A stretch of DNA of 64,000 nucleotides from Streptomyces tsukubensis (GTDB taxonomy: Bacteria; Actinomycetota; Actinomycetes; Streptomycetales; Streptomycetaceae), in the NCBI RefSeq assembly GCF_009296025.1, contig NZ_CP045178.1:1488001-1552000 (forward strand), written 5' to 3'. Of the stretch, positions 1 to 64,000 are shown piece after piece; position 1 is the stretch's first letter, and every line of letters starts with the position of its first letter. A program made the translations under genes and the position numbers. The notes under the pieces are model-generated. The model made no database searches, was not told the DNA's origin, and was given only the letters and a program-made list of their open reading frames with translations.

Positions 1-1878
1 GATGTGGCGCCCGTCGGTCTCATCGGTATCGGCGCAGGTCCAGGGGGTGTACTGACCCGCCGCCTGGCCTCGCTCGGCAAGCTGGAACTCACCCCGGGCA
101 AGCGGCTGCCGCTGTCGTACGCACATGTCGCCGACCCGCGCGACACGGCCGAGGCCGGCCGGGCCGTGGCCCGGGTGCGCGAGGCGGGCGCCGAAGTGCT
201 CGTCGCCAGCCAGCCGTTCAGCGTGGACGTGCCGGACGGCGAGGACGCCGTGCTGGCGACGGCACGCCACGAGGGGCTGCCGATGACGGCGGCGCACGAG
301 ATCACCTCGCTGTACGGGCTGAGCAAGCGGACGCGTACCGCGGTGGTGAACGCGGCGATCATGCCGAAGATGCTGGCCACCGCAGACCTGGTGGACGCCT
401 CCATCACCAAGGCGGGGGTGAGCGCGCCCCTGATGGTGATGCGCTGCGACGGCGGGGTCATGTCGCTGGACGAGATGCGCCGCAGACCGCTGCTGACCAT
501 CCTCTCCGGCCCCGCGGCCGGGGTGGCGGGCGCGCTGATGCGGGAGCGGATCAGCGAGGGCGTCTTCCTTGAGACAGGCGGCACGTCGACCGACATCAGC
601 GTGGTGCGACGCGGAAAGGTGGCGGTGCGCCACGCCACCGTCCTCGGGAAGACCTCGTATCTGAACGCGCTCGACGTGCGGACCGTCGGCGTCGGCGGAG
701 GCTCCATGGTGCGGATCGGCGGCGGCCGGGTCACCGGGGTCGGCCCGCGCAGCGCACACATCGCGGGGCTGCCCTACGCCTGTTTCGCCGACCTTGAGGA
801 GCTGCGGGACGCGAAGCTCACCACCGTGCGGCCGATGGAGGACGACCCCGCCGACTACGCCGTGCTCGACGCGGCGGGCGGACGGTACGCGATCACCATG
901 ACGTGCGCGGCCAACGCGCTCGGCCGGGTGCCCGACGGTGACTTCGCGCGCAGCGATCCGGAGACGGCACGGGCCGCTCTCGCGCCGCTCGCCGAAGCCC
1001 TCTCCACCGATGTGGCGGGCGCGGCCGCCCAGTTGCTCGACGCGGGCACCGCCCAGGTCAGGTCGGTGGTGGACGCGATGAGCGCCGACTACCGCCTCGA
1101 CAAGGACGCCGTGGTGCTCGTGGGCGGGGGCGGCGGGGCCGCTTCCGTCACCCCGCATCTCGCGGCGACGGTGGGGCTGGAGGGGAGGATCGCCGCGCAC
1201 AGCGAGGTCATCAGCCCCATCGGGGTGGCACTCGCCCTGGTGCGGGAACAGATCGAGCGGCAGGTGCCTGGCGCCACCCAGGAGCAGATACTCGCGGTAC
1301 GCGCGGAGGCGGAGCGCGCTGTCGTCGCCCAGGGCGCCTCCCCCGAAGGTGTCGAGGTCGAGGTGACCGTCGATCCGCAGACCAGCACGGTGCGGGCCGT
1401 CGCCACCGGGGCGACGGAGCTGCGCACCCAGGACCGGGCGCACCGCGCGGACGACGCTGAACGGCTGCGGGCCGCCGCGGGCAGCCTCAAGGCGGACCCC
1501 TCATCGGTGCGGGTCCTCGCGGGTACGGCGGCGCACACCGTGTACGGCACGGAGGTACGGCGCCGGTTCCGCGCCACCCGGCATCCGGTACGGGTCGTCG
1601 ACTCCGACGGTGTGGTGCGGCTGCACGCCCCCGACGCGCGCGTCGAGACGACGACGGTCGCCGCGGCGCCCACCGTACTCGGCGAACTGGTGCGGGAGAC
1701 CACCTCGTACGGCGACGGCGGGGTGCGCGCGCCCGCGCTGCGGCTGCTGATCGGTTCCAGGATCGCCGATCTGTCCGGTGTGCTCGACGCGGGGGCGCTC
1801 CTTGCCCTCGCCGACAGCGAACTGCGGGGCAGGGAAGCGGGAGAGGCCGTGGTCGCGGTGGTGGAGGTGCGGTCATGA
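1..1878 (+). CDS. Hydantoinase/oxoprolinase family protein, 5' end missing
   Basis: ATP-dependent amide-ring hydrolase of the hydantoinase A/oxoprolinase type (family assignment). The reading frame is open from the first base, so the start lies upstream of the window; the GTG at position 4 is internal. The motif LETGGTSTDISVV near residue 190 is the ATPase-fold phosphate-binding segment of these enzymes, and the GVGGGSMVRIGGG stretch near residue 236 is also typical. The first visible residues (GLIGIGAGPGG) correspond to the end of the N-terminal domain, so only a minority of the protein is missing. The stop overlaps the next start (ATGA), which implies translational coupling. With the permease two genes downstream this suggests uptake and ring opening of a cyclic amide such as a hydantoin or 5-oxoproline; the substrate is inferred only. 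Confidence 0.85.
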   Translation, partial: DVAPVGLIGIGAGPGGVLTRRLASLGKLELTPGKRLPLSYAHVADPRDTAEAGRAVARVREAGAEVLVASQPFSVDVPDGEDAVLATARHEGLPMTAAHEITSLYGLSKRTRTAVVNAAIMPKMLATADLVDASITKAGVSAPLMVMRCDGGVMSLDEMRRRPLLTILSGPAAGVAGALMRERISEGVFLETGGTSTDISVVRRGKVAVRHATVLGKTSYLNALDVRTVGVGGGSMVRIGGGRVTGVGPRSAHIAGLPYACFADLEELRDAKLTTVRPMEDDPADYAVLDAAGGRYAITMTCAANALGRVPDGDFARSDPETARAALAPLAEALSTDVAGAAAQLLDAGTAQVRSVVDAMSADYRLDKDAVVLVGGGGGAASVTPHLAATVGLEGRIAAHSEVISPIGVALALVREQIERQVPGATQEQILAVRAEAERAVVAQGASPEGVEVEVTVDPQTSTVRAVATGATELRTQDRAHRADDAERLRAAAGSLKADPSSVRVLAGTAAHTVYGTEVRRRFRATRHPVRVVDSDGVVRLHAPDARVETTTVAAAPTVLGELVRETTSYGDGGVRAPALRLLIGSRIADLSGVLDAGALLALADSELRGREAGEAVVAVVEVRS

Positions 1879-2474
1879 GCGCCGTCCCCGCGCGGGGCCA
1901 CGAGCCGGTGGAGGCGCTGGAGGATCTGGAGGCGCTGGACGACGAGGAGTTCGGGGTGCGGCTGCTGGCCGCGACCCCGACCCAGGAGGGCAGGGACCCC
2001 GACCGGCTGCGCCAATGGGCGCGTGCCGCGGCGGAGTTCGGGGCCGCGCTGCCCGCCGTGCCCTCGTCGGCGCGGATCGTGGAGCGCGACGACGGGCTCG
2101 GCCGGGGGCTGCTCGCCCGCTGCACCACACGTCCCGTGCCCACCGTCGAGCTGTTCACCGACACCCTGGCGCGCGCCGAGGAACTCATCGACGCGCGCGG
2201 CTGGCGCGGCTGGTACCCGGCCGGTTCTGTGCGGGCCGCGGCGCTGGCCCATGAAGCGGTCCACGAACGGCTCCATCACGGCCCCGCCAAAGCCGAGCTG
2301 AGGCGGGCCCTCGGCCATGTGGTGCTCAAGGTCGGCCGTCACCGCGTGTACGGCCATGTCGCGGGCGCCGACGAGATCGCCGCGCACGCCCACGCCCGCG
2401 TGGTCTGTGGTCTCGGCCGCAGTCCGCTGCTCCTCACGGCCGCGCTGGCCGCCTCGTACGGAAGAGAGAACTGA
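1875..2474 (+). CDS. Conserved hypothetical protein with an HExxH motif
   Basis: A 199-residue soluble protein with no family I can name. It has an acidic N-terminus and a helical middle. The sequence AHEAVHERLHH at about residues 125-135 contains a zinc-protease-like HExxH, followed by more histidines. There is no signal peptide or membrane segment. It starts inside the stop of the hydantoinase gene (ATGA overlap) and ends 3 nt before the permease start, so the three genes form one operon. The HExxH may be chance in a histidine-rich helix, and proteolysis should not be assumed. A role as a subunit or maturation factor of the hydrolase is possible. Confidence 0.75.
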   Translation: MSAVPARGHEPVEALEDLEALDDEEFGVRLLAATPTQEGRDPDRLRQWARAAAEFGAALPAVPSSARIVERDDGLGRGLLARCTTRPVPTVELFTDTLARAEELIDARGWRGWYPAGSVRAAALAHEAVHERLHHGPAKAELRRALGHVVLKVGRHRVYGHVAGADEIAAHAHARVVCGLGRSPLLLTAALAASYGREN

Positions 2475-2477
2475 GCC

Positions 2478-3761
2478 ATGGGTGTCGTCATCCTGCTCGT
2501 CATGGCGGCCGGTGTTGCCGCCATGCTCACGCGCAAGCTCCCCACGGCGTTCGCCCTGGTGCTGCTCGCCGTCGTCATCGCTTTTGTCTCCGGCGCACCT
2601 GTGACCGGCAAGAACAGCGTGCTCGACACGGTCCTTCAAGAGGGCGCGCCCGCGCTGGCCGCCACGATGATCGCGATCCTCTTCGGGTCGTGGCTGGGCA
2701 GACTGCTCGACGAGACGGGGATCGCGGGAACGCTCGTCCGCAAGATCGTCGAGTTCGGGGGTGACCGCCCCACCGTGGTGGCCCTTGGCGTCCTCGCGGT
2801 CTCCACGCTGATCGGTACGGTGACGGGCTCGGCGCCCGCCGCGATGCTGGCCGGCATCATCGGGATTCCGGCGATGATCGCCGTGGGCATCCCGAAGGTG
2901 ACGGCGGCGGGGACGATCCTGATGGGCATCGCGGCGGGCATGCCGTTCGAGCTGCCGGTGTGGCAGTTCTTCTCCACCGCGCTCGACCTGCCGATCCCCA
3001 CGGTCCGCGGCTTCATGCTGAAGCTGTTCCCCTTCGCCCTGGCCGCCGCCGTCCTCTTCGTCGTGATCGAGGTCAGGCGTAGGGGCGTCGTACACGCCTG
3101 GTCGCTGAAGTCCGCCCCGCGCGCGAGCCGTTCCGAGCAGCGCGCGCGGCTCGGCGACGCCCCTTGGTACGCGTTGCTGACCCCGGTGATCCCGCTGGTG
3201 CTCGCCCTCGGCTTCGAACTCGCCATCGTGCCCTCGCTGCTGGCAGGCGTGGTGTACGCGGCGGTCACCACGACCCGGCCGAGGGAGCTGAACAAGCGGC
3301 TGCTGCGGACGCTGTACGGCGGGTTCGAGGTGGCCGCGGCGCCGATCGCGCTGTTCGTCGCCATCGGGATCCTGCTGGCTGCCGTGCAGTTGCCGGGGAC
3401 GGTCGACGCCCTCGAACCGCTGGTGACGGCGGTGAGCCCGCGCAACCAGGTGCTGTTCGTGCTGGTCTTCACGGTGCTCGTACCGCTCTGTCTGTACCGG
3501 GGGCCGCTCAACGTCTACGGCCTTGGTGCGGGCATCGCGGGCGTACTGGTGGCGGCGGGCGTCTACCCGGCCATCGCCGTACTCGGCATCACCACCTCCT
3601 ACAACCAGGTCTTCGGGGTCGCCGACCCCACCAGTACGCAGACGGTGTGGAGCGCCCAGTACGCGGGGGTGTCGCCGCAGCAGGTGATGGCCCGGACGCT
3701 GCCGTACGTGTGGGGCGTCGCCCTCGCCGGGTTCTGCGTCACGGCGTCGTTGTACCTGTGA
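2478..3761 (+). CDS. IT-superfamily organic-anion permease, about 12 TM
   Basis: A 427-residue polytopic inner-membrane transporter with an in/out repeat architecture. Hydrophobic segments run from residue 3 to the C-terminus. The helical hairpin region VTGSAPAAMLAGIIGIPAM at about residues 113-133 and the paired C-terminal segment GITTSYNQVFGVADPTSTQ resemble the substrate-binding loops of the ion transporter superfamily (GntP/CitM/ArsB relatives). It is the last gene of the operon with the hydantoinase and the HExxH protein, so it probably imports the cyclic amide or exports or imports the carboxylate product. The substrate is not determinable from sequence. The stop codon lies in a degenerate repeat that continues downstream. 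Confidence 0.75.
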   Translation: MGVVILLVMAAGVAAMLTRKLPTAFALVLLAVVIAFVSGAPVTGKNSVLDTVLQEGAPALAATMIAILFGSWLGRLLDETGIAGTLVRKIVEFGGDRPTVVALGVLAVSTLIGTVTGSAPAAMLAGIIGIPAMIAVGIPKVTAAGTILMGIAAGMPFELPVWQFFSTALDLPIPTVRGFMLKLFPFALAAAVLFVVIEVRRRGVVHAWSLKSAPRASRSEQRARLGDAPWYALLTPVIPLVLALGFELAIVPSLLAGVVYAAVTTTRPRELNKRLLRTLYGGFEVAAAPIALFVAIGILLAAVQLPGTVDALEPLVTAVSPRNQVLFVLVFTVLVPLCLYRGPLNVYGLGAGIAGVLVAAGVYPAIAVLGITTSYNQVFGVADPTSTQTVWSAQYAGVSPQQVMARTLPYVWGVALAGFCVTASLYL

Positions 3762-3878
3762 GCTGACTCCCGTTACCCGGCTTGTGAGGGGCCGCTCCCC
3801 TGCCCGACCGGTGGGTGGCCCCTCGCTGACCCGACCTGTGAGCCGGCCCCTCCGTCACCTCGCCGGTGGGCGGCCCCT
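3754..3878 (+). repeat. Degenerate repeat carrying the permease stop codon
   Basis: The 10-mer ACCTGTGAGC, whose TGA is the permease stop, occurs at 3754-3763 and exactly again at 3834-3843, with a variant GCTTGTGAGG at 3780-3789. A second block, CCGGTGGGYGGCCCCTC, occurs at 3809-3825 and 3862-3878, about 53 bp apart. The region lies between the convergent permease and GntR genes. No strong terminator hairpin is evident. Confidence 0.5.
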
Positions 3879-3954
3879 CTCTTGTCCGTGAAGGGCGCCT
3901 GCCCGCGGCGGGTCCGGGGCGGGCTCCCTCCGGGCCCGCGCACGGGTCTCGGGA

Positions 3955-4656
3955 TCAGGGTGCGAGGATGTCCAGCTCGTGCAGGGCGCCGACGGTGATC
4001 TCGCGGGTCAGCGCCTCGGCGCGGGCCGCGTCCCGTGCGCGTACCGCCTCGGCGAGCCGTACGTGCAGGGTGACGGCCGCGGGGTCGGGGTCCTCGAACA
4101 TGACCTCGTGGTGGGTACGTCCCGCGAGGATCTCCGCGACGACGTCGCCGAGCCGCGCGAACATCTCGTTGCCGGAGGCGCGCAGCACCACGTGGTGGAA
4201 GGCGATGTCGTGCACGAGGTACGCCTCCAGCTGGTGGCCGCGCGAGGTGGCGACCATGCCGAGCGCGCTCTCGGTCAGCGCGGCGCACTCCTCGGCGGAG
4301 GCGTGGGTGGCGGCGAGGGCCGCGGCGGTCGGCTCCACCGCGGAGCGCAGCACCGTGAGGGAGCGCAGTTGCCTGGGGCGGTCCGCGCCCGCCAGCCGCC
4401 AGCGGATCACCTGCGGGTCGTAGACGTTCCACTCGCGGGCGGGCAGCACGGTGACGCCCACCCTGCGCCGGGACTCCACGAGGTGCATCGACTCAAGGAC
4501 GCGGACCACCTCGCGCGTCACCGACCGGGACACCTCGAAACGCTGGGACAGCTCGTCGGTGCGCAGCACGCTCCCCTCGGGGTACTCGCCACCTGTGATG
4601 GCGGGGCCGAGGCTGTCCAGTACGCGGGCGTGCAGGCCTCGTCCCTGAGTGGTCAT
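3955..4656 (-). CDS. FadR-type GntR regulator of the gluconate/idonate genes
   Basis: A 233-residue repressor of the GntR superfamily, FadR/FCD subfamily. The N-terminal winged helix-turn-helix spans about residues 8-75 (DELSQRFEVSRSVTREVVRVLES). The C-terminal all-helical FCD ligand domain follows, with the metal/ligand histidines expected in HDIAFHHVVLRASGNEMF and HVRLAEAVRARD. It is divergent from gluconokinase with about 130 nt between the starts, and a palindrome sits in that gap. By analogy with GntR regulators of gluconate genes it probably represses gntK-gntP and releases DNA on gluconate or a phosphorylated derivative. The effector is inferred. Confidence 0.85.
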   Translation of the reverse strand: MTTQGRGLHARVLDSLGPAITGGEYPEGSVLRTDELSQRFEVSRSVTREVVRVLESMHLVESRRRVGVTVLPAREWNVYDPQVIRWRLAGADRPRQLRSLTVLRSAVEPTAAALAATHASAEECAALTESALGMVATSRGHQLEAYLVHDIAFHHVVLRASGNEMFARLGDVVAEILAGRTHHEVMFEDPDPAAVTLHVRLAEAVRARDAARAEALTREITVGALHELDILAP

Positions 4657-4702
4657 GCGGTCAGGGTACGGTGCCTGACGCAGGTTCTTAAAGGTAAGAC
4701 TT

Positions 4703-4736
4703 TTACGTCACACTCACTTGAATAAGTCTGACGTAA
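4703..4736. promoter_or_regulatory. Palindromic operator in the gntR/gntK divergent promoter
   Basis: TTACGTCACACT (4703-4714) and AGTCTGACGTAA (4725-4736) form an inverted repeat matching at 11 of 12 positions with a 10-nt spacer. A third half-site, TGACGTGA, lies at 4747-4754. The site sits between the two start codons, closer to gntR. It is the best candidate for binding by the adjacent GntR protein. Confidence 0.65.
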
Positions 4737-4787
4737 TGGGTTTCAGTGACGTGACATACCGATGTCGAAGAAGACAGCGAGGCAGTG

Positions 4788-5381
4788 ATGAGTACCCCCC
4801 ACGTCGTCGTGGTGATGGGCGTCGCCGGTACCGGCAAGACGACCATCGGGCCGCTGATCGCGGAGCGGCTCGGCGTCCCGTACGCCGAGGGCGACGACTT
4901 CCATCCCCCGGCCAACATCGCCAAGATGTCGGCCGGGACCCCGCTGGACGACGACGACCGCTGGCCGTGGCTCGACGCCATCGGCCGCTGGGCCCACGGC
5001 AGGGCCGGGCTCGGCGGAGTCGTCAGCAGCTCGGCGCTCAAACGGTCCTACCGGGACCGGCTGCGCGGCGAGGCTCCGGACGCTGTCTTCGTCCACCTCA
5101 CCGGTGACCGCGCGCTGATCGAGAGCCGCATGTCGCACCGCCAGGGTCACTTCATGCCGACCCGGCTGCTCGACTCGCAGTTCGCGACTCTCCAGCCGCT
5201 CGGCGCGGACGAGGCCGGAGTCGACGTCGATGTGGCCGGCTCCCCCGAGGAGATCGCCGACCGGGCGGTCCTCGCGCTGCGCGCCCTCACGCCGGACGAG
5301 ACCCCCACCCGGTCCCCCGGACTCACGCCGGCCACGCCGCCGGACGAGGACGGAACGCAGGACCTCATACCCCCGCGGTAG
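4788..5381 (+). CDS. gntK: Gluconokinase
   Basis: Phosphorylates D-gluconate to 6-phosphogluconate with ATP, feeding the pentose phosphate pathway. The P-loop GVAGTGKTT is at residues 11-19. The gluconokinase signatures EGDDFHP (about 34-40) and the N-I-A-K-M segment follow, as does HFMPTRLLDSQFATLQPL near residues 121-138. Length (197 aa) is slightly above the usual 165-180 because of a proline-rich C-terminal tail of about 25 residues. I chose the ATG at 4788, with GAGG 5 nt upstream; a GTG directly before it (4785) is an alternative. It is the first gene of a gntK-gntP unit divergent from the regulator. Confidence 0.93.
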   Translation: MSTPHVVVVMGVAGTGKTTIGPLIAERLGVPYAEGDDFHPPANIAKMSAGTPLDDDDRWPWLDAIGRWAHGRAGLGGVVSSSALKRSYRDRLRGEAPDAVFVHLTGDRALIESRMSHRQGHFMPTRLLDSQFATLQPLGADEAGVDVDVAGSPEEIADRAVLALRALTPDETPTRSPGLTPATPPDEDGTQDLIPPR

Positions 5382-5415
5382 AACCCCCCATCACCACCAC
5401 GCAAGGACAAAGACC

Positions 5416-6810
5416 GTGACCAGTCTCAATGTCGAGACGCTGGCAGCGGGCACCGAGACCATCACCTCGGCCGGCAACGCCCAGCTCGGTACAGCCGTCG
5501 TCGTCGGTATCGCCGTCATCGTCGTGCTCATCGCGAAGTTCAAAATGCACGCGTTCCTGGCGTTGACCGTCGGTTCGCTGGTGCTCGGCGCCATCGCGGG
5601 CGCCCCGCTCGACAAGGCCATCACGAGCTTCACCACCGGCCTCGGCTCCACCGTCGCCAGCACGGGCGTACTGATCGCCCTCGGATCGATCCTCGGCAAG
5701 CTCCTCGCCGACTCGGGTGGCGCCGACCGGATCGTCGACACCATCATCGCCAAGGCCAGTAAACGGGCCATGCCCTGGGCCATGGTGCTGATCGCGGCCG
5801 TCATCGGGCTGCCGATCTTCTTCGAGGTCGGCATCGTGCTGCTGATCCCGGTCGTCCTGATGGTCGCCAAGCGGGGCAACTACTCGCTGATGCGTATCGG
5901 TATCCCCGCGCTCGCCGGTCTCTCCGTCATGCACGGGCTGATCCCGCCCCACCCCGGTCCGCTGGTCGCGGTCGACGCCCTCCACGCCAACCTGGGCCTC
6001 ACCCTGGCGCTCGGCATCGTCGTCGCCATCCCGTCCGTGATCATCGCCGGTCCGCTCTTCGCCCGCTACGCCGCCCGTTGGGTGGACGTCAGGGCGCCGG
6101 AGAACATGACCCCGCAGCGCGCCAGCGACGACCTGGAGAAGCAGCCCGGCTTCCTCGCCACCGTCTCGACGCTGCTGCTGCCCGTCGTACTGATGCTGCT
6201 CAAGGCGCTCGTCGACATCATCATCGACAACCCCGACGACACCACCCAGCGCGTCTTCGACGTGATCGGCAACCCGCTGATCGCGCTGCTGGCCGCCGTC
6301 ATCCTCGGCATGTTCACGCTCGGCCGCGCCGCGGGCTTCACCCGTGACCGCATCACGAGCACCGTGGAGACCTCCCTCGCCCCGATCGCGGGCGTGCTGC
6401 TGATCGTCGCCGCGGGCGGCGGCTTCAAGCAGGTCCTCGTGGACGCCGGGGTCGGGGAGATGCTGCTGGACATCTCGAAGGACTGGGCCGTTCCCGCGTT
6501 GCTGCTCGCCTGGCTGATCGCGGTCATCATCCGCCTCGCCACCGGCTCCGCGACCGTCGCGACGGTCTCCGCCGCCGGTCTGGCCTCCGGCCTCGCCGAG
6601 GGCATGTCAGGCTCGCACGTGGCCCTGATGGTGCTGGCCATCGGCGCGGGCTCGCTCTTCTTCAGCCACGTCAACGACGCCGGCTTCTGGCTGGTCAAGG
6701 GCTACTTCGGCCTCGACGTCGGACAGACGGTCAAAACCTGGTCCTTCATGGAGACCATCCTCTCCGTGGTGGGCATCGTGATGGTCCTGCTGCTGTCACT
6801 GATCATTTAG
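5416..6810 (+). CDS. gntP: Gluconate:H+ symporter, GntP family
   Basis: A 464-residue inner-membrane permease of the GntP family, which imports gluconate with protons. About 12-14 hydrophobic segments are visible. Family motifs include the GLPIFFEVG segment, HGLIPPHPGPLVA, and the C-terminal GSATVATVSAAG and FSHVNDAGFW stretches. The start is a GTG at 5416 with AAGGAC about 8 nt upstream; the open frame extends further upstream but that part overlaps gntK in another frame. It lies 34 nt after gntK, so the two are co-transcribed and controlled by the divergent GntR. Confidence 0.93.
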   Translation: MTSLNVETLAAGTETITSAGNAQLGTAVVVGIAVIVVLIAKFKMHAFLALTVGSLVLGAIAGAPLDKAITSFTTGLGSTVASTGVLIALGSILGKLLADSGGADRIVDTIIAKASKRAMPWAMVLIAAVIGLPIFFEVGIVLLIPVVLMVAKRGNYSLMRIGIPALAGLSVMHGLIPPHPGPLVAVDALHANLGLTLALGIVVAIPSVIIAGPLFARYAARWVDVRAPENMTPQRASDDLEKQPGFLATVSTLLLPVVLMLLKALVDIIIDNPDDTTQRVFDVIGNPLIALLAAVILGMFTLGRAAGFTRDRITSTVETSLAPIAGVLLIVAAGGGFKQVLVDAGVGEMLLDISKDWAVPALLLAWLIAVIIRLATGSATVATVSAAGLASGLAEGMSGSHVALMVLAIGAGSLFFSHVNDAGFWLVKGYFGLDVGQTVKTWSFMETILSVVGIVMVLLLSLII

Positions 6811-6896
6811 AGGGGTTGGCGGAATGGGTCGCGGCCGGTGTCCGACACCGGCCGCTTCCCTGTTCCGCGCCCCACGGCCGGACGGGAGACGGCACC

Positions 6897-7676
6897 ATGA
6901 CTCATCCTCTTTTCGACATCCGGGGCCGGGTGGCCCTCGTCACCGGTTCGAGCCGCGGCATCGGCCAGGCGCTGGCCCGTGGCCTCCTGGAGGCCGGCGC
7001 CGTGGTCGTGATCAACGGCCGCGACGAGAGCCGGCTCCGGCAGGCGGCGGACGAACTCGCCCCGGCCGCCGAGGCGGGCGGGACGGTGGTCCACACGGCC
7101 GCCTTCGACGTCACCGACGCGGCCTCGGTGACCGCGGGGGTCGCCGAGGCGGAAGACCGGGTGGGCCCGGTCGACATCCTCGTCAACAACGCCGGTACGC
7201 AACTGCGCGCCCCGCTGCTCGACTTCGCCGAGCCGGACTGGCACCGGATCCTGGACACCAATCTGACCAGCGCGTTCCTCGTGGGGCGTGCGGTCGCGGC
7301 CGGGATGGTCCTGCGCGGCCACGGCAAGATCGTCAACATCTGCTCGCTCCAGAGCGAGGTGGTCAGGCCGGGCATCGCGCCGTACGCCGCCACCAAGGGC
7401 GCGCTGAAGATGCTCACCAAGGGCATGTGCGCCGACTGGGGACCCCAGGGCATCCAGGTCAACGCGCTGGGCCCCGGTTACATCGAGACCGAGCTGACCC
7501 GGCCCCTTGTCGAGGACGAGGAGTTCACGTCCTGGGTACGGGGCAGGACCCCGGCGGGTCGCTGGGGCACCACCGACGACCTGATCGGCGGGCTGCTGTA
7601 CCTCGCCTCCCCGGCCGCGGACTTCGTGGGCGGACAGGTGCTGTACGTCGACGGTGGCATGTCGAGCGTGCTGTGA
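6897..7676 (+). CDS. idnO: SDR oxidoreductase, probable 5-keto-D-gluconate reductase
   Basis: A classical short-chain dehydrogenase of 259 residues. It has the cofactor motif TGSSRGIG (residues 16-23), NNAG (97-100), catalytic Ser150, and YxxxK as Tyr163/Lys167. With an idonate dehydrogenase next door and gluconate genes upstream it is best read as the gluconate 5-dehydrogenase that interconverts 5-ketogluconate and gluconate (L-idonate pathway). The name rests on context plus overall similarity; many SDRs share these motifs. The ATG at 6897 follows a GGGAG site. It lies 86 nt after gntP in the same direction. Confidence 0.82.
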   Translation: MTHPLFDIRGRVALVTGSSRGIGQALARGLLEAGAVVVINGRDESRLRQAADELAPAAEAGGTVVHTAAFDVTDAASVTAGVAEAEDRVGPVDILVNNAGTQLRAPLLDFAEPDWHRILDTNLTSAFLVGRAVAAGMVLRGHGKIVNICSLQSEVVRPGIAPYAATKGALKMLTKGMCADWGPQGIQVNALGPGYIETELTRPLVEDEEFTSWVRGRTPAGRWGTTDDLIGGLLYLASPAADFVGGQVLYVDGGMSSVL

Positions 7677-7776
7677 ACGCCCCCGACGCCGTGCCCCACC
7701 GCAGGCACCCTCTCCACCCCCTGTCCATGCCCACCCTCGGGCCCGACGTCAGGCCCATCGCAAGGAGGCGGAAACG

Positions 7777-8802
7777 GTGTTCGGCTGTGTGATCCACGGG
7801 GCGGGCGATCTGCGCGTGGAGGAGATGTCCCCGCCGGAGGCGGGCCCTGGAGAGGCGGTCGTCGCCGTCGCTTACGGCGGGGTGTGCGGTTCCGACCTGC
7901 ACTACTGGCTCCACGGCGGTGTCGGGGACTTCTCCCTGCGCGAGCCGATGGTGCTCGGGCACGAGGTCGTCGGCACGGTGGTGGCGTACGGCGAGGGGGC
8001 GGGCGGTCCTGCCCCCGGTACGCCCGTGGCGGTCCATCCGGCGACGCCCTGCGGGGTCTGCCCCGAGTGTCTGGACGGCCGGCGCAACGTGTGCCGCGAC
8101 ACCCTCTACCTGGGCAGCGCCGCACGTTTCCCGCATGTGCAGGGCGGGTTCGCGGCCAGGATCGCCGTTCCCGCCGTCCAGTTGCGCGCCCTGCCCGACG
8201 GCCTTGAGCCACGCAGGGCCACGCTGGCCGAACCCCTGTCCGTGGCCCTGCACGCCGTACGCAGGGCGGGCGATCTGACCGGGCGCCATCTCCTGGTGAC
8301 CGGGGCAGGTCCCATCGGCTCACTGGTGGTGGCCGCGGCGAAGGCGGCGGGCGCCGCCCGTGTCACCGTCACCGACCTGCTGCCCGCCGCGCTCGGTTTC
8401 GCCTCGGCCGCCGGGGCCACCACGGCGGTGCGGGCCGACGACCCCGAGGATCCGGGGTGGCCGGACGAGGTGGACGTGGCGATCGAGGCGTCAGGTGCGG
8501 CCGCGGGGCTCGCGACCTGTCTGCGGCTGGTGGGGCGCGGCGGGACCGTCGTCCAACTCGGCATGTTGCCGCCCGGCGACAGCCCCTTCGCGGGGAACCT
8601 GGTGGTGAGCAAGGAGATCGAGTTGCGGGGGGCGTTCCGTTTCGACACGGAGTTCGACGCCGCCCTGGAGCTGCTGGCGCGCGAGCCCGCCTTCGAACGG
8701 CTGATCAGCGCGGTGGTGCCCGTCACCGAGGCCGCCGAGGCCTTCGCTCTCGCGGCGGACCGTGGCAGGTCGTGCAAGGTGCTGCTGGACTTCGGCGCGT
8801 AG
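7777..8802 (+). CDS. idnD: Zinc-dependent L-idonate 5-dehydrogenase
   Basis: A medium-chain dehydrogenase of 341 residues. Catalytic-zinc ligands are Cys37 (GVCGSDLHYW) and His62-Glu63 (GHE). Structural-zinc cysteines are 92, 95, 98 and 106. The Rossmann motif GAGPIG lies near residue 173. The GSDLHYWLHGGVGDF segment is characteristic of L-idonate 5-dehydrogenases, which oxidise L-idonate to 5-ketogluconate, the substrate of the preceding SDR. The GTG start at 7777 has a strong AAGGAGG site 8 nt upstream. It is the final gene of the gnt/idn block, completing a route from L-idonate to 6-phosphogluconate. Confidence 0.87.
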   Translation: MFGCVIHGAGDLRVEEMSPPEAGPGEAVVAVAYGGVCGSDLHYWLHGGVGDFSLREPMVLGHEVVGTVVAYGEGAGGPAPGTPVAVHPATPCGVCPECLDGRRNVCRDTLYLGSAARFPHVQGGFAARIAVPAVQLRALPDGLEPRRATLAEPLSVALHAVRRAGDLTGRHLLVTGAGPIGSLVVAAAKAAGAARVTVTDLLPAALGFASAAGATTAVRADDPEDPGWPDEVDVAIEASGAAAGLATCLRLVGRGGTVVQLGMLPPGDSPFAGNLVVSKEIELRGAFRFDTEFDAALELLAREPAFERLISAVVPVTEAAEAFALAADRGRSCKVLLDFGA

Positions 8803-9106
8803 GCGGTCGCCCAGGTGGGTGCGGCCCGGCCGTACGGGTAAACCCGGTCGCCGATCAGGTCGTGGCCGATCGCCCACCGGGGCGCGGCCGGTCCCCCACA
8901 GGGGCGCAGCCGCTCGCTGACGCGGCCCCGGGCGTCCCTGGACATCCCTGGACATCACTGGTGTCCCGGTCGCGAGGCGTATGTGTGAGCGGCGCGTCCG
9001 TCCCCTCGCGGGGGTGGGCGCGCCGCTCACCGGTGTACGGGGGAGACGGGCGACTGTGGTGTACGGGGGTGACGGGCGACGACCGGCGGTCGTCAGAGTT
9101 CCGTCG
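8803..9106. other. Spacer between convergent idnD and APC permease
   Basis: No gene is visible. It holds two small direct repeats. A 20-nt pair resembling CCCACMGGGGCGCRGCCG lies at about 8873-8914. A 23-nt pair, GTGTACGGGGG followed by GACGGGCGAC, lies at 9032-9054 and 9058-9080. I see no convincing terminator. Confidence 0.5.
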
Positions 9107-10732
9107 TCATACCTTCGGGTCCTGTCGGCCACCGGCCCGGACACCGGGCCCGCCGGGTTTACCGGGTCCACCGGTTCCGCCGGTCGCGGTCGGAAGACCG
9201 GTCCTCCGGCCACCCGCAGCCTTCTCCAACTGGAACGCCTCGTTGCCCAGGCCGATCCGCGCGTGGGCCACGGGGTCGGCGGACTTCAGGAAGAGTCCGT
9301 AGCCCGCGCCGACGAGCGCGGCGAGGATCACGACGCCGGGCAGCACCCAGCTCAACGCGGAGCCGGGGCCCGCGCCCACCAGGACGTCGAAGTCCTTGAA
9401 GGTGTAGCCGGCGATGACCAGGAGGGCGATTCCCGCGATGCCCGCGGAGATGAGCCGCCAGAGCTGGGCACGGCCCGCGCCGCGCCGGACGAAGAAGACG
9501 ATGACGGCGAGGGAGGCGGTGGCCATGAGCAGGATGATGCCGAGCGCGCCGACGTTGCCCATCCAGGTGAAGAGGTGCAGCACCGGGGCGGTGGGGTCAC
9601 CGGTCGGCTTGTCGTCGGTGAACGCGAACGCGGCGACGGCGACGACCGAGATGGCCGTCTGAAGCAGCGAGCCGGTGCCGGGGGCACCGCTGGCGTTGTT
9701 GGTGCGGCCGAACGCGGACGGCAGCAGCCGCTCGCGGCCCATGGCGAAGGCGTAACGGGCGACGACGTTGTGGAAGCTGAGCATGGCGGCGAACAGCCCG
9801 GTGACGAACAGGACGTGCAGGACGTCGGTGAAGGTGCTCCCCAGCCTGCTCTCGGTCAGGTGGAAGAGCAGGCCGGCGCTCTGCTTCTGGGCGTCGGCGA
9901 TGATGCCGGAGGGGCCGGAGGCGACCGTGAGCGCCCAGGAGCTGAGGGCGAAGAAGAGAGCGACGAAGCCGACGGCGAGGAACATCACCCGGGCGACGAC
10001 CACCTGCGGCCTGCGGGTCTCCTCGGCGTAGACGGGGGCCTGCTCGAAGCCGACGAAGGCGGCGATGCAGAAGCAGAGGGCGGTGCCGAGCCCCGCGCCC
10101 GTGAGGGTGTCGGGGTTGAAGGCGTGCAGCGACAGGCCCTCCTTGGCGGGGTCGGAGATGGCTGCCACGTCGAAGATGACGACCAGCAGGCACTCGATGA
10201 GCAGCAGTACGCCGAGGACACGGGCGTTGAGGTCGATCTTGAGCCAGGCGAGGACGGCGACGGCGAGGATGGCCACGAGCGCCGGTATCCACCAGGCGAC
10301 GCTGATGTCGAGGTAGGTGGAGAAGAGCCCCGACACCTCGAAGCCGAACATTCCGTAGATGCCGACCTGCATCGCGCTGTAGGCGACCAGCGCCACCGCG
10401 GAGGCCCCGGCGCCCGTGGTGCCGCCGAGACCGCGTGAGATGTAGGCGTAGAAGGCACCCGCGTTGTGTACGTGCCTGCTCATCTCGGCGTATCCGACGC
10501 TGAAGAGGGTCAGCACCACACCGAGGATGACGAAGAGCAGTGGCTGGCCGACGATCCCCATCACGCCGAACGTCGTGGGCATGACACCAGCGACCACCAT
10601 GAGGGGACCGCTCGCGGCGAGCACGGAGAGCAGCAGCCCCGTGGTCCCAAGACGCCCGGCGCGCAACGCGCTGTCCTGCCCCTTAAAGGTGTTGATCTCG
10701 CTCGTACTCGTATCCGAACTGCCCGTCGACAT
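9107..10732 (-). CDS. APC-superfamily amino acid permease
   Basis: A 541-residue inner-membrane transporter with about 12 hydrophobic segments between residues 28 and 500. The first segment carries the APC signature (TGLLLSVLAASGPLMVVAGVM), and the GFEQAPVYAEETRRPQ loop after the sixth segment is a strong family mark. The C-terminal 35 residues are glycine/proline-rich and probably cytosolic and disordered. The substrate (amino acid or polyamine) cannot be told. The ATG at 10732 has AAGGAC upstream. It lies 84 nt downstream of the repeat-helix protein on the same strand and may be co-transcribed with it. Confidence 0.85.
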   Translation of the reverse strand: MSTGSSDTSTSEINTFKGQDSALRAGRLGTTGLLLSVLAASGPLMVVAGVMPTTFGVMGIVGQPLLFVILGVVLTLFSVGYAEMSRHVHNAGAFYAYISRGLGGTTGAGASAVALVAYSAMQVGIYGMFGFEVSGLFSTYLDISVAWWIPALVAILAVAVLAWLKIDLNARVLGVLLLIECLLVVIFDVAAISDPAKEGLSLHAFNPDTLTGAGLGTALCFCIAAFVGFEQAPVYAEETRRPQVVVARVMFLAVGFVALFFALSSWALTVASGPSGIIADAQKQSAGLLFHLTESRLGSTFTDVLHVLFVTGLFAAMLSFHNVVARYAFAMGRERLLPSAFGRTNNASGAPGTGSLLQTAISVVAVAAFAFTDDKPTGDPTAPVLHLFTWMGNVGALGIILLMATASLAVIVFFVRRGAGRAQLWRLISAGIAGIALLVIAGYTFKDFDVLVGAGPGSALSWVLPGVVILAALVGAGYGLFLKSADPVAHARIGLGNEAFQLEKAAGGRRTGLPTATGGTGGPGKPGGPGVRAGGRQDPKV

Positions 10733-10816
10733 GGCGGGGTGTCCTTTCGCGACGCTGAGTGGTGCGGAAGTTTCGGGATGTGCCGGTGTGTCGTGGTCGT
10801 ACGTGTGGTGTGCGGG

Positions 10817-11767
10817 TCACGCGGAGCCCAGGGCCGCCGCGCGGGCCCACTCGAAGGCGTCGCGCGGGTCCCTGTCCGGGTAGGACCAAGGGGCCTCGGT
10901 GGCGTACGGGCCGATGCGGTGGAAGAGAGCGGCGGCCTCGGCGGCCCTGCCCTCGCAGAATTTGGCGTGGGCGAGGAAGTTCAGATCGATCCGCCCTCGG
11001 GGGTGGTCCTCGCGCTCCCACTCCAGCCACCAGTCGAAGGCCGCCTTCATGACCTGCCGTGCGCGGCGGCCCGCCCAGTGCCCCGAGTCCTGCGGGATGA
11101 CGGACTCGCTTCCCGCGGCGGCCAGCACGCGGTAGCGCTCGGCGTGGGCTATCACCGGCAGTACGGCGAGGGGCGAGTCCGCCGGGGCCTGTTCGGCGGC
11201 CCACGCCGCGAAGTCGTACACCTCGTGCAGGGGGTCCTGCCCCGCGCCGGGACGCCGTTCCGCCAGTCGCGCGAGGATCAGGTGGTGCGCGTGATGGTGC
11301 TCGGGGTGGCGGTGGCGCACCTGGTCGAAGAGGCGGACCACATCCTCCTCGGCGCCGAGGCTCCTGGCGAGCAGCAGTTGGGCGAGCCAGGGGGTGGGGT
11401 CGGCGGGGGCGGCGGCGGCCGACGCCCGGCAGGCCGCCTCGGCCTTCTGCGGACGCGCCTTGCCGCGCAGTGCGCGGAAGACGAGCGCGCAGGCCAGCAG
11501 GGTGCCCGCGTCCCGGCTCTCCGGCTCGACCAGCCGCCAGTCCTGCGCCCAGGCCGCCGCCGCGGGCTCCCTTCCGAGGACGACCAGCCGGTGGCCCCGC
11601 AGGTCCCAGTCGTCACCGGTCTCCGCGAGCAGCGTCCTGACCGCTCCCCAGCGCCCCTGGATCAACGCGGCACGCGCGGCCACGAGTTCCGCGTCGTCGA
11701 GCGCTGGGTCGAGGGCGAGGGCGGCCCGCTTGCGGGGGCGCCCGAGAGGAGGCGGAGGCGGTGACAC
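10817..11767 (-). CDS. Hypothetical protein with TPR-like helical repeats
   Basis: 316 residues, alanine-rich and helical, with repeated helix-turn-helix patterns (for example AARAALIQGRWGAVRTLLAE and ACRASAAAAPADPTPWLAQLL) that look like tetratricopeptide repeats. A conserved-looking C-terminal part contains FDWWLEWEREDHPRGRID and AKFCEGRAAEAAALFHRIG. There is no signal peptide or membrane segment. The GTG start at 11767 has AAGGAC about 8 nt upstream. Similar proteins are common in Streptomyces, but I know of no function. It precedes the APC permease on the same strand. Confidence 0.75.
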   Translation of the reverse strand: MSPPPPPLGRPRKRAALALDPALDDAELVAARAALIQGRWGAVRTLLAETGDDWDLRGHRLVVLGREPAAAAWAQDWRLVEPESRDAGTLLACALVFRALRGKARPQKAEAACRASAAAAPADPTPWLAQLLLARSLGAEEDVVRLFDQVRHRHPEHHHAHHLILARLAERRPGAGQDPLHEVYDFAAWAAEQAPADSPLAVLPVIAHAERYRVLAAAGSESVIPQDSGHWAGRRARQVMKAAFDWWLEWEREDHPRGRIDLNFLAHAKFCEGRAAEAAALFHRIGPYATEAPWSYPDRDPRDAFEWARAAALGSA

Positions 11768-12036
11768 CGCGGAATGTCCTTCACGGCACGGTCTACGAGG
11801 GCATGATCACGCGCAGTCAAGCGGTATGCACACCTCCGCGTCAAGGCCGGTCCCGTATGGGGAGCGCTCTCCAACTCCCCTTTTCCGGAACCGACTTCAG
11901 ACGCGAAAGCGCAGGTCAAGCGGAATTCCGTCTACCACTTGCATCCCTGTCCTGCGGCGCGGCGCTCCTCACCCACCACGGGCACCACGCTCCCCACGAA
12001 CCTCAGTCCTCTACCCACGCACCCCTACATATCCAC
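11768..12036. other. Spacer upstream of the TPR-like gene
   Basis: Together with the repeat array that follows, this forms the gap between two minus-strand genes. No gene is visible. It must contain the promoter of the TPR-like gene, but I cannot place -35/-10 boxes with confidence. Confidence 0.4.
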
Positions 12037-12112
12037 AGCCTCTCAGCCCACTTCACCTCGCCCACGGCCTCTCAGCCCCTCCAGCCCCTCAGCCCACGGC
12101 CCCTCAGCCCAC
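12037..12112 (-). repeat. 15-17 bp tandem repeats carrying the FAD-dehydrogenase stop codon
   Basis: On the minus strand the coding end reads GTGGGCTGAGGGGCC (12098-12112), where TGA is the stop. Related units follow downstream at 12083-12097, 12066-12082, 12052-12065 and 12037-12051. Units are 14-17 bp, three of them nearly identical (GTGGGCTGAGRGGCY). Only the first unit is partly coding. Confidence 0.75.
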
Positions 12113-13759
12113 TGCCTTCGCTGCCGCCCGGCCGGCGGCGCGTCCCGAGAAGAGGCAGCCCCCGAGGAAAGTGCCCTCCAGGGAGCGGTAGCCGTGGACG
12201 CCGCCACCGCCGAACCCCGCGGCCTCACCGGCCGCGTAGACACCGGGCAGGGGATCGCCGCCCTCCGTCAGGACGCGGGACGACAGATCGGTCTCCAGTC
12301 CGCCGAGGGATTTACGGGTCAGGATGTTCAGCCGTACCGCCACCAGTGGTCCGGCCTTCGGGTCGAGGATGCGGTGCGGGGCCGCGGCCCGGATGAGCCG
12401 GTCGCCGAGGAAGGAGCGGGCCCCCCTGATGGCGGTCACCTGGAGGTCCTTGGTGAAGGGGTTGGCGATCTCACGGTCCCTGGCGACGAGGGTGCGGCGC
12501 AGCGCCGCCTCGTCGATGAGCGGCTTGTCCGTGAGGGCGTTCATGCCCCGTACGAGCGAGGCCAGGTCCTTCTCGACGACGAAGTCGGCGCCCCGGTCCA
12601 TGAACGCCTTGACGGGTCCCGGTACCTCGGAACGCGCCCGGTCGATGACCCCGCGCACGGACTTGCCCGTGAGGTCGGGGTTCTGCTCGGAGCCGGAGAG
12701 GGTGAATTCCTTGCCGATGATCCGCTGGTTCAGCACGAACCAGGTGTGGCCGTGACCGGTGCGCATGATGTGTTCCAGCGTGCCCAGGGTGTCGAATCCC
12801 GGGAAGAGCGGCACGGGCAGCCGGTTGCCGTCGGCGTCGAGCCAGAGGGACGAGGGGCCGGGCAGGATGCGGATGCCGTGCCGGGACCAGATCGGGTTCC
12901 AGTTCTCGATGCCCTCGGTGTAGTGCCACATGCGGTCGCCGTTGATGAGATGTCCGCCCGCGTCGCCCGTCACCTTGAGCATCGCTCCGTCCACGTGGGC
13001 GGGCACGCCGGAGAGCAGCTTCTGCGGCGGCGAGCCGAGCCGCTCCGGCCACTGGGCCCGTACGAGGTCGTGATTGCCGCCGATACCTCCGGAGGAGACG
13101 ATCACCGCCTGCGCCCGCAGTTCGAAAGAGCCGGTGACCTTCCGGCTGCTCGCCGCGCCGCGCGCGCTTCCGGAGGGTGCGAGGACTTCGCCGCTGACGG
13201 TGTCGACCCCGCCCGCGCTGCGCGAGAGACCGGTGACGCGGTGGCGGAAGCGGAACGTGACGAGGCCGCGTTCGGCCCCGGCCCGCACCCGGCGTTCGAA
13301 CGGGGCGACGATCCCCGGACCCGTACCCCAGGTGATGTGGAACCGCGGAACCGAGTTGCCGTGGCCCTGCGCGTCGTAGCCGCCCCGTTCGGCCCAGCCG
13401 ACGACGGGGAAGAACCGGACGCCCTGGCCGCGCAGCCAGGACCGCTTCTCGCCGGCCGCGAAGTCGACGTAGGCCTCGGCCCAGCGACGCGGCCAGTAGT
13501 CCTCGTCCCTGTCGAAACCGGCGGTACCGAGCCAGTCCTGAAGGGCCAGGTCACGGCTGTCCTTCACCCGCAGTCTGCGCTGCTCGGGCGAGTCGACGAA
13601 GAAGAGCCCCCCGAAGGACCAGTGGGCCTGGCCACCGAGGGACTGTTCGGGTTCCTGGTCGAGAAGGATCACGCTGCGTCCCGCGTCGACCAGCTCCGCG
13701 GTCGCGGCCAGACCGGCGAGTCCCGCACCGATCACGATCACGTCTGCGTCGTACGCCAT
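12104..13759 (-). CDS. FAD-binding dehydrogenase, ketosteroid-dehydrogenase/fumarate-reductase type
   Basis: A 551-residue flavoprotein of the FAD_binding_2 family. The N-terminal dinucleotide motif VIVIGAGLAGLAA is at about residues 7-19. The C-terminal FAD segment is LPGVYAAGEAAGFGGGGVHGYRSLEGTFLGG. Homologues are annotated only as FAD-binding dehydrogenases related to 3-ketosteroid delta-1-dehydrogenase, and the substrate is unknown. There is no signal peptide, so it is cytosolic. The ATG at 13759 is the first codon of the Rossmann strand. It is divergent from the DMT transporter. Confidence 0.87.
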   Translation of the reverse strand: MAYDADVIVIGAGLAGLAATAELVDAGRSVILLDQEPEQSLGGQAHWSFGGLFFVDSPEQRRLRVKDSRDLALQDWLGTAGFDRDEDYWPRRWAEAYVDFAAGEKRSWLRGQGVRFFPVVGWAERGGYDAQGHGNSVPRFHITWGTGPGIVAPFERRVRAGAERGLVTFRFRHRVTGLSRSAGGVDTVSGEVLAPSGSARGAASSRKVTGSFELRAQAVIVSSGGIGGNHDLVRAQWPERLGSPPQKLLSGVPAHVDGAMLKVTGDAGGHLINGDRMWHYTEGIENWNPIWSRHGIRILPGPSSLWLDADGNRLPVPLFPGFDTLGTLEHIMRTGHGHTWFVLNQRIIGKEFTLSGSEQNPDLTGKSVRGVIDRARSEVPGPVKAFMDRGADFVVEKDLASLVRGMNALTDKPLIDEAALRRTLVARDREIANPFTKDLQVTAIRGARSFLGDRLIRAAAPHRILDPKAGPLVAVRLNILTRKSLGGLETDLSSRVLTEGGDPLPGVYAAGEAAGFGGGGVHGYRSLEGTFLGGCLFSGRAAGRAAAKAVG

Positions 13760-13928
13760 GGAGTCACGTTCCTGTCAGCACTCGAACGGGTTACTGGTGA
13801 GTCAGATCCTCTGCACACGCGCCACCGGCGTCAACCGTCCGAATCCGGGTACTCGGCGCGCGAAGCGTGGAAAGGGGCGCTATCGTCGGCCGAATAGCCG
13901 CTCCCCGCCCGGTCTTGAGGTGCGCGCC

Positions 13929-14822
13929 GTGTCGGTACTGGTCCTCGTCCTCGCCGTGGCCGCGGCCCTATGCCTCGGCACCGGCTTCGTCTTCCAGCAG
14001 AACGCGGCCCAGCATGCCCCGATGAGCGACTTCCTCTCCCCCCGGCTGCTGCTCGACCTGATGCGGATCCCCCGATGGCTGGTGGGGGTGGGGCTGATGG
14101 CGTGCGGCATGGTGCTGGGCGCGCTCGCTCTGGGGCGGGGAGAGATCTCCCTGGTGGAACCGCTGCTCGCGACCAACCTTCTCTTCGCCATGGGCCTGTC
14201 GCGCTGGCAGTCGAACCAGCCATTGGGCCGTCAGGGCTGGGGCGGCCTGTGTCTGCTCGCGGGCGGGGTGACGGGGTTCATCGTGGCCGGCGAACCGCGC
14301 GGCGGAGCCGCGGTCACCGACCCCGTCCGGCACTGGCTGATCATCGGGATCATGATCGGCTGCGCGCTGCTCCTGACGGCCTACGCCAGACGCTCGCGGC
14401 TGACGGCCGCCCCCGTACTCCTCGCGCTGGCCGCGGGCATGCTCTACGGCGTGCAGGACGCCCTCACCCGGGTGACCGGCGAACACTTCTCCCACGGCGG
14501 CCTGAGCGCGGTACTGGGAAGCTGGCAGCCGTACGCGGTGATCGTGCTGGGGGTCACCGGTCTGGTCCTGGTGCAGAGCGCCTTCGAGGCGGGCCCGCTC
14601 CGCCGGTCACTGCCCGCACTGACAGCGGCCCAGCCGCTCGCCGGCATCGCCTGCGGGGTGGGTTTCCTCGGCGACCGGCTGCGCATGGACACGGGGGCAC
14701 TGGCGGGACAGTCGGCAGGACTCGCGGCGATCGTCGCCGGGATCGTCCTGCTCGGCATGCACCCGGCGATGCCGACGGGGTCGGACCCGCCGCGCAGACG
14801 GAGGGATTTCCAGCCGGGTTGA
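13929..14822 (+). CDS. DMT-superfamily (EamA-like) transporter
   Basis: A 297-residue inner-membrane protein with about 9-10 hydrophobic segments. It begins with a helix directly after the GTG start (SVLVLVLAVAAALCLGTGFVFQQ). The FQQNAA and LVEPLLATNLLFAM segments are typical of the Streptomyces DMT family often called multidrug or small-molecule transporters. The GTG at 13929 has GAGGT about 8 nt upstream. The basic tail (PPRRRRDFQPG) is probably cytosolic. No substrate can be assigned. Confidence 0.8.
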   Translation: MSVLVLVLAVAAALCLGTGFVFQQNAAQHAPMSDFLSPRLLLDLMRIPRWLVGVGLMACGMVLGALALGRGEISLVEPLLATNLLFAMGLSRWQSNQPLGRQGWGGLCLLAGGVTGFIVAGEPRGGAAVTDPVRHWLIIGIMIGCALLLTAYARRSRLTAAPVLLALAAGMLYGVQDALTRVTGEHFSHGGLSAVLGSWQPYAVIVLGVTGLVLVQSAFEAGPLRRSLPALTAAQPLAGIACGVGFLGDRLRMDTGALAGQSAGLAAIVAGIVLLGMHPAMPTGSDPPRRRRDFQPG

Positions 14823-14998
14823 GCGAAGCTGCTCGCCGGGCGCCCGGAAGGTGGTGGCGACCGTCGCCGCCGACGCGTCGGGGAGTGAGGCAACGGCACG
14901 TCCGTAGCGGCCGGACGTGCCGGTGGACCGGACGACCCACGGGGATCACCTCATGGGGCAGTGAGCCCCGGCCCCGGCCGCAGTGATGTGATGGCGCC

Positions 14999-15535
14999 AT
15001 GACGGTGAGCCCCGCTGACGAGATCCTGGACATCGTGGACGAGGACGACCGGGTGGTGGCGCAGGCCCCCCGCGGGGAGGCCTATGCGCGCGGCCTGCGC
15101 CATCGCTGTGTGTTCGTGCAGGCCAGGGACGCCGAGGGACGGATCTTCGTACACCGGCGCACCCCGACCAAACTGGTCTTCCCCTCGCTCTACGACATGT
15201 TCGTCGGCGGGGTGGTCGGGGCCGGTGAGTCGTACGACGAGGCGGCGCTGCGCGAGGCCGAGGAGGAGCTGGGCGTGCGCGGCCTCCCGCGGCCCGTCCC
15301 GCTCTTCCGTTTTCTGTACGAGGGGGAGCCCACGGTTCCTGGCGCTCCGGCACCGACCTGGTGGGCGGCGGTCTACGAGGTGCGCTGCACGCTGCCGGTC
15401 GACCCGCAGGTGGAGGAAGTCGCCTGGCACACCTTCCTGACTCGGACCGAGCTGACCGAGCGGCTCGGCACCTGGGAGTGGGTGCCGGACGGGCTCGCCG
15501 CCTACCGGCGGCTGGTGGCACCGCGCCCGGAATGA
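14999..15535 (+). CDS. Nudix hydrolase
   Basis: A 178-residue soluble protein with a complete Nudix box, G-x5-E-x7-REUxEExGU, realised as GVVGAGESYDEAALREAEEELGV at about residues 70-92. It therefore hydrolyses a nucleoside diphosphate linked to some group X. The N-terminal part (EILDIVDEDDRVV, GLRHRCVFVQARDAEGRIFVHRRT) resembles the isopentenyl-diphosphate-isomerase-like or YfcD branch, but this does not fix the substrate. The gene stands alone with spacers of about 160-180 nt on each side. Confidence 0.88.
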   Translation: MTVSPADEILDIVDEDDRVVAQAPRGEAYARGLRHRCVFVQARDAEGRIFVHRRTPTKLVFPSLYDMFVGGVVGAGESYDEAALREAEEELGVRGLPRPVPLFRFLYEGEPTVPGAPAPTWWAAVYEVRCTLPVDPQVEEVAWHTFLTRTELTERLGTWEWVPDGLAAYRRLVAPRPE

Positions 15536-15695
15536 ACGCCCCCGGAACGAGGGAATGGCGGGCGCGCCCGCCGTGCGGGACACCCGCACCCTGCCTCGGG
15601 GCGTCCGGAAGGTACTCGCCAGCACCGGCCCGCCGGGGCCCCCACGCCGACCCCCCGCACGGCCCCTCCACGCCTTCCGCACTAGGCTTCCCCAT

Positions 15696-16115
15696 GTGAA
15701 AGACGACGTCAGCGGCACCGCACGGAGTTCTTTCGCGGGCTCGGTGCGGTGCTGGTTCGCCCCGGAAAAGCTGGCCGAGGAAGGCGATACGCCCGACTAC
15801 CGGTTCTCGCTGGCCAACGAGCGCACCTTCCTCGCCTGGCTGCGGACGGCGCTCGCGCTGATCGGCGGCGGCTTCGCCGTCGACCAGTTCCTGCCTGACC
15901 TGCGGTGGGGTTGGCGGGTGGGGCTCGCCCTCGCGCTGCTCGCCGTGGGAGTTCTGTGCGCGCTGCGCGCCGTCAACCACTGGGTGCGCTGCGAGCGGGC
16001 CATGCGTCGCGGCGAGGATCTGCCCGTCTCACGCTTCCCCGCCCTGCTGGGTCTCGTGGTCGCGGTGGTGGCGCTGACGATGGTGGTGATCGTGTTGTTC
16101 GGGTGGGCCGGATGA
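15696..16115 (+). CDS. DUF202 (YidH-like) membrane protein
   Basis: 139 residues with three hydrophobic segments. The DUF202 signature LANERTFLAWLRTALALIGGG is at about residues 41-61. The GTG start at 15696 gives a short hydrophilic N-terminus. The stop overlaps the next gene's ATG (ATGA), so the two DUF202 proteins are translationally coupled and probably interact. Function of the family is unknown. Confidence 0.85.
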   Translation: MKDDVSGTARSSFAGSVRCWFAPEKLAEEGDTPDYRFSLANERTFLAWLRTALALIGGGFAVDQFLPDLRWGWRVGLALALLAVGVLCALRAVNHWVRCERAMRRGEDLPVSRFPALLGLVVAVVALTMVVIVLFGWAG

Positions 16116-16453
16116 CGGAGGCGCCGGACGCGGGCGCCACACCCGCCGTTCCGCCGCGCGACCCCGGCCTCCAGCCCGAGCGCACTCGGCTGGCCTGGCG
16201 CCGTACGACTCTCTCGTGCACGGTGGCCGCCATCCTCGCGGCGAAGGCGGCCGTGGCCGGGGGTGTCGGCCCCTGGAACATCACGGCCGGCGTCTGCTGC
16301 GCCCTGGCCTGGGCCGCTTTCCTGGCCGTGGCTCAGGCACGCGCCCGAGGACTCACCACCGCCCGCCCCGCCGTGCTCTCCCACGGCCTCGCCCTGGGAG
16401 CGGTGCTGTGCACGGTGGCACTGGCGGTCTTCGCGGCGGTTGTCATCGTCTGA
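16112..16453 (+). CDS. Second DUF202 membrane protein
   Basis: 113 residues. The segment LQPERTRLAWRRTTLSCTVAAILAAK is the DUF202 core, with RTRLAWRRT in place of RTFLAWLRT. Three hydrophobic segments follow. The ATG overlaps the stop of the preceding DUF202 gene by 4 nt. The stop codon (16451-16453) lies inside the first unit of a 41-bp tandem array that fills the downstream spacer. Confidence 0.85.
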   Translation: MTEAPDAGATPAVPPRDPGLQPERTRLAWRRTTLSCTVAAILAAKAAVAGGVGPWNITAGVCCALAWAAFLAVAQARARGLTTARPAVLSHGLALGAVLCTVALAVFAAVVIV

Positions 16454-16734
16454 GGCGGTCGCCCTCACCCGAGGCAGCGGCCTTCATCCTCCGAGGCGGT
16501 CGCCCTCACCCGAGGCAACGGCCTTCATCCTCCGAGGCGGTCGCCATCACCCGAGGCAACGGCCATCATCCTCCGAGGCAGTCGCCATGAGGTCGCGGGG
16601 GCCATCATCGTCCGAGGCAGTCGCCCTCACCCGAGGCAGCGGCCTTCATCGTCCGAGGCGGTCGCCGCCCTCACCCTAGGCAGCGGCCTTCATCGTCCGA
16701 GGCGGTCGCCATCAGGTCGCGGCGATTGCCATCG
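16449..16734 (+). repeat. 41-bp tandem array, seven units, carrying the DUF202 stop codon
   Basis: Units start at 16449, 16490, 16531, 16572, 16611, 16652 and 16696, with spacings 41, 41, 41, 39, 41 and 44 bp. Each begins TCYGAGGCRGTCGCC, and most contain an ACCCGAGGC core before a CATC end. The first unit is half coding: its TCTGAGG contains the TGA stop, and later units have TCCGAGG. The period is not a multiple of three, and open frames across it are shadows. There are no spacers between units. Confidence 0.9.
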
Positions 16735-16939
16735 TCCGCGGCGGCCGCCACCGAGCACTGCCGGTCTCACGTCGCCCGAGGCGCCCGGCCGTACGCGGCG
16801 CCCGCGCACCCGGTGTCCGCCCGTAACCAGTGGTGTCCGCCCGTACCCGGCGGCCGGGTCACGTCCCGGACGAACCCGCCCGCGCGCCCTGTCGAGGGGC
16901 CCCTCGACCCGCCCGCCTCAGCGGCCGGCGCTCGCCCCC
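16735..16939. other. GC-rich spacer before the quinone oxidoreductase end
   Basis: No gene is visible. It holds the short direct repeat TGTCCGCCCGTA (16812-16823 and 16832-16843). Confidence 0.4.
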
Positions 16940-17902
16940 TCATCCCTCCCCCTCCGGCCCCTCCGACCCCTCCGGCCAATCGACCGTGACCACGGCCTTC
17001 CCGCCCTTGCCGCCCTCCCTCGCGAACCGCTGGGCGTCGGCGGCCCTCTCCAGCGGGAACGTCCCCGCCACCTCCGCGCGGATCTCTCCGTCCTCGGCGA
17101 GCTGCGCGAGCGCCGCGAGACCGGCCGTCTCCGGGCGTACGAAGACGTAATCGCCGCCCAGTTCCTGTACTTCCCCGTCGGCGATGGAGGCGACCCTGCC
17201 GTCCTCGGCGAGCAGCTCGGGGGTGGTCCTCAGCAGGTCGCCGCCGACCGTGTCGAAGACCGCGTCGACGCCGTCGGGGGCGATCTCGCGTACCCGCTCC
17301 GCGAACCCGTCACCGTACGCCACGGTCAGTGCCCCAGGCACACGTATACGGTCGAGAGCCGATGCGCGGGCCGCGCCGATCGGCCGGGCGCCGAGGTGGC
17401 GGGCGACGGCGAGCGCGAAGGAGCCGACGGCGCCCGCGCCGCCGTGCACCAGTACCGTCTCGCCCGGACCGACGCCGAGCCACCTGACAAGGGCCTGGTA
17501 GGCGGTGAGGCCGGCCAGTGGCAGGGTCGAGGCCTCCTCGAAGCCGAGGTTGCGGGGTTTACGGGCGAGAGTGCGCACGGGCGCCGCCACGTACTCGGCG
17601 AAGGTGCCAGGCCCGAGGATGTCCTTACGGACGTAGCCCATGACCTCGTCGCCGACGGCGTACTCGTCCACGGAGGCGCCGAGTTGCACCACGACCCCCG
17701 CGACGTCCCAGCCGGGGATCACGGGGAAGACGGCGTCCAGCATCGGATCGAGGGAACCCTCCTGGCACTTCCAGTCGACGGGGTTGACCGAGGCGGCGCG
17801 CACCTTCACGAGGACGGCGTCCGGGGCCACTTTGGGGTCGGGAAGTTCGCCGTACTCCAGTACTTCGGGTCCGCCGTAACGGCGGTAGCTGATCGCCTTC
17901 AT
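16940..17902 (-). CDS. NADP-dependent quinone oxidoreductase-like protein (zinc-free MDR)
   Basis: A 320-residue medium-chain reductase. It starts MKAISYRRYGGPEVLEYGELPDP, the hallmark start of QOR-type enzymes. The NPVDWK segment and Rossmann motif HGGAGAVGSFALAVA lie near residues 150-165. It lacks the cysteine and histidine ligands of zinc alcohol dehydrogenases, so it probably reduces quinones or enones with NADPH. The ATG at 17902 has GAGGAG 8 nt upstream; the open frame runs further but without a ribosome site. It is divergent from the phosphotransferase, and an operator motif lies between them. Confidence 0.86.
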   Translation of the reverse strand: MKAISYRRYGGPEVLEYGELPDPKVAPDAVLVKVRAASVNPVDWKCQEGSLDPMLDAVFPVIPGWDVAGVVVQLGASVDEYAVGDEVMGYVRKDILGPGTFAEYVAAPVRTLARKPRNLGFEEASTLPLAGLTAYQALVRWLGVGPGETVLVHGGAGAVGSFALAVARHLGARPIGAARASALDRIRVPGALTVAYGDGFAERVREIAPDGVDAVFDTVGGDLLRTTPELLAEDGRVASIADGEVQELGGDYVFVRPETAGLAALAQLAEDGEIRAEVAGTFPLERAADAQRFAREGGKGGKAVVTVDWPEGSEGPEGEG

Positions 17903-18026
17903 GGGACGCGGCTCCTCGCACTGGTCGGCTGCTCGCCCCCTTCCGACCATCACGGCAGCCGTCGCCCGGCGCAACCGGGGGCCGGGATGGCGATTCCTGT
18001 CACGTTCCGCGTACCCACTGGACGAC

Positions 18027-18044
18027 ATACCGACTGGTCGGCAT
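18027..18044. promoter_or_regulatory. TetR-type operator, site 1 of a shared pair
   Basis: ATACCGACTGGTCGGCAT is a palindrome with 7 of 8 arm positions matching around a TG centre. It lies 81 nt before the phosphotransferase start. The half ACCAGTCGGTATG recurs at 23812-23824 upstream of the SDR-ligase-TetR unit. Confidence 0.7.
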
Positions 18045-18124
18045 CATGCTTGTCGAGACCATCGCCACCGGGATCGCGGAAGCCGCGCCACGGTGCCGGT
18101 GACACCGTCGCACGTGAGGAGCCC

Positions 18125-19180
18125 ATGATGAGCGCGGACCATCCGCCAGGACTGGATCTCGACCGGCTGCGCGCACACCTGGACCGGGAACGGGCGGGAC
18201 TGACGCGCGGACCGCTGTCGGGGCGGCTGATCGAAGGCGGGCGCTCGAACCTCACCTACGCGGTCACCGACGGGCGGGCGCGCTGGGTGGTGCGCAGGCC
18301 ACCGCTCGGGCATGTGCTGGCCACGGCCCATGACATGAAGCGTGAGCACCGCGTCATCAGCGCCCTGCACCCCACCCCGGTACCGGTGCCGGGGACCGTG
18401 CTCCTGTGTGAGGACGAGAAGGTGATCGGCGCGCCTTTCTATGTCATGGAGTTCGTGCCTGGCACCCCTTACCGGACCGCCGCCGAGCTGACGGCGCTCG
18501 GACCGGAGCGGACGAGGAACGCCGTGCTCGGGCTGGTCGACACCCTGGTGGAACTGCACGCGGTGGACCCGGAGGCGGCGGGTCTCGGGGACTTCGGGCG
18601 CCCCGACGGGTTCCTGGAGCGGCAGCTCAGGCGCTGGGGCAAGCAGTTGGAGTCCTCACGCAGCCGCGAGCTGCCCGGTATCGACGAGCTGCGCTCGGCG
18701 CTCGCGGCGGGGCTGCCCGACTCCCCCGCCCCCACGGTCGTCCACGGCGACTACCGGCTGGACAACGTACTGATCGAGGGGGCCGACGACCGGATCTCCG
18801 CGGTCCTCGACTGGGAGATGTCCACCCTCGGCGATCCACTCACCGACCTGGGCCTGCTCGCGATGTACAGCGCGAGGCTGGAGGTGCCCGACTCCCCGGT
18901 CAGTACGACCAGTTCGGCTCCGGGACACCCCGAACCGGCTGAGCTGATCGAGCGCTACGCGGCGGGCTCAGGGCGCGATGTCTCCTCGATCGCCTGGTAC
19001 ACGGCGTTCGCGTGGTTCAAGCTCGCCGTGATCCTGGAGGGCATCCACTACCGCTACACGCTGGGGCAGACCGTCGGCCACGGCTTCGACCGTATCGGCG
19101 AGCTCGTCCCCGTCTTCATCGACCACGGCCTCACCACCCTCAGGGGACGGCCACGCGCCGCCCGACGTCAGGAAGGCTGA
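18125..19180 (+). CDS. Phosphotransferase-family kinase, ACAD10/LvaA-like
   Basis: A 351-residue protein of the aminoglycoside-phosphotransferase fold. The catalytic loop VVHGDYRLDNVL lies near residues 206-217, with the metal-binding Asp in VLDWEMSTLGDPLTDL about 20 residues later. The N-lobe contains GGRSNLTYAV. Proteins of this kind paired with an acyl-CoA dehydrogenase resemble the kinase half of ACAD10/ACAD11 and bacterial LvaA, which phosphorylate 4-hydroxyacyl-CoA. The next gene, 4 nt downstream, is such a dehydrogenase, which supports that reading. The start is ATG 18125 (a second ATG follows directly) after GAGGAG. The promoter carries a palindromic TetR site. Confidence 0.85.
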   Translation: MMSADHPPGLDLDRLRAHLDRERAGLTRGPLSGRLIEGGRSNLTYAVTDGRARWVVRRPPLGHVLATAHDMKREHRVISALHPTPVPVPGTVLLCEDEKVIGAPFYVMEFVPGTPYRTAAELTALGPERTRNAVLGLVDTLVELHAVDPEAAGLGDFGRPDGFLERQLRRWGKQLESSRSRELPGIDELRSALAAGLPDSPAPTVVHGDYRLDNVLIEGADDRISAVLDWEMSTLGDPLTDLGLLAMYSARLEVPDSPVSTTSSAPGHPEPAELIERYAAGSGRDVSSIAWYTAFAWFKLAVILEGIHYRYTLGQTVGHGFDRIGELVPVFIDHGLTTLRGRPRAARRQEG

Positions 19181-19184
19181 CCCA

Positions 19185-20399
19185 ATGGATTTCGCATTCG
19201 ACGCGCGCACGGAGGAACTGCGCGGCAAACTCCTGGCGTTCATGGACGAGCACGTCCTGCCGGCCGAGGAGACCGCACAGGAGCAGCGCGCCGCCCTCGC
19301 CTCACCGTGGGACACCCCCGCGGTGGTGGAGGAGCTGAAGGCGGAGGCCCGCAGGCAGGGGCTGTGGAACCTGTTCCTGCCCGACGCCGCCTACGGCGCG
19401 GGGCTCACCAACCTCCAGTACGCCCCGCTCGCCGAGATCACGGGCCGCAGCCCGCACCTCGCCCCGACCGCCCTGAACTGCGCGGCACCCGACACCGGCA
19501 ACATGGAGGTGCTCGCGCAGTTCGGCAGTGACGAGCAGAGGAAGCGCTGGCTGGAGCCGCTGCTGGCCGGGGAGATCCGCTCCGCCTTCGCCATGACGGA
19601 ACCCGAGGTGGCGTCCTCCGACGCCACCAACATCGAGACCAGGATCGAGCGGCAGGGCGACGAGTACGTCATCACCGGCCGCAAGTGGTACATCTCGGGC
19701 GCGATGAATCCGGCGTGCGAGATCTTCATCGTGATGGGCAAGACCGACCCCGACGGCGCGGACGTCCGCCGCCAGCAGTCGATGGTGCTGGTCCCCCGCG
19801 ACACCCCCGGCCTCCAGGTGCGGCGCGCGATGCGGGTGTACGGCTTCGAGGACCACTCCCACGGCGGGCACGCGGAGGTCGTCCTCGACCGGGTGCGGGT
19901 GCCGGTGGGCAATCTGGTGGGCGAGGAGGGCGGCGGCTTCGCCATCGCGCAGGCCAGGCTCGGCCCCGGCAGGATCCACCACTGCATGCGGCTGATCGGC
20001 ATGGCCGAGCGGGCGATCGAGCTGATGTGCCGACGCGCGGTGTCACGTACAGCGTTCGGGAAATCGCTGGGTCAGCAGGGCGTCGTCCAGGAGTGGATCG
20101 CCGACGCCCGGGTCACCGTCGAGCAGCTGCGGCTCCTGGTCCTGAAGACGGCCTGGCTGATGGACACCGTGGGCAACAGGGGCGCGCACACCGAGATCCA
20201 GTCCATCAAGATCGCGACGCCCCGCGCGGTGGTCGACATCATCGACCGGGCGGTGCAGCTGCACGGCGCGGGCGGGGTCAGCCAGGACTTCCCGCTGGCC
20301 GAACTGTGGGCGAGCGCCAGGACCCTGCGGCTCGCGGACGGACCGGACGAGGTGCACCAGCGGTCACTGGCGCGGCGGGAGCTGAAGCAGTACCTCTGA
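19185..20399 (+). CDS. Acyl-CoA dehydrogenase, ACAD10/11 (LvaC-like) type
   Basis: A 404-residue FAD flavoprotein. It has the FAD/substrate segment FAMTEPEVASSDATNIETRI near residues 135-154, the ITGRKWYISGAMNP strand, and the C-terminal QLHGAGGVSQDFPLAELWASAR region. The long N-terminal helix region and TEPEVASSDATN are typical of the ACAD10/11-like clade rather than of short-chain enzymes. Coupled 4 nt after the phosphotransferase, it may eliminate phosphate from 4-phosphoacyl-CoA to give the enoyl-CoA. That reaction is inferred from gene pairing. Transcription probably ends at the hairpin at 20420-20460. Confidence 0.88.
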   Translation: MDFAFDARTEELRGKLLAFMDEHVLPAEETAQEQRAALASPWDTPAVVEELKAEARRQGLWNLFLPDAAYGAGLTNLQYAPLAEITGRSPHLAPTALNCAAPDTGNMEVLAQFGSDEQRKRWLEPLLAGEIRSAFAMTEPEVASSDATNIETRIERQGDEYVITGRKWYISGAMNPACEIFIVMGKTDPDGADVRRQQSMVLVPRDTPGLQVRRAMRVYGFEDHSHGGHAEVVLDRVRVPVGNLVGEEGGGFAIAQARLGPGRIHHCMRLIGMAERAIELMCRRAVSRTAFGKSLGQQGVVQEWIADARVTVEQLRLLVLKTAWLMDTVGNRGAHTEIQSIKIATPRAVVDIIDRAVQLHGAGGVSQDFPLAELWASARTLRLADGPDEVHQRSLARRELKQYL

Positions 20400-20419
20400 C
20401 GGCCACCACCACACCGCCA

Positions 20420-20460
20420 CCGGCCGGTCCCGCACCCGTGAGGGGCGCGGGACCGGCCGG
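20420..20460. terminator. 14-bp stem hairpin between convergent genes
   Basis: CCGGCCGGTCCCGC (20420-20433) pairs perfectly with GCGGGACCGGCCGG (20447-20460) across a 13-nt loop, starting 21 nt after the acyl-CoA dehydrogenase stop. There is no U-run, as is usual in Streptomyces. Confidence 0.75.
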
Positions 20461-20667
20461 CGCTCGCTTCGGCTACGGCATCCAGTCTCCTGGCCACCAG
20501 ATCGACGGGAACCAGTTCAGGAGATGGGCCACGACGTACTCCTTAGGTCGGTCGGCCCCGCACCGCCTCCCTCGGGAGGGCGGGCGGAGAGGGCTCTTCG
20601 CCGCATAGGAGCCGCGGCCGCGCCGGAGTGTGACATGGCTGCGGAGTCCGGGCGCGGGCCCGCCCGC

Positions 20668-21270
20668 CTACGGCCGCAGCGCCCGCAGCAGCAGATCGGC
20701 CAGGTGGTCGGCGACCTGCTGAGGGGTGAGGCTGCCGCCCGGCCTGTACCAGGTGGAGAGGTGGTGGACCGAGCCGAAGTGGTAGTCGACCACCAGGTCG
20801 GCCGGGGTCTCGGTGGAGAAGGTCCCCTGGCGCTGGCCCTCCTCCACGAGCGCCCTGAACCGTTCGTGGTAGCGGCGCCGCTCGGAGCGGACCTGCTTGT
20901 TCTTCTCCGGGCTCAGGTGGTGCATGGAGCGGAAGAAGATGGCCGCGTCGTCGAGGTTGTCGATCGTCGTGACGACGACGTCGGCCGCGGCGGCGCGCAG
21001 CCGCGTCTCGACCGGGTCCGGGGCGTCCACGTAGGCGTCGAGACGTTCCTGCTGGAGCCGGAGGACTCGCGCGTAGACCTCCTGGAGCAGGTCCTCCTTG
21101 GAGCCGAAGTAGTGGTAGAGCGCCCCCTTGGTGACGCCCGCGGCCTCGACGATCTCCTGGACCGATGTCCGGTCGTAGCCCTGTTCCGCGAAGAGGCGGG
21201 TGGCGGCGGCCAGCAGCCGCTGGGGAACGGGCGTGCCGTCCCCGTCCGTGGTCCTGGGCACTGCCGCCAC
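20668..21270 (-). CDS. TetR-family regulator of the acyl-CoA cluster
   Basis: A 200-residue repressor. The N-terminal HTH (LLAAATRLFAEQGYDRTSVQEIVEAAGVTKGALYHYFGSKEDLL) spans residues 18-61, and the C-terminal domain is helical. It is the last gene of the SDR-ligase-TetR unit, 53 nt after the ligase. The start is a GTG (21270) with a GGAAGG site; a GTG nine bases further in is an alternative. The motif shared by 18027-18044 and 23812-23824 lies in front of the two units flanking it, so it probably represses both its own operon and the kinase-dehydrogenase pair. The likely effector is an acyl-CoA of the pathway. Confidence 0.87.
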   Translation of the reverse strand: MAAVPRTTDGDGTPVPQRLLAAATRLFAEQGYDRTSVQEIVEAAGVTKGALYHYFGSKEDLLQEVYARVLRLQQERLDAYVDAPDPVETRLRAAAADVVVTTIDNLDDAAIFFRSMHHLSPEKNKQVRSERRRYHERFRALVEEGQRQGTFSTETPADLVVDYHFGSVHHLSTWYRPGGSLTPQQVADHLADLLLRALRP

Positions 21271-21323
21271 CTGCCTTCCATGTCGTACGGGGCGCTCCCG
21301 GCCGATGGTGGGAGCGCCCTTCG

Positions 21324-23018
21324 CTACTTGAGTGAACGCAGCTCCCGCCGGAGGATCTTCCCACTGGTCGTTTTGGGCAGCTCGGGCAGGATCTCGATCT
21401 GGCGGGGGTACTTGTACGCGGCGAGCCGTTCCTTGCAGTACGCGGTGAGCTCGGCGGCGTCCACGGGCTCCTCGCCGCGCAGGCTGACGTACGCCTTGAC
21501 GGTCTCACCGCGGTACTCGTCGGGCACGCCGACCACGGCCACCTCCCTGACCGCGGGGTGGCCGTAGAGGACGTCCTCGACCTCGCGGGGCCAGACCTTG
21601 AAGCCGGAGGCGTTGATCATGTCCTTCTTGCGGTCCACGACGTAGAGCCAGCCGGCCCGGTCCATGAAGCCGATGTCGCCGGTGCGCAGCTCCCCGCCGG
21701 GGAACCCCTCGGCGGTGGCCTCGGGGCGCCGCCAGTATCCCGGTACGACCTGCGGGCCGCTGACGGCGATCTCGCCCTGCTCGCCGATGGGCACGTCCTG
21801 CCCGTGGTCGTCGACGATCCGTACGACGGTGTCGGGCCCGGGGGCGCCGACGGCGAGGGTGCCGGAGACGGGGTCGACGGGGGCCTCACGGCCCGGCGGC
21901 ACTGAGGCGCAGGGGGCGGTGCACTCCGTGAGGCCGTAGCCGTTGTGGAGGTAGGGGCCGAAGCCCGCGCGGAACTTCTCCACCAGCGCGGGCGGGAGCG
22001 GCGCGCCGCCCGAGGAGATCATCTGGAAGGACGAGAAGTGGTCGCGGGTGGCGTCCGGGTGGGCGGCCAGCGCCATGAAGGCGGTGGAGGGGCCGACGGT
22101 GTAGGCGGGCCTGTGCTCGGCGAAGGCGTCGAGGACCGTGCCCGCCTCGAAGCGGTAGGTGAGCGCCAGGGTGCCCGCGTTGGCGAGACACGCGACGAGC
22201 TGACAGACCATGCCGGTGATGTGGAAGAGCGGGGCGAGCGCGTAGTAACAGGCGCCCTCCGCGATCCCTGCGCCGGTGCGCTGGCGCTCGGCGTTGTAGG
22301 CGATGTTGAAGTGCGTGTTGGTGGCGCCCTTGGGCGTTCCGCTGGTGCCTGAGGTGTAGCTGATCAGCGCGATGTCGTCGGGGCCGGGGGTGCGGCCCTC
22401 CGGCGCCCGGTCGCCCGCGCGGGCGACCGCGAGCAGGTCCTCGGTGTCCTCGGGGCGCGGGAGCCGTTCGAAACCGAGGACGCGGCTGTCGTCGCGGGTC
22501 TGGAGGTCCCGCTCGCACGTCGTGAGGACGGTGGTGACCGAGGTGCCCGCCGCCGCGCCGCGCAGGTACTTCTCCCAGGCTCGGTCGGAGCAGACCAGGG
22601 CGCTCACTCCCGCGTCGGCGAAGACGTGCCCGACCTCTCCGGCCGTGTACATGGGGTTGACGGGGACGACGACGGCGCCCGCCTTCCACGCGCCGAGCAG
22701 GGCGAGGACGAAGTGGGGGGTGTTCTGGAGCATGAGCGCGACCCGGTCGCCGCGGCCGATGCCCCTGGCGGCGAGGTGACCCGCCACGGAGTCCGAGAGG
22801 CTGTCCGTCTCCCGGTAGGTGAGGCTGCCGTCGAAGTAGGCGAGCGCGGTGCGCTCGGGCGCGGTCGCGAGGGCGCGCCCGAAGACGTGCACGACGGAGG
22901 CGGGCGGGTCGACGGGGCCGCGCTGTATGTCGTTGAGCAGCCCGAGCCAGGGCCTCGACGCGTAAGCGGAGGGGGAGGCGGAGGAGGCGGGTGCGGAGCC
23001 GGGCGGGGAGTCGTTCAC
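21324..23018 (-). CDS. AMP-forming acyl-CoA synthetase
   Basis: A 564-residue ligase that activates a carboxylic acid to its CoA thioester through an acyl-adenylate. The phosphate-binding motif ISYTSGTSGTPKG lies near residue 220, YGLTE near 370, and the hinge/adenylate motif TGDIGFMDRAGWLYVVDRKKDMI near 458. The C-terminal catalytic Lys is in PKTTSGKILRREL. The start is GTG 23018 behind GGGAGG. It overlaps the stop of the SDR by 4 nt (GTGA), so it depends on that upstream frame for coupling. In the proposed pathway it corresponds to LvaE, but a general medium/long-chain role is equally possible. Confidence 0.88.
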   Translation of the reverse strand: MNDSPPGSAPASSASPSAYASRPWLGLLNDIQRGPVDPPASVVHVFGRALATAPERTALAYFDGSLTYRETDSLSDSVAGHLAARGIGRGDRVALMLQNTPHFVLALLGAWKAGAVVVPVNPMYTAGEVGHVFADAGVSALVCSDRAWEKYLRGAAAGTSVTTVLTTCERDLQTRDDSRVLGFERLPRPEDTEDLLAVARAGDRAPEGRTPGPDDIALISYTSGTSGTPKGATNTHFNIAYNAERQRTGAGIAEGACYYALAPLFHITGMVCQLVACLANAGTLALTYRFEAGTVLDAFAEHRPAYTVGPSTAFMALAAHPDATRDHFSSFQMISSGGAPLPPALVEKFRAGFGPYLHNGYGLTECTAPCASVPPGREAPVDPVSGTLAVGAPGPDTVVRIVDDHGQDVPIGEQGEIAVSGPQVVPGYWRRPEATAEGFPGGELRTGDIGFMDRAGWLYVVDRKKDMINASGFKVWPREVEDVLYGHPAVREVAVVGVPDEYRGETVKAYVSLRGEEPVDAAELTAYCKERLAAYKYPRQIEILPELPKTTSGKILRRELRSLK

Positions 23019-23774
23019 CGGGTGGCCTCCCACTTCTGCTGCAAGTGATTCATACCGTCGAGCCACTGCTCAGGAGCTGCCGCCCGTGCCCGGTAGAGCT
23101 GGTCGGTACCCGGATGGGGCAGGATCAGGAAGCGGTCCTCGGCCATTCCGGCGAAGAGCGCGTCGGCGACCTCGGACGGTTCGATCGCGGTGGGCGCGAG
23201 GACCAGCTCGCCCGCGGAACCCGCGACGTCCAGCATGTTCGTACGGACACCCTGCGGGCAGATCGCGTGCACCTTCAGCCCCCGGTGGCGGTAGGTCAGC
23301 GAGAGCCATTCCGCGAAGGCGTACGCGCCGTGCTGGTGACGCTGTAGGGGGCGGCACCGATCATGCTCAGCAGCCCGGCAGCGGAGACCGTGGAGACGAA
23401 CCGTCCCTCGCCGCGCTCCAGCCACTGCGGCAGCAGACGTGGGCGGCGCGCACGTGCGCCATCACGTTGACGTCCCAGGCCGCGGCCCAGAGGGATTCGG
23501 GGGCCGCCTCCGTGCCCTCGGAACCGACTCCGGCGTTGGCGCAGTAGATGTCCACGGTGCCGCCCAGGGCCTCGCGGGCCTGCTCGACGACGGTGGAAGC
23601 GTCCCCGGGGACCGCGACGGCGCCGATCTCCTCGGCCACGGCGGTGGCCGAGGCCGCGTCGAGGTCGTTGACCACGACCCTGGCTCCTTCGGCCGCGAAC
23701 CGGCGGGCGAGAGCCGCCCCGATTCCTCCGCCGGCGCCTGTGACGACCACTCCCGCACTCTGCACGGTTTCCAC
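23015..23774 (-). pseudogene. SDR oxidoreductase split by two single-base deletions
   Basis: The minus-strand frame from GTG 23774 (GGAGA site upstream) encodes VVVTGAGGGIGAALARRF and continues to WDVNVMAHVRAAHV near residue 113. It then loses frame. Adding one base between 23436 and 23437 restores LLPQWLERGEGRFVSTVSAAG and GAAPYSVT. Adding one base between 23333 and 23334 restores KHGAYAFAEWLSLTYRHRG to the stop at 23015. The span is 760 nt, which with two added bases would give 253 residues, the usual SDR length, and an intact YxxxK active site (YSVTK). Either this is a recent pseudogene or the assembly has two errors. It is the first gene of the SDR-ligase-TetR unit. Confidence 0.85.
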
Positions 23775-23806
23775 GTTCGGTCTCCTTCGACTGGCCTGCG
23801 CTGGCA

Positions 23807-23824
23807 GACTAACCAGTCGGTATG
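23807..23824. promoter_or_regulatory. TetR-type operator, site 2 of a shared pair
   Basis: GACTAACCAGTCGGTATG lies 33 nt upstream of the SDR start codon. Its 13-nt part ACCAGTCGGTATG (23812-23824) is identical to the reverse complement of the site at 18027-18044, including one flanking base. The other arm is less conserved. Confidence 0.65.
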
Positions 23825-23856
23825 CCCGTACGGAAGGGCTCGGGCGAGCCGGGAAA

Positions 23857-23913
23857 GGCCGTGGACGGTGCGCCCGTCCGCCCCGGTCCGGCCGTGGACG
23901 GTGCGCCCGTCCG
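23857..23913. repeat. 24-bp direct repeat, two copies
   Basis: A 24-nt unit beginning GGCCGTGGACGG and ending CGCCCGTCCG occurs at 23857-23880 and 23890-23913, 33 bp apart. It lies between the divergent SDR and NamZ-like genes. Confidence 0.7.
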
Positions 23914-23997
23914 GCCTCGCGCTGGTCGTTCCGCCGGGCGCCCCCACGCGCTAGCGTGCGTGCCCATGTCACCTTCCGCGATCATGGAGGACGCCGT

Positions 23998-25314
23998 ATG
24001 AACCCCGCAGGCAGCGCGAGTACGACCCCCTCGCCCGGCGCGCATCTCTCCAGGAGGCGGCTGCTCGCCGCGACCGGCGCGGCCGGTGCTCTCGTCACCG
24101 CCGCCGCGGCCCCGGCCTCGGCCTCGACCACGGCCCCCGCCCACGGCGCCACCCCGGAGGGACGCGGCGGACTGCGCACCGGCTTCGAACGGCTCCAGGC
24201 CGCGGGGTACCGACAGCTGGCGGGGCAGAAGGTCGGTGTCGTCACCAATCCGACGGGGGTGACCCGTGAGGTGCGGCACATCGTGGACGTCATGCACGCC
24301 GACAGCCGCATCGACCTGCGGGCGGTCTTCGGCCCTGAACACGGCTTCAGGGGCACGGCCCAGGCAGGCGGCTCCGAGGGCGGGGAGACCGACCCCGCGA
24401 CCGGCCTGCCCGTCTACGACACGTACTTGAAGAACGGGCAGCCGCTCGCGGAGATCTTCACACGCTCGGGCGTCGACACGATCGTCTACGACATCCAGGA
24501 CGCGGGCGCCCGCTTCTACACGTACATCTGGACACTGTTCGACTGCATGGAGGCGGCGGCCCTCGCGGGCAAGCGTTTCCTGGTGCTCGACCGGCCGAAC
24601 CCGATCACCGGGCGCGCCGCCCACGGCCCCGTACTGCACAAGGAGTTCGCGTCCTTCGTCGGCCGTGAGCCGATCGCGCAGCAGCACGGGATGACCGTCG
24701 CGGAACTCGCGCGGCTCTTCAACGCGGACTTCCTCGACCGGCCCGTGGAGCTGGACACGGTGCTGATGACCGGATGGCGGCGTGACGACTTCTACGACGC
24801 GTCCGGGCTGCCCTGGGTCCCGCCGAGCCCGAACATGCCGACACCCGACACGGCCCTCGTCTACCCGGGGACCTGCCTGTTCGAGGGGACCAACCTCTCC
24901 GAGGGGCGCGGCACCACCCGCCCGTTCGAACTGCTGGGCGCCGAGGGCATCGACAGGCGCTGGGCCCAAGCCGCGACGGAACTCGGGCTGCCCGGGGTCT
25001 CGTTCCGCGAGGCGTACTTCGCGCCGACGTTCTCGAAGTTCGCGGGCAAGACCGTCGGAGGCGTCCAACTCCACGTCCACGACAGGGACTCCTTCGACCC
25101 GGTGCGGACCGGCGTCGGACTGCTGGTGACCGCGAAGCGGGTGTGGAGCGGCTTCGCGTGGCGCGCGGACAACGCGATCGACAGACTGTCCGGCTCCACC
25201 TCGGTACGCACCCTGGTCGACGCGGGGGCCGGCCTCGACGAGGTGGCGGCGGCCTGGCAGAGCGACCTGTCGAGGTTCCGCGCGGTGCGGCGGCGCCATC
25301 TGCTGTACCGCTGA
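23998..25314 (+). CDS. Secreted DUF1343 protein, NamZ-type exo-N-acetylmuramidase
   Basis: A 438-residue exported hydrolase. The N-terminus has a Tat-like signal (SRRRLLAATGAAGALVTAAAAPASA, residues 18-42). Family marks of DUF1343/GH171 follow: GVVTNPTGVTREVRHIVDV, VFGPEHGFRGTAQAG, YDIQDAGARFYTYIWTL and YPGTCLFEGTNLSEGRGTTRPFE. The characterised member NamZ releases N-acetylmuramic acid from the non-reducing end of peptidoglycan fragments, so a role in wall turnover or recycling is likely. The ATG at 23998 has GGAGG 7 nt upstream. No other wall-recycling gene is adjacent. Confidence 0.88.
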   Translation: MNPAGSASTTPSPGAHLSRRRLLAATGAAGALVTAAAAPASASTTAPAHGATPEGRGGLRTGFERLQAAGYRQLAGQKVGVVTNPTGVTREVRHIVDVMHADSRIDLRAVFGPEHGFRGTAQAGGSEGGETDPATGLPVYDTYLKNGQPLAEIFTRSGVDTIVYDIQDAGARFYTYIWTLFDCMEAAALAGKRFLVLDRPNPITGRAAHGPVLHKEFASFVGREPIAQQHGMTVAELARLFNADFLDRPVELDTVLMTGWRRDDFYDASGLPWVPPSPNMPTPDTALVYPGTCLFEGTNLSEGRGTTRPFELLGAEGIDRRWAQAATELGLPGVSFREAYFAPTFSKFAGKTVGGVQLHVHDRDSFDPVRTGVGLLVTAKRVWSGFAWRADNAIDRLSGSTSVRTLVDAGAGLDEVAAAWQSDLSRFRAVRRRHLLYR

Positions 25315-25697
25315 GCGGGGTCGCCCCTCCGCGCCACCCCGCCCCAGTCACCCCGGCACCCCGGCCACCCCAGGTATCCCTGCCGCCCGGCCGACCGCTC
25401 CGCGACGCCCCGCCATCCCCGACGACGGTTCGGGCGGCCTCGCCGCGCCGGTCGGGGGCGGTGGGATCCGGCGTGCTCCGTTCCTGCGGACAGACGTGGC
25501 GGGGCTCCGCCCACACGGCACCGGACGGCCCGCGAGCGCTTCGGTGCGGATCCCGACACCGGGGCCCGGCTTGTACCGCTGTTCACGGTTGCGCACGGTC
25601 GGCCCCGGTCTGTCGTCCCACCATGCGGAACCACCCGTATCGGGTATTGACCGCGCCCCGCCCGCCCGGAGACAGTGCGGCGGTGTTCAAAGACGAC
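25315..25697. other. 383-nt GC-rich spacer upstream of the MHS transporter
   Basis: No gene with coding character is visible on either strand. The first 80 nt are C-rich. The rest must contain the transporter promoter, but I cannot place the boxes confidently. Confidence 0.4.
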
Positions 25698-27101
25698 ATG
25701 AGCAGGTCAGAGACGGCGGAGCCGCCCGCGGCCGACCCCTTGGTGCCCGGGACCAGAGCCCCGGAGTCCGAGGGACCGGCCACCGCCGTCCAGGAGAGCG
25801 CCGCACAGGAAACCGCGGGTCAGGAAGGCGCGAGCCAGGAGAGTCTGCGGCGCGTCGCCGTGGCCAGTTTCATCGGCACGGCGATCGAGTTCTACGACTT
25901 CTATGTGTACGGGACGGCGGCGGCGCTCGTCCTGAACGGGGCGTTCTTCCCGAACCTCTCCCCCATCAACGCGACGCTCGCCTCCTTCTCCACCTACGCG
26001 GTGGCGTTCGCCGCGCGCCCCATCGGCTCGCTGGTCTTCGGCCACTTCGGCGACCGGGTGGGGCGCAAGTCGGTCCTCGTCGCCTCGCTCCTCCTGATGG
26101 GCCTCTCGACGGCGTGCGTCGGGCTGCTGCCCGGCTACTCGACGCTCGGTGTCTGGGCGCCCGTGCTGCTCGTACTGCTGCGCTTCCTCCAGGGCGTGGG
26201 TCTTGGCGGGGAGTGGGGCGGGGCCGCGCTGCTCGCCGTCGAGCACGCCCCGCGCGGCCGGCGGGGGCTGTTCGCCGCCTTCCCCCAACTCGGCCCCTCG
26301 GTGGGCTTCTTCGCGGCGACCGGTATCTTCTGGCTGCTCTCCGCCTCGCTGGACGACGGCTCCTTCGCCTCGTGGGGCTGGCGGGTGCCCTTCCTGCTGT
26401 CGTTCCTGCTGGTGGCGGTCGGGCTCTTCGTACGGCTGCGGATCAGTGAGACGCCGGTGTTCGCGAAGGTCATGGCGGACCAGGAGGCCAGCAGGGCCCC
26501 CGCTCTTGAGGTGTTCAAGCGGCACCCCAAGGAGATCCTGCTCGGCGCGGGCGGCATGATCATCGCGTACGGCCTCTTCTACACCGCCACGACGTACTGC
26601 CTCTCGTACGGCACCGCCACCCTCGGCGTCCCGCGCGGCACGATGCTCGCCGTCTCCCTGGTGGCCTGCCTCTTCCTCGCGGGCGGCACATGGCTCGCCG
26701 CGACCCGTTCCGACGCGGCGGGCAGGCGAAAGCTGGTGCTGGCGGGGGCGGGGCTCGCCGTGGTCTGGGGGTTCGTGCTGTTCCCGCTGATGGACACCGA
26801 GCAGCCGGTACTGATCGCGCTCGCCCTGGGCGGCGCGCTCTTCTGCATGGGTGTGGTGTACGGCCCGATGGGCGCCTATCTGCCCGAGCTGTTCGGGGCG
26901 CGGGTGCGCTATTCGGGGGCCTCCTTCGCCTACAACCTGGGCGGGGTGCTGGGCGGCGCGGTCTCCCCGCTGGTCGCCACCCGCCTCCAGGGCTCGCTCG
27001 GCTCGTCGTCGGTCGGCTGGTACGTCAGCGCGATGGCGGTCGTGTCACTGCTCTGCGTCCTCGCGCTGCCGGAGACCCGGGAGCGCGAGATCGGGCTCTG
27101 A
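25698..27101 (+). CDS. MFS transporter, metabolite:H+ symporter (MHS) family
   Basis: A 467-residue inner-membrane symporter. A hydrophilic N-terminus of about 50 residues is followed by 12 hydrophobic segments. MHS signatures are clear: ASFIGTAIEFYDFYVYGTAAAL, GHFGDRVGRKSVL after TM2, and LLRFLQGVGLGGEWGGAALL. Relatives move shikimate, proline/betaine or alpha-ketoglutarate; the substrate here is unknown. I used the ATG at 25698; a GTG at 25683 is equally possible because neither has a strong ribosome site. It stands alone. Confidence 0.87.
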   Translation: MSRSETAEPPAADPLVPGTRAPESEGPATAVQESAAQETAGQEGASQESLRRVAVASFIGTAIEFYDFYVYGTAAALVLNGAFFPNLSPINATLASFSTYAVAFAARPIGSLVFGHFGDRVGRKSVLVASLLLMGLSTACVGLLPGYSTLGVWAPVLLVLLRFLQGVGLGGEWGGAALLAVEHAPRGRRGLFAAFPQLGPSVGFFAATGIFWLLSASLDDGSFASWGWRVPFLLSFLLVAVGLFVRLRISETPVFAKVMADQEASRAPALEVFKRHPKEILLGAGGMIIAYGLFYTATTYCLSYGTATLGVPRGTMLAVSLVACLFLAGGTWLAATRSDAAGRRKLVLAGAGLAVVWGFVLFPLMDTEQPVLIALALGGALFCMGVVYGPMGAYLPELFGARVRYSGASFAYNLGGVLGGAVSPLVATRLQGSLGSSSVGWYVSAMAVVSLLCVLALPETREREIGL

Positions 27102-27183
27102 GCCGATGGGTTCCGCCTCGCGTCGGCGACGGCGCGGGGTGCGAGCCCGTACCCGCGGGGGCTTCGGACGGCCCGGCGGGACT

Positions 27184-28578
27184 ATGGCCAACCACGCCCC
27201 GCGGCGCGAAGATGCCTTGGCATCGGACGGAGGGATGTGGGGACGCGTGGAGACAGCAGCGCGGGGCGGGGCGCCCTCCTGGACGCCGTCGTTCGACAGC
27301 GAGGGGAACCCCGACACACCGGAGGCCGACCGTCTGACAGCCGAGGCGGCCGGGAGCGGGATCACGGACCTGGTGGTGTTCGCCCATCCCTGGCACAACG
27401 ACCCTGACCTCGCCGCGGCCCTGCACAACCGCTTCCTCTCCCTGGTCGGAGAAGAGGCGGGGCCAGGTTTCGCGCTCGGGTACGCGGGGGTGTGCTGGCC
27501 CTCGATGCGGTTCGGGGGCGAACCCGAACCGGGGCTCGCGCTCGACGGCTCCACGGCGGCGGGGCCCTCGCTCGACGAGTCGACCAGGTCGGCGCTGGCA
27601 GGGGTGTTCCCCGGCTGTGAGCAGATCGTGGACGAGGCCGCTGACCTACTGCGCGGCGGGCGCGAGAGCAAGTCGGCGCTGGACGATTTCGGCCGCCTGG
27701 TGCGCCGGTTGGTCGAGGTCCGGCTGGAGGGTACGCGGGCCGCGTTCGCCTCGGACACCGAGGAGGAGCACGGGATGCCGCAGAGCGACCCGGGGATGCT
27801 CTTCGACGACGCGGCCTCCGTCTGCCGCGGTTTCACTGACGCCCTGATGGAGACCGGGGCTCCGGCCACGAAGGACGCCGTGGCGTCCGAGGCCCTCGGG
27901 CCGTTGTGGCACGGGGCGCGCGAACTGCTGCGCCAGGCGGTGTACTACGCGCTGAAGCGGCGTGCGGGCGCGGTGGGGCAGCTCGGTCTCGGTCCGCTGC
28001 TCGGGCGGGTGGCGCGGGAGGCCCCGCGGGTGCGGGTGCACCTGGTCGGCCACAGTTCGGGGGCGCGGCTCGTGGCGTTCGCGCTGCGCGGGCTCCCGTC
28101 AGGAGTGGAGACGGTCGCGTCCGTGACTCTGCTCCAGCCCGCTTTCTCGCACTACGCGTTCGCCTCGCACATGCCCTACCAGTCACGTGGCGGCGGGGTA
28201 CTGCGTGAGCAGGCGAGGCGGGTGGCGGGGCCTGTGGTCTGTGCCACCTCGCGCCATGACACGGAGCTGCGGGTGTTCTATCCGCTGGCGTCCAGGATGG
28301 GCGGGGACGTGTCGGGGCTGATGGGCCCGGGGCACAAGTGGGGCGCCCTCGGCTACAACGGCTTCCAGGCGGTGGAGGGCACCCGGCATCTGTCGCTGGA
28401 GTCGGCGCTCAAGGAGGGCCTGGGCGGGGGCGGATGTGTGAGCGTCGACGCGTCGGCCGTGGTGCGCGAGGGGCCCTCGCCGGTCGGCGCGCATCACGAC
28501 ATCTGCCACCGGGAACTGGCCGCGCTGGTGGCGACGGCAGGCCGTTTCGGCCGGGCCGCCGCCACCAAGGGCACCTGA
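27184..28578 (+). CDS. Alpha/beta-hydrolase-like hypothetical protein
   Basis: A 464-residue soluble protein. A nucleophile-elbow motif GHSSGARLVAFALRGL lies near residue 288 after the strand VRVHLVGH, as in alpha/beta hydrolases. An N-terminal strand DLVVFAHPWHND (about residue 61) resembles the oxyanion-loop region. Long helical inserts occupy the middle. A candidate His is in VEGTRHLSLES. The substrate is unknown. The start is uncertain: ATG 27184, ATG 27235 and GTG 27247 are in frame and none has a well-spaced ribosome site. The last codons and the stop are the first unit of a 36-bp tandem repeat. Confidence 0.72.
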   Translation: MANHAPRREDALASDGGMWGRVETAARGGAPSWTPSFDSEGNPDTPEADRLTAEAAGSGITDLVVFAHPWHNDPDLAAALHNRFLSLVGEEAGPGFALGYAGVCWPSMRFGGEPEPGLALDGSTAAGPSLDESTRSALAGVFPGCEQIVDEAADLLRGGRESKSALDDFGRLVRRLVEVRLEGTRAAFASDTEEEHGMPQSDPGMLFDDAASVCRGFTDALMETGAPATKDAVASEALGPLWHGARELLRQAVYYALKRRAGAVGQLGLGPLLGRVAREAPRVRVHLVGHSSGARLVAFALRGLPSGVETVASVTLLQPAFSHYAFASHMPYQSRGGGVLREQARRVAGPVVCATSRHDTELRVFYPLASRMGGDVSGLMGPGHKWGALGYNGFQAVEGTRHLSLESALKEGLGGGGCVSVDASAVVREGPSPVGAHHDICHRELAALVATAGRFGRAAATKGT

Positions 28579-28650
28579 CAACCCGGCCGGGCCGCCGCCA
28601 CCAAGGGCGCCTGACGACTTGGCCTGGCCGCCGCCACCGAGGTGCCTGAC
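28549..28650 (+). repeat. 36-bp-period tandem repeat carrying the hydrolase stop codon
   Basis: A block starting GGCCGGGCCGCCGCCACC and ending CCTGAC occurs at 28549-28579, 28585-28615 and (one base shorter, diverged) 28621-28650. In the first copy CCTGAC contains the TGA stop. The two following copies lie in the spacer. Confidence 0.85.
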
Positions 28651-28752
28651 GGTACGCGCGGTCGGACCACGCGTACCGTCAGGCGTCAACGGGCCGACCG
28701 GCGGGGCCCGACCGATGGAGCGGGACGGGCGTGGCTGGTCAGCGACGCGGGG

Positions 28753-31602
28753 TCAACGGTGTGAAGGGAACTCCACGACCTGCTGGTAGGTGGGCCGGTT
28801 CTGCCACTGGAACGGCTTGTGCGTGACGCCGCCGAGGGCCCGGTGGATGATGGCGTCCGAGCACCACTGGTCGCCGGCCTTGCAGGAGTCGTCCCCCGGA
28901 TAGACCTCGGTCGCGGGCAGCGCGGCGGCCTCCCCGAGGGTCTTCAGCAGCGTGTCCCTGCACGCGGAGACGGAGCCCGCGCCGCAGTAGTCGTCACCCA
29001 GGGGCCCCTTCACCGGTTCACCGAGCACCTTGCGCAGATCCTTGTCGACATATCCCCACCAGCCGTACTGGAAGGCGGAGCCGGCGTGCGCACCGGTCGG
29101 CCCGTGGGCGGCGGAGGGTGACTCGTCGACGGTGAGCTGCGCGGTGAGGGCGTCGTAGAGCCCGTCCCCGAGCCCCGGCTTGAACGCGGCCTCGACCAGC
29201 CGGGGCCACCAGGCGTCCATGATCCGTACGGCGTCGGAGTGCGCGTAGGACTTCGAACCGGCCGATGTCTCGTTGCGCTTGGCCCCGCCCTCCTCCCAGG
29301 AGTCCAGCTTCTGTACGGCGGCGGCGAGGGCGGGATCGGTGACGGGGCTCTCGCGGATCACCTTCAGCAGCTCGGGCAGGACCTGTTCGCCCCGCAGGTC
29401 GGTGACGGCCGCGTCGGCCATGGCCCGGGTCAGGGAGGCACGGGTCACCCCGCCCTTCTCGACGAGTTTCCTCACCCGCCCGTCGAGCAGATCGGCCCGG
29501 TGCACCGCGCCGAGGCTGAAGTTGGCCGCGGTGTACCCCTTCGCCTGTTTGTTGTTCCAGGAGACGTAGTAGTCCTGCCCGACGGATTGCGGATGCTGCT
29601 CGGGCGGGGTCTGCGCCGAGGTGTTGTCCGCCGGGTCGAAGTCCTTCCATTCGAAGGCGCGCTCGCCCTTGACCGGCAGGGAGGCGTCGATGTCGGCGGC
29701 CCGTACCGGATTGGCGCCGCTGTTGTAGTAGGCGACGGTACGTGAGTCGGCGTAGAACCAGTTGAAGGCGTACGAGATGTGCTCGGAGGCCTGCTGGAAG
29801 GTCTTCGCGTCCGTGACGTACGACGGGTCGTTGAGCATCTGGAAGCCGACGATGGAGTCGGCCTCGTGGCGGTAGGTGGAGCGCAGCGCGGTGTACGCGA
29901 CGGGCTTGCCGCCGACCGTCGCGCGGTGCGTCACGACGCCGTACTTCGTCCGGAAGACCTGCATCCGGTAGGAGCCCGCGGCGGTGGAGTCCGCCAGGGT
30001 GGGCTTCCAGGAGTTGGTGCGTTCCAGCTTCTCCATGGGCACGCACTCGCCCCGGTAGCGGTAGTGCGTGGACTGCTTGGTCGGCGTGGAACCGTCGGGA
30101 GCGCAGAGTTCGACGGCGTACGTGTCGGTGATGTCCTGACCGGCGGAGGTGGCGCTCCAGGCGTAGTCCTGGCCCCTGCCGAGCTGCACGTACATGCCGA
30201 CGCCCGCGAAGGAGACGCCACGCGCGCTGATCCCGGGCCCCTGGAGCTCCTGCTGCATCAGCAACTGGGGTGCGAAGTAGCCGGTCTGGGGGCCGAAGAC
30301 GGCGACGGGGTGGCCGCTCGCGGTGTGTTCACCGGAGACGAGCAGGGCGTTGGACATGCCCTTCTTGGCGCTGTCCCCGCTGAAGAGGTCGGAGGGCAGG
30401 ACGCCCTTGTCGAACATGCCCTGGAGCGGCTTCAGCTTCTTCGGCGCGGAGACCGGGTCCTTGGCGGGGTTCTTCGCGCCCGCCGCTCCCGTCCTGTCGA
30501 AGACGAGGGGCTCCTTGTCCACGGAGCCGGCGTCGGGCAGGGCGGCGCCCTTGGGGTTCGCCGGCTTTCCCGCGTACGGGAAGGAGGTGCCGTCGTGGAC
30601 GGTGAGGACGGTCTCGGGATCCTCACGGCCGCGGAAGGACTCCCACACCTCGGTGCCCTTCGCCACGCCGTACTTCTGCTGCGACTGGAGCAGGGACATC
30701 GCGGACTCGACCTCGCCGCCGCCCCCGTTGCCGAAGAGCCCTCCGACGACGGAGGCGAGGGCGATCATGTCGGTCACCTTGAACGGCTGGATCTCACCGA
30801 TGTTGGTGATCGCGTCGACCTTCCCGGTCAGCACGTACTCGCCGGGGAAGTAGCGGCCCTTCTTGGACTTCTCCCGGTAGGAGTTGAGCCCGTCGATGTA
30901 CGCCTGGGCGTCTTCCATGGCTTGCGCGCCGCGCGCGCCGTTGTGCGCGCGGATGTAGTCGACCTGTTTCTGGAGGTCGTCCTCGGTGTAGGGGGCCTGA
31001 GGCCAGAACTCCTGTTCCAGACCCTGGTTGGCGAGGGCCCCGCCCGCGAAGGAGGTCAGCTCGCCGCGACCGATGTGCCGGAAGAGGTCGATGAGCCACA
31101 GCCGGTCCTGCCCTGCGGCGTAACCGGCGCCGAACTCCGTGCCGTAGCGGGTGGAGCCCTCGATGTGCGGGATGCCGTTCTTCTTGTCCCTGGTGATCGT
31201 CACGTCGTCGCGGGGCTTGGTGACGGAGCCGGTCTGCCCCTCGGCGACGCCGAAGGACTCGTCCCCGAAGTAATCACCCAGGTTCCCGTCGGTGAGTGAG
31301 GGGTAGCCGGAGGAGAGCGCGGCGTAGGGACCGAGCTGGTCCTCCGCGTGTGCCGGCTGGGTACCGAATACCCGGTGGGCCAGGATCTCGGCGAGGGTGG
31401 CGCTGCCGTTGGCGCCCGGCGGCAGGATGTCGGCGCACTGCCCTTCGCAGTGGTCGGTGACGGCGGCCGCGGATTTCCCCGCGGTATTCGCGGAGGCGTG
31501 CGGCAGTGGTGAGAGCAGTCCGGTGGTCAATGCGAACACAGCGGTGGCGATGAGGGTTCCCGTGGCGGTGCGCGCTCTGGTGCGGGGGTGGTGCCTTGGC
31601 AT
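28753..31602 (-). CDS. Secreted penicillin-acylase-family amidase
   Basis: A 949-residue Ntn-hydrolase precursor. A Sec-like signal (TLIATAVFALTTGLLSPLPHASA) covers residues 17-39. The alpha-subunit motif GIPHIEGSTRYGTEFGAGYAAGQDRLWLIDLFRH is conserved. The nucleophile is probably Ser418 in KKGMSNALLVSG, which autoproteolysis would expose as the beta-chain N-terminus. The precursor is longer than classical penicillin G acylase (about 850). Streptomyces relatives cleave N-acyl-homoserine lactones, aculeacin or acyl side chains of lipopeptides, so quorum quenching or acyl recycling are options. The ATG at 31602 follows a GGGAGG site. The gene stands alone. Confidence 0.9.
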   Translation of the reverse strand: MPRHHPRTRARTATGTLIATAVFALTTGLLSPLPHASANTAGKSAAAVTDHCEGQCADILPPGANGSATLAEILAHRVFGTQPAHAEDQLGPYAALSSGYPSLTDGNLGDYFGDESFGVAEGQTGSVTKPRDDVTITRDKKNGIPHIEGSTRYGTEFGAGYAAGQDRLWLIDLFRHIGRGELTSFAGGALANQGLEQEFWPQAPYTEDDLQKQVDYIRAHNGARGAQAMEDAQAYIDGLNSYREKSKKGRYFPGEYVLTGKVDAITNIGEIQPFKVTDMIALASVVGGLFGNGGGGEVESAMSLLQSQQKYGVAKGTEVWESFRGREDPETVLTVHDGTSFPYAGKPANPKGAALPDAGSVDKEPLVFDRTGAAGAKNPAKDPVSAPKKLKPLQGMFDKGVLPSDLFSGDSAKKGMSNALLVSGEHTASGHPVAVFGPQTGYFAPQLLMQQELQGPGISARGVSFAGVGMYVQLGRGQDYAWSATSAGQDITDTYAVELCAPDGSTPTKQSTHYRYRGECVPMEKLERTNSWKPTLADSTAAGSYRMQVFRTKYGVVTHRATVGGKPVAYTALRSTYRHEADSIVGFQMLNDPSYVTDAKTFQQASEHISYAFNWFYADSRTVAYYNSGANPVRAADIDASLPVKGERAFEWKDFDPADNTSAQTPPEQHPQSVGQDYYVSWNNKQAKGYTAANFSLGAVHRADLLDGRVRKLVEKGGVTRASLTRAMADAAVTDLRGEQVLPELLKVIRESPVTDPALAAAVQKLDSWEEGGAKRNETSAGSKSYAHSDAVRIMDAWWPRLVEAAFKPGLGDGLYDALTAQLTVDESPSAAHGPTGAHAGSAFQYGWWGYVDKDLRKVLGEPVKGPLGDDYCGAGSVSACRDTLLKTLGEAAALPATEVYPGDDSCKAGDQWCSDAIIHRALGGVTHKPFQWQNRPTYQQVVEFPSHR

Positions 31603-31834
31603 ACGGTGCCTCCCCCGACGGTGATGAGCGGGACGTTACCGCCGGTATCGGCAGGGCAGGAGTGCAGAAAGCGTCACCTTTTCCGACCGTGCACAGAAGC
31701 CGCACAGACTGCGGCCGAACGTACGGCTGATGGCATCCATCGGAAATCGGATGGAGCCGAATCGCGTGTCGATACGTCTATTCGGCGACGTCCTTTCGGC
31801 GACGCCGAAGTACAAGTGACGGAGGTGCGACACG
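31603..31834. promoter_or_regulatory. Divergent promoter region with inverted repeats
   Basis: This gap separates the acylase (minus) and the zinc-ribbon protein (plus). It holds a perfect palindrome, TTCGGCGACGCCGAA (31795-31809), preceded by a partial copy TTCGGCGACG (31781-31790), and a looser inverted repeat TCCATC/GATGGA (31736-31755). These may be operators; no regulator is adjacent. Confidence 0.45.
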
Positions 31835-32443
31835 ATGGCCGGATTCCGGAGTCTCGCGAGACAGGCGCGCGATCCGCGAGGCGACTTGGCGCTGCGGCGG
31901 TATTCACTGCGCAAGTGCCTGGAGCGATTCGCTCCCTATGGACATCGGGCGACCTGGGACCATCTGTGTTCGAGGGCGGGCTTCGGCCCCGAGGACAGGT
32001 CGCCGGAGCCGGCCAGGCTGATGGCCGCGCTCGACGAATTGGAAGAGGCGCGGGCCGTCTGGCTCGCCTACGAAGAGGCTTTCGCCGCCAGGCGCAGGCG
32101 CGAGAAGCACGACGGACTGCGCAGGCCCGGCCAAGTGGACGACTGGCACCGGCTCACCTGGGGCGGCTGCGGCGTCGCCTGGTGCGAGGACCCGTACGTG
32201 CACCCGTCGGAGCCGCTGGCCGATGTGTTGCGCAGACTCATCGACGCCCTGGAGCACGAGCCGGGGAAGGTATGTCCCGTCTGCGCGCACTCCGGCCGGC
32301 TCGTCTGGCGGCACGATCTCACGCACGAGCCGAAGTCGGCGCCGGTCTGTACGGGCTGTGGCATCGCGGTGCCGCGGCCCGTTTTGACGTCCGCGGCACT
32401 CTCGCGGGCCAGGCGGACGCCCCCGGCGCTGGTCGGTGTGTGA
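31835..32443 (+). CDS. Hypothetical protein with a C-terminal zinc ribbon
   Basis: 202 residues. The N-terminal 90 are basic and helical (RSLARQARDPRGDLALRRYSLRKCLERFAPYG). The C-terminal part carries CPVCAHSG at about residues 147-154 and CTGCG about 25 residues later, a CxxC-CxxC zinc-ribbon pattern. There is no signal or membrane segment. The ATG at 31835 has GGAGG 8-9 nt upstream. A DNA/RNA- or protein-binding role is possible, but I know no characterised relative. Confidence 0.72.
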   Translation: MAGFRSLARQARDPRGDLALRRYSLRKCLERFAPYGHRATWDHLCSRAGFGPEDRSPEPARLMAALDELEEARAVWLAYEEAFAARRRREKHDGLRRPGQVDDWHRLTWGGCGVAWCEDPYVHPSEPLADVLRRLIDALEHEPGKVCPVCAHSGRLVWRHDLTHEPKSAPVCTGCGIAVPRPVLTSAALSRARRTPPALVGV

Positions 32444-32446
32444 GGT

Positions 32447-32528
32447 GGGGTGCTGACCGCTCCCCTATTGCAAGGACCCCTTACCCGTCGCTGCGCCGCC
32501 ACGGGCCGGGACGGGCGGTCAGCACCCC
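32447..32528. terminator. Long-loop 14-bp inverted repeat between convergent genes
   Basis: GGGGTGCTGACCGC (32447-32460) pairs perfectly with GCGGTCAGCACCCC (32515-32528). The loop is 54 nt. It fills the gap between the stop of the zinc-ribbon gene and the end of the VOC gene, so a bidirectional terminator is the simplest reading. Confidence 0.55.
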
Positions 32529-32542
32529 GATCACTACCCTGA

Positions 32543-32938
32543 TCAGTGCCCCGGCAGGAAGAGGCAGAAAGGGTGGCCCGCCGGGTCGAAGAGGACGCGT
32601 ACACCGTCCTGCGGCTGCTTGGCGGCCACGGTCGCCCCGCAGGCGACGGCGTGGGCGGTGGCCGCTTCCAACTCGGTGACCCCGAAGTCGAGATGGAGCA
32701 TCATCTGCTGCGCGCCGGCCTCGGAGGGCCAGACCGGGGGCGAGTAGTGGGGCTCGGTCTGGAAGGAGAGGCCCGCGCCGCCACCCGGAGGCTTGAGCCG
32801 CGCCCAGCCCGGCTCGTCGTCGACGGTCTCCCAGCCGAGGAGCGCTCGGTAGAAACCGGCCAGTTCCCGCGCGTCAGGGGCGTCGAGCACGGTCGCGGCG
32901 AAGGTCATTCGCGGTCGCTGCGGCGGTGCGGCGGTCAT
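32543..32938 (-). CDS. VOC-superfamily (glyoxalase/bleomycin-resistance-like) protein
   Basis: 131 residues forming one vicinal-oxygen-chelate unit: two beta-alpha-beta-beta-beta modules (VLDAPDARELAGFYRALLGWE at about 17-37; HLDFGVTELEAATAHAVACGATV about 80-102), ending DPAGHPFCLFLPGH. Metal-ligand candidates are His80 and the C-terminal His/Glu region, but the first-module ligand is unclear. The function could be a dioxygenase-like or binding protein; such stand-alone units are common in Streptomyces. The ATG at 32938 has AGGAGG 6 nt upstream. Confidence 0.85.
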   Translation of the reverse strand: MTAAPPQRPRMTFAATVLDAPDARELAGFYRALLGWETVDDEPGWARLKPPGGGAGLSFQTEPHYSPPVWPSEAGAQQMMLHLDFGVTELEAATAHAVACGATVAAKQPQDGVRVLFDPAGHPFCLFLPGH

Positions 32939-33244
32939 GGTGCCTCCTGGTCCGGCCCGCGCGTGGACGCGGTGCGCCCCCGGACCCGATACGGCCCCGG
33001 CGCGCGGGCGCCCCGGGACTGTCGCGCCCCCGGGACGTGACCGCCCCTGGGCTGTCGTGACCAGGTTCGCACGGGGACAGGGCGGTCCGCTCCCTCCGTT
33101 ACGCCGAAGCGGGTACGGAGCGCGCGATGCCCCCCTGCGTACAGCCAAAAGGGCTCCGTACGCAGGGGGTTCACGCAGGTTCATGGGTTGATGCCGGCCC
33201 GCCACGACGGTTGAGTTTCAAGCAACCGCTGAGGGAGGAGTGAC
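32939..33244. other. Spacer upstream of the VOC gene and the 33245 mini-ORF
   Basis: No gene is visible in these 306 nt. The region GTACGGAGCGCG...CGTACGCAG near 33114-33167 contains repeated CCGTACGC-like words. It must contain a plus-strand promoter if the mini-ORF is expressed. Confidence 0.35.
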
Positions 33245-33304
33245 GTGAAGAGACGCGCCCTGGCCGCCCTGACCATGACCGCAGGACTTCTTGACTTCGG
33301 CTGA
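33245..33304 (+). pseudogene. Truncated signal-peptide-like mini-ORF
   Basis: A GTG start with a strong GGGAGGAG ribosome site 5 nt upstream encodes only MKRRALAALTMTAGLLDFG before TGA. A basic n-region followed by a hydrophobic stretch looks like the start of a secreted protein. No in-frame continuation exists. It could be the remnant of a lost secreted-protein gene or a leader peptide. Expression is unknown. Confidence 0.45.
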
Positions 33305-33380
33305 CCACGCCGCCCCGTCACGGGGCCCCGACCACCGAGCCCGGTCACAGGGCCTGTGGTCAGGTCCCCTTCCGCGGGAC

Positions 33381-33896
33381 TCAAGGGGTGATCACGTCCG
33401 TATGGATGGCGAGCTTGAACTCGGCGAGCATCAGCGGCGCGGCCACCCCCGCACCACCTGCCCCGCGGGCGGAGATCTTCAGCCCGACCGGCGTGGTCCT
33501 CTTCACGAACATCGCCCAGGTGTACGAGCGGTACTGGCCGCCGGACGTCGGCACCATGTCGGTCGTGGCGGTCGAGTCGTAGCCGGTGGACTCGCCGAGG
33601 GGGTCCCTGACGAAACGGGCCCGGTAGTCGCGCGGCCGACTGTCCGCCTCCCAGAAGACGAGCGCAGAGAGTACGCCCCAGCCGTCGTGGCTCGGTGTGA
33701 TGAGCCCGCTGTGCGCGTCGGGGAAGGCGGGGGCGGGATCGCCGCCCGCCGGATCGTGCATCTTCCACGGGTCGTACGACTCCTCGGCCTCCCCGTAGGG
33801 GAAACGCACGAGGTGGTAGCCGTCACTGTCGTAGATGATCCGCTGCGCTCCGCTTCTGACCGCCTCCCATTTCAGTGAACAGACGGCGACTCCCAT
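33381..33896 (-). CDS. Hypothetical protein
   Basis: 171 residues from ATG 33896, which has GAGGAGGG 6-7 nt upstream. Aromatic and beta-rich (WEAVRSGAQRIIYDSDGYHLVRFPYGEAEESYDPW), with a lysine-containing C-terminal beta region (YTWAMFVKRTTPVGLKISARGAGG). No signal peptide, no membrane segment and no motif I recognise. Its neighbours (VOC protein, SoxR) give no functional link. Confidence 0.6.
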   Translation of the reverse strand: MGVAVCSLKWEAVRSGAQRIIYDSDGYHLVRFPYGEAEESYDPWKMHDPAGGDPAPAFPDAHSGLITPSHDGWGVLSALVFWEADSRPRDYRARFVRDPLGESTGYDSTATTDMVPTSGGQYRSYTWAMFVKRTTPVGLKISARGAGGAGVAAPLMLAEFKLAIHTDVITP

Positions 33897-34105
33897 CGCG
33901 GCCCTCCTCACGTCAGCGGCGCGCTGCCGCGCCGTCACGGTCCAGTCCTCTGTGAGGTAGGACACACGGAACGGGGCTCTGGTTGCGGAGCCTGCGGGGG
34001 CGTACGCCGTCGCGACCGGGCGCACGGGCGGTCGGCGCCGGAGTGCGCATCGCCCGCGCCCCGCCCACGACCCGCCCGCGCCCCAGCGGTCGGCGCCCGC
34101 CCGCC

Positions 34106-34591
34106 TCAGCCCGCCTCGCCGCGCTCCCGCCGGTCGCCCGAGGTCACCAGCAGCCGGGAACCGCTGCCCGCCTCACCGGAGGCGTCGTCGGGGTTGGAGA
34201 GCACGCAGGTCTCCAACGACAGGCAGCCGCAGGCGATGCAGTCGGTGAGGTGGTCGCGCAGCCGGCCGAGTTGTTTGATGCGGTCGTCGAGTTCGGAGCG
34301 CCACGCCTCGGAGAGCCGCGCCCAGTCCTCCCGGTTCGGGGTGCGCTCCTCGGGCAGTCGCTCCAAGGCCTCACGGATCGTGGCAAGCGGGATGCCGACC
34401 CGCTGGGCCGCACGGATGAAGGCGACCCTGCGCAGCGCGTCACGGCCGAAGCGGCGCTGGTTGCCCGAGGTCCTGCGGCTGCTGATCAGCCCCTTGGCCT
34501 CGTAGAAGTGCAGCGCGGAGACCGCGGCGCCACTGCGCGCCGACAGCTGCCCGACGGTGAGTTCGTGAATTTTCTCTGGAATCTGCGGCAC
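34106..34591 (-). CDS. soxR: Redox-sensing MerR-family regulator SoxR
   Basis: 161 residues. The MerR-type HTH opens with [38 protein letters not shown], followed by the dimerisation helix. The [2Fe-2S] ligands are present in [12 protein letters not shown] (C-x2-C-x-C-x5-C) near residues 113-124. In Streptomyces SoxR senses redox-active metabolites and activates oxidoreductase and exporter genes rather than a soxS. The GTG at 34591 gives the usual SoxR N-terminus ([13 protein letters not shown]) but lacks a ribosome site, so it may be leaderless; an ATG 13-15 codons upstream is an alternative. No classical SoxR box is obvious next to it. Confidence 0.92.
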
Positions 34592-34679
34592 GTCATGGAC
34601 CCTAATACGGGGTCGGGGCCCATTGTCGGGCATGTCCCCCGACGCCGTCGTTGACACGGGCCCACGGCTCCGACCATGC

Positions 34680-34694
34680 TGAGCAAGCGCTTAG
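34680..34694. promoter_or_regulatory. TetR operator upstream of the MaoC gene
   Basis: TGAGCAAGCGCTTAG, centred on the perfect palindrome AAGCGCTT, lies 45 nt before the MaoC start. The identical 15-mer is at 35917-35931 upstream of the TetR gene. Confidence 0.75.
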
Positions 34695-34739
34695 ACGGAC
34701 GTAGGGACGACGGGGCCGGCGGCCCGGGAGGCTGAGGAC

Positions 34740-35201
34740 ATGGCAGAGCCGAGGATCTTCAAGACGGTCGAGGAACTGCGGGCCGCCGGTGGCGAGCAGC
34801 TCGGTTACACCGACTGGATAGAGATCGACCAGAAACGGATCGACCAGTTCGCCGAGGCGACCGGCGACCACCAGTGGATCCACGTCGATCCACAGAAGGC
34901 GGCGACAGGCCCCTTCGGCACGACCATCGCACACGGCTACCTCACGCTGTCGCTGCTCCCGCTCTTCGGGCCGCAGCTCCTGGGCGTGGAGGGCGTACGG
35001 ATGGGTGTGAACTACGGCACCAACAAGGTGCGTTTCCCCTCCCCCGTGCCGTCCGGCTCCCGGCTGCGCGCCACCGGCAGGATCGTCGAAGTGACGGATG
35101 TGCGGGACGGGGTGCAGGTGACGGTGGCCTTCACGGTCGAGCGCGAGGGCGGCGAGAAGCCGGTGTGCGTGGCGGAGTCGGTCTCCCGCTACTACCTCTG
35201 A
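34740..35201 (+). CDS. MaoC-family enoyl-CoA hydratase (NodN-like)
   Basis: 153 residues with a single hot-dog fold. The hydratase-2 motif is DHQWIHVDPQKAATGPFGTTIAHGYLTLSLLP at about residues 43-74, with catalytic Asp43 and His48. It hydrates trans-2-enoyl-CoA to the (R)-3-hydroxyacyl-CoA or the reverse. The ATG at 34740 follows GGAGG. It is convergent with the TetR gene, and both promoters carry the same 15-bp operator, so that TetR very probably controls it. Confidence 0.9.
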   Translation: MAEPRIFKTVEELRAAGGEQLGYTDWIEIDQKRIDQFAEATGDHQWIHVDPQKAATGPFGTTIAHGYLTLSLLPLFGPQLLGVEGVRMGVNYGTNKVRFPSPVPSGSRLRATGRIVEVTDVRDGVQVTVAFTVEREGGEKPVCVAESVSRYYL

Positions 35202-35223
35202 CTTTCCCCCCGGCGTCCCAGGG

Positions 35224-35859
35224 CTACGGGGCCGCCGTCGCCCCCACCATCCGCAGGACGAGACCGGCGTACAACTCGCCGACCTCGTCGGGGGTGCGGC
35301 GGCCCGCCACGTTGAACCAGCGTGCCACGTCGATGCAGAGGGAGAGCACCGCCAGCGTGGTGCCCGCCGCGTCGGCGACGTCGAACTCCCCGCTCCGTAC
35401 GCCCTCCTCGATGACTCCGCGGACGACCGCGTCGGTCCTGCGGCGCAACGCCATGATCTCCGCGCGATGCTCGGGGCCGAGGGCGTCGAGTTCGTACTGC
35501 ACGACGCGGGCGGTGGTGTGATGGGCCGCGTGCCACCGCACGAAGGAGCGCACCGCCTCGGCCAGCCGGGTGCCGGCCGTACCCTCGCCGTCCGCTGCCG
35601 CGCTCAGCACGGAGAGGGCCTTCTCGTGGCCCACGCCGCTGATGCGGTGCAGCAGTTCTTCCTTGGTCCTGTAGTGGATGTAGAGGGCGGCGGGACTCAT
35701 CCCCGCCCGGCTCGCGATGTCACGGGTGGTGGTCGCGTGATAGCCGCGCTCGGCGAAGGCGTCGACTGCCGCCACGAGCAGCCGCCGTGCCGCGTCAGGG
35801 GAGACCTCGCCCCACGGCTCGCCCTCGCCGCCTTCGCCGCCCTGCTCCGCCGCGCCCAT
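35224..35859 (-). CDS. TetR-family regulator paired with the MaoC gene
   Basis: 211 residues. The HTH lies at about residues 24-70 (LLVAAVDAFAERGYHATTTRDIASRAGMSPAALYIHYRTKEELLHRI). The C-terminal domain is helical, with SFVRWHAAHHTTARVVQYELDAL, typical of acyl-CoA-responsive TetR proteins. The ATG at 35859 has GGAGGGG upstream; an earlier in-frame start has no ribosome site. The operator at 35917-35931 is 58 nt upstream, so it is probably autoregulated. Confidence 0.88.
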   Translation of the reverse strand: MGAAEQGGEGGEGEPWGEVSPDAARRLLVAAVDAFAERGYHATTTRDIASRAGMSPAALYIHYRTKEELLHRISGVGHEKALSVLSAAADGEGTAGTRLAEAVRSFVRWHAAHHTTARVVQYELDALGPEHRAEIMALRRRTDAVVRGVIEEGVRSGEFDVADAAGTTLAVLSLCIDVARWFNVAGRRTPDEVGELYAGLVLRMVGATAAP

Positions 35860-35916
35860 GCTCGCCCCTCCGGACCGGTCTGTGGTTTCTCGGAAGGCAC
35901 ACCTTATACCCGGGCC

Positions 35917-35931
35917 TGAGCAAGCGCTTAG
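35917..35931. promoter_or_regulatory. TetR operator upstream of its own gene
   Basis: TGAGCAAGCGCTTAG, identical over 15 nt to 34680-34694, lies 58 nt upstream of the TetR start codon on the minus strand. Confidence 0.75.
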
Positions 35932-35999
35932 CCCGCCGCGCGGTGCGGCCCCGCTTGCGGCTTCCCGCCCGGCCACGTCCGCGGCAGGGCGCACTGTTC

Positions 36000-36287
36000 T
36001 CACAGCTTCTCGAAGGGGTCGTGCTCCGCGAGGATCTTGTCGAGGCGCGCCTGATCGACCCTGCTGACCAGTTGCCCCGCCTCCTGGCGGTCCCTGATCA
36101 CCTTGGCGAGGGTGAACGACGACGTCACCAGGAAGAGGACGGCGATCCCCAGGAAGGACCTGACCCAGGCGTCGGCGTGCAGCTTGAGTATGCCGACGGC
36201 GGTGGCCGTGAGGGCGATGGCGAAGGAAGCCACGGCCTGGCCGTAGAAGGCGGCGGTGTTGTGGTGGGCGACCGGTGTCTCACTCAT
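36000..36287 (-). CDS. YiaA/YiaB-family inner-membrane protein
   Basis: 95 residues with two hydrophobic segments (GQAVASFAIALTATAVGILKL and WVRSFLGIAVLFLVTSSFTLAK) and the family ending RDRQEAGQLVSRVDQARLDKILAEHDPF. The YiaA/B two-helix domain has no defined function. It is a single gene between TetR and the acyl-CoA dehydrogenase. Confidence 0.88.
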   Translation of the reverse strand: MSETPVAHHNTAAFYGQAVASFAIALTATAVGILKLHADAWVRSFLGIAVLFLVTSSFTLAKVIRDRQEAGQLVSRVDQARLDKILAEHDPFEKL

Positions 36288-36406
36288 GGCATCAGAGTGG
36301 CCGCCCGGCCTGGCCCCTCGTATCCGCCCTCGTACTCAGGCGGTTACTCAGCCGCGGAACCGGCGGGAGCGGCGGCACGGGAGACGGAGCGGAAGGAGCG
36401 GGCAGC

Positions 36407-37558
36407 TCAGAAGGCGGAGACCCCGGTCAGTGCCCGGCCGATGACGAGCTTCTGAATCTGGCTGGTGCCTTCGTAGAGGGTCATCACCCGGGCGTCCCGC
36501 AGCAGCTTGCCCACGGGGTACTCGTCGATGTAGCCGTACCCGCCGAAGACCTGGAGCGCGTTGTTGGCCGAGCGCACGGCCGCCTCCGAGGCGAACAGCT
36601 TGGCCTTGGAGGACTCCGTGGTGAAGGGCTCGCCCCTGTCGATGAGATCGGCCACCCGCCAGGTCAGCAGCCGCGCCGCGTCCACGTCGACGGCGATGTC
36701 ACTGATCAGCTCCTGGACGAGCTGATGGCGGGCGATCGGCTTTCCGAACTGCTCGCGCTCGGTGGCGTACCCCACGGCCGCGTCGAGCGCGGCCTGGCCG
36801 ATGCCGACGCAGCCGGCGGCGACCGACATGCGGCCCTTGGCCAGGGCGGACATGGCGACGGAGAAGCCCTTGCCCTCGGGCGCCAGCATGGCGGAGGCCG
36901 GTACCCGCACGTCCTCGAAGACCAGCTCGGCGGTGGCCTGTCCGCGCAGGCCGAGCTTGCCGTGCAGGGTGCGGCGGGTGAGCCCCGGGGTGTCGGTGGG
37001 CACCAGGAAGGCGGAGACGCCTCGGTGACCTGGTTCACCTCCTGTACGGGCGAAGACCAGCGCCACATCGGCCCAGGTGCCGTTGGTGATGAACATCTTC
37101 GTGCCGCTCAGCAGCCAGTCGCCGCCGTCCCGCTCGGCGCGGGTGGAGAGATTGCCCGCGTCGGAGCCCGTGCCGGGCTCGGTCAGCGCGAAACAGCCGA
37201 GCAGGGCGCCGGAGGTCAGACCGGGCAGCCAGCGGCGTTTCTGCTCCTCGTCGCCCCAGGCGGCTATGGTCTTGGCGACGAGACCGAGGGAGACGGAGAC
37301 GATCCCGCGCACCGAGGAGTCACCGCGCCCCAGCTCCTCGGTGACCAGGCAGTACGCCAAGTGGTCGCCGCCCGAGCCGCCATACCCCTCGTCGATGGTC
37401 AGCCCGAGGAACCCGACCTCACCCAGTTTGGCGACCACGGCCCGGTCCACGTTCTCCGCCCGGTCCCATTCAGTGACGTTCGGGGCGATCTCCCGCTCCA
37501 CGAACTCCCTGGCCAGGCGGCGGACAGCGGTCTGCTCCTCGGTCAGCTCAAGATTCAC
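36407..37558 (-). CDS. Acyl-CoA dehydrogenase
   Basis: 383 residues, a classical FAD acyl-CoA dehydrogenase. Signatures are GCFALTEPGTGSDAGNLSTRA near residues 121-141, WLLSGTKMFITNG, and the C-terminal QVFGGYGYIDEYPVGKLLRDARVMTLYEGTSQIQKLVIGR. The Glu in YEGTSQIQ is the catalytic base position of short/branched-chain enzymes. It begins oxidation of a short or branched acyl-CoA. The start is GTG 37558; the alternative ATG 37600 abuts the operator and would make an unusual leader. Divergent from its TetR gene, with the operator between them. Confidence 0.9.
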   Translation of the reverse strand: MNLELTEEQTAVRRLAREFVEREIAPNVTEWDRAENVDRAVVAKLGEVGFLGLTIDEGYGGSGGDHLAYCLVTEELGRGDSSVRGIVSVSLGLVAKTIAAWGDEEQKRRWLPGLTSGALLGCFALTEPGTGSDAGNLSTRAERDGGDWLLSGTKMFITNGTWADVALVFARTGGEPGHRGVSAFLVPTDTPGLTRRTLHGKLGLRGQATAELVFEDVRVPASAMLAPEGKGFSVAMSALAKGRMSVAAGCVGIGQAALDAAVGYATEREQFGKPIARHQLVQELISDIAVDVDAARLLTWRVADLIDRGEPFTTESSKAKLFASEAAVRSANNALQVFGGYGYIDEYPVGKLLRDARVMTLYEGTSQIQKLVIGRALTGVSAF

Positions 37559-37600
37559 GCAGCATCCCACCCGACGGTCGATCGACGCGGCCCGTACCAT

Positions 37601-37621
37601 TTAATTAGCACCGCTAGTTTA
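37601..37621. promoter_or_regulatory. TetR operator between acyl-CoA dehydrogenase and tetR
   Basis: On the minus strand the site reads AAACTAGCGGTGCTAATTA. It contains the small palindrome TAGCGGTGCTA. A near-identical site, AAACTAGCGGCGATAGTTT, lies at 41072-41090 upstream of the alcohol dehydrogenase. Confidence 0.72.
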
Positions 37622-37647
37622 TGTCTGACAGCCCTACTATGTGCCGC

Positions 37648-38289
37648 ATGGCCCGACCGCGCAAGCCCCTCCTCAGCAGAGACCGCATCGTCACCGCGGC
37701 GGCGGCGCTGGTGGACTCGGAAGGACTCGCCGCGGTCTCCACCCGACGGCTCGCCGCCGAGCTGGGGGTGAGCGGCCCTTCGCTCTACAACCACTTCAGA
37801 ACGATGGACGAGATTTTGGAGGCGGTCGCCGACGCGGTCAGCGCCCAGGTCGACCTGTCGATGTTCGAGGGCGGCGGGGACTGGCGCACGGCCCTCGGTG
37901 ACTGGGCCGTCTCCTATCGCGCGGCCCTCACCCGGCACCCGAACATCGTCCCTGTGCTGGCCAGGGGCCCCGGCCGCAGACCAGCGGGGCTACGGCTGGC
38001 AGACGCGGTGTTCGGCGCGATGACCGCGGCCGGCTGGCCCCCCGCGCAGGCCACCTCCATCGGCGCCGTGATGAGGTACTACGTCCTCGGCTCCGCGCTC
38101 GGTTCCTTCGCGGGCGGCTTCGTGGACGACGCGAGCGCGTACGACCCGGCCGACTACCCGCACCTGGGCCAGGCGCACCTGCTGGCGGAACACCAGGACA
38201 GGGTGGACGAACGCGCCTTCGACACCGGATTGCGGGCGCTGCTCGACGGGTTGCAGCTCCAGTACGAACTGGTGGCGGTGCACGGCTGA
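37648..38289 (+). CDS. TetR-family regulator divergent from acyl-CoA dehydrogenase
   Basis: 213 residues. The N-terminal HTH is RIVTAAAALVDSEGLAAVSTRRLAAELGVSGPSLYNHFRTMDEILEAV (residues 12-59), and the C-terminal part is the TetR_C tetracycline-repressor-like type. The ATG at 37648 gives the usual MARPRKPLLSR start but has no ribosome site, so it may be leaderless; an in-frame ATG at 37621 is inside the operator. It probably represses the divergent dehydrogenase and the alcohol dehydrogenase at 39911, which share its operator motif. Beyond its stop lies a 27-bp repeat array. Confidence 0.87.
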   Translation: MARPRKPLLSRDRIVTAAAALVDSEGLAAVSTRRLAAELGVSGPSLYNHFRTMDEILEAVADAVSAQVDLSMFEGGGDWRTALGDWAVSYRAALTRHPNIVPVLARGPGRRPAGLRLADAVFGAMTAAGWPPAQATSIGAVMRYYVLGSALGSFAGGFVDDASAYDPADYPHLGQAHLLAEHQDRVDERAFDTGLRALLDGLQLQYELVAVHG

Positions 38290-38296
38290 ACCGGAC

Positions 38297-38419
38297 CACG
38301 TGGGCGGCCGGGCCGCCGGTCGACACGTGGGCGGCCGGGCCGCCGGTCGACACGTGGGCGGCCGGGCCGCCGGTCGGCACGTGGGCGGCCGGGCCGCCGG
38401 TCGACACGTGGGCGGCCGG
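38297..38419 (+). repeat. 27-bp tandem array, four and a half units, 8 nt after the tetR stop
   Basis: Units start at 38297, 38324, 38351 and 38378, with a partial unit at 38405. Each reads CACGTGGGCGGCCGGGCC then GCCGGTCGA (one G variant). Every unit holds two palindromes, CACGTG and GGCGGCCGGGCCGCC, so the transcript could form serial hairpins in the gap between convergent genes. The period permits an open frame on both strands, but these are repeat artefacts. Confidence 0.92.
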
Positions 38420-38513
38420 TCCCGGTCACCGGGTCACCGGGCCCCTCGGTCGCCGGTCGCGAGGCCGCCGGGCCGGGCCACCGGGCCGTCCTGAGCCCTT
38501 CGCCCGGCACGCG

Positions 38514-38603
38514 GCCACGTGAGCCACGTGAGCCACGTGAGCCACGTGGGCCACGTGGGCCACGGGGTGACGTCGGCTGCGTGGGTGACGTCGGCTGCGT
38601 GGG
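38514..38603 (+). repeat. 9-bp and 18-bp tandem repeats rich in CACGTG
   Basis: GCCACGTGA-type 9-mers run in six copies from 38514 to 38567 (the last three vary). They are followed by two exact copies of TGACGTCGGCTGCGTGGG (38568-38585 and 38586-38603). With the 27-bp array upstream they fill most of the 334-nt gap. No gene is visible here. Confidence 0.88.
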
Positions 38604-38623
38604 CCACATGACCGACAGCGGCC

Positions 38624-39724
38624 CTACTCGTCCCGGTCCCCCGCCGCTGCCGTCGGCCGCCGCTGCTCGGCGAGGAAGCGGAGCAGGGTGTCGGTCGCGT
38701 GCAGGGATGTGCTGGTGGAGCCGAACCCCTTGGGCGGGGTCACATGGGACCCCGGCCACGTGTGTCCCGCCCCCTTGGCCACCAGGAGCTGTACACCCGC
38801 CCCCGAGGGGCCCGGGCTCCACACCTGACGGTCGTAGCCGGACGCGGGGCGGTCGACGGGGGCCTCGGCCCGTCCTCCCGCCTTGTTCACCACGGCGAAG
38901 GCCCGCGCGCTGGCGCGCGAGGACATGGTGGGGGTGATGGGTTCCTCACCCGCGGGGGCCTTGCCTGGCTTCGCGAGCCCCGCGAGCGGCCGTACCGGGT
39001 CCTCTGCGCCGTAGACGATCATGACGGGGACAGGCCCCGTCGGCTTGACGAGGGCCGCGCCGGTGGGGAGTTGACCGGATACGGAGACGGCGCCCGCGAG
39101 CAGTCCCGGTCGCTGGGCGGCCACGCGCAGGGCCATCGAGCCGCCGTTGGAGAACCCGACGGCGTAGACCCGTTCCGGGTCCGCCCCGCGCTCGCGCACC
39201 AGTGTGTCGACGAGCTTCTCTGTGTACCGCACATCGGTGTCGGGGTCCTGGCGCTGCGGGGTACGTTCCGTGCCCGCGCCCCAGGCGTGCCGCAGCCCCT
39301 CTGGGTAGGCGATGAGCATGCCGCGCGCCTTGGCGGCCTTGTCGAGGCCGCTGCGCTCACGCATCTCGGCGGGGGTGTCGTCCCTGCCGTGGAAGGCGAT
39401 GACGAGCGGCTTGGGTCCCGCTCCGGCCGAGGCGGGCCGGTGCAGGAGGTAGCTCCTGGTGACCCCGTCCACCCGGAGGTGTTCGCGCGTGTCGGCGGGG
39501 GCCGAGGTACCACCGGCCGACGGAGCGGCGCCGGACGCGCCACCGTCGGCGCGCGCGGAGGTGGTGGGGGCGGCCGGGTGATCGGTCGAGGTGCCGCATC
39601 CGGTGAGCACGGCGGCCAGGGTCGCCGTCAGGGCCAGCGCGCCGCGCCGGGTACGGGCCGTGCGGGCCGCCCGGACCGGTCGTCGGGTGTTCCTGGGCCG
39701 TGGTGTGGAGGGAGACGAGAGCAT
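38624..39724 (-). CDS. PHB-depolymerase-like esterase lipoprotein (LpqC-like)
   Basis: 366 residues. The N-terminus is basic, then hydrophobic, ending in the lipobox LTGC at about residue 44, so the protein is lipid-anchored outside the membrane. The alpha/beta-hydrolase part has the oxyanion strand PLVIAFHGRDDTPAEM, nucleophile elbow VGFSNGGSMAL, acid candidate VYGAEDPVRPL and the terminal His in KGAGHTWPGSH. Relatives are feruloyl/acetyl esterases and poly(3-hydroxybutyrate) depolymerases; the substrate is unknown. The ATG at 39724 gives the best signal; the open frame extends further upstream without support. Confidence 0.87.
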   Translation of the reverse strand: MLSSPSTPRPRNTRRPVRAARTARTRRGALALTATLAAVLTGCGTSTDHPAAPTTSARADGGASGAAPSAGGTSAPADTREHLRVDGVTRSYLLHRPASAGAGPKPLVIAFHGRDDTPAEMRERSGLDKAAKARGMLIAYPEGLRHAWGAGTERTPQRQDPDTDVRYTEKLVDTLVRERGADPERVYAVGFSNGGSMALRVAAQRPGLLAGAVSVSGQLPTGAALVKPTGPVPVMIVYGAEDPVRPLAGLAKPGKAPAGEEPITPTMSSRASARAFAVVNKAGGRAEAPVDRPASGYDRQVWSPGPSGAGVQLLVAKGAGHTWPGSHVTPPKGFGSTSTSLHATDTLLRFLAEQRRPTAAAGDRDE

Positions 39725-39910
39725 GGGCCGAGCACAGCAGCCCCGTACCCTCGCTGTCCAAGATGCTCGCCCATGCCGGCCGATTGCCTCGCGGTATCGC
39801 CGCAGGCCGCGCCCCTGACCCGGCACGGGGGCCGCGCGAACCTCGCCGCGAACCACGCACGCGGCACCAGGCCTCGAACCCCCGCCCACCCGCGGTCACA
39901 CCGGACCCGG

Positions 39911-40993
39911 TCAGGGAAACATCACCAACGCCCGTCCTCCCCTCCCCGCCAGCATCGCGTCGAACGCCCCCGGGATGCCGTCGAGCGTGATGTGTTCGGT
40001 GACGAGGGAGCCGAGGTCGAGTCGGCCCTCCCGTACGTGGGTGGCGAGTTCGGGCAGGTCGCGGGCGGGGTCGCTGTTGCCGTAGACGCACCCCGACAAC
40101 GTGCGGGCGAAGTGGAAGATCTCCAGGGCGTGGAAGGTGACCTGCTCGTCCTTGCCGCCGATACCGACCACGGTGGTGCGCCCGCCGCGCCGGGTGGATT
40201 CCCACGCGGTACGGATGACCGAGCCACGCCCGACGCACTCCACAGCCACGTCCACGCCCTGCCCTTCGGTGAGTTTCCGCAGCTCCTTGGCGGTGGTCTC
40301 GCCCGCGACCACGAATTCCGTGGCGCCCGCCGCCCGCGCCAGCTCCTCCTTGCCCGCCGAGGCGTCGACGGCGACGATCGTGCCCGCCCCGGCGATCCTG
40401 GCCGCCTGGAGCGCCGCGAGGCCGACCCCGCCGACGCCGAACACCGCCACGGACTCCCCCTGGCGCACCCGCGCGCTGTGGTGGACGGCGCCGTATCCGG
40501 TGAGGACCGCGCAGCCGAGCAGGGCGGCGTCGGCGAGCGGGATGCCGTCGGGCACGGGCAGCACGCACTTCTCCGCGACGACGGTCTCCTCGGCGAAGGC
40601 CGCGACGTTGAGCCCCGGGTGCAGTGCCGTGCCGTCGGCCGTGTGGGCGTGGACGGCGGAGGCTCCGCTCAGCGCCTGGGCGCACAGCCACACCTCACCC
40701 AGCCGGCAGTGGTGGCACAGGCCGCAGGAGGGCGCCCAGTTGAGGACGACTCCGTCGCCGGGTGCCACGGCGGTGACGCCCTCACCGACGGAGACCACGG
40801 TGCCCGCGCCCTCGTGGCCGAGTACGGCGGGCAGCGGGATGCGCATGGTGCCGTTGGAGAGCGAGAGGTCGGAGTGGCAGACGCCCGCGGCGGCGAGCCT
40901 CACCCGTACCTGGCCGGGCCCCGGTTCGGGCAGCTCGATGTCACGGACCTGGAGCGGGGCTCCGACGGCGGGCAGGACGGCGGCGCGGACCAC
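39911..40993 (-). CDS. Zinc-dependent alcohol dehydrogenase, class III-like
   Basis: A 360-residue medium-chain dehydrogenase. The catalytic-zinc region is AAGVCHSDLSLSNG with GHEGAG, and four structural-zinc cysteines are in CGLCHHCRLGEVWLC. The Rossmann motif is GVGGVGLAALQAA. The pattern fits the NDMA/mycothiol-dependent or class III alcohol dehydrogenase group of actinomycetes, so oxidation of an alcohol or aldehyde adduct is expected. The GTG start at 40993 has AGGAG 8 nt upstream. The operator at 41071-41091 matches the one at 37601-37621, placing it under the TetR at 37648. Confidence 0.87.
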   Translation of the reverse strand: MVRAAVLPAVGAPLQVRDIELPEPGPGQVRVRLAAAGVCHSDLSLSNGTMRIPLPAVLGHEGAGTVVSVGEGVTAVAPGDGVVLNWAPSCGLCHHCRLGEVWLCAQALSGASAVHAHTADGTALHPGLNVAAFAEETVVAEKCVLPVPDGIPLADAALLGCAVLTGYGAVHHSARVRQGESVAVFGVGGVGLAALQAARIAGAGTIVAVDASAGKEELARAAGATEFVVAGETTAKELRKLTEGQGVDVAVECVGRGSVIRTAWESTRRGGRTTVVGIGGKDEQVTFHALEIFHFARTLSGCVYGNSDPARDLPELATHVREGRLDLGSLVTEHITLDGIPGAFDAMLAGRGGRALVMFP

Positions 40994-41070
40994 GATCTGA
41001 CTCCTGGGAGAGGCGACGGGGAGACGGCGGGTCCGAGCCGGCTGGTGCGGCACAGGACGCCACCGCGTCC

Positions 41071-41091
41071 CAAACTAGCGGCGATAGTTTT
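41071..41091. promoter_or_regulatory. TetR operator upstream of the alcohol dehydrogenase
   Basis: AAACTAGCGGCGATAGTTT (41072-41090) is an inverted repeat AAACTA-N7-TAGTTT lying about 80 nt before the dehydrogenase start. It matches the 37601-37621 site at most positions (AAACTAGCGGYGMTARTT). Confidence 0.72.
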
Positions 41092-41218
41092 CGGGGAACA
41101 GGGGGTGTGTCCCGCCGATCAGGGCTCGCGCACACCGGCGAAGCCCGGACGGACCACGCGCGGCGCCTCCGTGAACGGGGGGACCCACGCCCCAGTGGGG
41201 GCTTGCGGCCCCCGAACC

Positions 41219-41246
41219 CCATTCCTATGGTGTCCCATAGGAATGG
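41219..41246. promoter_or_regulatory. Perfect 28-bp hyphenated palindrome upstream of hmgA
   Basis: CCATTCCTATGG (41219-41230) and CCATAGGAATGG (41235-41246) are perfect inverted 12-mers separated by TGTC. It ends 36 nt before the hmgA start, where it would overlap or closely follow the promoter. It is AT-rich compared with its surroundings, so selection is likely. Confidence 0.8.
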
Positions 41247-41282
41247 CTCAGGATTGGCGCGCCCACGAGGACGGATCCGACG

Positions 41283-42743
41283 ATGACCGATGAACAGCCG
41301 CAGGACGTACGGGAAGCACGGGACGCACAGGACGCACAGGACGCACGAGGCGTACGGAACGCACGGCAAGCACGGGACGCACGGGACGCACGGGACGCAC
41401 GCGGGGACGCGTCCGCCGACGCCACCACCGAGGCGAGCAAGACCGCTGCGGGCCTCGGCCATCTCACCGGCTTCGGGAACGAGCACAGCTCGGAGGCGGT
41501 CCCCGGCGCCCTCCCCCTGGGCCGCAACTCCCCGCAGCGCGCGCCTCTGGGCCTCTACGCGGAGCAGCTCAGCGGCACCGCGTTCACCGAGCCCCGCGCC
41601 CACAACCGGCGCTCCTGGCTCTACCGCGTCCGGCCCTCCGCCGCCCACCCGCCGTTCACCCGGATCAGCAACGGGGCCGTGCGGGGCGCCCCGTTCACGG
41701 AGACGGTGCCCGACCCCAACCGGCTGCGGTGGGACCCGCTGCCCGATCCCGCGCCAGGCACGGACTTCCTCGCCGGGCTGTGGACCCTGGGCGGCAACGG
41801 GAACGCGACCGAGCGCGCGGGCATGGCGGTGCACCTCTACCACGCCAACGCGGACATGACCGGCCGGGTGTTCGGGAACTCCGACGGTGAGCTGCTGATC
41901 GTCCCGGAGCGGGGCGGACTGCTGCTGCGTACGGAGTTCGGCCTGTTGAGCGCCGCCCCCGGCGAGGTGGCGCTGATCCCCCGGGGCGTCCGCTTCCGTG
42001 TGGAGCTTCTCGAAGACAGCGCGCGGGGATACGTCTGCGAGAACTACGGCCGCCCCTTCCAACTCCCCGATCTCGGCCCGATCGGCGCCAACGGCCTCGC
42101 CAACGCGAGGGACTTCCGCGCCCCGACAGCCGCCTACGAGGACCACGAGGCGCCGACCGAGGTGGTCAACAAGTACGCGGGCAACCTGTGGAGCGCCGTC
42201 TACGACCACTCTCCGCTCGACGTCGTGGCCTGGCACGGCAACCACGTCCCCTACGTCTACGACCTGCGCCGATTCAACGTCATCGGCAGCGTCAGCCACG
42301 ACCACCCGGATCCGTCGATCTTCACGGTGCTCACCTCGCCCTCCGACACCCCGGGGCTGGCCGGCGTCGATTTCGTGGTGTTCGCGCCACGCTGGCTGGT
42401 GGGCGAGGACACCTTCAGGCCGCCGTACTTCCACCGCAATGTGATGAGCGAGTACATGGGGCTCATCGAGGGTGCCTACGACGCGAAGACAGGCGGTAGG
42501 GGCGGTTTCGTGCCGGGCGGCGGCTCGCTGCACGGCATGATGTCCGCGCACGGCCCCGACCACGCCACGTTCGAACGGGCGAGCGCGGCGGAGCTGCGAC
42601 CGCAGAAGGTCGACGACGGCCTCGCCTTCATGTTCGAGACCCGGTGGCCGGTGACGATCACCGCGCAGGCGGCGGAGGCCGACCACCTCCAGAGGGGCTA
42701 CGACGACGTGTGGCAGGGTCTTGAGCGCCACTTCCGCCCCTGA
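41283..42743 (+). CDS. hmgA: Homogentisate 1,2-dioxygenase
   Basis: Opens the ring of homogentisate to maleylacetoacetate in tyrosine/phenylalanine breakdown; a cytosolic Fe(II) enzyme. 486 residues. The core is unmistakable: [42 protein letters not shown] from about residue 61, [18 protein letters not shown] with metal His and Glu, and the downstream [14 protein letters not shown] with the third ligand. The length exceeds the usual 430-445 because of an N-terminal insert of about 45 residues made of Asp-Ala-Arg repeats (about 8-41). The promoter has a perfect palindrome. A GntR/UTRA gene follows 40 nt after the stop. Confidence 0.95.
41301..41409 (+). repeat. 9-bp coding repeats in the hmgA N-terminus
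   Basis: Imperfect GGACGCACN 9-mers encode runs of D-A-R and D-A-Q at residues 8-41 of the dioxygenase. The units are a multiple of three, so the frame is kept. The conserved fold begins only at about residue 58. Confidence 0.8.
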
Positions 42744-42783
42744 GCACACAGGGCAGGCTTCCGCCGGAACCCCGGAGACCCCC

Positions 42784-43533
42784 GTGACCGCATTCGCCCC
42801 GGACTCGATCGTCCTGAACCGCAAGCTGCCGCTGTGGTACCAGGTGTCGCAGTCCCTGCGCGCCTCCATACTCGGCCGGTCCCCGCAGGCGGAGCTGCGG
42901 CTGCCCACAGAGGACCGGCTCGCCGCCCACTACGGCGTGAGCGTCCTGACCATGCGCCAGGCCCTGAAGGAGCTGGAGGACGAGGGGCTGATCAGCAGGC
43001 AGCGCAGACACGGCACGTTCATCGAGCCCGAGGCCCGCAGAGGCACCCCTGTGCGGCTGCTCGGCTCGGTGGACGCGATCGTGGCGCAGCAGTCGGGGAT
43101 GCGGTCCGAACTGCTCGACCACGCCATGACCCCGGTCCCCGCCGAGCTGGCCGGCCACTTCCCGGGCGCCACCGAGGTGGGTGCCTACCACCGGCTGCGC
43201 GGTGACGAGCGGACGGGCGAGCCGACCAATCACGCGCGCAACCACATCAGGGCCGATCTCGTACCGCGCGTCGATCTGTCGGCGCTGGAGCACGAGCCGA
43301 TGACCAAGGTGCTGCGTGATCTGCCCGGCGTACGCATCAGCCGGATCACCGACACCGTGGAGGCGCGGCTCGCCGACCCCGAGACGGCCGGGCTGCTCGG
43401 TGTGCCGCTTCTCAGCCCGATCCTCTACTACACGGGTGTCACCTACGACGAGGAGGGCGACGTCCTGGATGTGGCGAGGATCCACTACCGGGGTGACCGC
43501 TTCTCCTTCTCGGTGACGCTGGACGCCAACTGA
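42784..43533 (+). CDS. GntR-family regulator with UTRA domain (HutC type)
   Basis: 249 residues. The winged HTH lies at about 17-84 (LPLWYQVSQSLRASI, LPTEDRLAAHYGVSVLTMRQALKELEDEGLISRQRRHGTFIE), and the UTRA ligand domain at about 100-240. The GTG at 42784 has a GGAGA site; the frame remains open upstream into the end of hmgA, including a TTG inside it. Same strand as hmgA with a 40-nt gap, so it is probably co-transcribed and is the prime candidate to bind the 41219-41246 palindrome in response to homogentisate or a related acid. Confidence 0.87.
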   Translation: MTAFAPDSIVLNRKLPLWYQVSQSLRASILGRSPQAELRLPTEDRLAAHYGVSVLTMRQALKELEDEGLISRQRRHGTFIEPEARRGTPVRLLGSVDAIVAQQSGMRSELLDHAMTPVPAELAGHFPGATEVGAYHRLRGDERTGEPTNHARNHIRADLVPRVDLSALEHEPMTKVLRDLPGVRISRITDTVEARLADPETAGLLGVPLLSPILYYTGVTYDEEGDVLDVARIHYRGDRFSFSVTLDAN

Positions 43534-43610
43534 CCGCCCCCCGCCGCGCCTCGGCCCCGGCCCCGGCCGAGGCCGCCCGCCGCGCACGGGCACTGCCTAC
43601 GATTGCTGCC

Positions 43611-44813
43611 GTGACCGACGACGACACGCCTCTGCTCGACGACCTCATGCCCTGGTCGGTTGCGCCGCCCCGGCCGGGGCGCGCGTGGCCGCTCGCGGCG
43701 GACGCCCCGTCGCTGCGGGCGCGCTGGGCGGCGTTCCTCGCGGCGGGGCGCGAGGAACGGGAGACGCTGCTCGAACCGAGCAGGGCGAGGGGGCTGCGCT
43801 CGGCCGTGCCCCAACTGCCGGGCCTGCCCTCGGGCACGACGAGGCTCGCCCATGAACAGGGGCCGTGCGCCGACCCCGTACGGGTGGCCTTCGGCCCCTT
43901 CGACGAGCGGTGGCTGCTGCCCGATCAGCGGCTGCTCGACCACGCGCGCCCCGAGTTGTGGCGCGTGGCGGACGCGCGACAGCTCTTCGTCGTGGAGCGC
44001 GGCCGGGTGCCCGAAGGTGAGTTCCCCCGGTTCACGGCGAGCGGCAGGGTCCCGTTCGGCTTCGGCGGGCAGTCCCGTGTCCGGCCGCTCTACCGCAGGC
44101 CGGGCGGGGGCGCCCCGAACATCGCCCCGGGCCTGCTCGACCACCTCGGCGGTCTTTACGGCAGGACCCCTGATCCTGAGGAGCTGCCCGCCTGGATTCT
44201 GGCGAGGGGCCGCGGGGGGCCGTCCGGCAACGAGGTGCCGCTGCCCAGGGACGGTGCGGCGTGGGAGCGCGGTGTGGCGGCGGGCCGTGCGCTGCTGCTC
44301 CCCCTGCTGCGGGGCGCGCACGGCGCACGGCGGCCCCGGCTGCCCGGTGGCAGGCGGCCCTATGTGCGGGCCCAGCTCCCGGTGGGCCCGAACTCTTCCG
44401 CGCCCCCGTTGGCGTACGACCGGGAGAGCGAGGAGCTGCGGGTGGGCGAAGGCGGGGTGATCTCGCCCGTGGCGGCGGATGCCTGGGAGTTCCGTGCGGA
44501 CCGTGAGCGGGTCGTGGAGCGGTGGTTCGCCGACCGGACGTCGGGGGCCGCCTCGGGCCTGGCCGCCATCGGCCCCGCGGGCTGGCCCCAGGAGTGGACG
44601 TCGGAGCTGCTCGAACTGTTGACGGTGCTCGCGCTGGTGGCCGAGGCGGACCGGGAGGCGCGCGCGACGGGGCCGGACGGGCTCGGCCCGCTCGTCGGCG
44701 TACGGGAGCTGCGCGAGGCGGGCGTCCTGCCGGTGGACCGGGCGGCCAGGCGCCCCGCTTCGGTACTCGACCACCCCGAAGAAGGCCCCGACGGACAGTT
44801 CGCCCTGCTGTAG
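43611..44813 (+). CDS. Stand-alone type-ISP restriction enzyme C-domain-like protein
   Basis: 400 residues. The sequence resembles the C-terminal target-recognition domain of type ISP restriction-modification enzymes: LMPWSVAPPRPGRAWPLAADAPSLRARW at the start, CADPVRVAFGPFDERWLLPDQRLLDHARPELWRVAD, and RPLYRRPGGGAPNIAPGLLDHLGGLYG. No nuclease, helicase or methyltransferase motif is present here or next door, so any DNA modification activity would need partners elsewhere. Such isolated proteins occur widely in Streptomyces, and their function is unknown. The assignment is from memory of the family pattern. The stop lies in a 16-bp tandem repeat. Confidence 0.65.
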   Translation: MTDDDTPLLDDLMPWSVAPPRPGRAWPLAADAPSLRARWAAFLAAGREERETLLEPSRARGLRSAVPQLPGLPSGTTRLAHEQGPCADPVRVAFGPFDERWLLPDQRLLDHARPELWRVADARQLFVVERGRVPEGEFPRFTASGRVPFGFGGQSRVRPLYRRPGGGAPNIAPGLLDHLGGLYGRTPDPEELPAWILARGRGGPSGNEVPLPRDGAAWERGVAAGRALLLPLLRGAHGARRPRLPGGRRPYVRAQLPVGPNSSAPPLAYDRESEELRVGEGGVISPVAADAWEFRADRERVVERWFADRTSGAASGLAAIGPAGWPQEWTSELLELLTVLALVAEADREARATGPDGLGPLVGVRELREAGVLPVDRAARRPASVLDHPEEGPDGQFALL

Positions 44814-44868
44814 GGCGCCCCTGCTGTAGGGCTTCCCTCGCTGTAGGGATCCCTGCTGTAGATCGCAC
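44805..44868 (+). repeat. 16-bp tandem repeat, four units, carrying the stop codon
   Basis: Units at 44805-44820, 44821-44836, 44837-44852 and 44853-44868, all close to CTGCTGTAGGGCNNCC. The TAG in the first unit is the stop of the preceding gene. The other three units lie downstream. Confidence 0.92.
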
Positions 44869-44964
44869 TGGTCCGGGTCACCCCGGCGCGGTTCGCCCCG
44901 CCGCAGGCCGCTGCCGCGAGGGGAGGCCGGCCGGGCGCTCCCCGTAGGCGGCCCCGGTCTTCGT

Positions 44965-45165
44965 TCAGCGGCTGTCCGCCGCCGCCACGGTGCGGCGGAC
45001 GCTCTCGCGGAGCAGGGCGCGGCGCCGTTCGTGCACGTCGTGCGGCTCCTCGGCGGTCGCCGCGCAGACGTTGCCGACCGGGGACCAGGTCATCGACATG
45101 GCGATGACCATGGCCATCACGTCGAACGGGTCTCCCTCACGGACCCGGCCGGCGGCACGACGCAC
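44965..45165 (-). pseudogene. 3' remnant of a TetR-family regulator gene
   Basis: The minus-strand frame encodes RRAAGRVREGDPFDVMAMVIAMSMTWSPVGNVCAATAEEP and then HERRRALLRESVRRTVAAADSR before the stop. This is the usual last 65 residues of a TetR protein (ligand domain plus C-terminal helix). The HTH and first two thirds are absent. The homology ends exactly where the neighbouring plus-strand alcohol dehydrogenase remnant begins, pointing to a deletion through both genes. Confidence 0.7.
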
Positions 45166-45563
45166 GGCGGCTGGGCGCCCACGCCCTCATCGTCTTCACC
45201 GACCCGGAGCGGATGGCGGAGGCCAGGGACCGGTTCGACGTGGTCATCGACACCATCGCCGCCCCGCACGGCCTCGGCCCCTATCTGCGCCTGGTCGCCA
45301 TGGACGGCGCACTCAGCCACCTCGGGTACCTCGGCCCCGTCACCGTGGAGACCATGGACCTGCTGACGGGGCGCAAGAAGCTCACCTCGGCGGGCAGCGG
45401 CGGCAGGCCCGCGACCGCCGCCATGCTGAAGTTCTGCGCCGAGAACGACATCACCGCCGAGATCGAGCTGCTTCCCTCCGCACGCGTGAACGAGGCCCTC
45501 GACCACCTCGGCCGCAACGACGTGCGCTACCGCTTCGTACTCGACATGTCGGACCTGGACTGA
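45165..45563 (+). pseudogene. 3' remnant of an NADP-dependent zinc alcohol dehydrogenase gene
   Basis: The plus-strand frame gives RLGAHALIVFTDPERMAEARDRFDVVIDTIAAPHGLGPYL, then LTSAGSGGRPATAAMLKFCAENDITAEIELLPSARVNEALDHL, ending YRFVLDMSDLD. This is the C-terminal third of an AdhC/YahK-like dehydrogenase. The zinc-binding N-terminal domain and the first part of the Rossmann fold are missing. About 15-20 residues expected between DPERMAEA and FDVVIDT are also absent. There is no ribosome site at the first ATG (45213). Confidence 0.75.
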
Positions 45564-45929
45564 TCCGCGAGGACAAGAGGGCGGGGACGGGCTTCCCGCG
45601 CTCGACAGGTCCCGGAGGCAGGGCACAGCGGACGGCGGGAATCACGGCGTCCGCCACCCGACCCCCGCACCCGCACCCGCACCCGCACCCGCACAGCACG
45701 ACGGCCTGCCTCCCGGGCGGGAGCCGCCGTACCGGCTGGGGAAGACCGGTGGGCGCGGAACCCGGGAGACAGGCCGTGCGGTGATCGGAAGTTTGCTGGA
45801 ACTCTGACTCATCAGCCTCATCGAGGCGTAATGGGGCCGCGTCCGGCGCCGTTCTTGCGGCGCCGGGCGCGGAGACCGGCCGCGGGCGGGCCCGCCGGGA
45901 CTGCGCCCCGGTTGACTACCGCCGCGGGG
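45564..45929. other. Spacer with a hexamer repeat
   Basis: No gene is visible in 366 nt. CCCGCA is repeated five times at 45664-45693. An AT-richer stretch at 45790-45830 may belong to a promoter or be the degenerate end of lost sequence. Confidence 0.45.
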
Positions 45930-46199
45930 TCAGCGCCCGCCGAAGAGCGAGCGGCGCAGCCGCCTGAGCGGCGCGAAGAGCGAGACCTTGCGGACCCGCT
46001 GCCGCCTGTCCGTGCGGTCGTGCGCCACATCACGTGAGGTCAGCTCACGCATCAGCAAGGTCGCCTCGGCCGTCTCGCGGTGAGGCACGGCTGGTCCGCC
46101 GAGCACCGAGAGATGGCGGTCGAGACGCGAGCTGGTCGCGCTGCTCCCGCACGTGATCGCAGGCACTCGCGGCCTGCTGCGCACCGTTATCTGTTCCAT
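45930..46199 (-). CDS. Conserved small basic protein of Streptomyces
   Basis: 89 residues from ATG 46199 with GGGGAG about 8 nt upstream. Sequence features are TCGSSATSSRLDRHLSVLGGPAVP, ETAEATLLMRELTSRD, and a very basic tail (SLFAPLRRLRRSLFGGR). I recall similar small proteins in other Streptomyces genomes but know no function. The amphipathic arginine-rich end could bind membrane or nucleic acid. Divergent from the kinase gene. Confidence 0.65.
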   Translation of the reverse strand: MEQITVRSRPRVPAITCGSSATSSRLDRHLSVLGGPAVPHRETAEATLLMRELTSRDVAHDRTDRRQRVRKVSLFAPLRRLRRSLFGGR

Positions 46200-46483
46200 T
46201 TCACTCCCCACCCGTACGAGGGCACCCGGCCCCGGGCAGGGTAACCCTATCGCCCTCTCGCGACACTCGTGTATCCCCGCCACAGGATTCACCTGCCCCG
46301 TAGGGAGGTTGACGATTACTCTCCGAATACGTCCGATTCCAGGGCGAGTTGGACAAGGCCGTCATAAGGTGGCCGCCGCCCGCCCGCCAGGGTGTTCCGA
46401 TCACGACGGATCAGGGGGCAACACGGCTCAATTGCGGTAGATTTGCGAAGAATCGCTCTGCCGCTGCGGATGGAGGTCCACCC

Positions 46484-48220
46484 GTGAGCCAACCGCCGGG
46501 CAACGAACGTCTGATCGCCGGTCGTTACCGGCTGCTCGCCGCACTGGGCGAAGGCGGCATGGGCACGGTGTGGCGGGCGCGCGACGACATACTCGGCCGC
46601 GAGGTGGCCGTCAAGGAGGTACGGGCCCCCGCCGGGCTGCCCTCCGCCGACAGGGATCGACTCCACGCCCGCCTGGAGCGGGAGGCCTGGGCCGCCGCCC
46701 GTATCTCGCACCGCAATGTGGTCACGGTCTACGACGTGGCGATCGAGGGCGGACACCCATGGATCGTGATGGAGCTGATACGCGGTCTGACTCTCTCCGA
46801 GGTCCTGGAGACCGAGGGTCCGATGCCCCCGCGGCGGGCGGCGAGCCTCGGCGGTGAGCTGATCGCCGCCCTGAGCGCGGCCCACGAGGCCGGGGTACTG
46901 CACCGCGACATCAAACCGGGCAATGTCCTGCTCGGCAATGACGGACGCGTCGTACTGACGGACTTCGGGATCGCCGCGGTCGAGGGCACCTCGGCGCTGA
47001 CGATGACGGGCGAGCTGATCGGCTCACCCGAGTTCATCGCTCCCGAGCTGGCGATGGGCAACCGGCCAGGCCCCGCCTCCGACCTCTGGTCGCTGGGCGT
47101 GCTCCTGTACGCGACGGTGGAGGGCGCCTCGCCGTTCCGTCAGAACACCCCGCTCGGCACGTTGCGTGCGGTCGTCGACGAGGAACTGCCACCGCCGCGG
47201 CACGCGGGTCCGCTCACCCCGGTACTGGAGGGGCTGCTGCGCAAGGACCCGGCCCTGCGTACGACGGCGCCCGAGGCCGCGGAACAGCTGCGGGCCGTGG
47301 CGATGAGCGACAGCACCACGCCGGGCGGCGCCGGTGTGCCGTACATGCCGACGGTCACCTCACCCACCCCGCCCCCCGGCATGGGCACACCGCCGCCCAC
47401 TCCACCGCCCGGCGGCACCGGCACCCCCTCGGCCGGCACGCCTCCGGTCGGGTCCCCCTCCTTCGGTCCCGCGACGACGAGCACCGGCCCCCCTGCCGGA
47501 ACCCGGCGCGGGACACGCGTGCTGATCGCGGGGCTCGCCGTGCTGGCGCTGGCCGGGGGCGGGCTGGCGTACGCCCTCGCGAGCGGCGACGACGGCAAGG
47601 AGAAGGGCGCGGGAGGCGCGGGGGCCGGCGCCACCTCGGCGGCGACCAGCGAGGCGACGACAGGAGGGGGCGGAGGCGGCGGGAAGGACGACGGCGACGG
47701 GGACAACGGAAACGGCGGCGGGGGCGGCGGCTCCGAACAGTCCGTCAAGGTCTCCGTCAGGACCGAGCGCGGCAGGTACGCGGGGGTCTGCCCGCCGCCG
47801 CACGGCCGGGCGCCCTCCTTCATCGCCACCGTCACGCTGGGCCACGTACCCGACGCGGTCGAATACCGCTGGGTCACCGGTAGAGGGACGTCGTCCGATC
47901 CGGGCTGGAAGTCCCTGAAGTTCGCCTCGGGGGACGACAGGACGAAACACGTGAGCCACACCGAGACCGCGTACACCCGCGGGAGCGCCTACCGCAACAC
48001 GATCGGCGTGGAGGTCCGGGCCCCGGTGCGGGTCTCGTCGGGCAAGGCGTCATTCACGGTGACCTGTGCGTCGCGGTCACCGGGTCACACCACTCCTCCG
48101 CCCGCGTCGTCCTCTTCACCGCCGGACCCACCCACCACCTCCACATCCGCCCCGCCCCCGTCCACGTCCAGCTCCGTCTCCATGTCGGCCTCGGGGTACG
48201 AGGGCGACGGCAGCCCCTGA
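46484..48220 (+). CDS. PknB-like membrane Ser/Thr protein kinase
   Basis: 578 residues. The kinase domain covers about 14-275: glycine loop LGEGGMG (21-27), Lys44 in VAVKEV, catalytic HRDIKPGN (Asp142), DFG (160-162) and the activation segment LTMTGELIGSPEFIAPE. A Pro/Thr/Gly linker follows, one membrane span (LIAGLAVLALAGGGLAYAL, about 347-366), a Gly/Asp-rich stretch and an extracellular domain with two cysteines (VCPPPHG and FTVTCAS) before a Ser/Thr/Pro tail. There are no PASTA repeats, so the ligand is unknown. The GTG at 46484 has GGAGG 7 nt upstream. It ends at the 12-bp hairpin at 48305. Confidence 0.92.
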   Translation: MSQPPGNERLIAGRYRLLAALGEGGMGTVWRARDDILGREVAVKEVRAPAGLPSADRDRLHARLEREAWAAARISHRNVVTVYDVAIEGGHPWIVMELIRGLTLSEVLETEGPMPPRRAASLGGELIAALSAAHEAGVLHRDIKPGNVLLGNDGRVVLTDFGIAAVEGTSALTMTGELIGSPEFIAPELAMGNRPGPASDLWSLGVLLYATVEGASPFRQNTPLGTLRAVVDEELPPPRHAGPLTPVLEGLLRKDPALRTTAPEAAEQLRAVAMSDSTTPGGAGVPYMPTVTSPTPPPGMGTPPPTPPPGGTGTPSAGTPPVGSPSFGPATTSTGPPAGTRRGTRVLIAGLAVLALAGGGLAYALASGDDGKEKGAGGAGAGATSAATSEATTGGGGGGGKDDGDGDNGNGGGGGGSEQSVKVSVRTERGRYAGVCPPPHGRAPSFIATVTLGHVPDAVEYRWVTGRGTSSDPGWKSLKFASGDDRTKHVSHTETAYTRGSAYRNTIGVEVRAPVRVSSGKASFTVTCASRSPGHTTPPPASSSSPPDPPTTSTSAPPPSTSSSVSMSASGYEGDGSP

Positions 48221-48304
48221 GGCGCGCCCTCGGATCGACCGTACGAACGGATGACCGCGTGAGGCCGACGCCGCTTCGGGGACGGGTCGAAGGAGCCCGC
48301 GATG

Positions 48305-48339
48305 GACGGCGGCCCTGAGACAGACAGAGGGCCGCCGTC
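48305..48339. terminator. 12-bp perfect hairpin between convergent genes
   Basis: GACGGCGGCCCT (48305-48316) pairs with AGGGCCGCCGTC (48328-48339) across an 11-nt loop. It lies between the kinase and the SGNH esterase ends, so it is probably bidirectional. Confidence 0.8.
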
Positions 48340-48382
48340 GGTCCTGGGGCGGGGTCGCCCGACGGGGAGTGGGGACGGGCGG

Positions 48383-49192
48383 TCAGGCCGATTTGGTGAG
48401 GACGGGGAGATAGCCTCCGGACTGCCCGATCGCCTTCGGGTGATACGACTCGCTCGTGTGCAGCCAGTCGACGCTGTGCAGCCAGGAGTCGCCGGAGCAG
48501 AGTTCATGTCCGGCGAAGGCGGCGCTCACGTCTCCGTAGCCGAAGCCGTGGTCGGCCGCACGCTTGGCGATGACCCTGTTGATGTGGTCGGCCGCCTCGT
48601 TGACCGCGGTGCGCTCCTTCTCCGTGAGGCCCTCGACGCAGGAACCGTTGAGTTTGTAGAAGCGGGGATAGCCGAGGACGACGACCCTGGCCCTGGGGGC
48701 CTTGTCGCTGATCGCCGTGTACACCTTGTCGAGCTGGGCGGGGAGGGTGGAGTCGACATACACGCGGGCGGTCTCGACCCGCTGCACACAGGAGGCCTCC
48801 GACTTCAGGACACACGTCTTCATGACGCCTGCGAAGTCCGCGTCGTTGCCGCCGATGGTGAGGCTGACGAGCCCCGTCCCGCTGCCGAGCGGCGCGAGCT
48901 GATTCGCCAGAACATCACCCGTCCGAGCACCGGCGCAGGCCGTGAAGTCGAATTTCACGGCCGAGTGGGCCGCTGCCCAGAGGGCGGGGTAGGCGCGGCT
49001 GCTGCGCTTGCAGGCACCGCTCGCACTGTCGTAGGCGCCGCTTCCCACTCCGGAGGAGTAGGAGTCCCCGAGCGCCACATAGCTGTCGGGGGCGGTCTGT
49101 TGGTCGGCCCGGGCCACGCCCGCCCCGGTGAGGGCGACTGTGGCGGCGAGAAGGAGCGAGGACGCGTAGGCCGTGAAGCGGGAAAATCTCAT
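48383..49192 (-). CDS. Secreted SGNH-hydrolase (GDSL-type) esterase/lipase
   Basis: 269 residues. A Sec signal covers residues 1-29 (cleavage probably after GVARA). SGNH blocks: GDSYSSG (Ser44 nucleophile region), the TACAGARTGDVLANQLAPL Gly block, GGNDADF (Asn), and SVDWLHTSESYHPKAIGQ with catalytic Asp/His. Six cysteines could form three disulphides, as in Streptomyces lipases of this family. The ATG at 49192 has GGGAGG upstream. It probably hydrolyses acyl esters outside the cell. Confidence 0.92.
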   Translation of the reverse strand: MRFSRFTAYASSLLLAATVALTGAGVARADQQTAPDSYVALGDSYSSGVGSGAYDSASGACKRSSRAYPALWAAAHSAVKFDFTACAGARTGDVLANQLAPLGSGTGLVSLTIGGNDADFAGVMKTCVLKSEASCVQRVETARVYVDSTLPAQLDKVYTAISDKAPRARVVVLGYPRFYKLNGSCVEGLTEKERTAVNEAADHINRVIAKRAADHGFGYGDVSAAFAGHELCSGDSWLHSVDWLHTSESYHPKAIGQSGGYLPVLTKSA

Positions 49193-49449
49193 GGAACCTC
49201 CCATAACAGGATTTCTGCCTGATCATGCGTACCACTCGGACCACTGGGGACAGAGGGGACGCGCCATGGAGGTTCCGAGAAGAAAGTTTCACCCGGTCCG
49301 TGTTTCAACTCCTGTTGCCCTTGGGGTTTTACGGGCGCAGCCGGGCCGTGGGGGACATCCCCGGGGCCCCCTCTTCGCATCTTGACTGGCCGCCGCTACT
49401 GCGCGACATTGAAGCCCGGCATCCGGCGCTTCGGGGGGCAAAGTCGCCT

Positions 49450-49899
49450 ATGCAGACCATCGGCACCAACACGTCGTCTTCGGGCGAATCCTCAGCGGAG
49501 GGAGCGGGCGGCAGACCACCGCACGCGCGTGGCCCTGCCGCCGACCTGCCACCGCTGCTCCTCGGGGCAGCCGTGGCGGTCGCCGGCTCAGGGGCCGCAC
49601 TGGCGCTGGCCGGCGCGGACACTCCGCTGCGCGGTCCGCTCACCCTCTTCTTCCTCGTGGCCGCTCCGGGGGGCGCGGTCCTTCACGCTCTGCGCGGTCT
49701 CGACCCGTGGGGCCGGGTGGTGGCCTCACTGGCCGCCGCGCTCGCCGTGAACATGCTGGTGGCTCAGGCGATGCTCGCGCTGCGTCTCTGGTCGGTCCCC
49801 GGCGGTGTCGTCGCCGTCGGGGTGGTGAGCTGCCTGATCCTGCTGCCGTCGGTGGTGGGCCTGCCACGCGGACGTATGACGAGAGGGCAGGATTCCTGA
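49450..49899 (+). CDS. Small membrane protein, first gene of the glycan cluster
   Basis: 149 residues from ATG 49450. A hydrophilic N-terminus of about 35 residues is followed by four hydrophobic segments (LLLGAAVAVAGSGAALALAG, LTLFFLVAAPGGAVLHAL, VVASLAAALAVNMLVAQAML, GVVAVGVVSCLILLPSVVG). No family recognised. The start is uncertain: no good ribosome site is present, and an upstream ATG at 49225 keeps the frame. It ends 1 nt before the acyltransferase start, so it belongs to the same transcript. Confidence 0.65.
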   Translation: MQTIGTNTSSSGESSAEGAGGRPPHARGPAADLPPLLLGAAVAVAGSGAALALAGADTPLRGPLTLFFLVAAPGGAVLHALRGLDPWGRVVASLAAALAVNMLVAQAMLALRLWSVPGGVVAVGVVSCLILLPSVVGLPRGRMTRGQDS

Positions 49900-49900
49900 G

Positions 49901-51016
49901 GTGGACATAACCGTGCTCCGTCCCGGCGAGCTGACCGCCGCAGACCGGGCGTCCTGGGCGGCCATGCAGGCCAAGGGGCATCTGAACGGCTCACCCGAGC
50001 TGGGCAATCCGTTCCTCTCCCCCGAGTTCGCCCTCGCGGTGGGCCGCTGCCGCCGGGGGGTGCGCATCGGCGTGGTGAGCGAGGACGGTCAGCCCGCGGG
50101 GTACCTCCCCTTTCAGCGGACCGCGGGCGGCGTCGGCCGTGCCATCGGTCTCGGCGTCTCCGACTGCCAGGGGCTCGTGCACCGTCCCGGCCTCGACTGG
50201 GACGCGAGGGAGCTGCTGCGCGGCTGCGGGCTCGCGGTCTGGGAGTTCGACCATCTCACGGGCGGCCAGGGCCCGTTCGAGGAGTTCGCGACCCACAGCT
50301 TCGACTCGCCGGTGATGGACGTCGACGAGGGGTACGAGGCCTATCTGACGGAACTGCGCAGTCGGTCGCCGAAGTTCACCAGAACCACCCTGGCCAAGGA
50401 GCGCAAGCTGGCCAGGGACCGGGGCGAGGTGCGCTATGTGCACGACGAGCGCGACCCCGAGGCCCTGCGCACGCTGATCGGCTGGAAGTCCGCGCAGTAC
50501 CGCAGGACCGGGCGCAGCGACCGGTTCTCGCACCCGTGGATCGCCGCGCTGGTGGAGCAGTTGTTCCACACCGCCGCCGACGGGGCCGGGGGGCTCCTCT
50601 CGGTGCTCTACGCGGGGGACAGGCCGGTCGCCGCCCACTTCGGGCTGCGTTCCGAGCGGGTGCTCGCCTGCTGGTTCCCGGCCTACGACCCGGAGTACGC
50701 GAAGTACTCCCCCGGGCTGATCCTGCATCTCCGGATGGCGGAGGGGGCCGCGGCGGACGGGACGCACCACCTCGACCTCGGGAGGGGCCGCAAGGAGTAC
50801 AAGGACTCCCTCAAGACCAGGGACATCCCTGTCTTCGAGGGCTGGGTGACCCGGCGTCACCCGGTGGCACTGGGACACCGGGCGCGCCGCGCTCCGGTCC
50901 GTGCCTTGCGCAACACCGTGCAATCGAGGCCGGAGCTATTCGCGCCGGCCGACAAACTTCTCAAGCGGATCGGGGAAATCCGTTCACGGGGTCAAGGAAT
51001 TAAGGACTCCATTTAG
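49901..51016 (+). CDS. GNAT/FemAB-like acyltransferase (CelD/BcsL type)
   Basis: 371 residues. The C-terminal half (LRTLIGWKSAQYRRTGR, LLSVLYAGDRPVAAHFGLRSERVLACWFPAYDPEYAKYSPGLILHLRMAE, LDLGRGRKEYKDSLKT) is the Acetyltransf_6 pattern found in proteins beside polysaccharide synthases. It probably adds an acyl group to a sugar or nucleotide sugar in the cytosol. The GTG at 49901 immediately follows the previous stop. A 353-nt gap separates it from the first glycosyltransferase, so the cluster may have two transcripts. Confidence 0.82.
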   Translation: MDITVLRPGELTAADRASWAAMQAKGHLNGSPELGNPFLSPEFALAVGRCRRGVRIGVVSEDGQPAGYLPFQRTAGGVGRAIGLGVSDCQGLVHRPGLDWDARELLRGCGLAVWEFDHLTGGQGPFEEFATHSFDSPVMDVDEGYEAYLTELRSRSPKFTRTTLAKERKLARDRGEVRYVHDERDPEALRTLIGWKSAQYRRTGRSDRFSHPWIAALVEQLFHTAADGAGGLLSVLYAGDRPVAAHFGLRSERVLACWFPAYDPEYAKYSPGLILHLRMAEGAAADGTHHLDLGRGRKEYKDSLKTRDIPVFEGWVTRRHPVALGHRARRAPVRALRNTVQSRPELFAPADKLLKRIGEIRSRGQGIKDSI

Positions 51017-51369
51017 AGGAGCAGAGCAAGGGCCAAAACGGCCAAAAATGTAAGACCTCGTTCCAGGTCTTGCCATACAGTCTCAATCATCAATACCGTC
51101 GTACATCCACCCGCTTCGGTCCATCAATGCGTAACGGTTCAAGGGGAGGGCTCAAGAACCGAGATGGATACCGGCACAGGTGTAGGGGGGTGCCGTGCTC
51201 GGCCCTGAGGTGCCGAGTCGCGTGCCGAGTAGTCAGCTTTGCCGTCTCACACGGGTTGCACCGCGCTCCATGCAGCCATGCCCGAAAGTGAGAACCCCCC
51301 CTTTCGAACCGGACACACCACCGGATCGCCCGGTTACGGGCGGTCCACCGGACGAGAGGGACCAGACTC
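51017..51369. promoter_or_regulatory. AT-richer spacer upstream of the glycosyltransferase operon
   Basis: 353 nt, clearly lower in GC than its surroundings. AAGACCT (51052-51058) pairs with AGGTCTT (51065-51071) across 6 nt, a possible weak terminator for the acyltransferase. The rest probably holds the promoter of the four-gene glycosyltransferase unit; boxes cannot be placed confidently. Short open frames here look non-coding. Confidence 0.45.
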
Positions 51370-52266
51370 ATGACTTCATTTCTGCGCCCGGCGGTACCGG
51401 GTGAAGATCCATCGATCAAGCTGAACGGCAAGCAGCCTGTACGTTCCTTTAATTCCCCGGAGAAATCCGGGGAAACAGCGATCGATCGGCAGGCGATCAA
51501 GTACCGAGCGATATCCAGCCACCTGGCGATAGCACCGCCTGTGAGCGTGGTGATCCCCGCCATGAATGAGGCGGAGAATCTTCCTTACGTCTTCAAGTCG
51601 CTGCCCGACTGGATCCACGAAGTCGTTCTTGTCGACGGGAATTCGACCGACGACACGGTGGCCGTGGCGCGTGAGCTGTGGCCTGACGTGAAGGTCGTCG
51701 AACAGCGCGGCCGGGGCAAGGGCGACGCGCTCACCACGGGCTTCGCGGCCTGCACGGGCGACATCATCGTGATGGTCGACGCCGACGGCTCGGCCGACGG
51801 CAACGAGATCGTCAGCTATGTCTCCGCGCTCGTCTCCGGCGCCGACTTCGCCAAGGGGTCACGTTTCGCCAACGGCGGCGGCACCGACGACATGACGCCG
51901 ATCCGCAAGCTCGGCAACCGCGCCCTGTGCGCCGTCGTCAACGCCAAGTTCGGCGCCCGCTACACGGACCTGTGCTACGGCTACAACGCCTTCTGGCGGC
52001 ACTGCCTCGACAAGATCGAGCTCGACTGCACGGGCTTCGAGGTGGAGACGCTGATGAACATCCGCGTCGTCAAGGCCGGCCTGAAGGTGCAGGAGATACC
52101 CAGCCACGAGTATCTCCGCATACACGGCGCGAGCAACCTGCGGGCGGTCAGGGACGGGCTGCGGGTGCTGCGGGTGATCCTCACCGAGCACGGCGACCGC
52201 AGATCGCCCCGCCCCGGTCCGCAGCGGACGGTGGCGCTCAACACGGGCCGGGGAGAGCTGTCTTGA
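51370..52266 (+). CDS. GT2 glycosyltransferase, dolichol/polyprenyl-phosphate sugar type
   Basis: 298 residues. GT-A fold motifs: VSVVIPAMNEAENLPYV at about 58-74, VLVDGNSTDDT (about 87-97), and the metal site DADGSAD (about 138). CYGYNAFWRH and FEVETLMNIRVVKAGLKVQEIPSHEYLRIHG are typical of polyprenyl-phosphate mannosyl/glucosyltransferases. It has no transmembrane tail, so it works at the inner face of the membrane, probably charging a lipid carrier. The stop overlaps the TTG start of the next gene (TTGA). Confidence 0.88.
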   Translation: MTSFLRPAVPGEDPSIKLNGKQPVRSFNSPEKSGETAIDRQAIKYRAISSHLAIAPPVSVVIPAMNEAENLPYVFKSLPDWIHEVVLVDGNSTDDTVAVARELWPDVKVVEQRGRGKGDALTTGFAACTGDIIVMVDADGSADGNEIVSYVSALVSGADFAKGSRFANGGGTDDMTPIRKLGNRALCAVVNAKFGARYTDLCYGYNAFWRHCLDKIELDCTGFEVETLMNIRVVKAGLKVQEIPSHEYLRIHGASNLRAVRDGLRVLRVILTEHGDRRSPRPGPQRTVALNTGRGELS

Positions 52267-53444
52267 CACCCTCCACCGGGCGGCGCGGTGACGTGCGGGA
52301 GACCCCTCCCGCCGTCTCCGTCGTCATCTGCGTCTACACCGAGGACCGCTGGGAGGACATTCTCGCGGCGGTCGCCTCGGTCGCCGACCAGTCGTACCCC
52401 GCGCTGGAGACCCTGCTGGTGGTGGACCACAACCAGACCCTGCTCGACAGGCTGGCCAAGGAGTACGAGCCGCCCGAGGGGTCCGGCGCGCACGGGATGT
52501 ACGGGGCGCGCGAGGAATACGGGGCGCAGATGAAGTACGGCGCGCGCGGGGAGTACGCGGCGCCCCCGGGGTTCTCCGGACGCTCCGGCGCCGGCCCCAC
52601 TCCGGTGCAGGTCCTCACCAACGCGGGGCCCCGCGGCCTCTCCGCCGGACGGAACACCGGAATCGCGGCGGCCGGGGGCGACGTCATCGCCTTCCTCGAC
52701 GACGACGCCGTCGCGGAGACCGACTGGCTGCGCCACTTCGCTGACGCCTACAAGGACCCGCGGGTGATGGCGGTCGGCGGACGCACCGAGCCCATCTGGG
52801 CCTCCGGCCGCAGGCCGGCGTGGTTCCCCGCGGAGTTCGACTGGGTGGTGGGCTGCTCCTACCGCGGACTGCCCGCGGGCCGGGTCAGGGTCCGTAACGT
52901 GCTCGGCGGCAACGCCTCGTTCCGCAAGGAGGCGTTCAACGCGGCCGGGGGGTTCGCGACCGGGATCGGCCGCGACGGCGACAAACGCCCCCTCGGCTGC
53001 GAGGAGACGGAGCTGTGCATCCGGCTGAGCCGCGCCGACCCCGGCGCGATCCTGCTGCTCGACGACCGGGCGGTCATCCATCACCGGGTGCCGACCGTGC
53101 GGGAGCACTACCGCTACTTCAGGTCCAGGACCTACGCGGAGGGGCTGTCGAAGGCGCTGGTGGCCCGCAGTGTCGGCGCGGGCAAGGGGCTTGAGTCCGA
53201 GCGCCGCTACACCACCAGGGTGCTGCCCGCCGGGGTCGCCCGCGCGCTGCGGGACGCCGTGCTGCGGCGTCCGGGCGGCGCGGGCAGGGCGGGGGCCCTG
53301 GTGAGTGGTGTGGCGGCGGCCGCCGGTGGGTACGTCGTCGGCAGCTTGCGGGCACGGCGGGGCGGGGCCGGATTCGCGGTCGCACCGATCCATTCCGCGG
53401 AAGCCGGGCCCGGCGACCGGACACAGGGGGGTGTGCGGACATGA
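52263..53444 (+). CDS. GT2 glycosyltransferase with a YGAxxx repeat insertion
   Basis: 393 residues. GT-A motifs: VSVVICVYTEDRWEDILAAV at about 18-37, the AGRNTGIAAAGGDVIAFLDDD donor/metal region near 135-155, and CEETELCIRLSRADPGA as acceptor motif. Between residues 80 and 101 an insertion repeats YGAREE, YGAQMK, YGARGE, YAAPPG and is absent from ordinary GT2 folds at this place. The C-terminus has a hydrophobic segment (ALVSGVAAAAGGYVVGSL) that could tie it to the membrane. The TTG start at 52263 overlaps the previous stop and has GGGGAGAG upstream. Coupled by ATGA to the deacetylase. Confidence 0.87.
   Translation: MTPSTGRRGDVRETPPAVSVVICVYTEDRWEDILAAVASVADQSYPALETLLVVDHNQTLLDRLAKEYEPPEGSGAHGMYGAREEYGAQMKYGARGEYAAPPGFSGRSGAGPTPVQVLTNAGPRGLSAGRNTGIAAAGGDVIAFLDDDAVAETDWLRHFADAYKDPRVMAVGGRTEPIWASGRRPAWFPAEFDWVVGCSYRGLPAGRVRVRNVLGGNASFRKEAFNAAGGFATGIGRDGDKRPLGCEETELCIRLSRADPGAILLLDDRAVIHHRVPTVREHYRYFRSRTYAEGLSKALVARSVGAGKGLESERRYTTRVLPAGVARALRDAVLRRPGGAGRAGALVSGVAAAAGGYVVGSLRARRGGAGFAVAPIHSAEAGPGDRTQGGVRT
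52500..52565 (+). repeat. 18-bp coding tandem repeat inside the second GT2 gene
   Basis: Units TACGGGGCG plus nine variable bases start at 52500, 52518, 52536 and 52554, encoding the six-residue repeats starting Y-G/A-A. The repeat is in frame. Confidence 0.85.
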
Positions 53445-54238
53445 ACCAGCCGGTGCCGATTCTCATGTACCACGCGGTGACGCAGACGCCGAACGACTCG
53501 ACGAGGGCGCTCTCCGTCTCACCCGCGGCGTTCGCGGAGCAGATGGCGCTGATCGCGGAGCGCGGAGCCACGCCCCTGACGACGGAGGGCCTCGCGGCGG
53601 CTTGGCGCGGTGACGCGCCGTTGCCACCGCGTCCTGTGCTGATCACCTTCGACGACGGTTACGAGGGCGTGCACAGGTACGCGCTGCCCGTACTGGCCGC
53701 GCACGGTTTCTCCTCGACTCTGTTCGTGTCGACGGGCTGGCTGCGCGGTGCCCATGACACGGGCGGCGGGCTCGACACGATGCTGGACTGGGACCAGGTC
53801 CGCGAACTCGCCAGGCACGGGACGGAGATCGGCGGCCACAGCCACACCCACCCCCCGCTCGACCAGCTCGGGGACGACGCGCTCGCCACGGAGTTGGGGC
53901 TCTGCGCGGAGATCGTGGCCGAGGAGACCGGTACCCGCCCCCGGTCCTTCGCCTATCCGTACGGCCATTCCGACCGGCGGGTGCGGCGCGGGGTGCGCGA
54001 GGCAGGTTTCCGGCAGTCGCTCGCCGTCGGCAACGGCCTGGCCAGGCGCGCCCAGGGGCCTTACGCGCTCCACCGGGTGACCGTGCGCCGCTCCACAGGG
54101 ACAGGGGAGTTCGGGCGGCTGCTCGACGGCCGCGCGATCACCCGCACCTTCGCCGGGGACCGTGCCCTCACCAAGGGATACGCCCTGGTACGCAGTGTTC
54201 GTAAGCTCCGCCGGAAGGCCACCCGTACCCGTGTCTGA
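53441..54238 (+). CDS. Polysaccharide deacetylase (NodB-like, CE4)
   Basis: 265 residues. The start PVPILMYHAVT, motif 1 LITFDDGYE (about 66-74), motif 2 HSHTHPPLDQL (metal His pair) and motif 3 FAYPYGHSDRRV are complete, so it should be an active metal-dependent N- or O-deacetylase of sugars. It has no signal peptide, so it acts on a cytosolic or lipid-linked intermediate unless exported otherwise. ATGA overlap with the upstream GT2 and an 8-nt overlap with the large membrane protein downstream put it in the operon core. Confidence 0.9.
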   Translation: MNQPVPILMYHAVTQTPNDSTRALSVSPAAFAEQMALIAERGATPLTTEGLAAAWRGDAPLPPRPVLITFDDGYEGVHRYALPVLAAHGFSSTLFVSTGWLRGAHDTGGGLDTMLDWDQVRELARHGTEIGGHSHTHPPLDQLGDDALATELGLCAEIVAEETGTRPRSFAYPYGHSDRRVRRGVREAGFRQSLAVGNGLARRAQGPYALHRVTVRRSTGTGEFGRLLDGRAITRTFAGDRALTKGYALVRSVRKLRRKATRTRV

Positions 54239-57200
54239 CACGACCACCGCCCAGAAGGAAAGCCGCACGCCCGAGCCGCCCCGCCGGCCGGGGGGTCTCG
54301 GCAGGCTGCGCCTGCCGGGGAAGGGCGGCGGGGGCGGCAGCCCGCTGTTCCGCAACGCCTACGCGCTGATGCTGAACACCGGCATCTCGGCCGTGCTCGG
54401 GCTGGGGTTCTGGCTGGCCGCAGCCCGGCACTACACCGAGGCGTCGGTCGGCCAGGGCTCCGCGGCCATCGCCGCCATGAAGCTCATCGCGGGGCTGACC
54501 GCGGTGACGCTGACCGGGGCGCTCGCCCGTTTCATCCCGGTGTCGGGGCGGACGACGGGGCGGCTCATCTTCCGTACCTACGCGGGCAGTTCCCTGATCG
54601 TGGCGGTCGCGGCCGGGGTCTTCCTCGCCACCCTCGACCTCTGGGGACCCTCGTACCGCTTTCTGCACGGTCCGCTGACCGGGCTCGGCTTTGTCGCCGC
54701 CGTCATCGCCTGGTCGCTGCTGACGCTCCAGGACGGCGTACTCACGGGGCTGCGCAGCGCCCTCTGGGTGCCGGTGGGCAATACCGTCTTCTCCGCGGTC
54801 AAGCTCGTGCTGCTGGTGGCGCTGGCCGCCGCGATCCCCACGGCGGGCGTCTTCGTCTCCTGGGTCGCGGCCATCGCGGTCTCCGTCGTACCGCTCGGGT
54901 GGCTCGTCTTCCGTCGGCTGGTGCCACGCCACGTGAAGGCGACCGAGCGGAGCGCCCACCCGCCGACCGTACGGGAGATGGGCCGTTTCCTCGCCGGTGA
55001 CTACACGGGGTCGCTCTTCTCGCTCGCCGTGGTCTATCTCGTGCCGGTGCTGGTCGCCTCGCAGGTCAGCGCCGCCGACAACGCGTATTTCTACATCACC
55101 ACGACCATCGGCGGCACGGTCAACCTGCTGGCGATCAACATGGGCGCCTCGCTGACCGTCGAGGGGTCGCACGACCCGGCCAGGCTGGCCGCCAATACCC
55201 GGGCCGCGCTGCGCAGGATGGCGCGGATCATGCTGCCGATCTGCGGGCTTCTCTTCCTCGGCGCGCCCTACATCCTCGGTGTGTTCGGCGCCGGGTACGC
55301 CGACGCGGCGACCCCGCTGCTGCGCTGGTTCGCGGGTGGCGCGCTGCTGCGGGTGGTCATGGAGGTCTACTTCGGGGTGTTGCGTGCGCAGAGCAGGACC
55401 TCCGGACTCGCCTACCTCCAGGGCCTGTTGTGCGTGCTCGTACTGGGGCTGACGCTGCTTCTGCTGCCCCGGATGGGGCTGACGGGGGCCGGTGTCGCTG
55501 AGATCTCCAGTCTGGCCGTGATCGCCTCGATCGCCTCGGTCAAACTGCTGGGGGTGCTCAGGGCCGCGCCACGCTCCGCCGCGCCGCCGGAGGACGCGCT
55601 ACCGGCCGGCTCCGAGGTGCCCGTGGGTCCTGGGCCGGAGCCCGCCTCCACCGCGGTCTCCGCCTCCGCCGCGCTCTCGGGGCCCGTACCGCCCGTCGAC
55701 GAGGGCCCCGCGGCGGGACGGCGGCACGGCCCGAGCTGGGCCCTGCGCGCCTCACTCGAACCCGACACCATCAACATGGGGGTACTGCCCAGCCTGGAAC
55801 ACCAGGAGCTGAGACCCGACGTGCGGCCGGGTCCTGGAACCCCTGCGGGAGGTGTGCCCGTCGTGGACCTCGACGCGGAGGATTCCCGTACGGAGGAGTT
55901 GGGCGCGCGGGTCCTCGGCGTGACGGATCCCGGTACGCAGGAGTTCGGCAGGTCCGAGCTGGGCGGCAAGGACATCGGTGGGGCGGAGCTGGGCGCGGCG
56001 CTCGGCACGGCGCGGGAGTCCGGGGCGGGCACCGGTCCGCCGTCCTCGCCCTCCCCACTCCCCTCGCCGTCCTCGCCGTCGGTGAACGTCGCCACCGTCG
56101 TAGGCGAGGAGGAGCCGCCGCGGTTTCCCGCTGGTCTTCGCCTCCGCCGCCCCTCCGTGAGATCAGGCGTCCTCTGGGCCCTGCTCGCCGTGGCGCTCGG
56201 ACTGTACTGGGCGCCGCTCGGTGGCATCGGTGAGAGCCAGTTGGACCGGATGGGCGGGCTCGGGCTGATCACCATCCTGCCGATGCCGACCTTGGCCGGC
56301 GCGGTACTGCTCGTATGCGTCTTCGCCGGGCTGCTCTGGATGGACCGCCCGCACCGCGCCCTGCTGCTGGTGACGCTGGCCGCGACCGTCGTCTCCCTGC
56401 ACGCGCTGCCCGCGGTCCTGGAGGCGCAGCCGAGGTTCGCGACGGCGTGGCAGCATCTCGGTTTCCTCGACTACATCGACAGGACCGGCACCGCGGTGCC
56501 CGACCTGGACGCGCGCTGGAGCTGGCCGGGCTTCTTCGCCGCCGCCTCGTTCATCGCGAGCGCCTGCGGATTCTCGGACCTGTCCGGGCTGCTGCGCTGG
56601 TGGCCGCTGATCATGCAACTCGCCTACCTCGCGCCGATGTTCCTGCTGCTGCGCTCCGTACGCGGGGGCTGGCGCGGGAAGTGGTCGGGGCTGTGGATCT
56701 TCGCCCTGAGCGGCTGGGTCGGTCAGGACTACTTCTCGCCGCAGGGCTACACCTATCTGCTGTACCTGGCGTTCGTGGCGATCCTGCTGGTCTGGTTCCG
56801 CGCGCCACGCACCCTGTGGGTACGGCGGCGTCCCGGCGAGGCCGAGGTACTGCCGACCGACAGGCGCGCTCGCGCCACACTGCTCCTCGTTCTCATCGCG
56901 CTCTTCGCCGCGACGGTGCCCGCGCACCAGCTCACCCCCTTCGTGATGCTGGGGGTACTGATCGTCCTGGTACTGGTGGGCCGCAGCGAGCTGCGCGGGC
57001 TGCCGATGCTCTTCGCGATGATGGTGGCCGTCTGGATCGGCCTCTTCGCGGAGCCCTACTGGTCGGGCCATTTCGACGAACTGTTCGGAGGCATCGGTGG
57101 CGTCGGCGGCAATGTGACGTCCTCCGTGTCGGGCCGGATCGAGGGCGGCAGCTCCACTCACCAGCTGGTGCTCTACGCGCGGGTGGCGATGGCAGGCGGG

Positions 57201-58160
57201 GTGCTGGCCCTGGCCTGCTGGGGCTGGTGGCGACGGCGGGAGGCCAGGTACAGCGAACGCGCGCTGATCGTCCTCACCTTCGTGCCCTTCCTCGGTTTCG
57301 GTCTGCAGTCGTACGGCGGCGAGATGGCGCTGCGTGTCTTCATGTTCGCCCTGCCGGGGGCCGCGCTGCTCGCGGGGCTCGCGCTGTTCCCGCGTGCGGG
57401 GGTGACAGCGGAGGAACGCGACAAGGACAAGCTGTCCCTGGCGCCGCTGGCCGCGCTGCTGGTGGGGCTGCTGCTCATGGGCGGCTTTCTGGTGGCCAGA
57501 TGGGGCAATGAACCGTTCGAACGGACCCGCGCGGGCGAGGTCGCGGCCATGGACTTCGTCTACGCCCACGACGATCCGACGGTACGGGTGCTGTGGATGA
57601 GCAACGACACCGTGGACAACGTGACCCCCGCGATGCCGTGGGGGGCGAAGGACATGGAGAAGGTGAGCTACGTCCCCACGCTCGCGCCGGTCGATCCGGT
57701 GCTGGTGTCGGGGCTGGTGAAGGCGCTCAAGGACGCGGGACCGCACTCCTACCTGATGGTCAACCGGAGCCAGTCGGTCTATCTCCAGCTCGACGCGGGC
57801 TACTCCAGGGGCTGGCAGCAGCGGCTGACCGCCAACCTGGACGCGCGGCCCGAGCTGACGAAGTCGTTCACCAACACGGATGTCGCGATGTACGCACTGC
57901 GGAGTCAGCCGGACGGCCCGGTGGAGAAGGCCGATCCGGGTCCTGTGGGGCCGCAGGTCACCTGGACACCGTGGACGGTCGTCGGCGGGATCGCCGCCCT
58001 GGCGCTGGTCTTCCTGCTCACGGCGCGGGAGATCGTCCGGGTGGCGGTCCGTCCTGGGATGCGTAAGCTCCGCTGGCTTCAGTCCACGTTCTGGTTCTCG
58101 CTCCCGCTGCTCGCGGTGGTGCTGGCCGCGCTGGTGCAGCGGTTCATGACGATGGCGTGA
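54231..58160 (+). CDS. Flippase and polymerase-like membrane fusion protein, 1309 aa
   Basis: A very large polytopic protein. Residues about 38-440 form a Wzx/MATE-like polysaccharide flippase with 12-14 hydrophobic segments (ALMLNTGISAVLGLGFWLAAARHYTEASVGQGSA; the GVFGAGYADAATPLLRWFAGGALLRVVMEVYFGVLRAQ region). Residues about 445-635 are a Ser/Pro/Gly-rich linker. Residues about 640-1090 form a second membrane module of roughly 10-12 segments with loops LQWxxFLDYIDRTG-like and QDYFSPQGYTYLLYL, followed by an extracytoplasmic domain (about 1096-1240) and two final spans. The second half resembles GT-C or O-antigen-polymerase-like proteins only in layout. The GTG at 54231 lies within the end of the deacetylase gene. 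Probably it flips and then extends or transfers the lipid-linked glycan. Confidence 0.85.
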   Translation: MSDTTTAQKESRTPEPPRRPGGLGRLRLPGKGGGGGSPLFRNAYALMLNTGISAVLGLGFWLAAARHYTEASVGQGSAAIAAMKLIAGLTAVTLTGALARFIPVSGRTTGRLIFRTYAGSSLIVAVAAGVFLATLDLWGPSYRFLHGPLTGLGFVAAVIAWSLLTLQDGVLTGLRSALWVPVGNTVFSAVKLVLLVALAAAIPTAGVFVSWVAAIAVSVVPLGWLVFRRLVPRHVKATERSAHPPTVREMGRFLAGDYTGSLFSLAVVYLVPVLVASQVSAADNAYFYITTTIGGTVNLLAINMGASLTVEGSHDPARLAANTRAALRRMARIMLPICGLLFLGAPYILGVFGAGYADAATPLLRWFAGGALLRVVMEVYFGVLRAQSRTSGLAYLQGLLCVLVLGLTLLLLPRMGLTGAGVAEISSLAVIASIASVKLLGVLRAAPRSAAPPEDALPAGSEVPVGPGPEPASTAVSASAALSGPVPPVDEGPAAGRRHGPSWALRASLEPDTINMGVLPSLEHQELRPDVRPGPGTPAGGVPVVDLDAEDSRTEELGARVLGVTDPGTQEFGRSELGGKDIGGAELGAALGTARESGAGTGPPSSPSPLPSPSSPSVNVATVVGEEEPPRFPAGLRLRRPSVRSGVLWALLAVALGLYWAPLGGIGESQLDRMGGLGLITILPMPTLAGAVLLVCVFAGLLWMDRPHRALLLVTLAATVVSLHALPAVLEAQPRFATAWQHLGFLDYIDRTGTAVPDLDARWSWPGFFAAASFIASACGFSDLSGLLRWWPLIMQLAYLAPMFLLLRSVRGGWRGKWSGLWIFALSGWVGQDYFSPQGYTYLLYLAFVAILLVWFRAPRTLWVRRRPGEAEVLPTDRRARATLLLVLIALFAATVPAHQLTPFVMLGVLIVLVLVGRSELRGLPMLFAMMVAVWIGLFAEPYWSGHFDELFGGIGGVGGNVTSSVSGRIEGGSSTHQLVLYARVAMAGGVLALACWGWWRRREARYSERALIVLTFVPFLGFGLQSYGGEMALRVFMFALPGAALLAGLALFPRAGVTAEERDKDKLSLAPLAALLVGLLLMGGFLVARWGNEPFERTRAGEVAAMDFVYAHDDPTVRVLWMSNDTVDNVTPAMPWGAKDMEKVSYVPTLAPVDPVLVSGLVKALKDAGPHSYLMVNRSQSVYLQLDAGYSRGWQQRLTANLDARPELTKSFTNTDVAMYALRSQPDGPVEKADPGPVGPQVTWTPWTVVGGIAALALVFLLTAREIVRVAVRPGMRKLRWLQSTFWFSLPLLAVVLAALVQRFMTMA

Positions 58161-58163
58161 GGC

Positions 58164-58192
58164 GGGGCGCGGGGCACGGGGCGCGGGGGCAC
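58164..58192 (+). repeat. 14-15 bp duplication directly after the fusion-protein stop
   Basis: GGGGCGCGGGGCAC (58164-58177) is followed by GGGGCGCGGGGGCAC (58178-58192), beginning 3 nt after the stop codon. Confidence 0.65.
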
Positions 58193-58242
58193 GGGGAGCG
58201 GTGTGGACAGGAGGTCCGGCTCGGGCAGGAGGGCGGGCGGGC

Positions 58243-58277
58243 CGAGGACGCGGGGAGGACACGGCGACGCGTCCTCG
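58243..58277. terminator. 10-bp perfect hairpin between convergent genes
   Basis: CGAGGACGCG (58243-58252) pairs with CGCGTCCTCG (58268-58277) across 15 nt, between the end of the membrane fusion and the end of the glycoside hydrolase. Confidence 0.65.
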
Positions 58278-58440
58278 CCGAGGGGGACCACGGCCCCGGC
58301 CGGAGTTCGCACACCGCGCGAGCCGAGGGAGTGAAGTCGATGCGGACGTCCGCTGTGCACACCGCGGACGCCGGTCACCCTTCAGGGGCCGTACAGGTGA
58401 GGCCGATGGGTGGAGCCGCCCCGGGCGACCGACGCCGTCC

Positions 58441-59865
58441 TCAGCGCTTGAGCCACTTCACCTCGTAGCCCCGCATGGTGAACCGACGGCCGTCGACCTT
58501 CGCGCTGATCGGACGGTCGAGGGTGTTGACGACGAGGAGCGCCTTGTCGTCGGCGAGGACCCGTACGTTCGCCACGTCGTCGGCGGCGACCGACACCTTC
58601 TCGTAGCGGGTACCCGGTCCGAACTCCTTGTCGAAGCGGGCGATGAGCTTCAGCATCGGCAGTTCTGTGCCGCCGTCGGACAGTTCCGTGGAGCGCCACA
58701 GGCAGCCCGCGCAGTCGGCGCCCTTGTTCTGCGGGTTCCAGTAGAAGCCCGTGGTGGCGCCGCCGCGGGCCATGGCGATCATCCCGGCCGCCTGCACCGC
58801 GTCCCTGTGCGGCTCCGACCAGCCGTCGCGGTCGTCGTTGTTGTCGCCGGGTTCGACGTAGTACTCCGCCCACCACAGCGGCAGGTCACCGGTGCGCTCG
58901 CGTACCCAGCGCCCGACGGCCGTGAACTTCTCCGTCGCCCGGAACTCGTCGGGGGCCAGCTCGTCGTCGACCGTGTAGCTGGAGCCGTCGACCACGACGA
59001 AGTCCGCGCCGTCCTTGTGCTTGTTCCAGTAGTCGAAGGCGTCGAGGACACGCCGGTCCATGCTGCCCCAGTCGCCCTTGACCTCGGAGGACGCCGCTCC
59101 GCCCCGCTGGCGGGGGTCGAGGCTGTCCATCACCAGGTAGGGGCCGCCGACGAGGATGTCCTTGTCGACCTTCTTCAGCTCGGCGTACACCATGTTGTAC
59201 AGCTCGGTGTAGCCCTCGTAGTCCCAGCGGCCCTTGCCGTCGTCCCAGAAACCCTTGAACTCGTTCCAGACGACGAAGTGTTTGACGTCCGGGTAGCGGC
59301 GGGCGACCGTGCCGGCGAGTTTCGCGAAGTCCCTGTAGTGGTCACGGTCGGGGGCCGTCTCCAGTGCCTGCTGGCTCCAGTCGGTGTGGCCGGAGTTCCT
59401 CGCGCCGCCCTTCATCCAGTCGGGGGCGCAGCACAGGGTGACGAGGGGGGTGCCGCCCGAGGAGCGGATGAAGTCGACGCGGCGGTCCATCTCCGTGAAG
59501 TCGTAACGCCCGGGTACCGGTTCCGGGTTGCTCGCGCCCCACCCCATGAGGTGCTGGTTCTGCGGCAGGGACGTGATCCCGGAGAGCAGGCCGCCCGCGC
59601 GTCGTACGGCTGCGGAGTCGCCCTCGTCCGCGCTGTACTGGGTGTGGGTGAAGCCCCAGCCCAGTTCGGGACGGACCGGGCTCGCGGGGGTCGCGGGGGT
59701 GCCGTGCACGGTGGCGCCTTCGGGTGTGGTGCCCGTCGCGCCGCCCGCTCCCCCCGGCACCGTGTTCCACAGGGTCAGCGCCAGCGCCATCACCGCCACG
59801 CCCACGCCGAACAGTGCGGTGAGCCGCCACCGCCGTGCGCCTGAGTCCCACCCATGCCGTCCCAT
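58441..59865 (-). CDS. GH39-like glycoside hydrolase, membrane-anchored
   Basis: 474 residues from ATG 59865. One N-terminal span (LTALFGVGVAVMALALTLW, about 16-34) anchors it outside the cell. The (beta/alpha)8 pattern includes GRYDFTEMDRRVDFIRSSGGTPLVTLCCAPDWM, the acid/base motif KHFVVWNEFKGFWD (Glu near residue 200) and a candidate nucleophile in PLWWAEYYVEPG, as in GH39 beta-xylosidase/iduronidase relatives. Convergent with the glycan operon, it may trim or cleave the same polymer. The start is uncertain: an ATG at 59943 is in frame but lies inside a long inverted repeat. Confidence 0.82.
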   Translation of the reverse strand: MGRHGWDSGARRWRLTALFGVGVAVMALALTLWNTVPGGAGGATGTTPEGATVHGTPATPASPVRPELGWGFTHTQYSADEGDSAAVRRAGGLLSGITSLPQNQHLMGWGASNPEPVPGRYDFTEMDRRVDFIRSSGGTPLVTLCCAPDWMKGGARNSGHTDWSQQALETAPDRDHYRDFAKLAGTVARRYPDVKHFVVWNEFKGFWDDGKGRWDYEGYTELYNMVYAELKKVDKDILVGGPYLVMDSLDPRQRGGAASSEVKGDWGSMDRRVLDAFDYWNKHKDGADFVVVDGSSYTVDDELAPDEFRATEKFTAVGRWVRERTGDLPLWWAEYYVEPGDNNDDRDGWSEPHRDAVQAAGMIAMARGGATTGFYWNPQNKGADCAGCLWRSTELSDGGTELPMLKLIARFDKEFGPGTRYEKVSVAADDVANVRVLADDKALLVVNTLDRPISAKVDGRRFTMRGYEVKWLKR

Positions 59866-59930
59866 CAAATGACAGAGTACGGCGGGTAGTTGGCGGTATG
59901 CCAGGTTCCGGTGCCGGTGTCTGGACTTGA

Positions 59931-59987
59931 GGGTCCTTGCCATGGGGGAGTCCGATCAGGCCGCGGGGTCCCCCATGGCAAGGGCCC
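59931..59987. repeat. Long inverted repeat (15-bp perfect arms) in a divergent gap
   Basis: CCTTGCCATGGGGGA (59935-59949) and TCCCCCATGGCAAGG (59969-59983) are perfect inverted repeats with a 19-nt spacer. Adding four outer bases extends the arms to 19 with one mismatch. The structure sits between the GH39-like gene and the AAA ATPase gene. It could be a paired operator or an RNA hairpin in either transcript. Confidence 0.8.
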
Positions 59988-60181
59988 CTGACGCGGTACG
60001 GCTTACGGAAGTCGCGTTCGTACGCCCGTTCGCCAGTCCGTGCGAGCGGCCCGGCGCGTCGCGCCGGTACCAGTGCCACCGGTTACGGGAACGCGCGGGT
60101 CGCGGTCCCCGCCCTCAGCCAGCGGGACGCACCACGTAAACGGGGATGCGTCGGGCGGAGCCGTGCCGGATCATGGGCGGC

Positions 60182-61300
<1,119 letters not shown>

Positions 61301-61335
61301 CGACTCGCGGCGGCGGCCCGCGGCGAGGTGGGGGC

Positions 61336-61719
61336 TCAGCCCTCCCCCGACGGGTAGACCGCCCGCAGCGCGTCCTCGACGGCGGCGCGGGCCGCGGCCC
61401 TGTCGAGGCCGAGGCGGGCGGCCCGTTCCGCGTAGGCGCGGGCCGCGTTGGCCGCCTCCTGGCCCGCCGCGTCGTCGGCCGCAGCGACGAAGGTCCCGGC
61501 CCGGCCCCTGGTCTCGACCACGCCGTCGGCCTCAAGGACCCGGTAGGCCTTGGCGACGGTGTTGGCGGCGAGACCGAGTTCGGCGGCGAGACCGCGCACC
61601 GTCGGCAGTTTGTAGCCGACGGGCAACCGCCCGGAGAGCGCCTGGCCGGAGATCTGGGTGCGCAGCTGCTCGTAGGGCGGGGTCGCCGCCGCGTGGTCGA
61701 TGTCGATCTTCAAGGTCAC
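61336..61719 (-). CDS. Short GntR-family regulator, YtrA type
   Basis: 127 residues. The winged HTH at about 8-80 (DHAAATPPYEQLRTQISGQALSGRLPVGYKLPTVRGLAAELGLAANTVAKAYRVLEADGVVETRGRAGTFV) has only a short helical C-terminal tail, which defines the YtrA subgroup. These often control ABC transporters, but none is here. The GTG at 61719 has no ribosome site, so it may be leaderless. Divergent from the tandem GNAT gene across a gap holding 26-bp repeats. Confidence 0.85.
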   Translation of the reverse strand: MTLKIDIDHAAATPPYEQLRTQISGQALSGRLPVGYKLPTVRGLAAELGLAANTVAKAYRVLEADGVVETRGRAGTFVAAADDAAGQEAANAARAYAERAARLGLDRAAARAAVEDALRAVYPSGEG

Positions 61720-61763
61720 CAGGGGATTGTCCCGCACGTCCGAAGGGACGGCCCCCTCGCATC

Positions 61764-61860
61764 GCGGTGAAGGGGCGTGCCGGAAGCCCGCGGTGAAGGG
61801 GCGTGGCGGGAGCGCGCGGTGAAGGGGCGCGCCGGAGGTCGCCCCGAGAGCGCGCGGTGA
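61764..61860. repeat. 26-bp-spaced direct repeats in the GntR/GNAT divergent promoter
   Basis: GCGGTGAAGGGGCG occurs exactly at 61764-61777, 61790-61803 and 61816-61829, with a partial copy GCGGTGA at 61854-61860. They occupy the middle of the gap between the divergent GntR and GNAT genes. Confidence 0.75.
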
Positions 61861-61917
61861 ACACGCGTGGGGAAAATGAGAGGCGCTCCGTTCGGGAGCC
61901 GCCGTACTGTCGCCGCG

Positions 61918-62844
61918 ATGACTCTCACGATTCGCGACCTCGACCCCGACTCCCCGGAGGACGTGGCCGGTACGGTCGACGTCCTGCGCGCGGCGATCCC
62001 CTTCATGGTGACGACTGCGGAGGTGATCTCCTGGTCCCTGCGGAACGCGGCCCCCGCACAGCGCTACCGGCTGCTGACCGCCGTCGAGGACGGCCGGGTG
62101 ATCGGCCGGGCGCAGACCGGTCTCTCCCACGACAGCCCGAAGCCGGGGGCCGCCTTCTGCAATGTGTACGTACATCCGGACCACCGGGGGCGCGGGGCGG
62201 GCTCGCTGCTGGTGCGGGCTGCCGAGGATCATCTGCGTGAGGTGGGCGGTACATCCGTCTACTCGTGGGTCCTTGACGAACCCGCGTACCGGTCCTTCGC
62301 GGGCCGGGCAGGCTACCGGCCGCTGCGTTCCGCCCATTTCCTGCGGCTCGACCTGACGGCGGGCCTGCCGCCCCTCACTGAGCCGCCCTCCGGGGTGGAG
62401 CTGCGTACGGCGGCCGACTTCGCCGCGGATCCGCGTGCGGTCTTCGCACTCGACGCCGAGGTCTCGGCGGACGAGCCGAGCGATGTCGGCGCTGAGCTGG
62501 ACGACTACGAGGACTGGCTGGAGCACATCTGGGGCCATCCGCTGCTCGACCGGGAGGTGACGACGATCGCCGTGGCGGGGGGCAGGCCCGTGGCGTTCAG
62601 TGCGGCGTACACGGACGGGGTGAGCCAGTACTCGTCGGCCATGACCGGCACGGCAAGGGACCACCGCGGCCGTGGTCTCGCCAAGCTCGTGAAGAACACG
62701 GCGCTGCACCGGGCGCGGGAGGCCGGTCTCACCGAGGCGTTCACCGGCAACGACGCGGAGAACGGCCCGATGCTGGCGATCAACAAGTGGTTCGGCTATG
62801 AGGTCGCGGCCACCGAGGTACACCATCTCCGCGAACTCGGCTAG
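61918..62844 (+). CDS. Tandem-domain GNAT N-acetyltransferase
   Basis: 308 residues with two GNAT modules. The first has the acetyl-CoA loop NVYVHPDHRGRGAGSLLVRAAEDHL (about residues 81-105). The second has TGTARDHRGRGLAKLVKNTALHRAREAG followed by NDAENGPMLAINKWFGYE (about 240-295). The layout resembles mycothiol-synthase-like and antibiotic-modifying tandem GNATs; the substrate is unknown. The ATG at 61918 lies at the end of a likely promoter (TACTGT 8 nt before), suggesting a leaderless mRNA. Confidence 0.87.
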   Translation: MTLTIRDLDPDSPEDVAGTVDVLRAAIPFMVTTAEVISWSLRNAAPAQRYRLLTAVEDGRVIGRAQTGLSHDSPKPGAAFCNVYVHPDHRGRGAGSLLVRAAEDHLREVGGTSVYSWVLDEPAYRSFAGRAGYRPLRSAHFLRLDLTAGLPPLTEPPSGVELRTAADFAADPRAVFALDAEVSADEPSDVGAELDDYEDWLEHIWGHPLLDREVTTIAVAGGRPVAFSAAYTDGVSQYSSAMTGTARDHRGRGLAKLVKNTALHRAREAGLTEAFTGNDAENGPMLAINKWFGYEVAATEVHHLRELG

Positions 62845-63159
62845 GTGGCGTCCTGCCCGGTCGTGGGCCGTGACGGTGGAGAGCCGGGTCAGTGGGGTCA
62901 ATCGGGTCCCTCGGCTCGGACTCGGGCTTCGGTCACCCACAGGTCCGCGGCATCGAGGCGCAGGCCTTCGCTCACCTGACCGAGGTCACCGAGGTGACTG
63001 GGCCGCAGGCCCGACAGCGTGTACGAGCCGCCTTCGACCTGCGGCGGAAGCGCTTCGTCCTGCCGCCAGGGCAGCTCAATGTCCGTTAAGCCGCCCCGGG
63101 ATGCGCTGGGATTCGGGAAATCCACGTTGTGCGCCTGCCTCGGTCGGCAAGATGAGTAC
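62845..63159. other. Spacer with a possible minus-strand gene remnant
   Basis: 315 nt without a convincing gene. On the minus strand, 62898-63090 encodes DIELPWRQDEALPPQ and continues GGSYTLSGLRPSHLGDLGQV to a stop, with moderately high GC at third positions. There is no start codon with a ribosome site, and a TTA leucine codon precedes this part. It may be the tail of a lost gene or non-coding. Confidence 0.3.
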
Positions 63160-64000
63160 ATGAGCCGTGAAGACATGAGCCGGGGACCGATGTGGCCGAT
63201 CGTGGTGAGGCCTCCGGATCATCCGGTGGAAGCGGTCGTGGAGGCCGACGCACGCGACGCCGCACGGGACAGCGAGACCCTCCTGGTGCGAGGGCCCCTG
63301 TTCGGGGTGGCCGCCCAGGACGCCGGGGAGACGAGGCGGTGGCGGGTGGTGATCGCTGTGGACTCCGGCTTCCCGCAGCTGGCCAGGGACAGTCTCAACT
63401 CACTGCTGTGGTTCCGTGCGAAGGACGACACCCAGGACAGGGAGGAGCGGCGCGCCCTGCTGGCCGCCGTCGCGCGGCTGGAGAGCGAATGCGTCGATGA
63501 ACTCACCGTGTTCGGGACCCGCTACCGCGTGGTGCGGGCCGAGGACTACGTGAGTACGGGGCGCAACGGCATCGAGCAGCCGCGCCCGACCGACCCGGAG
63601 CCCGCCGTCCCGGACTGGAACTGGGGTGTGAAGGAGCAACGGATCGATGAGGGACTGGTGCTGGATCCACAGGCGCCGGTCACACCCGCTCAGGCCGCAG
63701 AGCGGCTGGCCCTGCGGAGCCTGGCCTACACCGGGGCCCGGTTCCCCGAACACGTGGCCGGTGACTCCCGGCGGGCTCTGGAGACCCACCCCGACGTGCT
63801 CCTGATGCCTCCGGCGTTCAGGATCATGGAAGAGGACGGGTCCGGATGGAAGTCGGGCAGTGGACTGCATACCAGCGCGCACTATGCCCGCAAACAATTG
63901 GACTTCACTCTCACGTGGTTCGAGCCGCGCCAGCGGGGCCTCATTCCGCAGGGTGCCGACGGCAGGGACGTCGACGCCCGTTCGGTGACCGCCGAGGGCG
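63160..64000 (+). CDS. DUF5954 family protein, 3' end beyond window
   Basis: The frame opens with ATG 63160 (MSREDMSRGPMWPIVVRPPDHPVEAVVEADARDAARDSETLLVRGP) and stays open for 280 codons to the window edge. A conserved pattern ELTVFGTRYRVVRAEDYV, then RPTDPEP and HPDVLLMPPAFRIMEED, matches the Streptomyces DUF5954 family as I remember it, whose function is unknown. There is no signal or membrane segment. No clear ribosome site precedes the ATG. Confidence 0.72.
   Translation, partial: MSREDMSRGPMWPIVVRPPDHPVEAVVEADARDAARDSETLLVRGPLFGVAAQDAGETRRWRVVIAVDSGFPQLARDSLNSLLWFRAKDDTQDREERRALLAAVARLESECVDELTVFGTRYRVVRAEDYVSTGRNGIEQPRPTDPEPAVPDWNWGVKEQRIDEGLVLDPQAPVTPAQAAERLALRSLAYTGARFPEHVAGDSRRALETHPDVLLMPPAFRIMEEDGSGWKSGSGLHTSAHYARKQLDFTLTWFEPRQRGLIPQGADGRDVDARSVTAEG

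What the first reader, a model, noticed from the sequence alone, without database searches (positions are those of the whole stretch)
3754..58192. Stop codons repeatedly sit inside or beside short tandem arrays at gene 3' ends
At five genes (stops at 3761, 12104, 16453, 28578, 44813) the stop codon is part of the first unit of a tandem or near-tandem repeat that continues only downstream. At two more (38289, 58160) an array starts 3-8 nt after the stop. The repeats share no sequence and have periods of 14 to 54 bp, so this is not a dispersed element. It looks like repeated local duplication seeded at the stop and tolerated or selected in 3' UTRs, perhaps forming serial RNA structures, protecting mRNA ends or guarding against readthrough. 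I know no described mechanism that fits.
Basis: partly seen in the sequence, partly recalled or inferred. Interest (0 to 1): 0.72.

Follow-up and report, generated by a model that had tools for sequence, protein, structure and literature searches.

The report
Tandem repeats crossing gene stop codons
Short DNA repeats pile up after genes in this Streptomyces, often copying the last codons and the stop, most likely because such duplications leave the protein unchanged and so persist, rather than because the repeats do a job.

Summary
In 1.664 Mb sampled from this genome, tandem arrays span 56 of 963 stop codons, 7 of 951 starts and 44 of 4755 random internal codons; two other Streptomyces samples agree. 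Shuffled intergenic DNA gives about 30 times fewer arrays. Seeding at the stop is not supported as the main cause: arrays fill 3' noncoding DNA generally, and the number spanning stops is close to a null that only spares coding sequence (convergent gaps here 28 vs 24.2 expected). An excess of array edges within 15 nt of stops in this genome remains unexplained. Repeat units show no excess structure or frame-keeping, most share no sequence, and at two orthologous stops they differ between species. One relative's amidase gene has its last 22 coding bases copied exactly after the stop, another has CAGGTGA (last codons plus stop) six times. Perfect noncoding duplications have junction homology of 4 bp or more in 57-61%, against 3.8% by chance. 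Best reading: slippage between short direct repeats, invisible to translation when it straddles a stop, tolerated at 3' ends and purged from genes and promoters.

The parts
12033..12116 (-). Array, period 15, 5.5 copies, spanning the stop (12104) of the minus-strand FAD-binding dehydrogenase gene 12104-13759
   Evidence: TRF; NCBIfam PRK12834 equivalog; at the orthologous stop relatives have different arrays or none
16443..16750 (+). Array, 41-bp period (6.6 copies in 16443-16714), spanning the stop at 16453 of a DUF202-family gene
   Evidence: TRF; Pfam DUF202 hit on ORF 15905-16453
28548..28642 (+). Array, 36-bp period, 2.6 copies; the first unit holds the last codons and TGA of gene 27247-28578
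   Evidence: TRF; sequence; same-genus homologues align up to residues 435-442 of 443, so the stop is the real gene end
28641..28687 (.). Separate near-perfect inverted repeat (about -38 kcal/mol) just after the array, between two convergent genes: likely bidirectional terminator without a T-run
   Evidence: Fold; minus-strand self match at window 28644-28684; no T-run terminator found in 28400-28900. Function inferred
38297..38419 (+). Array, 27-bp period, 4.6 copies, starting 8 nt after the stop of a TetR-family gene (37648-38289); unit contains the palindrome GGCGGCCGGGCCGCC
   Evidence: TRF; Pfam TetR; most structured of the seven units, z -1.40
44803..44861 (+). Array, 16-bp period, 3.7 copies of CTGCTGTAGGGC-like units, spanning the TAG stop at 44813
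   Evidence: TRF; sequence
58162..58201 (+). Array, 15-bp period, 2.7 copies, directly after the stop at 58160
   Evidence: TRF
3803..3879 (+). Array, 27-bp period, 2.8 copies, 42 nt after the stop at 3761 (not spanning it)
   Evidence: TRF
38514..38603 (.). Two further arrays (9 bp x 5.7 and 18 bp x 2.2) in the same convergent gap as 38297-38419
   Evidence: TRF
8864..8917 (.). Array, 22-bp period, in a convergent gap, 61 nt after the nearest stop: not tied to a stop
   Evidence: TRF
61763..61836 (.). Array, 26-bp period, 2.8 copies, in a divergent (promoter-side) gap: counter-example to stop specificity
   Evidence: TRF

Best explanation
These are ordinary slippage-born minisatellites whose position is set by what selection can see. 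Slippage or template switching between short direct repeats duplicates a local segment, mostly of about 7-60 bp. If the segment straddles a stop, the first copy keeps the reading frame and the stop, and every further copy lies in untranslated DNA, so the protein is unchanged. Such arrays can grow and decay freely. The same events inside a gene survive mainly if the unit is a multiple of three, and events near a start disturb ribosome-binding sites and promoters and are removed. Shown here: the distribution, near agreement with the placement null, difference between species at two orthologous stops, junction homology, and absence of unit-structure and frame signals. Inferred: that the molecular event is replication slippage and that most arrays are neutral.
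For: A placement null without stop preference predicts the number of stop-spanning arrays: convergent own 28 vs 24.2, other Streptomyces 20 vs 17.1; tandem 18 vs 14.0, 10 vs 10.9. Own coverage climbs from the stop to a plateau (convergent 0.130 at 0-15 nt, 0.238 at 30-60, 0.237 at 150-250) and from starts outward (divergent 0.004 at 0-15 nt, 0.065 at 150-250). Periods divisible by three: 272/310 arrays in coding DNA, 17/56 stop-spanning, own genome. Births caught: after the amidase stop G007 has an exact 22-nt copy of its last coding bases and G001 has CAGGTGA six times, while G009, G011, G013, G003, G016 and G111 have that tail once. At the FAD-dehydrogenase stop 7 of 36 relatives plus the window have spanning arrays; the top-scoring relative L141 has none. 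Perfect two-copy noncoding duplications have junction homology of at least 4 bp in 35 of 57 and 57% of 172, against 3.8% by chance. In gaps of 200 nt or more the convergent excess shrinks here and reverses in other Streptomyces.
Against: Array edges within 15 nt of stops exceed the null in this genome (convergent 61 vs 43.4; tandem 37 vs 25.0) and in tandem gaps of other Streptomyces (28 vs 16.3); only their convergent gaps fail to show it (28 vs 32.0). With the older gene calls, array starts per uncovered kb in pooled Streptomyces were 3.64 at 0-15 nt, 2.29 at 15-30 and 0.95 at 200-300 nt after stops. Three of the four stop-spanning counts lie slightly above the null. In the 40 drawn stretches convergent coverage is flat to 100 nt (about 0.10) and then falls to 0.036. 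In gaps of 60-200 nt convergent regions carry 2-4 times the coverage of tandem gaps (own 0.153 vs 0.053, 0.261 vs 0.070; others 0.098 vs 0.046, 0.213 vs 0.090), which tolerance explains only if short tandem gaps are constrained. Only 4 of 10 perfect stop-spanning duplications have 4 bp or more of junction homology, and homology may partly be an incipient third copy. In the six Actinacidiphila/Kitasatospora loci stops (3/65) are not clearly above internal codons (12/345). Variation within a species was not tested.
Confidence: 0.78

Rival explanations
1. The arrays are functional 3' elements: serial hairpins that end transcription or protect mRNA ends, multiplied by selection, especially between convergent genes.
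For: Array coverage is highest in convergent gaps (own 0.207 vs 0.091 tandem, 0.061 divergent). The 38297 unit contains a palindrome. Array-covered convergent 3' windows still fold better than dinucleotide shuffles (mean z -0.95, 32% below -1.5).
Against: Units fold no better than shuffled units in any class (mean z 0.08 coding, -0.01 convergent, -0.02 tandem, -0.19 divergent). Array-free convergent 3' windows are more structured (mean z -1.72, 38% below -1.5, n=120) than array-covered ones (n=59). At 28578 the strong hairpin (28641-28687) is a separate element beside the array. Arrays at two orthologous stops are not conserved between species.
Confidence: 0.08
2. 3' ends are mutational hotspots: termination, R-loops or head-on RNA polymerases between convergent genes raise the rate of local duplication near stops.
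For: Excess of array edges within 15 nt of stops in this genome (61 vs 43.4 convergent, 37 vs 25.0 tandem) and in other Streptomyces' tandem gaps (28 vs 16.3); convergent excess in short gaps in both samples.
Against: The edge excess is absent in convergent gaps of the 75 other Streptomyces stretches (28 vs 32.0), and the convergent excess is not seen there for gaps of 200 nt or more (0.098 vs 0.122; 0.067 vs 0.119).
Confidence: 0.12
3. Readthrough guard: duplicated stops are kept to catch ribosomes that pass the first stop.
For: Array-bearing stops are followed by another in-frame stop within 20 codons in 45% (n=89) vs 19% of array-free stops (n=1461).
Against: Stops rise in all three frames (45, 37, 37%, against 19, 18, 22% without arrays), as any array carrying a stop triplet must give. 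Unit lengths are multiples of three in 17 of 56, 11 of 18 and 10 of 22 stop-spanning arrays in the three Streptomyces samples; the 11 of 18 is the only hint the other way.
Confidence: 0.03
4. Assembly artefacts or mis-called genes.
For: No reads were available; tandem repeats can be mis-assembled.
Against: The pattern recurs in stretches of 40 single-contig assemblies of other Streptomyces (18/423 stops vs 3/447 starts) and at annotated stops (3 of 54 in a stretch of NZ_CP023408.1, two of them by one array). The gene caller recovered 54 of 54 annotated stops there with no extra call. Units differ between species, which a shared artefact would not give.
Confidence: 0.02

Closest known systems
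Minisatellites / variable-number tandem repeats born by slippage between short direct repeats (general knowledge)
   Same: Head-to-tail units of about 7-60 bp, local origin, short homology at the junction, noncoding bias, in-frame units in genes
   Different: Here the density at 3' ends is high and many arrays include a gene's last codons and stop
Tandem repeat regions of archaeal Borg elements (PMC9879509; search listing and passages seen)
   Same: Rapidly evolving, independently arising; [quoted passage not shown] partial flanking repeats; in-frame in ORFs, 14-38% of intergenic units divisible by three
   Different: Borg repeats are described as perfect, A-enriched and on extrachromosomal elements; these are GC-rich, often degenerate and chromosomal
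Mycobacterial rnc-fpg1 variable repeat (PMC2734929; passages seen) and MIRU (overlap with stop and start codons recalled only)
   Same: Actinobacterial intercistronic tandem repeats beginning near a stop (40 bp after the rnc stop), present in one species complex and absent in the other mycobacteria compared
   Different: MIRU is a dispersed family of related sequence (recalled); most arrays here match no other array
GC-rich intrinsic (I-shaped) terminators in Streptomyces (PMC8269248; passages seen)
   Same: Same location, GC-rich
   Different: Defined by a strong hairpin; array units have no excess structure

Membership tests
Slippage-born minisatellite / VNTR | Head-to-tail local copies beyond chance | tested here: met
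   TRF vs dinucleotide shuffles, 2.28 vs 0.08 per kb in convergent gaps
Slippage-born minisatellite / VNTR | Short homology at duplication junctions | tested here: met
   At least 4 bp in 57% of 172 and 35 of 57 perfect noncoding duplications vs 3.8% chance; 4 of 10 among stop-spanning ones; a partial third copy could add to this
Slippage-born minisatellite / VNTR | Different arrays or copy numbers between lineages | tested here: met
   Between species at two orthologous stops
Slippage-born minisatellite / VNTR | Copy-number polymorphism within one species | not testable with these tools
   One genome per species held
MIRU-like dispersed repeat | Related unit sequence at many loci | tested here: not met
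   25 of 315 arrays match another array; 9 of 446 array-free segments match another. A minority do match
Intrinsic terminator array | Each unit forms a hairpin more stable than composition predicts | tested here: not met
   Mean z about 0 by class; seven window units z -1.40 to +0.80
Intrinsic terminator array | Transcript 3' ends map to the array | not testable with these tools
   No Term-seq for this strain
   Four comparisons, P(>=observed) 0.14 to 0.70; pooled convergent 0.10, pooled tandem 0.27
   Excess in own convergent and tandem gaps and in other species' tandem gaps; none in other species' convergent gaps

The most novel reading that the evidence does not exclude
Gene 3' ends in Streptomyces are genuine hotspots of local duplication: transcription termination or convergent transcription promotes template switching near stops, producing a standing reserve of C-terminal extensions that a single stop loss could expose, with a rate that differs between species (three times the array coverage here of that in stretches of 40 relatives).
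Probability: 0.12. Interest if true: 0.6.

Novelty: new member of a known kind. Interest (0 to 1): 0.34.

Why it matters
It gives a simple rule for where tandem repeats survive in compact GC-rich genomes: a duplication that straddles a stop is invisible to translation. The arrays record local duplication at single-base detail, might serve as strain-typing markers, and offer a natural experiment on slippage in bacteria without a detectable MutS ATPase domain (0 of 21 genomes) and with NucS (21 of 21). Missing MutS need not be the cause, since loops of this size are thought to escape it anyway (recalled).

Tried and rejected
Stop seeding: not supported as main cause by the placement null; the edge excess is left open. 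RNA structure: units against shuffled units, no signal; whole 3' windows, array-covered ones less structured than array-free ones but still below shuffles. Readthrough guard: frames and periods, no consistent signal. Dispersed element: all-vs-all BLAST, mostly negative. Loss of mismatch repair special to this strain: NucS present and MutS undetected in all 21 genomes searched, so no difference. Chromosome position: array coverage of 3' gaps by Mb ranges 0.068-0.174, uneven, somewhat higher at 2-6 Mb. A first genome-contig search with the 27247-28578 protein found no relative. My first gene caller lost some genes by fixing starts too early; it was replaced and checked against annotation, and the final counts are. 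The shuffles, fold and frame tests, group table, by-Mb table and load comparison still rest on the older gene calls. Of the 80 named loci, one search used 77; L159, L182 and L212 were left out. Literature: ten searches listed no paper that I recognised as describing stop-spanning arrays in Streptomyces; I opened passages of four papers only, and the library lacks most subscription journals.
Full report
What was checked. The window lies in an 8.63-Mb genome in two contigs and is about 72% GC. Its relatives are Streptomyces: the top record for its FAD-dehydrogenase among the 80 kept is S. solincola, 87% identical (the window's own or very near records may be left out there). TRF confirms arrays spanning the stops at 12104, 16453, 28578 and 44813, and arrays starting within 8 nt after the stops at 38289 and 58160. 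At 3761 the array starts 42 nt later. Gene identities: FAD-binding dehydrogenase (12104), DUF202 (16453), TetR (38289), a DctM-like transporter (3761), a Type ISP specificity-domain hit (44813) and a protein of unknown family conserved in the genus (28578). The 1309-aa protein ending at 58160 has no Pfam or NCBIfam hit at E 0.001.

Beyond chance. I sampled 80 further 20-kb stretches, 1.664 Mb with the window, about 19% of the genome. Genes were called with a codon-usage model; on one annotated 50-kb Streptomyces plasmid stretch it recovered 54 of 54 stops with no extra call. Among genes with at least 30 nt to the next gene, arrays (TRF score 50 or more) span 56 of 963 stops, 7 of 951 starts and 44 of 4755 random internal codons. 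Restricting to genes scoring 40 or more gives 43/712, 5/715 and 32/4470. One 20-kb stretch from each of 40 other Streptomyces (single-contig assemblies picked from the 392) gives 18/423, 3/447 and 29/2500. The 35 named Streptomyces loci around the FAD-dehydrogenase orthologue give 22/405, 3/457 and 14/2210; that set is not independent of the finding, since up to seven of its 22 are the FAD-dehydrogenase stop itself. Other actinomycetes (22 loci) give 7/226, 1/266 and 16/1335. With the older caller, six Actinacidiphila and Kitasatospora loci gave 3/65, 0/81 and 12/345 (stops not clearly above internal codons), Alphaproteobacteria (7 loci) 0/70 stops and Bacilli (7 loci) 0/111 stops. Intergenic shuffles give about 30-fold fewer arrays.

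Is the stop special? Array coverage in convergent gaps of this genome is 0.043 in the last 30 nt of the gene, 0.130 in the first 15 nt after the stop, 0.238 at 30-60 nt and 0.237 at 150-250 nt: a rise to a plateau, not a peak. In the 40 drawn stretches it is about 0.10 from 0 to 100 nt and falls to 0.036 at 150-250 nt. Each array was then placed at random within its own gap, allowed to reach into the gene by up to one unit. Stop-spanning counts: convergent own 28 vs 24.2 (sd 3.9), convergent other Streptomyces 20 vs 17.1 (2.8), tandem own 18 vs 14.0 (3.3), tandem others 10 vs 10.9 (2.6); pooled convergent 48 vs 41.4 (P 0.10), pooled tandem 28 vs 25.0. So stops are crossed about as often as free placement predicts, with a slight, non-significant surplus in three of four. 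Against this, edges within 15 nt of the stop are in excess in own convergent (61 vs 43.4), own tandem (37 vs 25.0) and other tandem gaps (28 vs 16.3), but not in other convergent gaps (28 vs 32.0). In tandem gaps, avoidance of the next gene's promoter would push arrays toward the stop, so I give the convergent result more weight; for this genome it remains unexplained.

Why 3' ends. Near starts coverage is very low and climbs with distance (own divergent 0.004 at 0-15 nt, 0.065 at 150-250 nt). In coding DNA 272 of 310 arrays have periods divisible by three; stop-spanning arrays do so in 17 of 56 (11/18 and 10/22 in the two other Streptomyces sets). Perfect two-copy duplications are about nine times denser in noncoding than in coding DNA (0.355 vs 0.0406 per kb). 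Convergent gaps of 60-200 nt exceed tandem gaps of equal length in both samples. With gaps of 200 nt or more the difference shrinks here (0.225 vs 0.149; 0.210 vs 0.128) and reverses in other Streptomyces (0.098 vs 0.122; 0.067 vs 0.119).

Birth of an array. At the penicillin-amidase stop, G007 has an exact 22-nt copy of its last coding bases right after TGA, and G001 has CAGGTGA six times, the unit being its own last codons plus stop. G009, G011, G013, G003, G016 and G111 have that tail once. Of 39 loci given, 36 could be read there; 7 of the 36 have a TRF array within 320 nt downstream, with differing units; only G001's spans the stop, and the G007 duplication is below the threshold and not among them. 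At the FAD-dehydrogenase stop, 7 of 36 relatives have arrays spanning it at score 50 or more (L153, L156, L160, L163, L168, L172, L173), two more have one starting within 15 nt (L148, L152), and the top-scoring relative L141 has none. The repetitive alanine-rich tail of this gene probably predisposes it, and two of the seven (L160, L168) mainly extend that coding repeat. Perfect two-copy noncoding duplications show junction homology, median 5 nt, with 57% of 172 having at least 4 nt; the chance value, from random offsets in this genome's intergenic DNA, is 3.8%. Coding duplications are alike (56% of 108), stop-spanning ones fewer (4 of 10). Some of this may be incipient third copies, and some short-period arrays were counted at a multiple of their true period.

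Structure and function. Tiled units from four classes fold like shuffled units (60 of 87 convergent, 60 of 169 tandem, 55 of 55 divergent and 60 of 260 coding arrays tested, periods 12-60). Convergent 70-nt 3' windows fold better than dinucleotide shuffles in both groups, array-free ones more (z -1.72, 38% below -1.5, n=120) than array-covered ones (z -0.95, 32%, n=59), in line with terminator hairpins separate from arrays; at 28578 such a hairpin (28641-28687) sits right beside the array. Further stops after the stop are about doubled in all frames, not in frame only.

Conclusion. The finding is a real, widespread regularity of Streptomyces, explained most simply by homology-seeded local duplication plus the fact that translation cannot see a copy placed after a stop. 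Shown: distribution, near agreement with the null, difference between species at two stops, junction homology, lack of unit structure and frame. Inferred: slippage as the event, and neutrality. [quoted passage not shown] Ten searches of the held library listed no paper I recognised as describing it in Streptomyces.

Noticed in passing
own genome sample (window, L003-L082) vs L221-L260: This genome carries about three times the 3'-gap array coverage of 40 other Streptomyces stretches (0.116 vs 0.038; own 2.0-6.2 Mb stretches 0.145, older gene calls). Cause unknown; NucS present and MutS undetected in all 21 genomes checked.
   Followed up: partly
L074:3080-3231, L038:6099-6144, L085 amidase end: Heptamer arrays holding a stop triplet (TCAGCCG and GTCAGGC read on the + strand at minus-strand genes; CAGGTGA) recur at stops; a period of 7 puts stops in all three frames. 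An array at L057:18140 shares 61 identical bases with the one at L074:3080.
   Followed up: no
41303-41401: A 9-bp unit repeated 11 times lies just inside the start of the homogentisate 1,2-dioxygenase gene (41283-42743), ahead of the conserved domain that begins at residue 61, giving a repetitive N-terminal extension.
   Followed up: no
28641-28687: Near-perfect inverted repeat of about -38 kcal/mol between two convergent genes, without a T-run: probable bidirectional terminator whose stem holds the same CCTGAC as the neighbouring repeat unit.
   Followed up: partly
Bacilli loci L186, L198, L206, L211, L213, L215, L218: Array coverage of about 0.1 in convergent and tandem gaps although no stop is spanned (0/111); possibly a few long arrays, not examined.
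   Followed up: no
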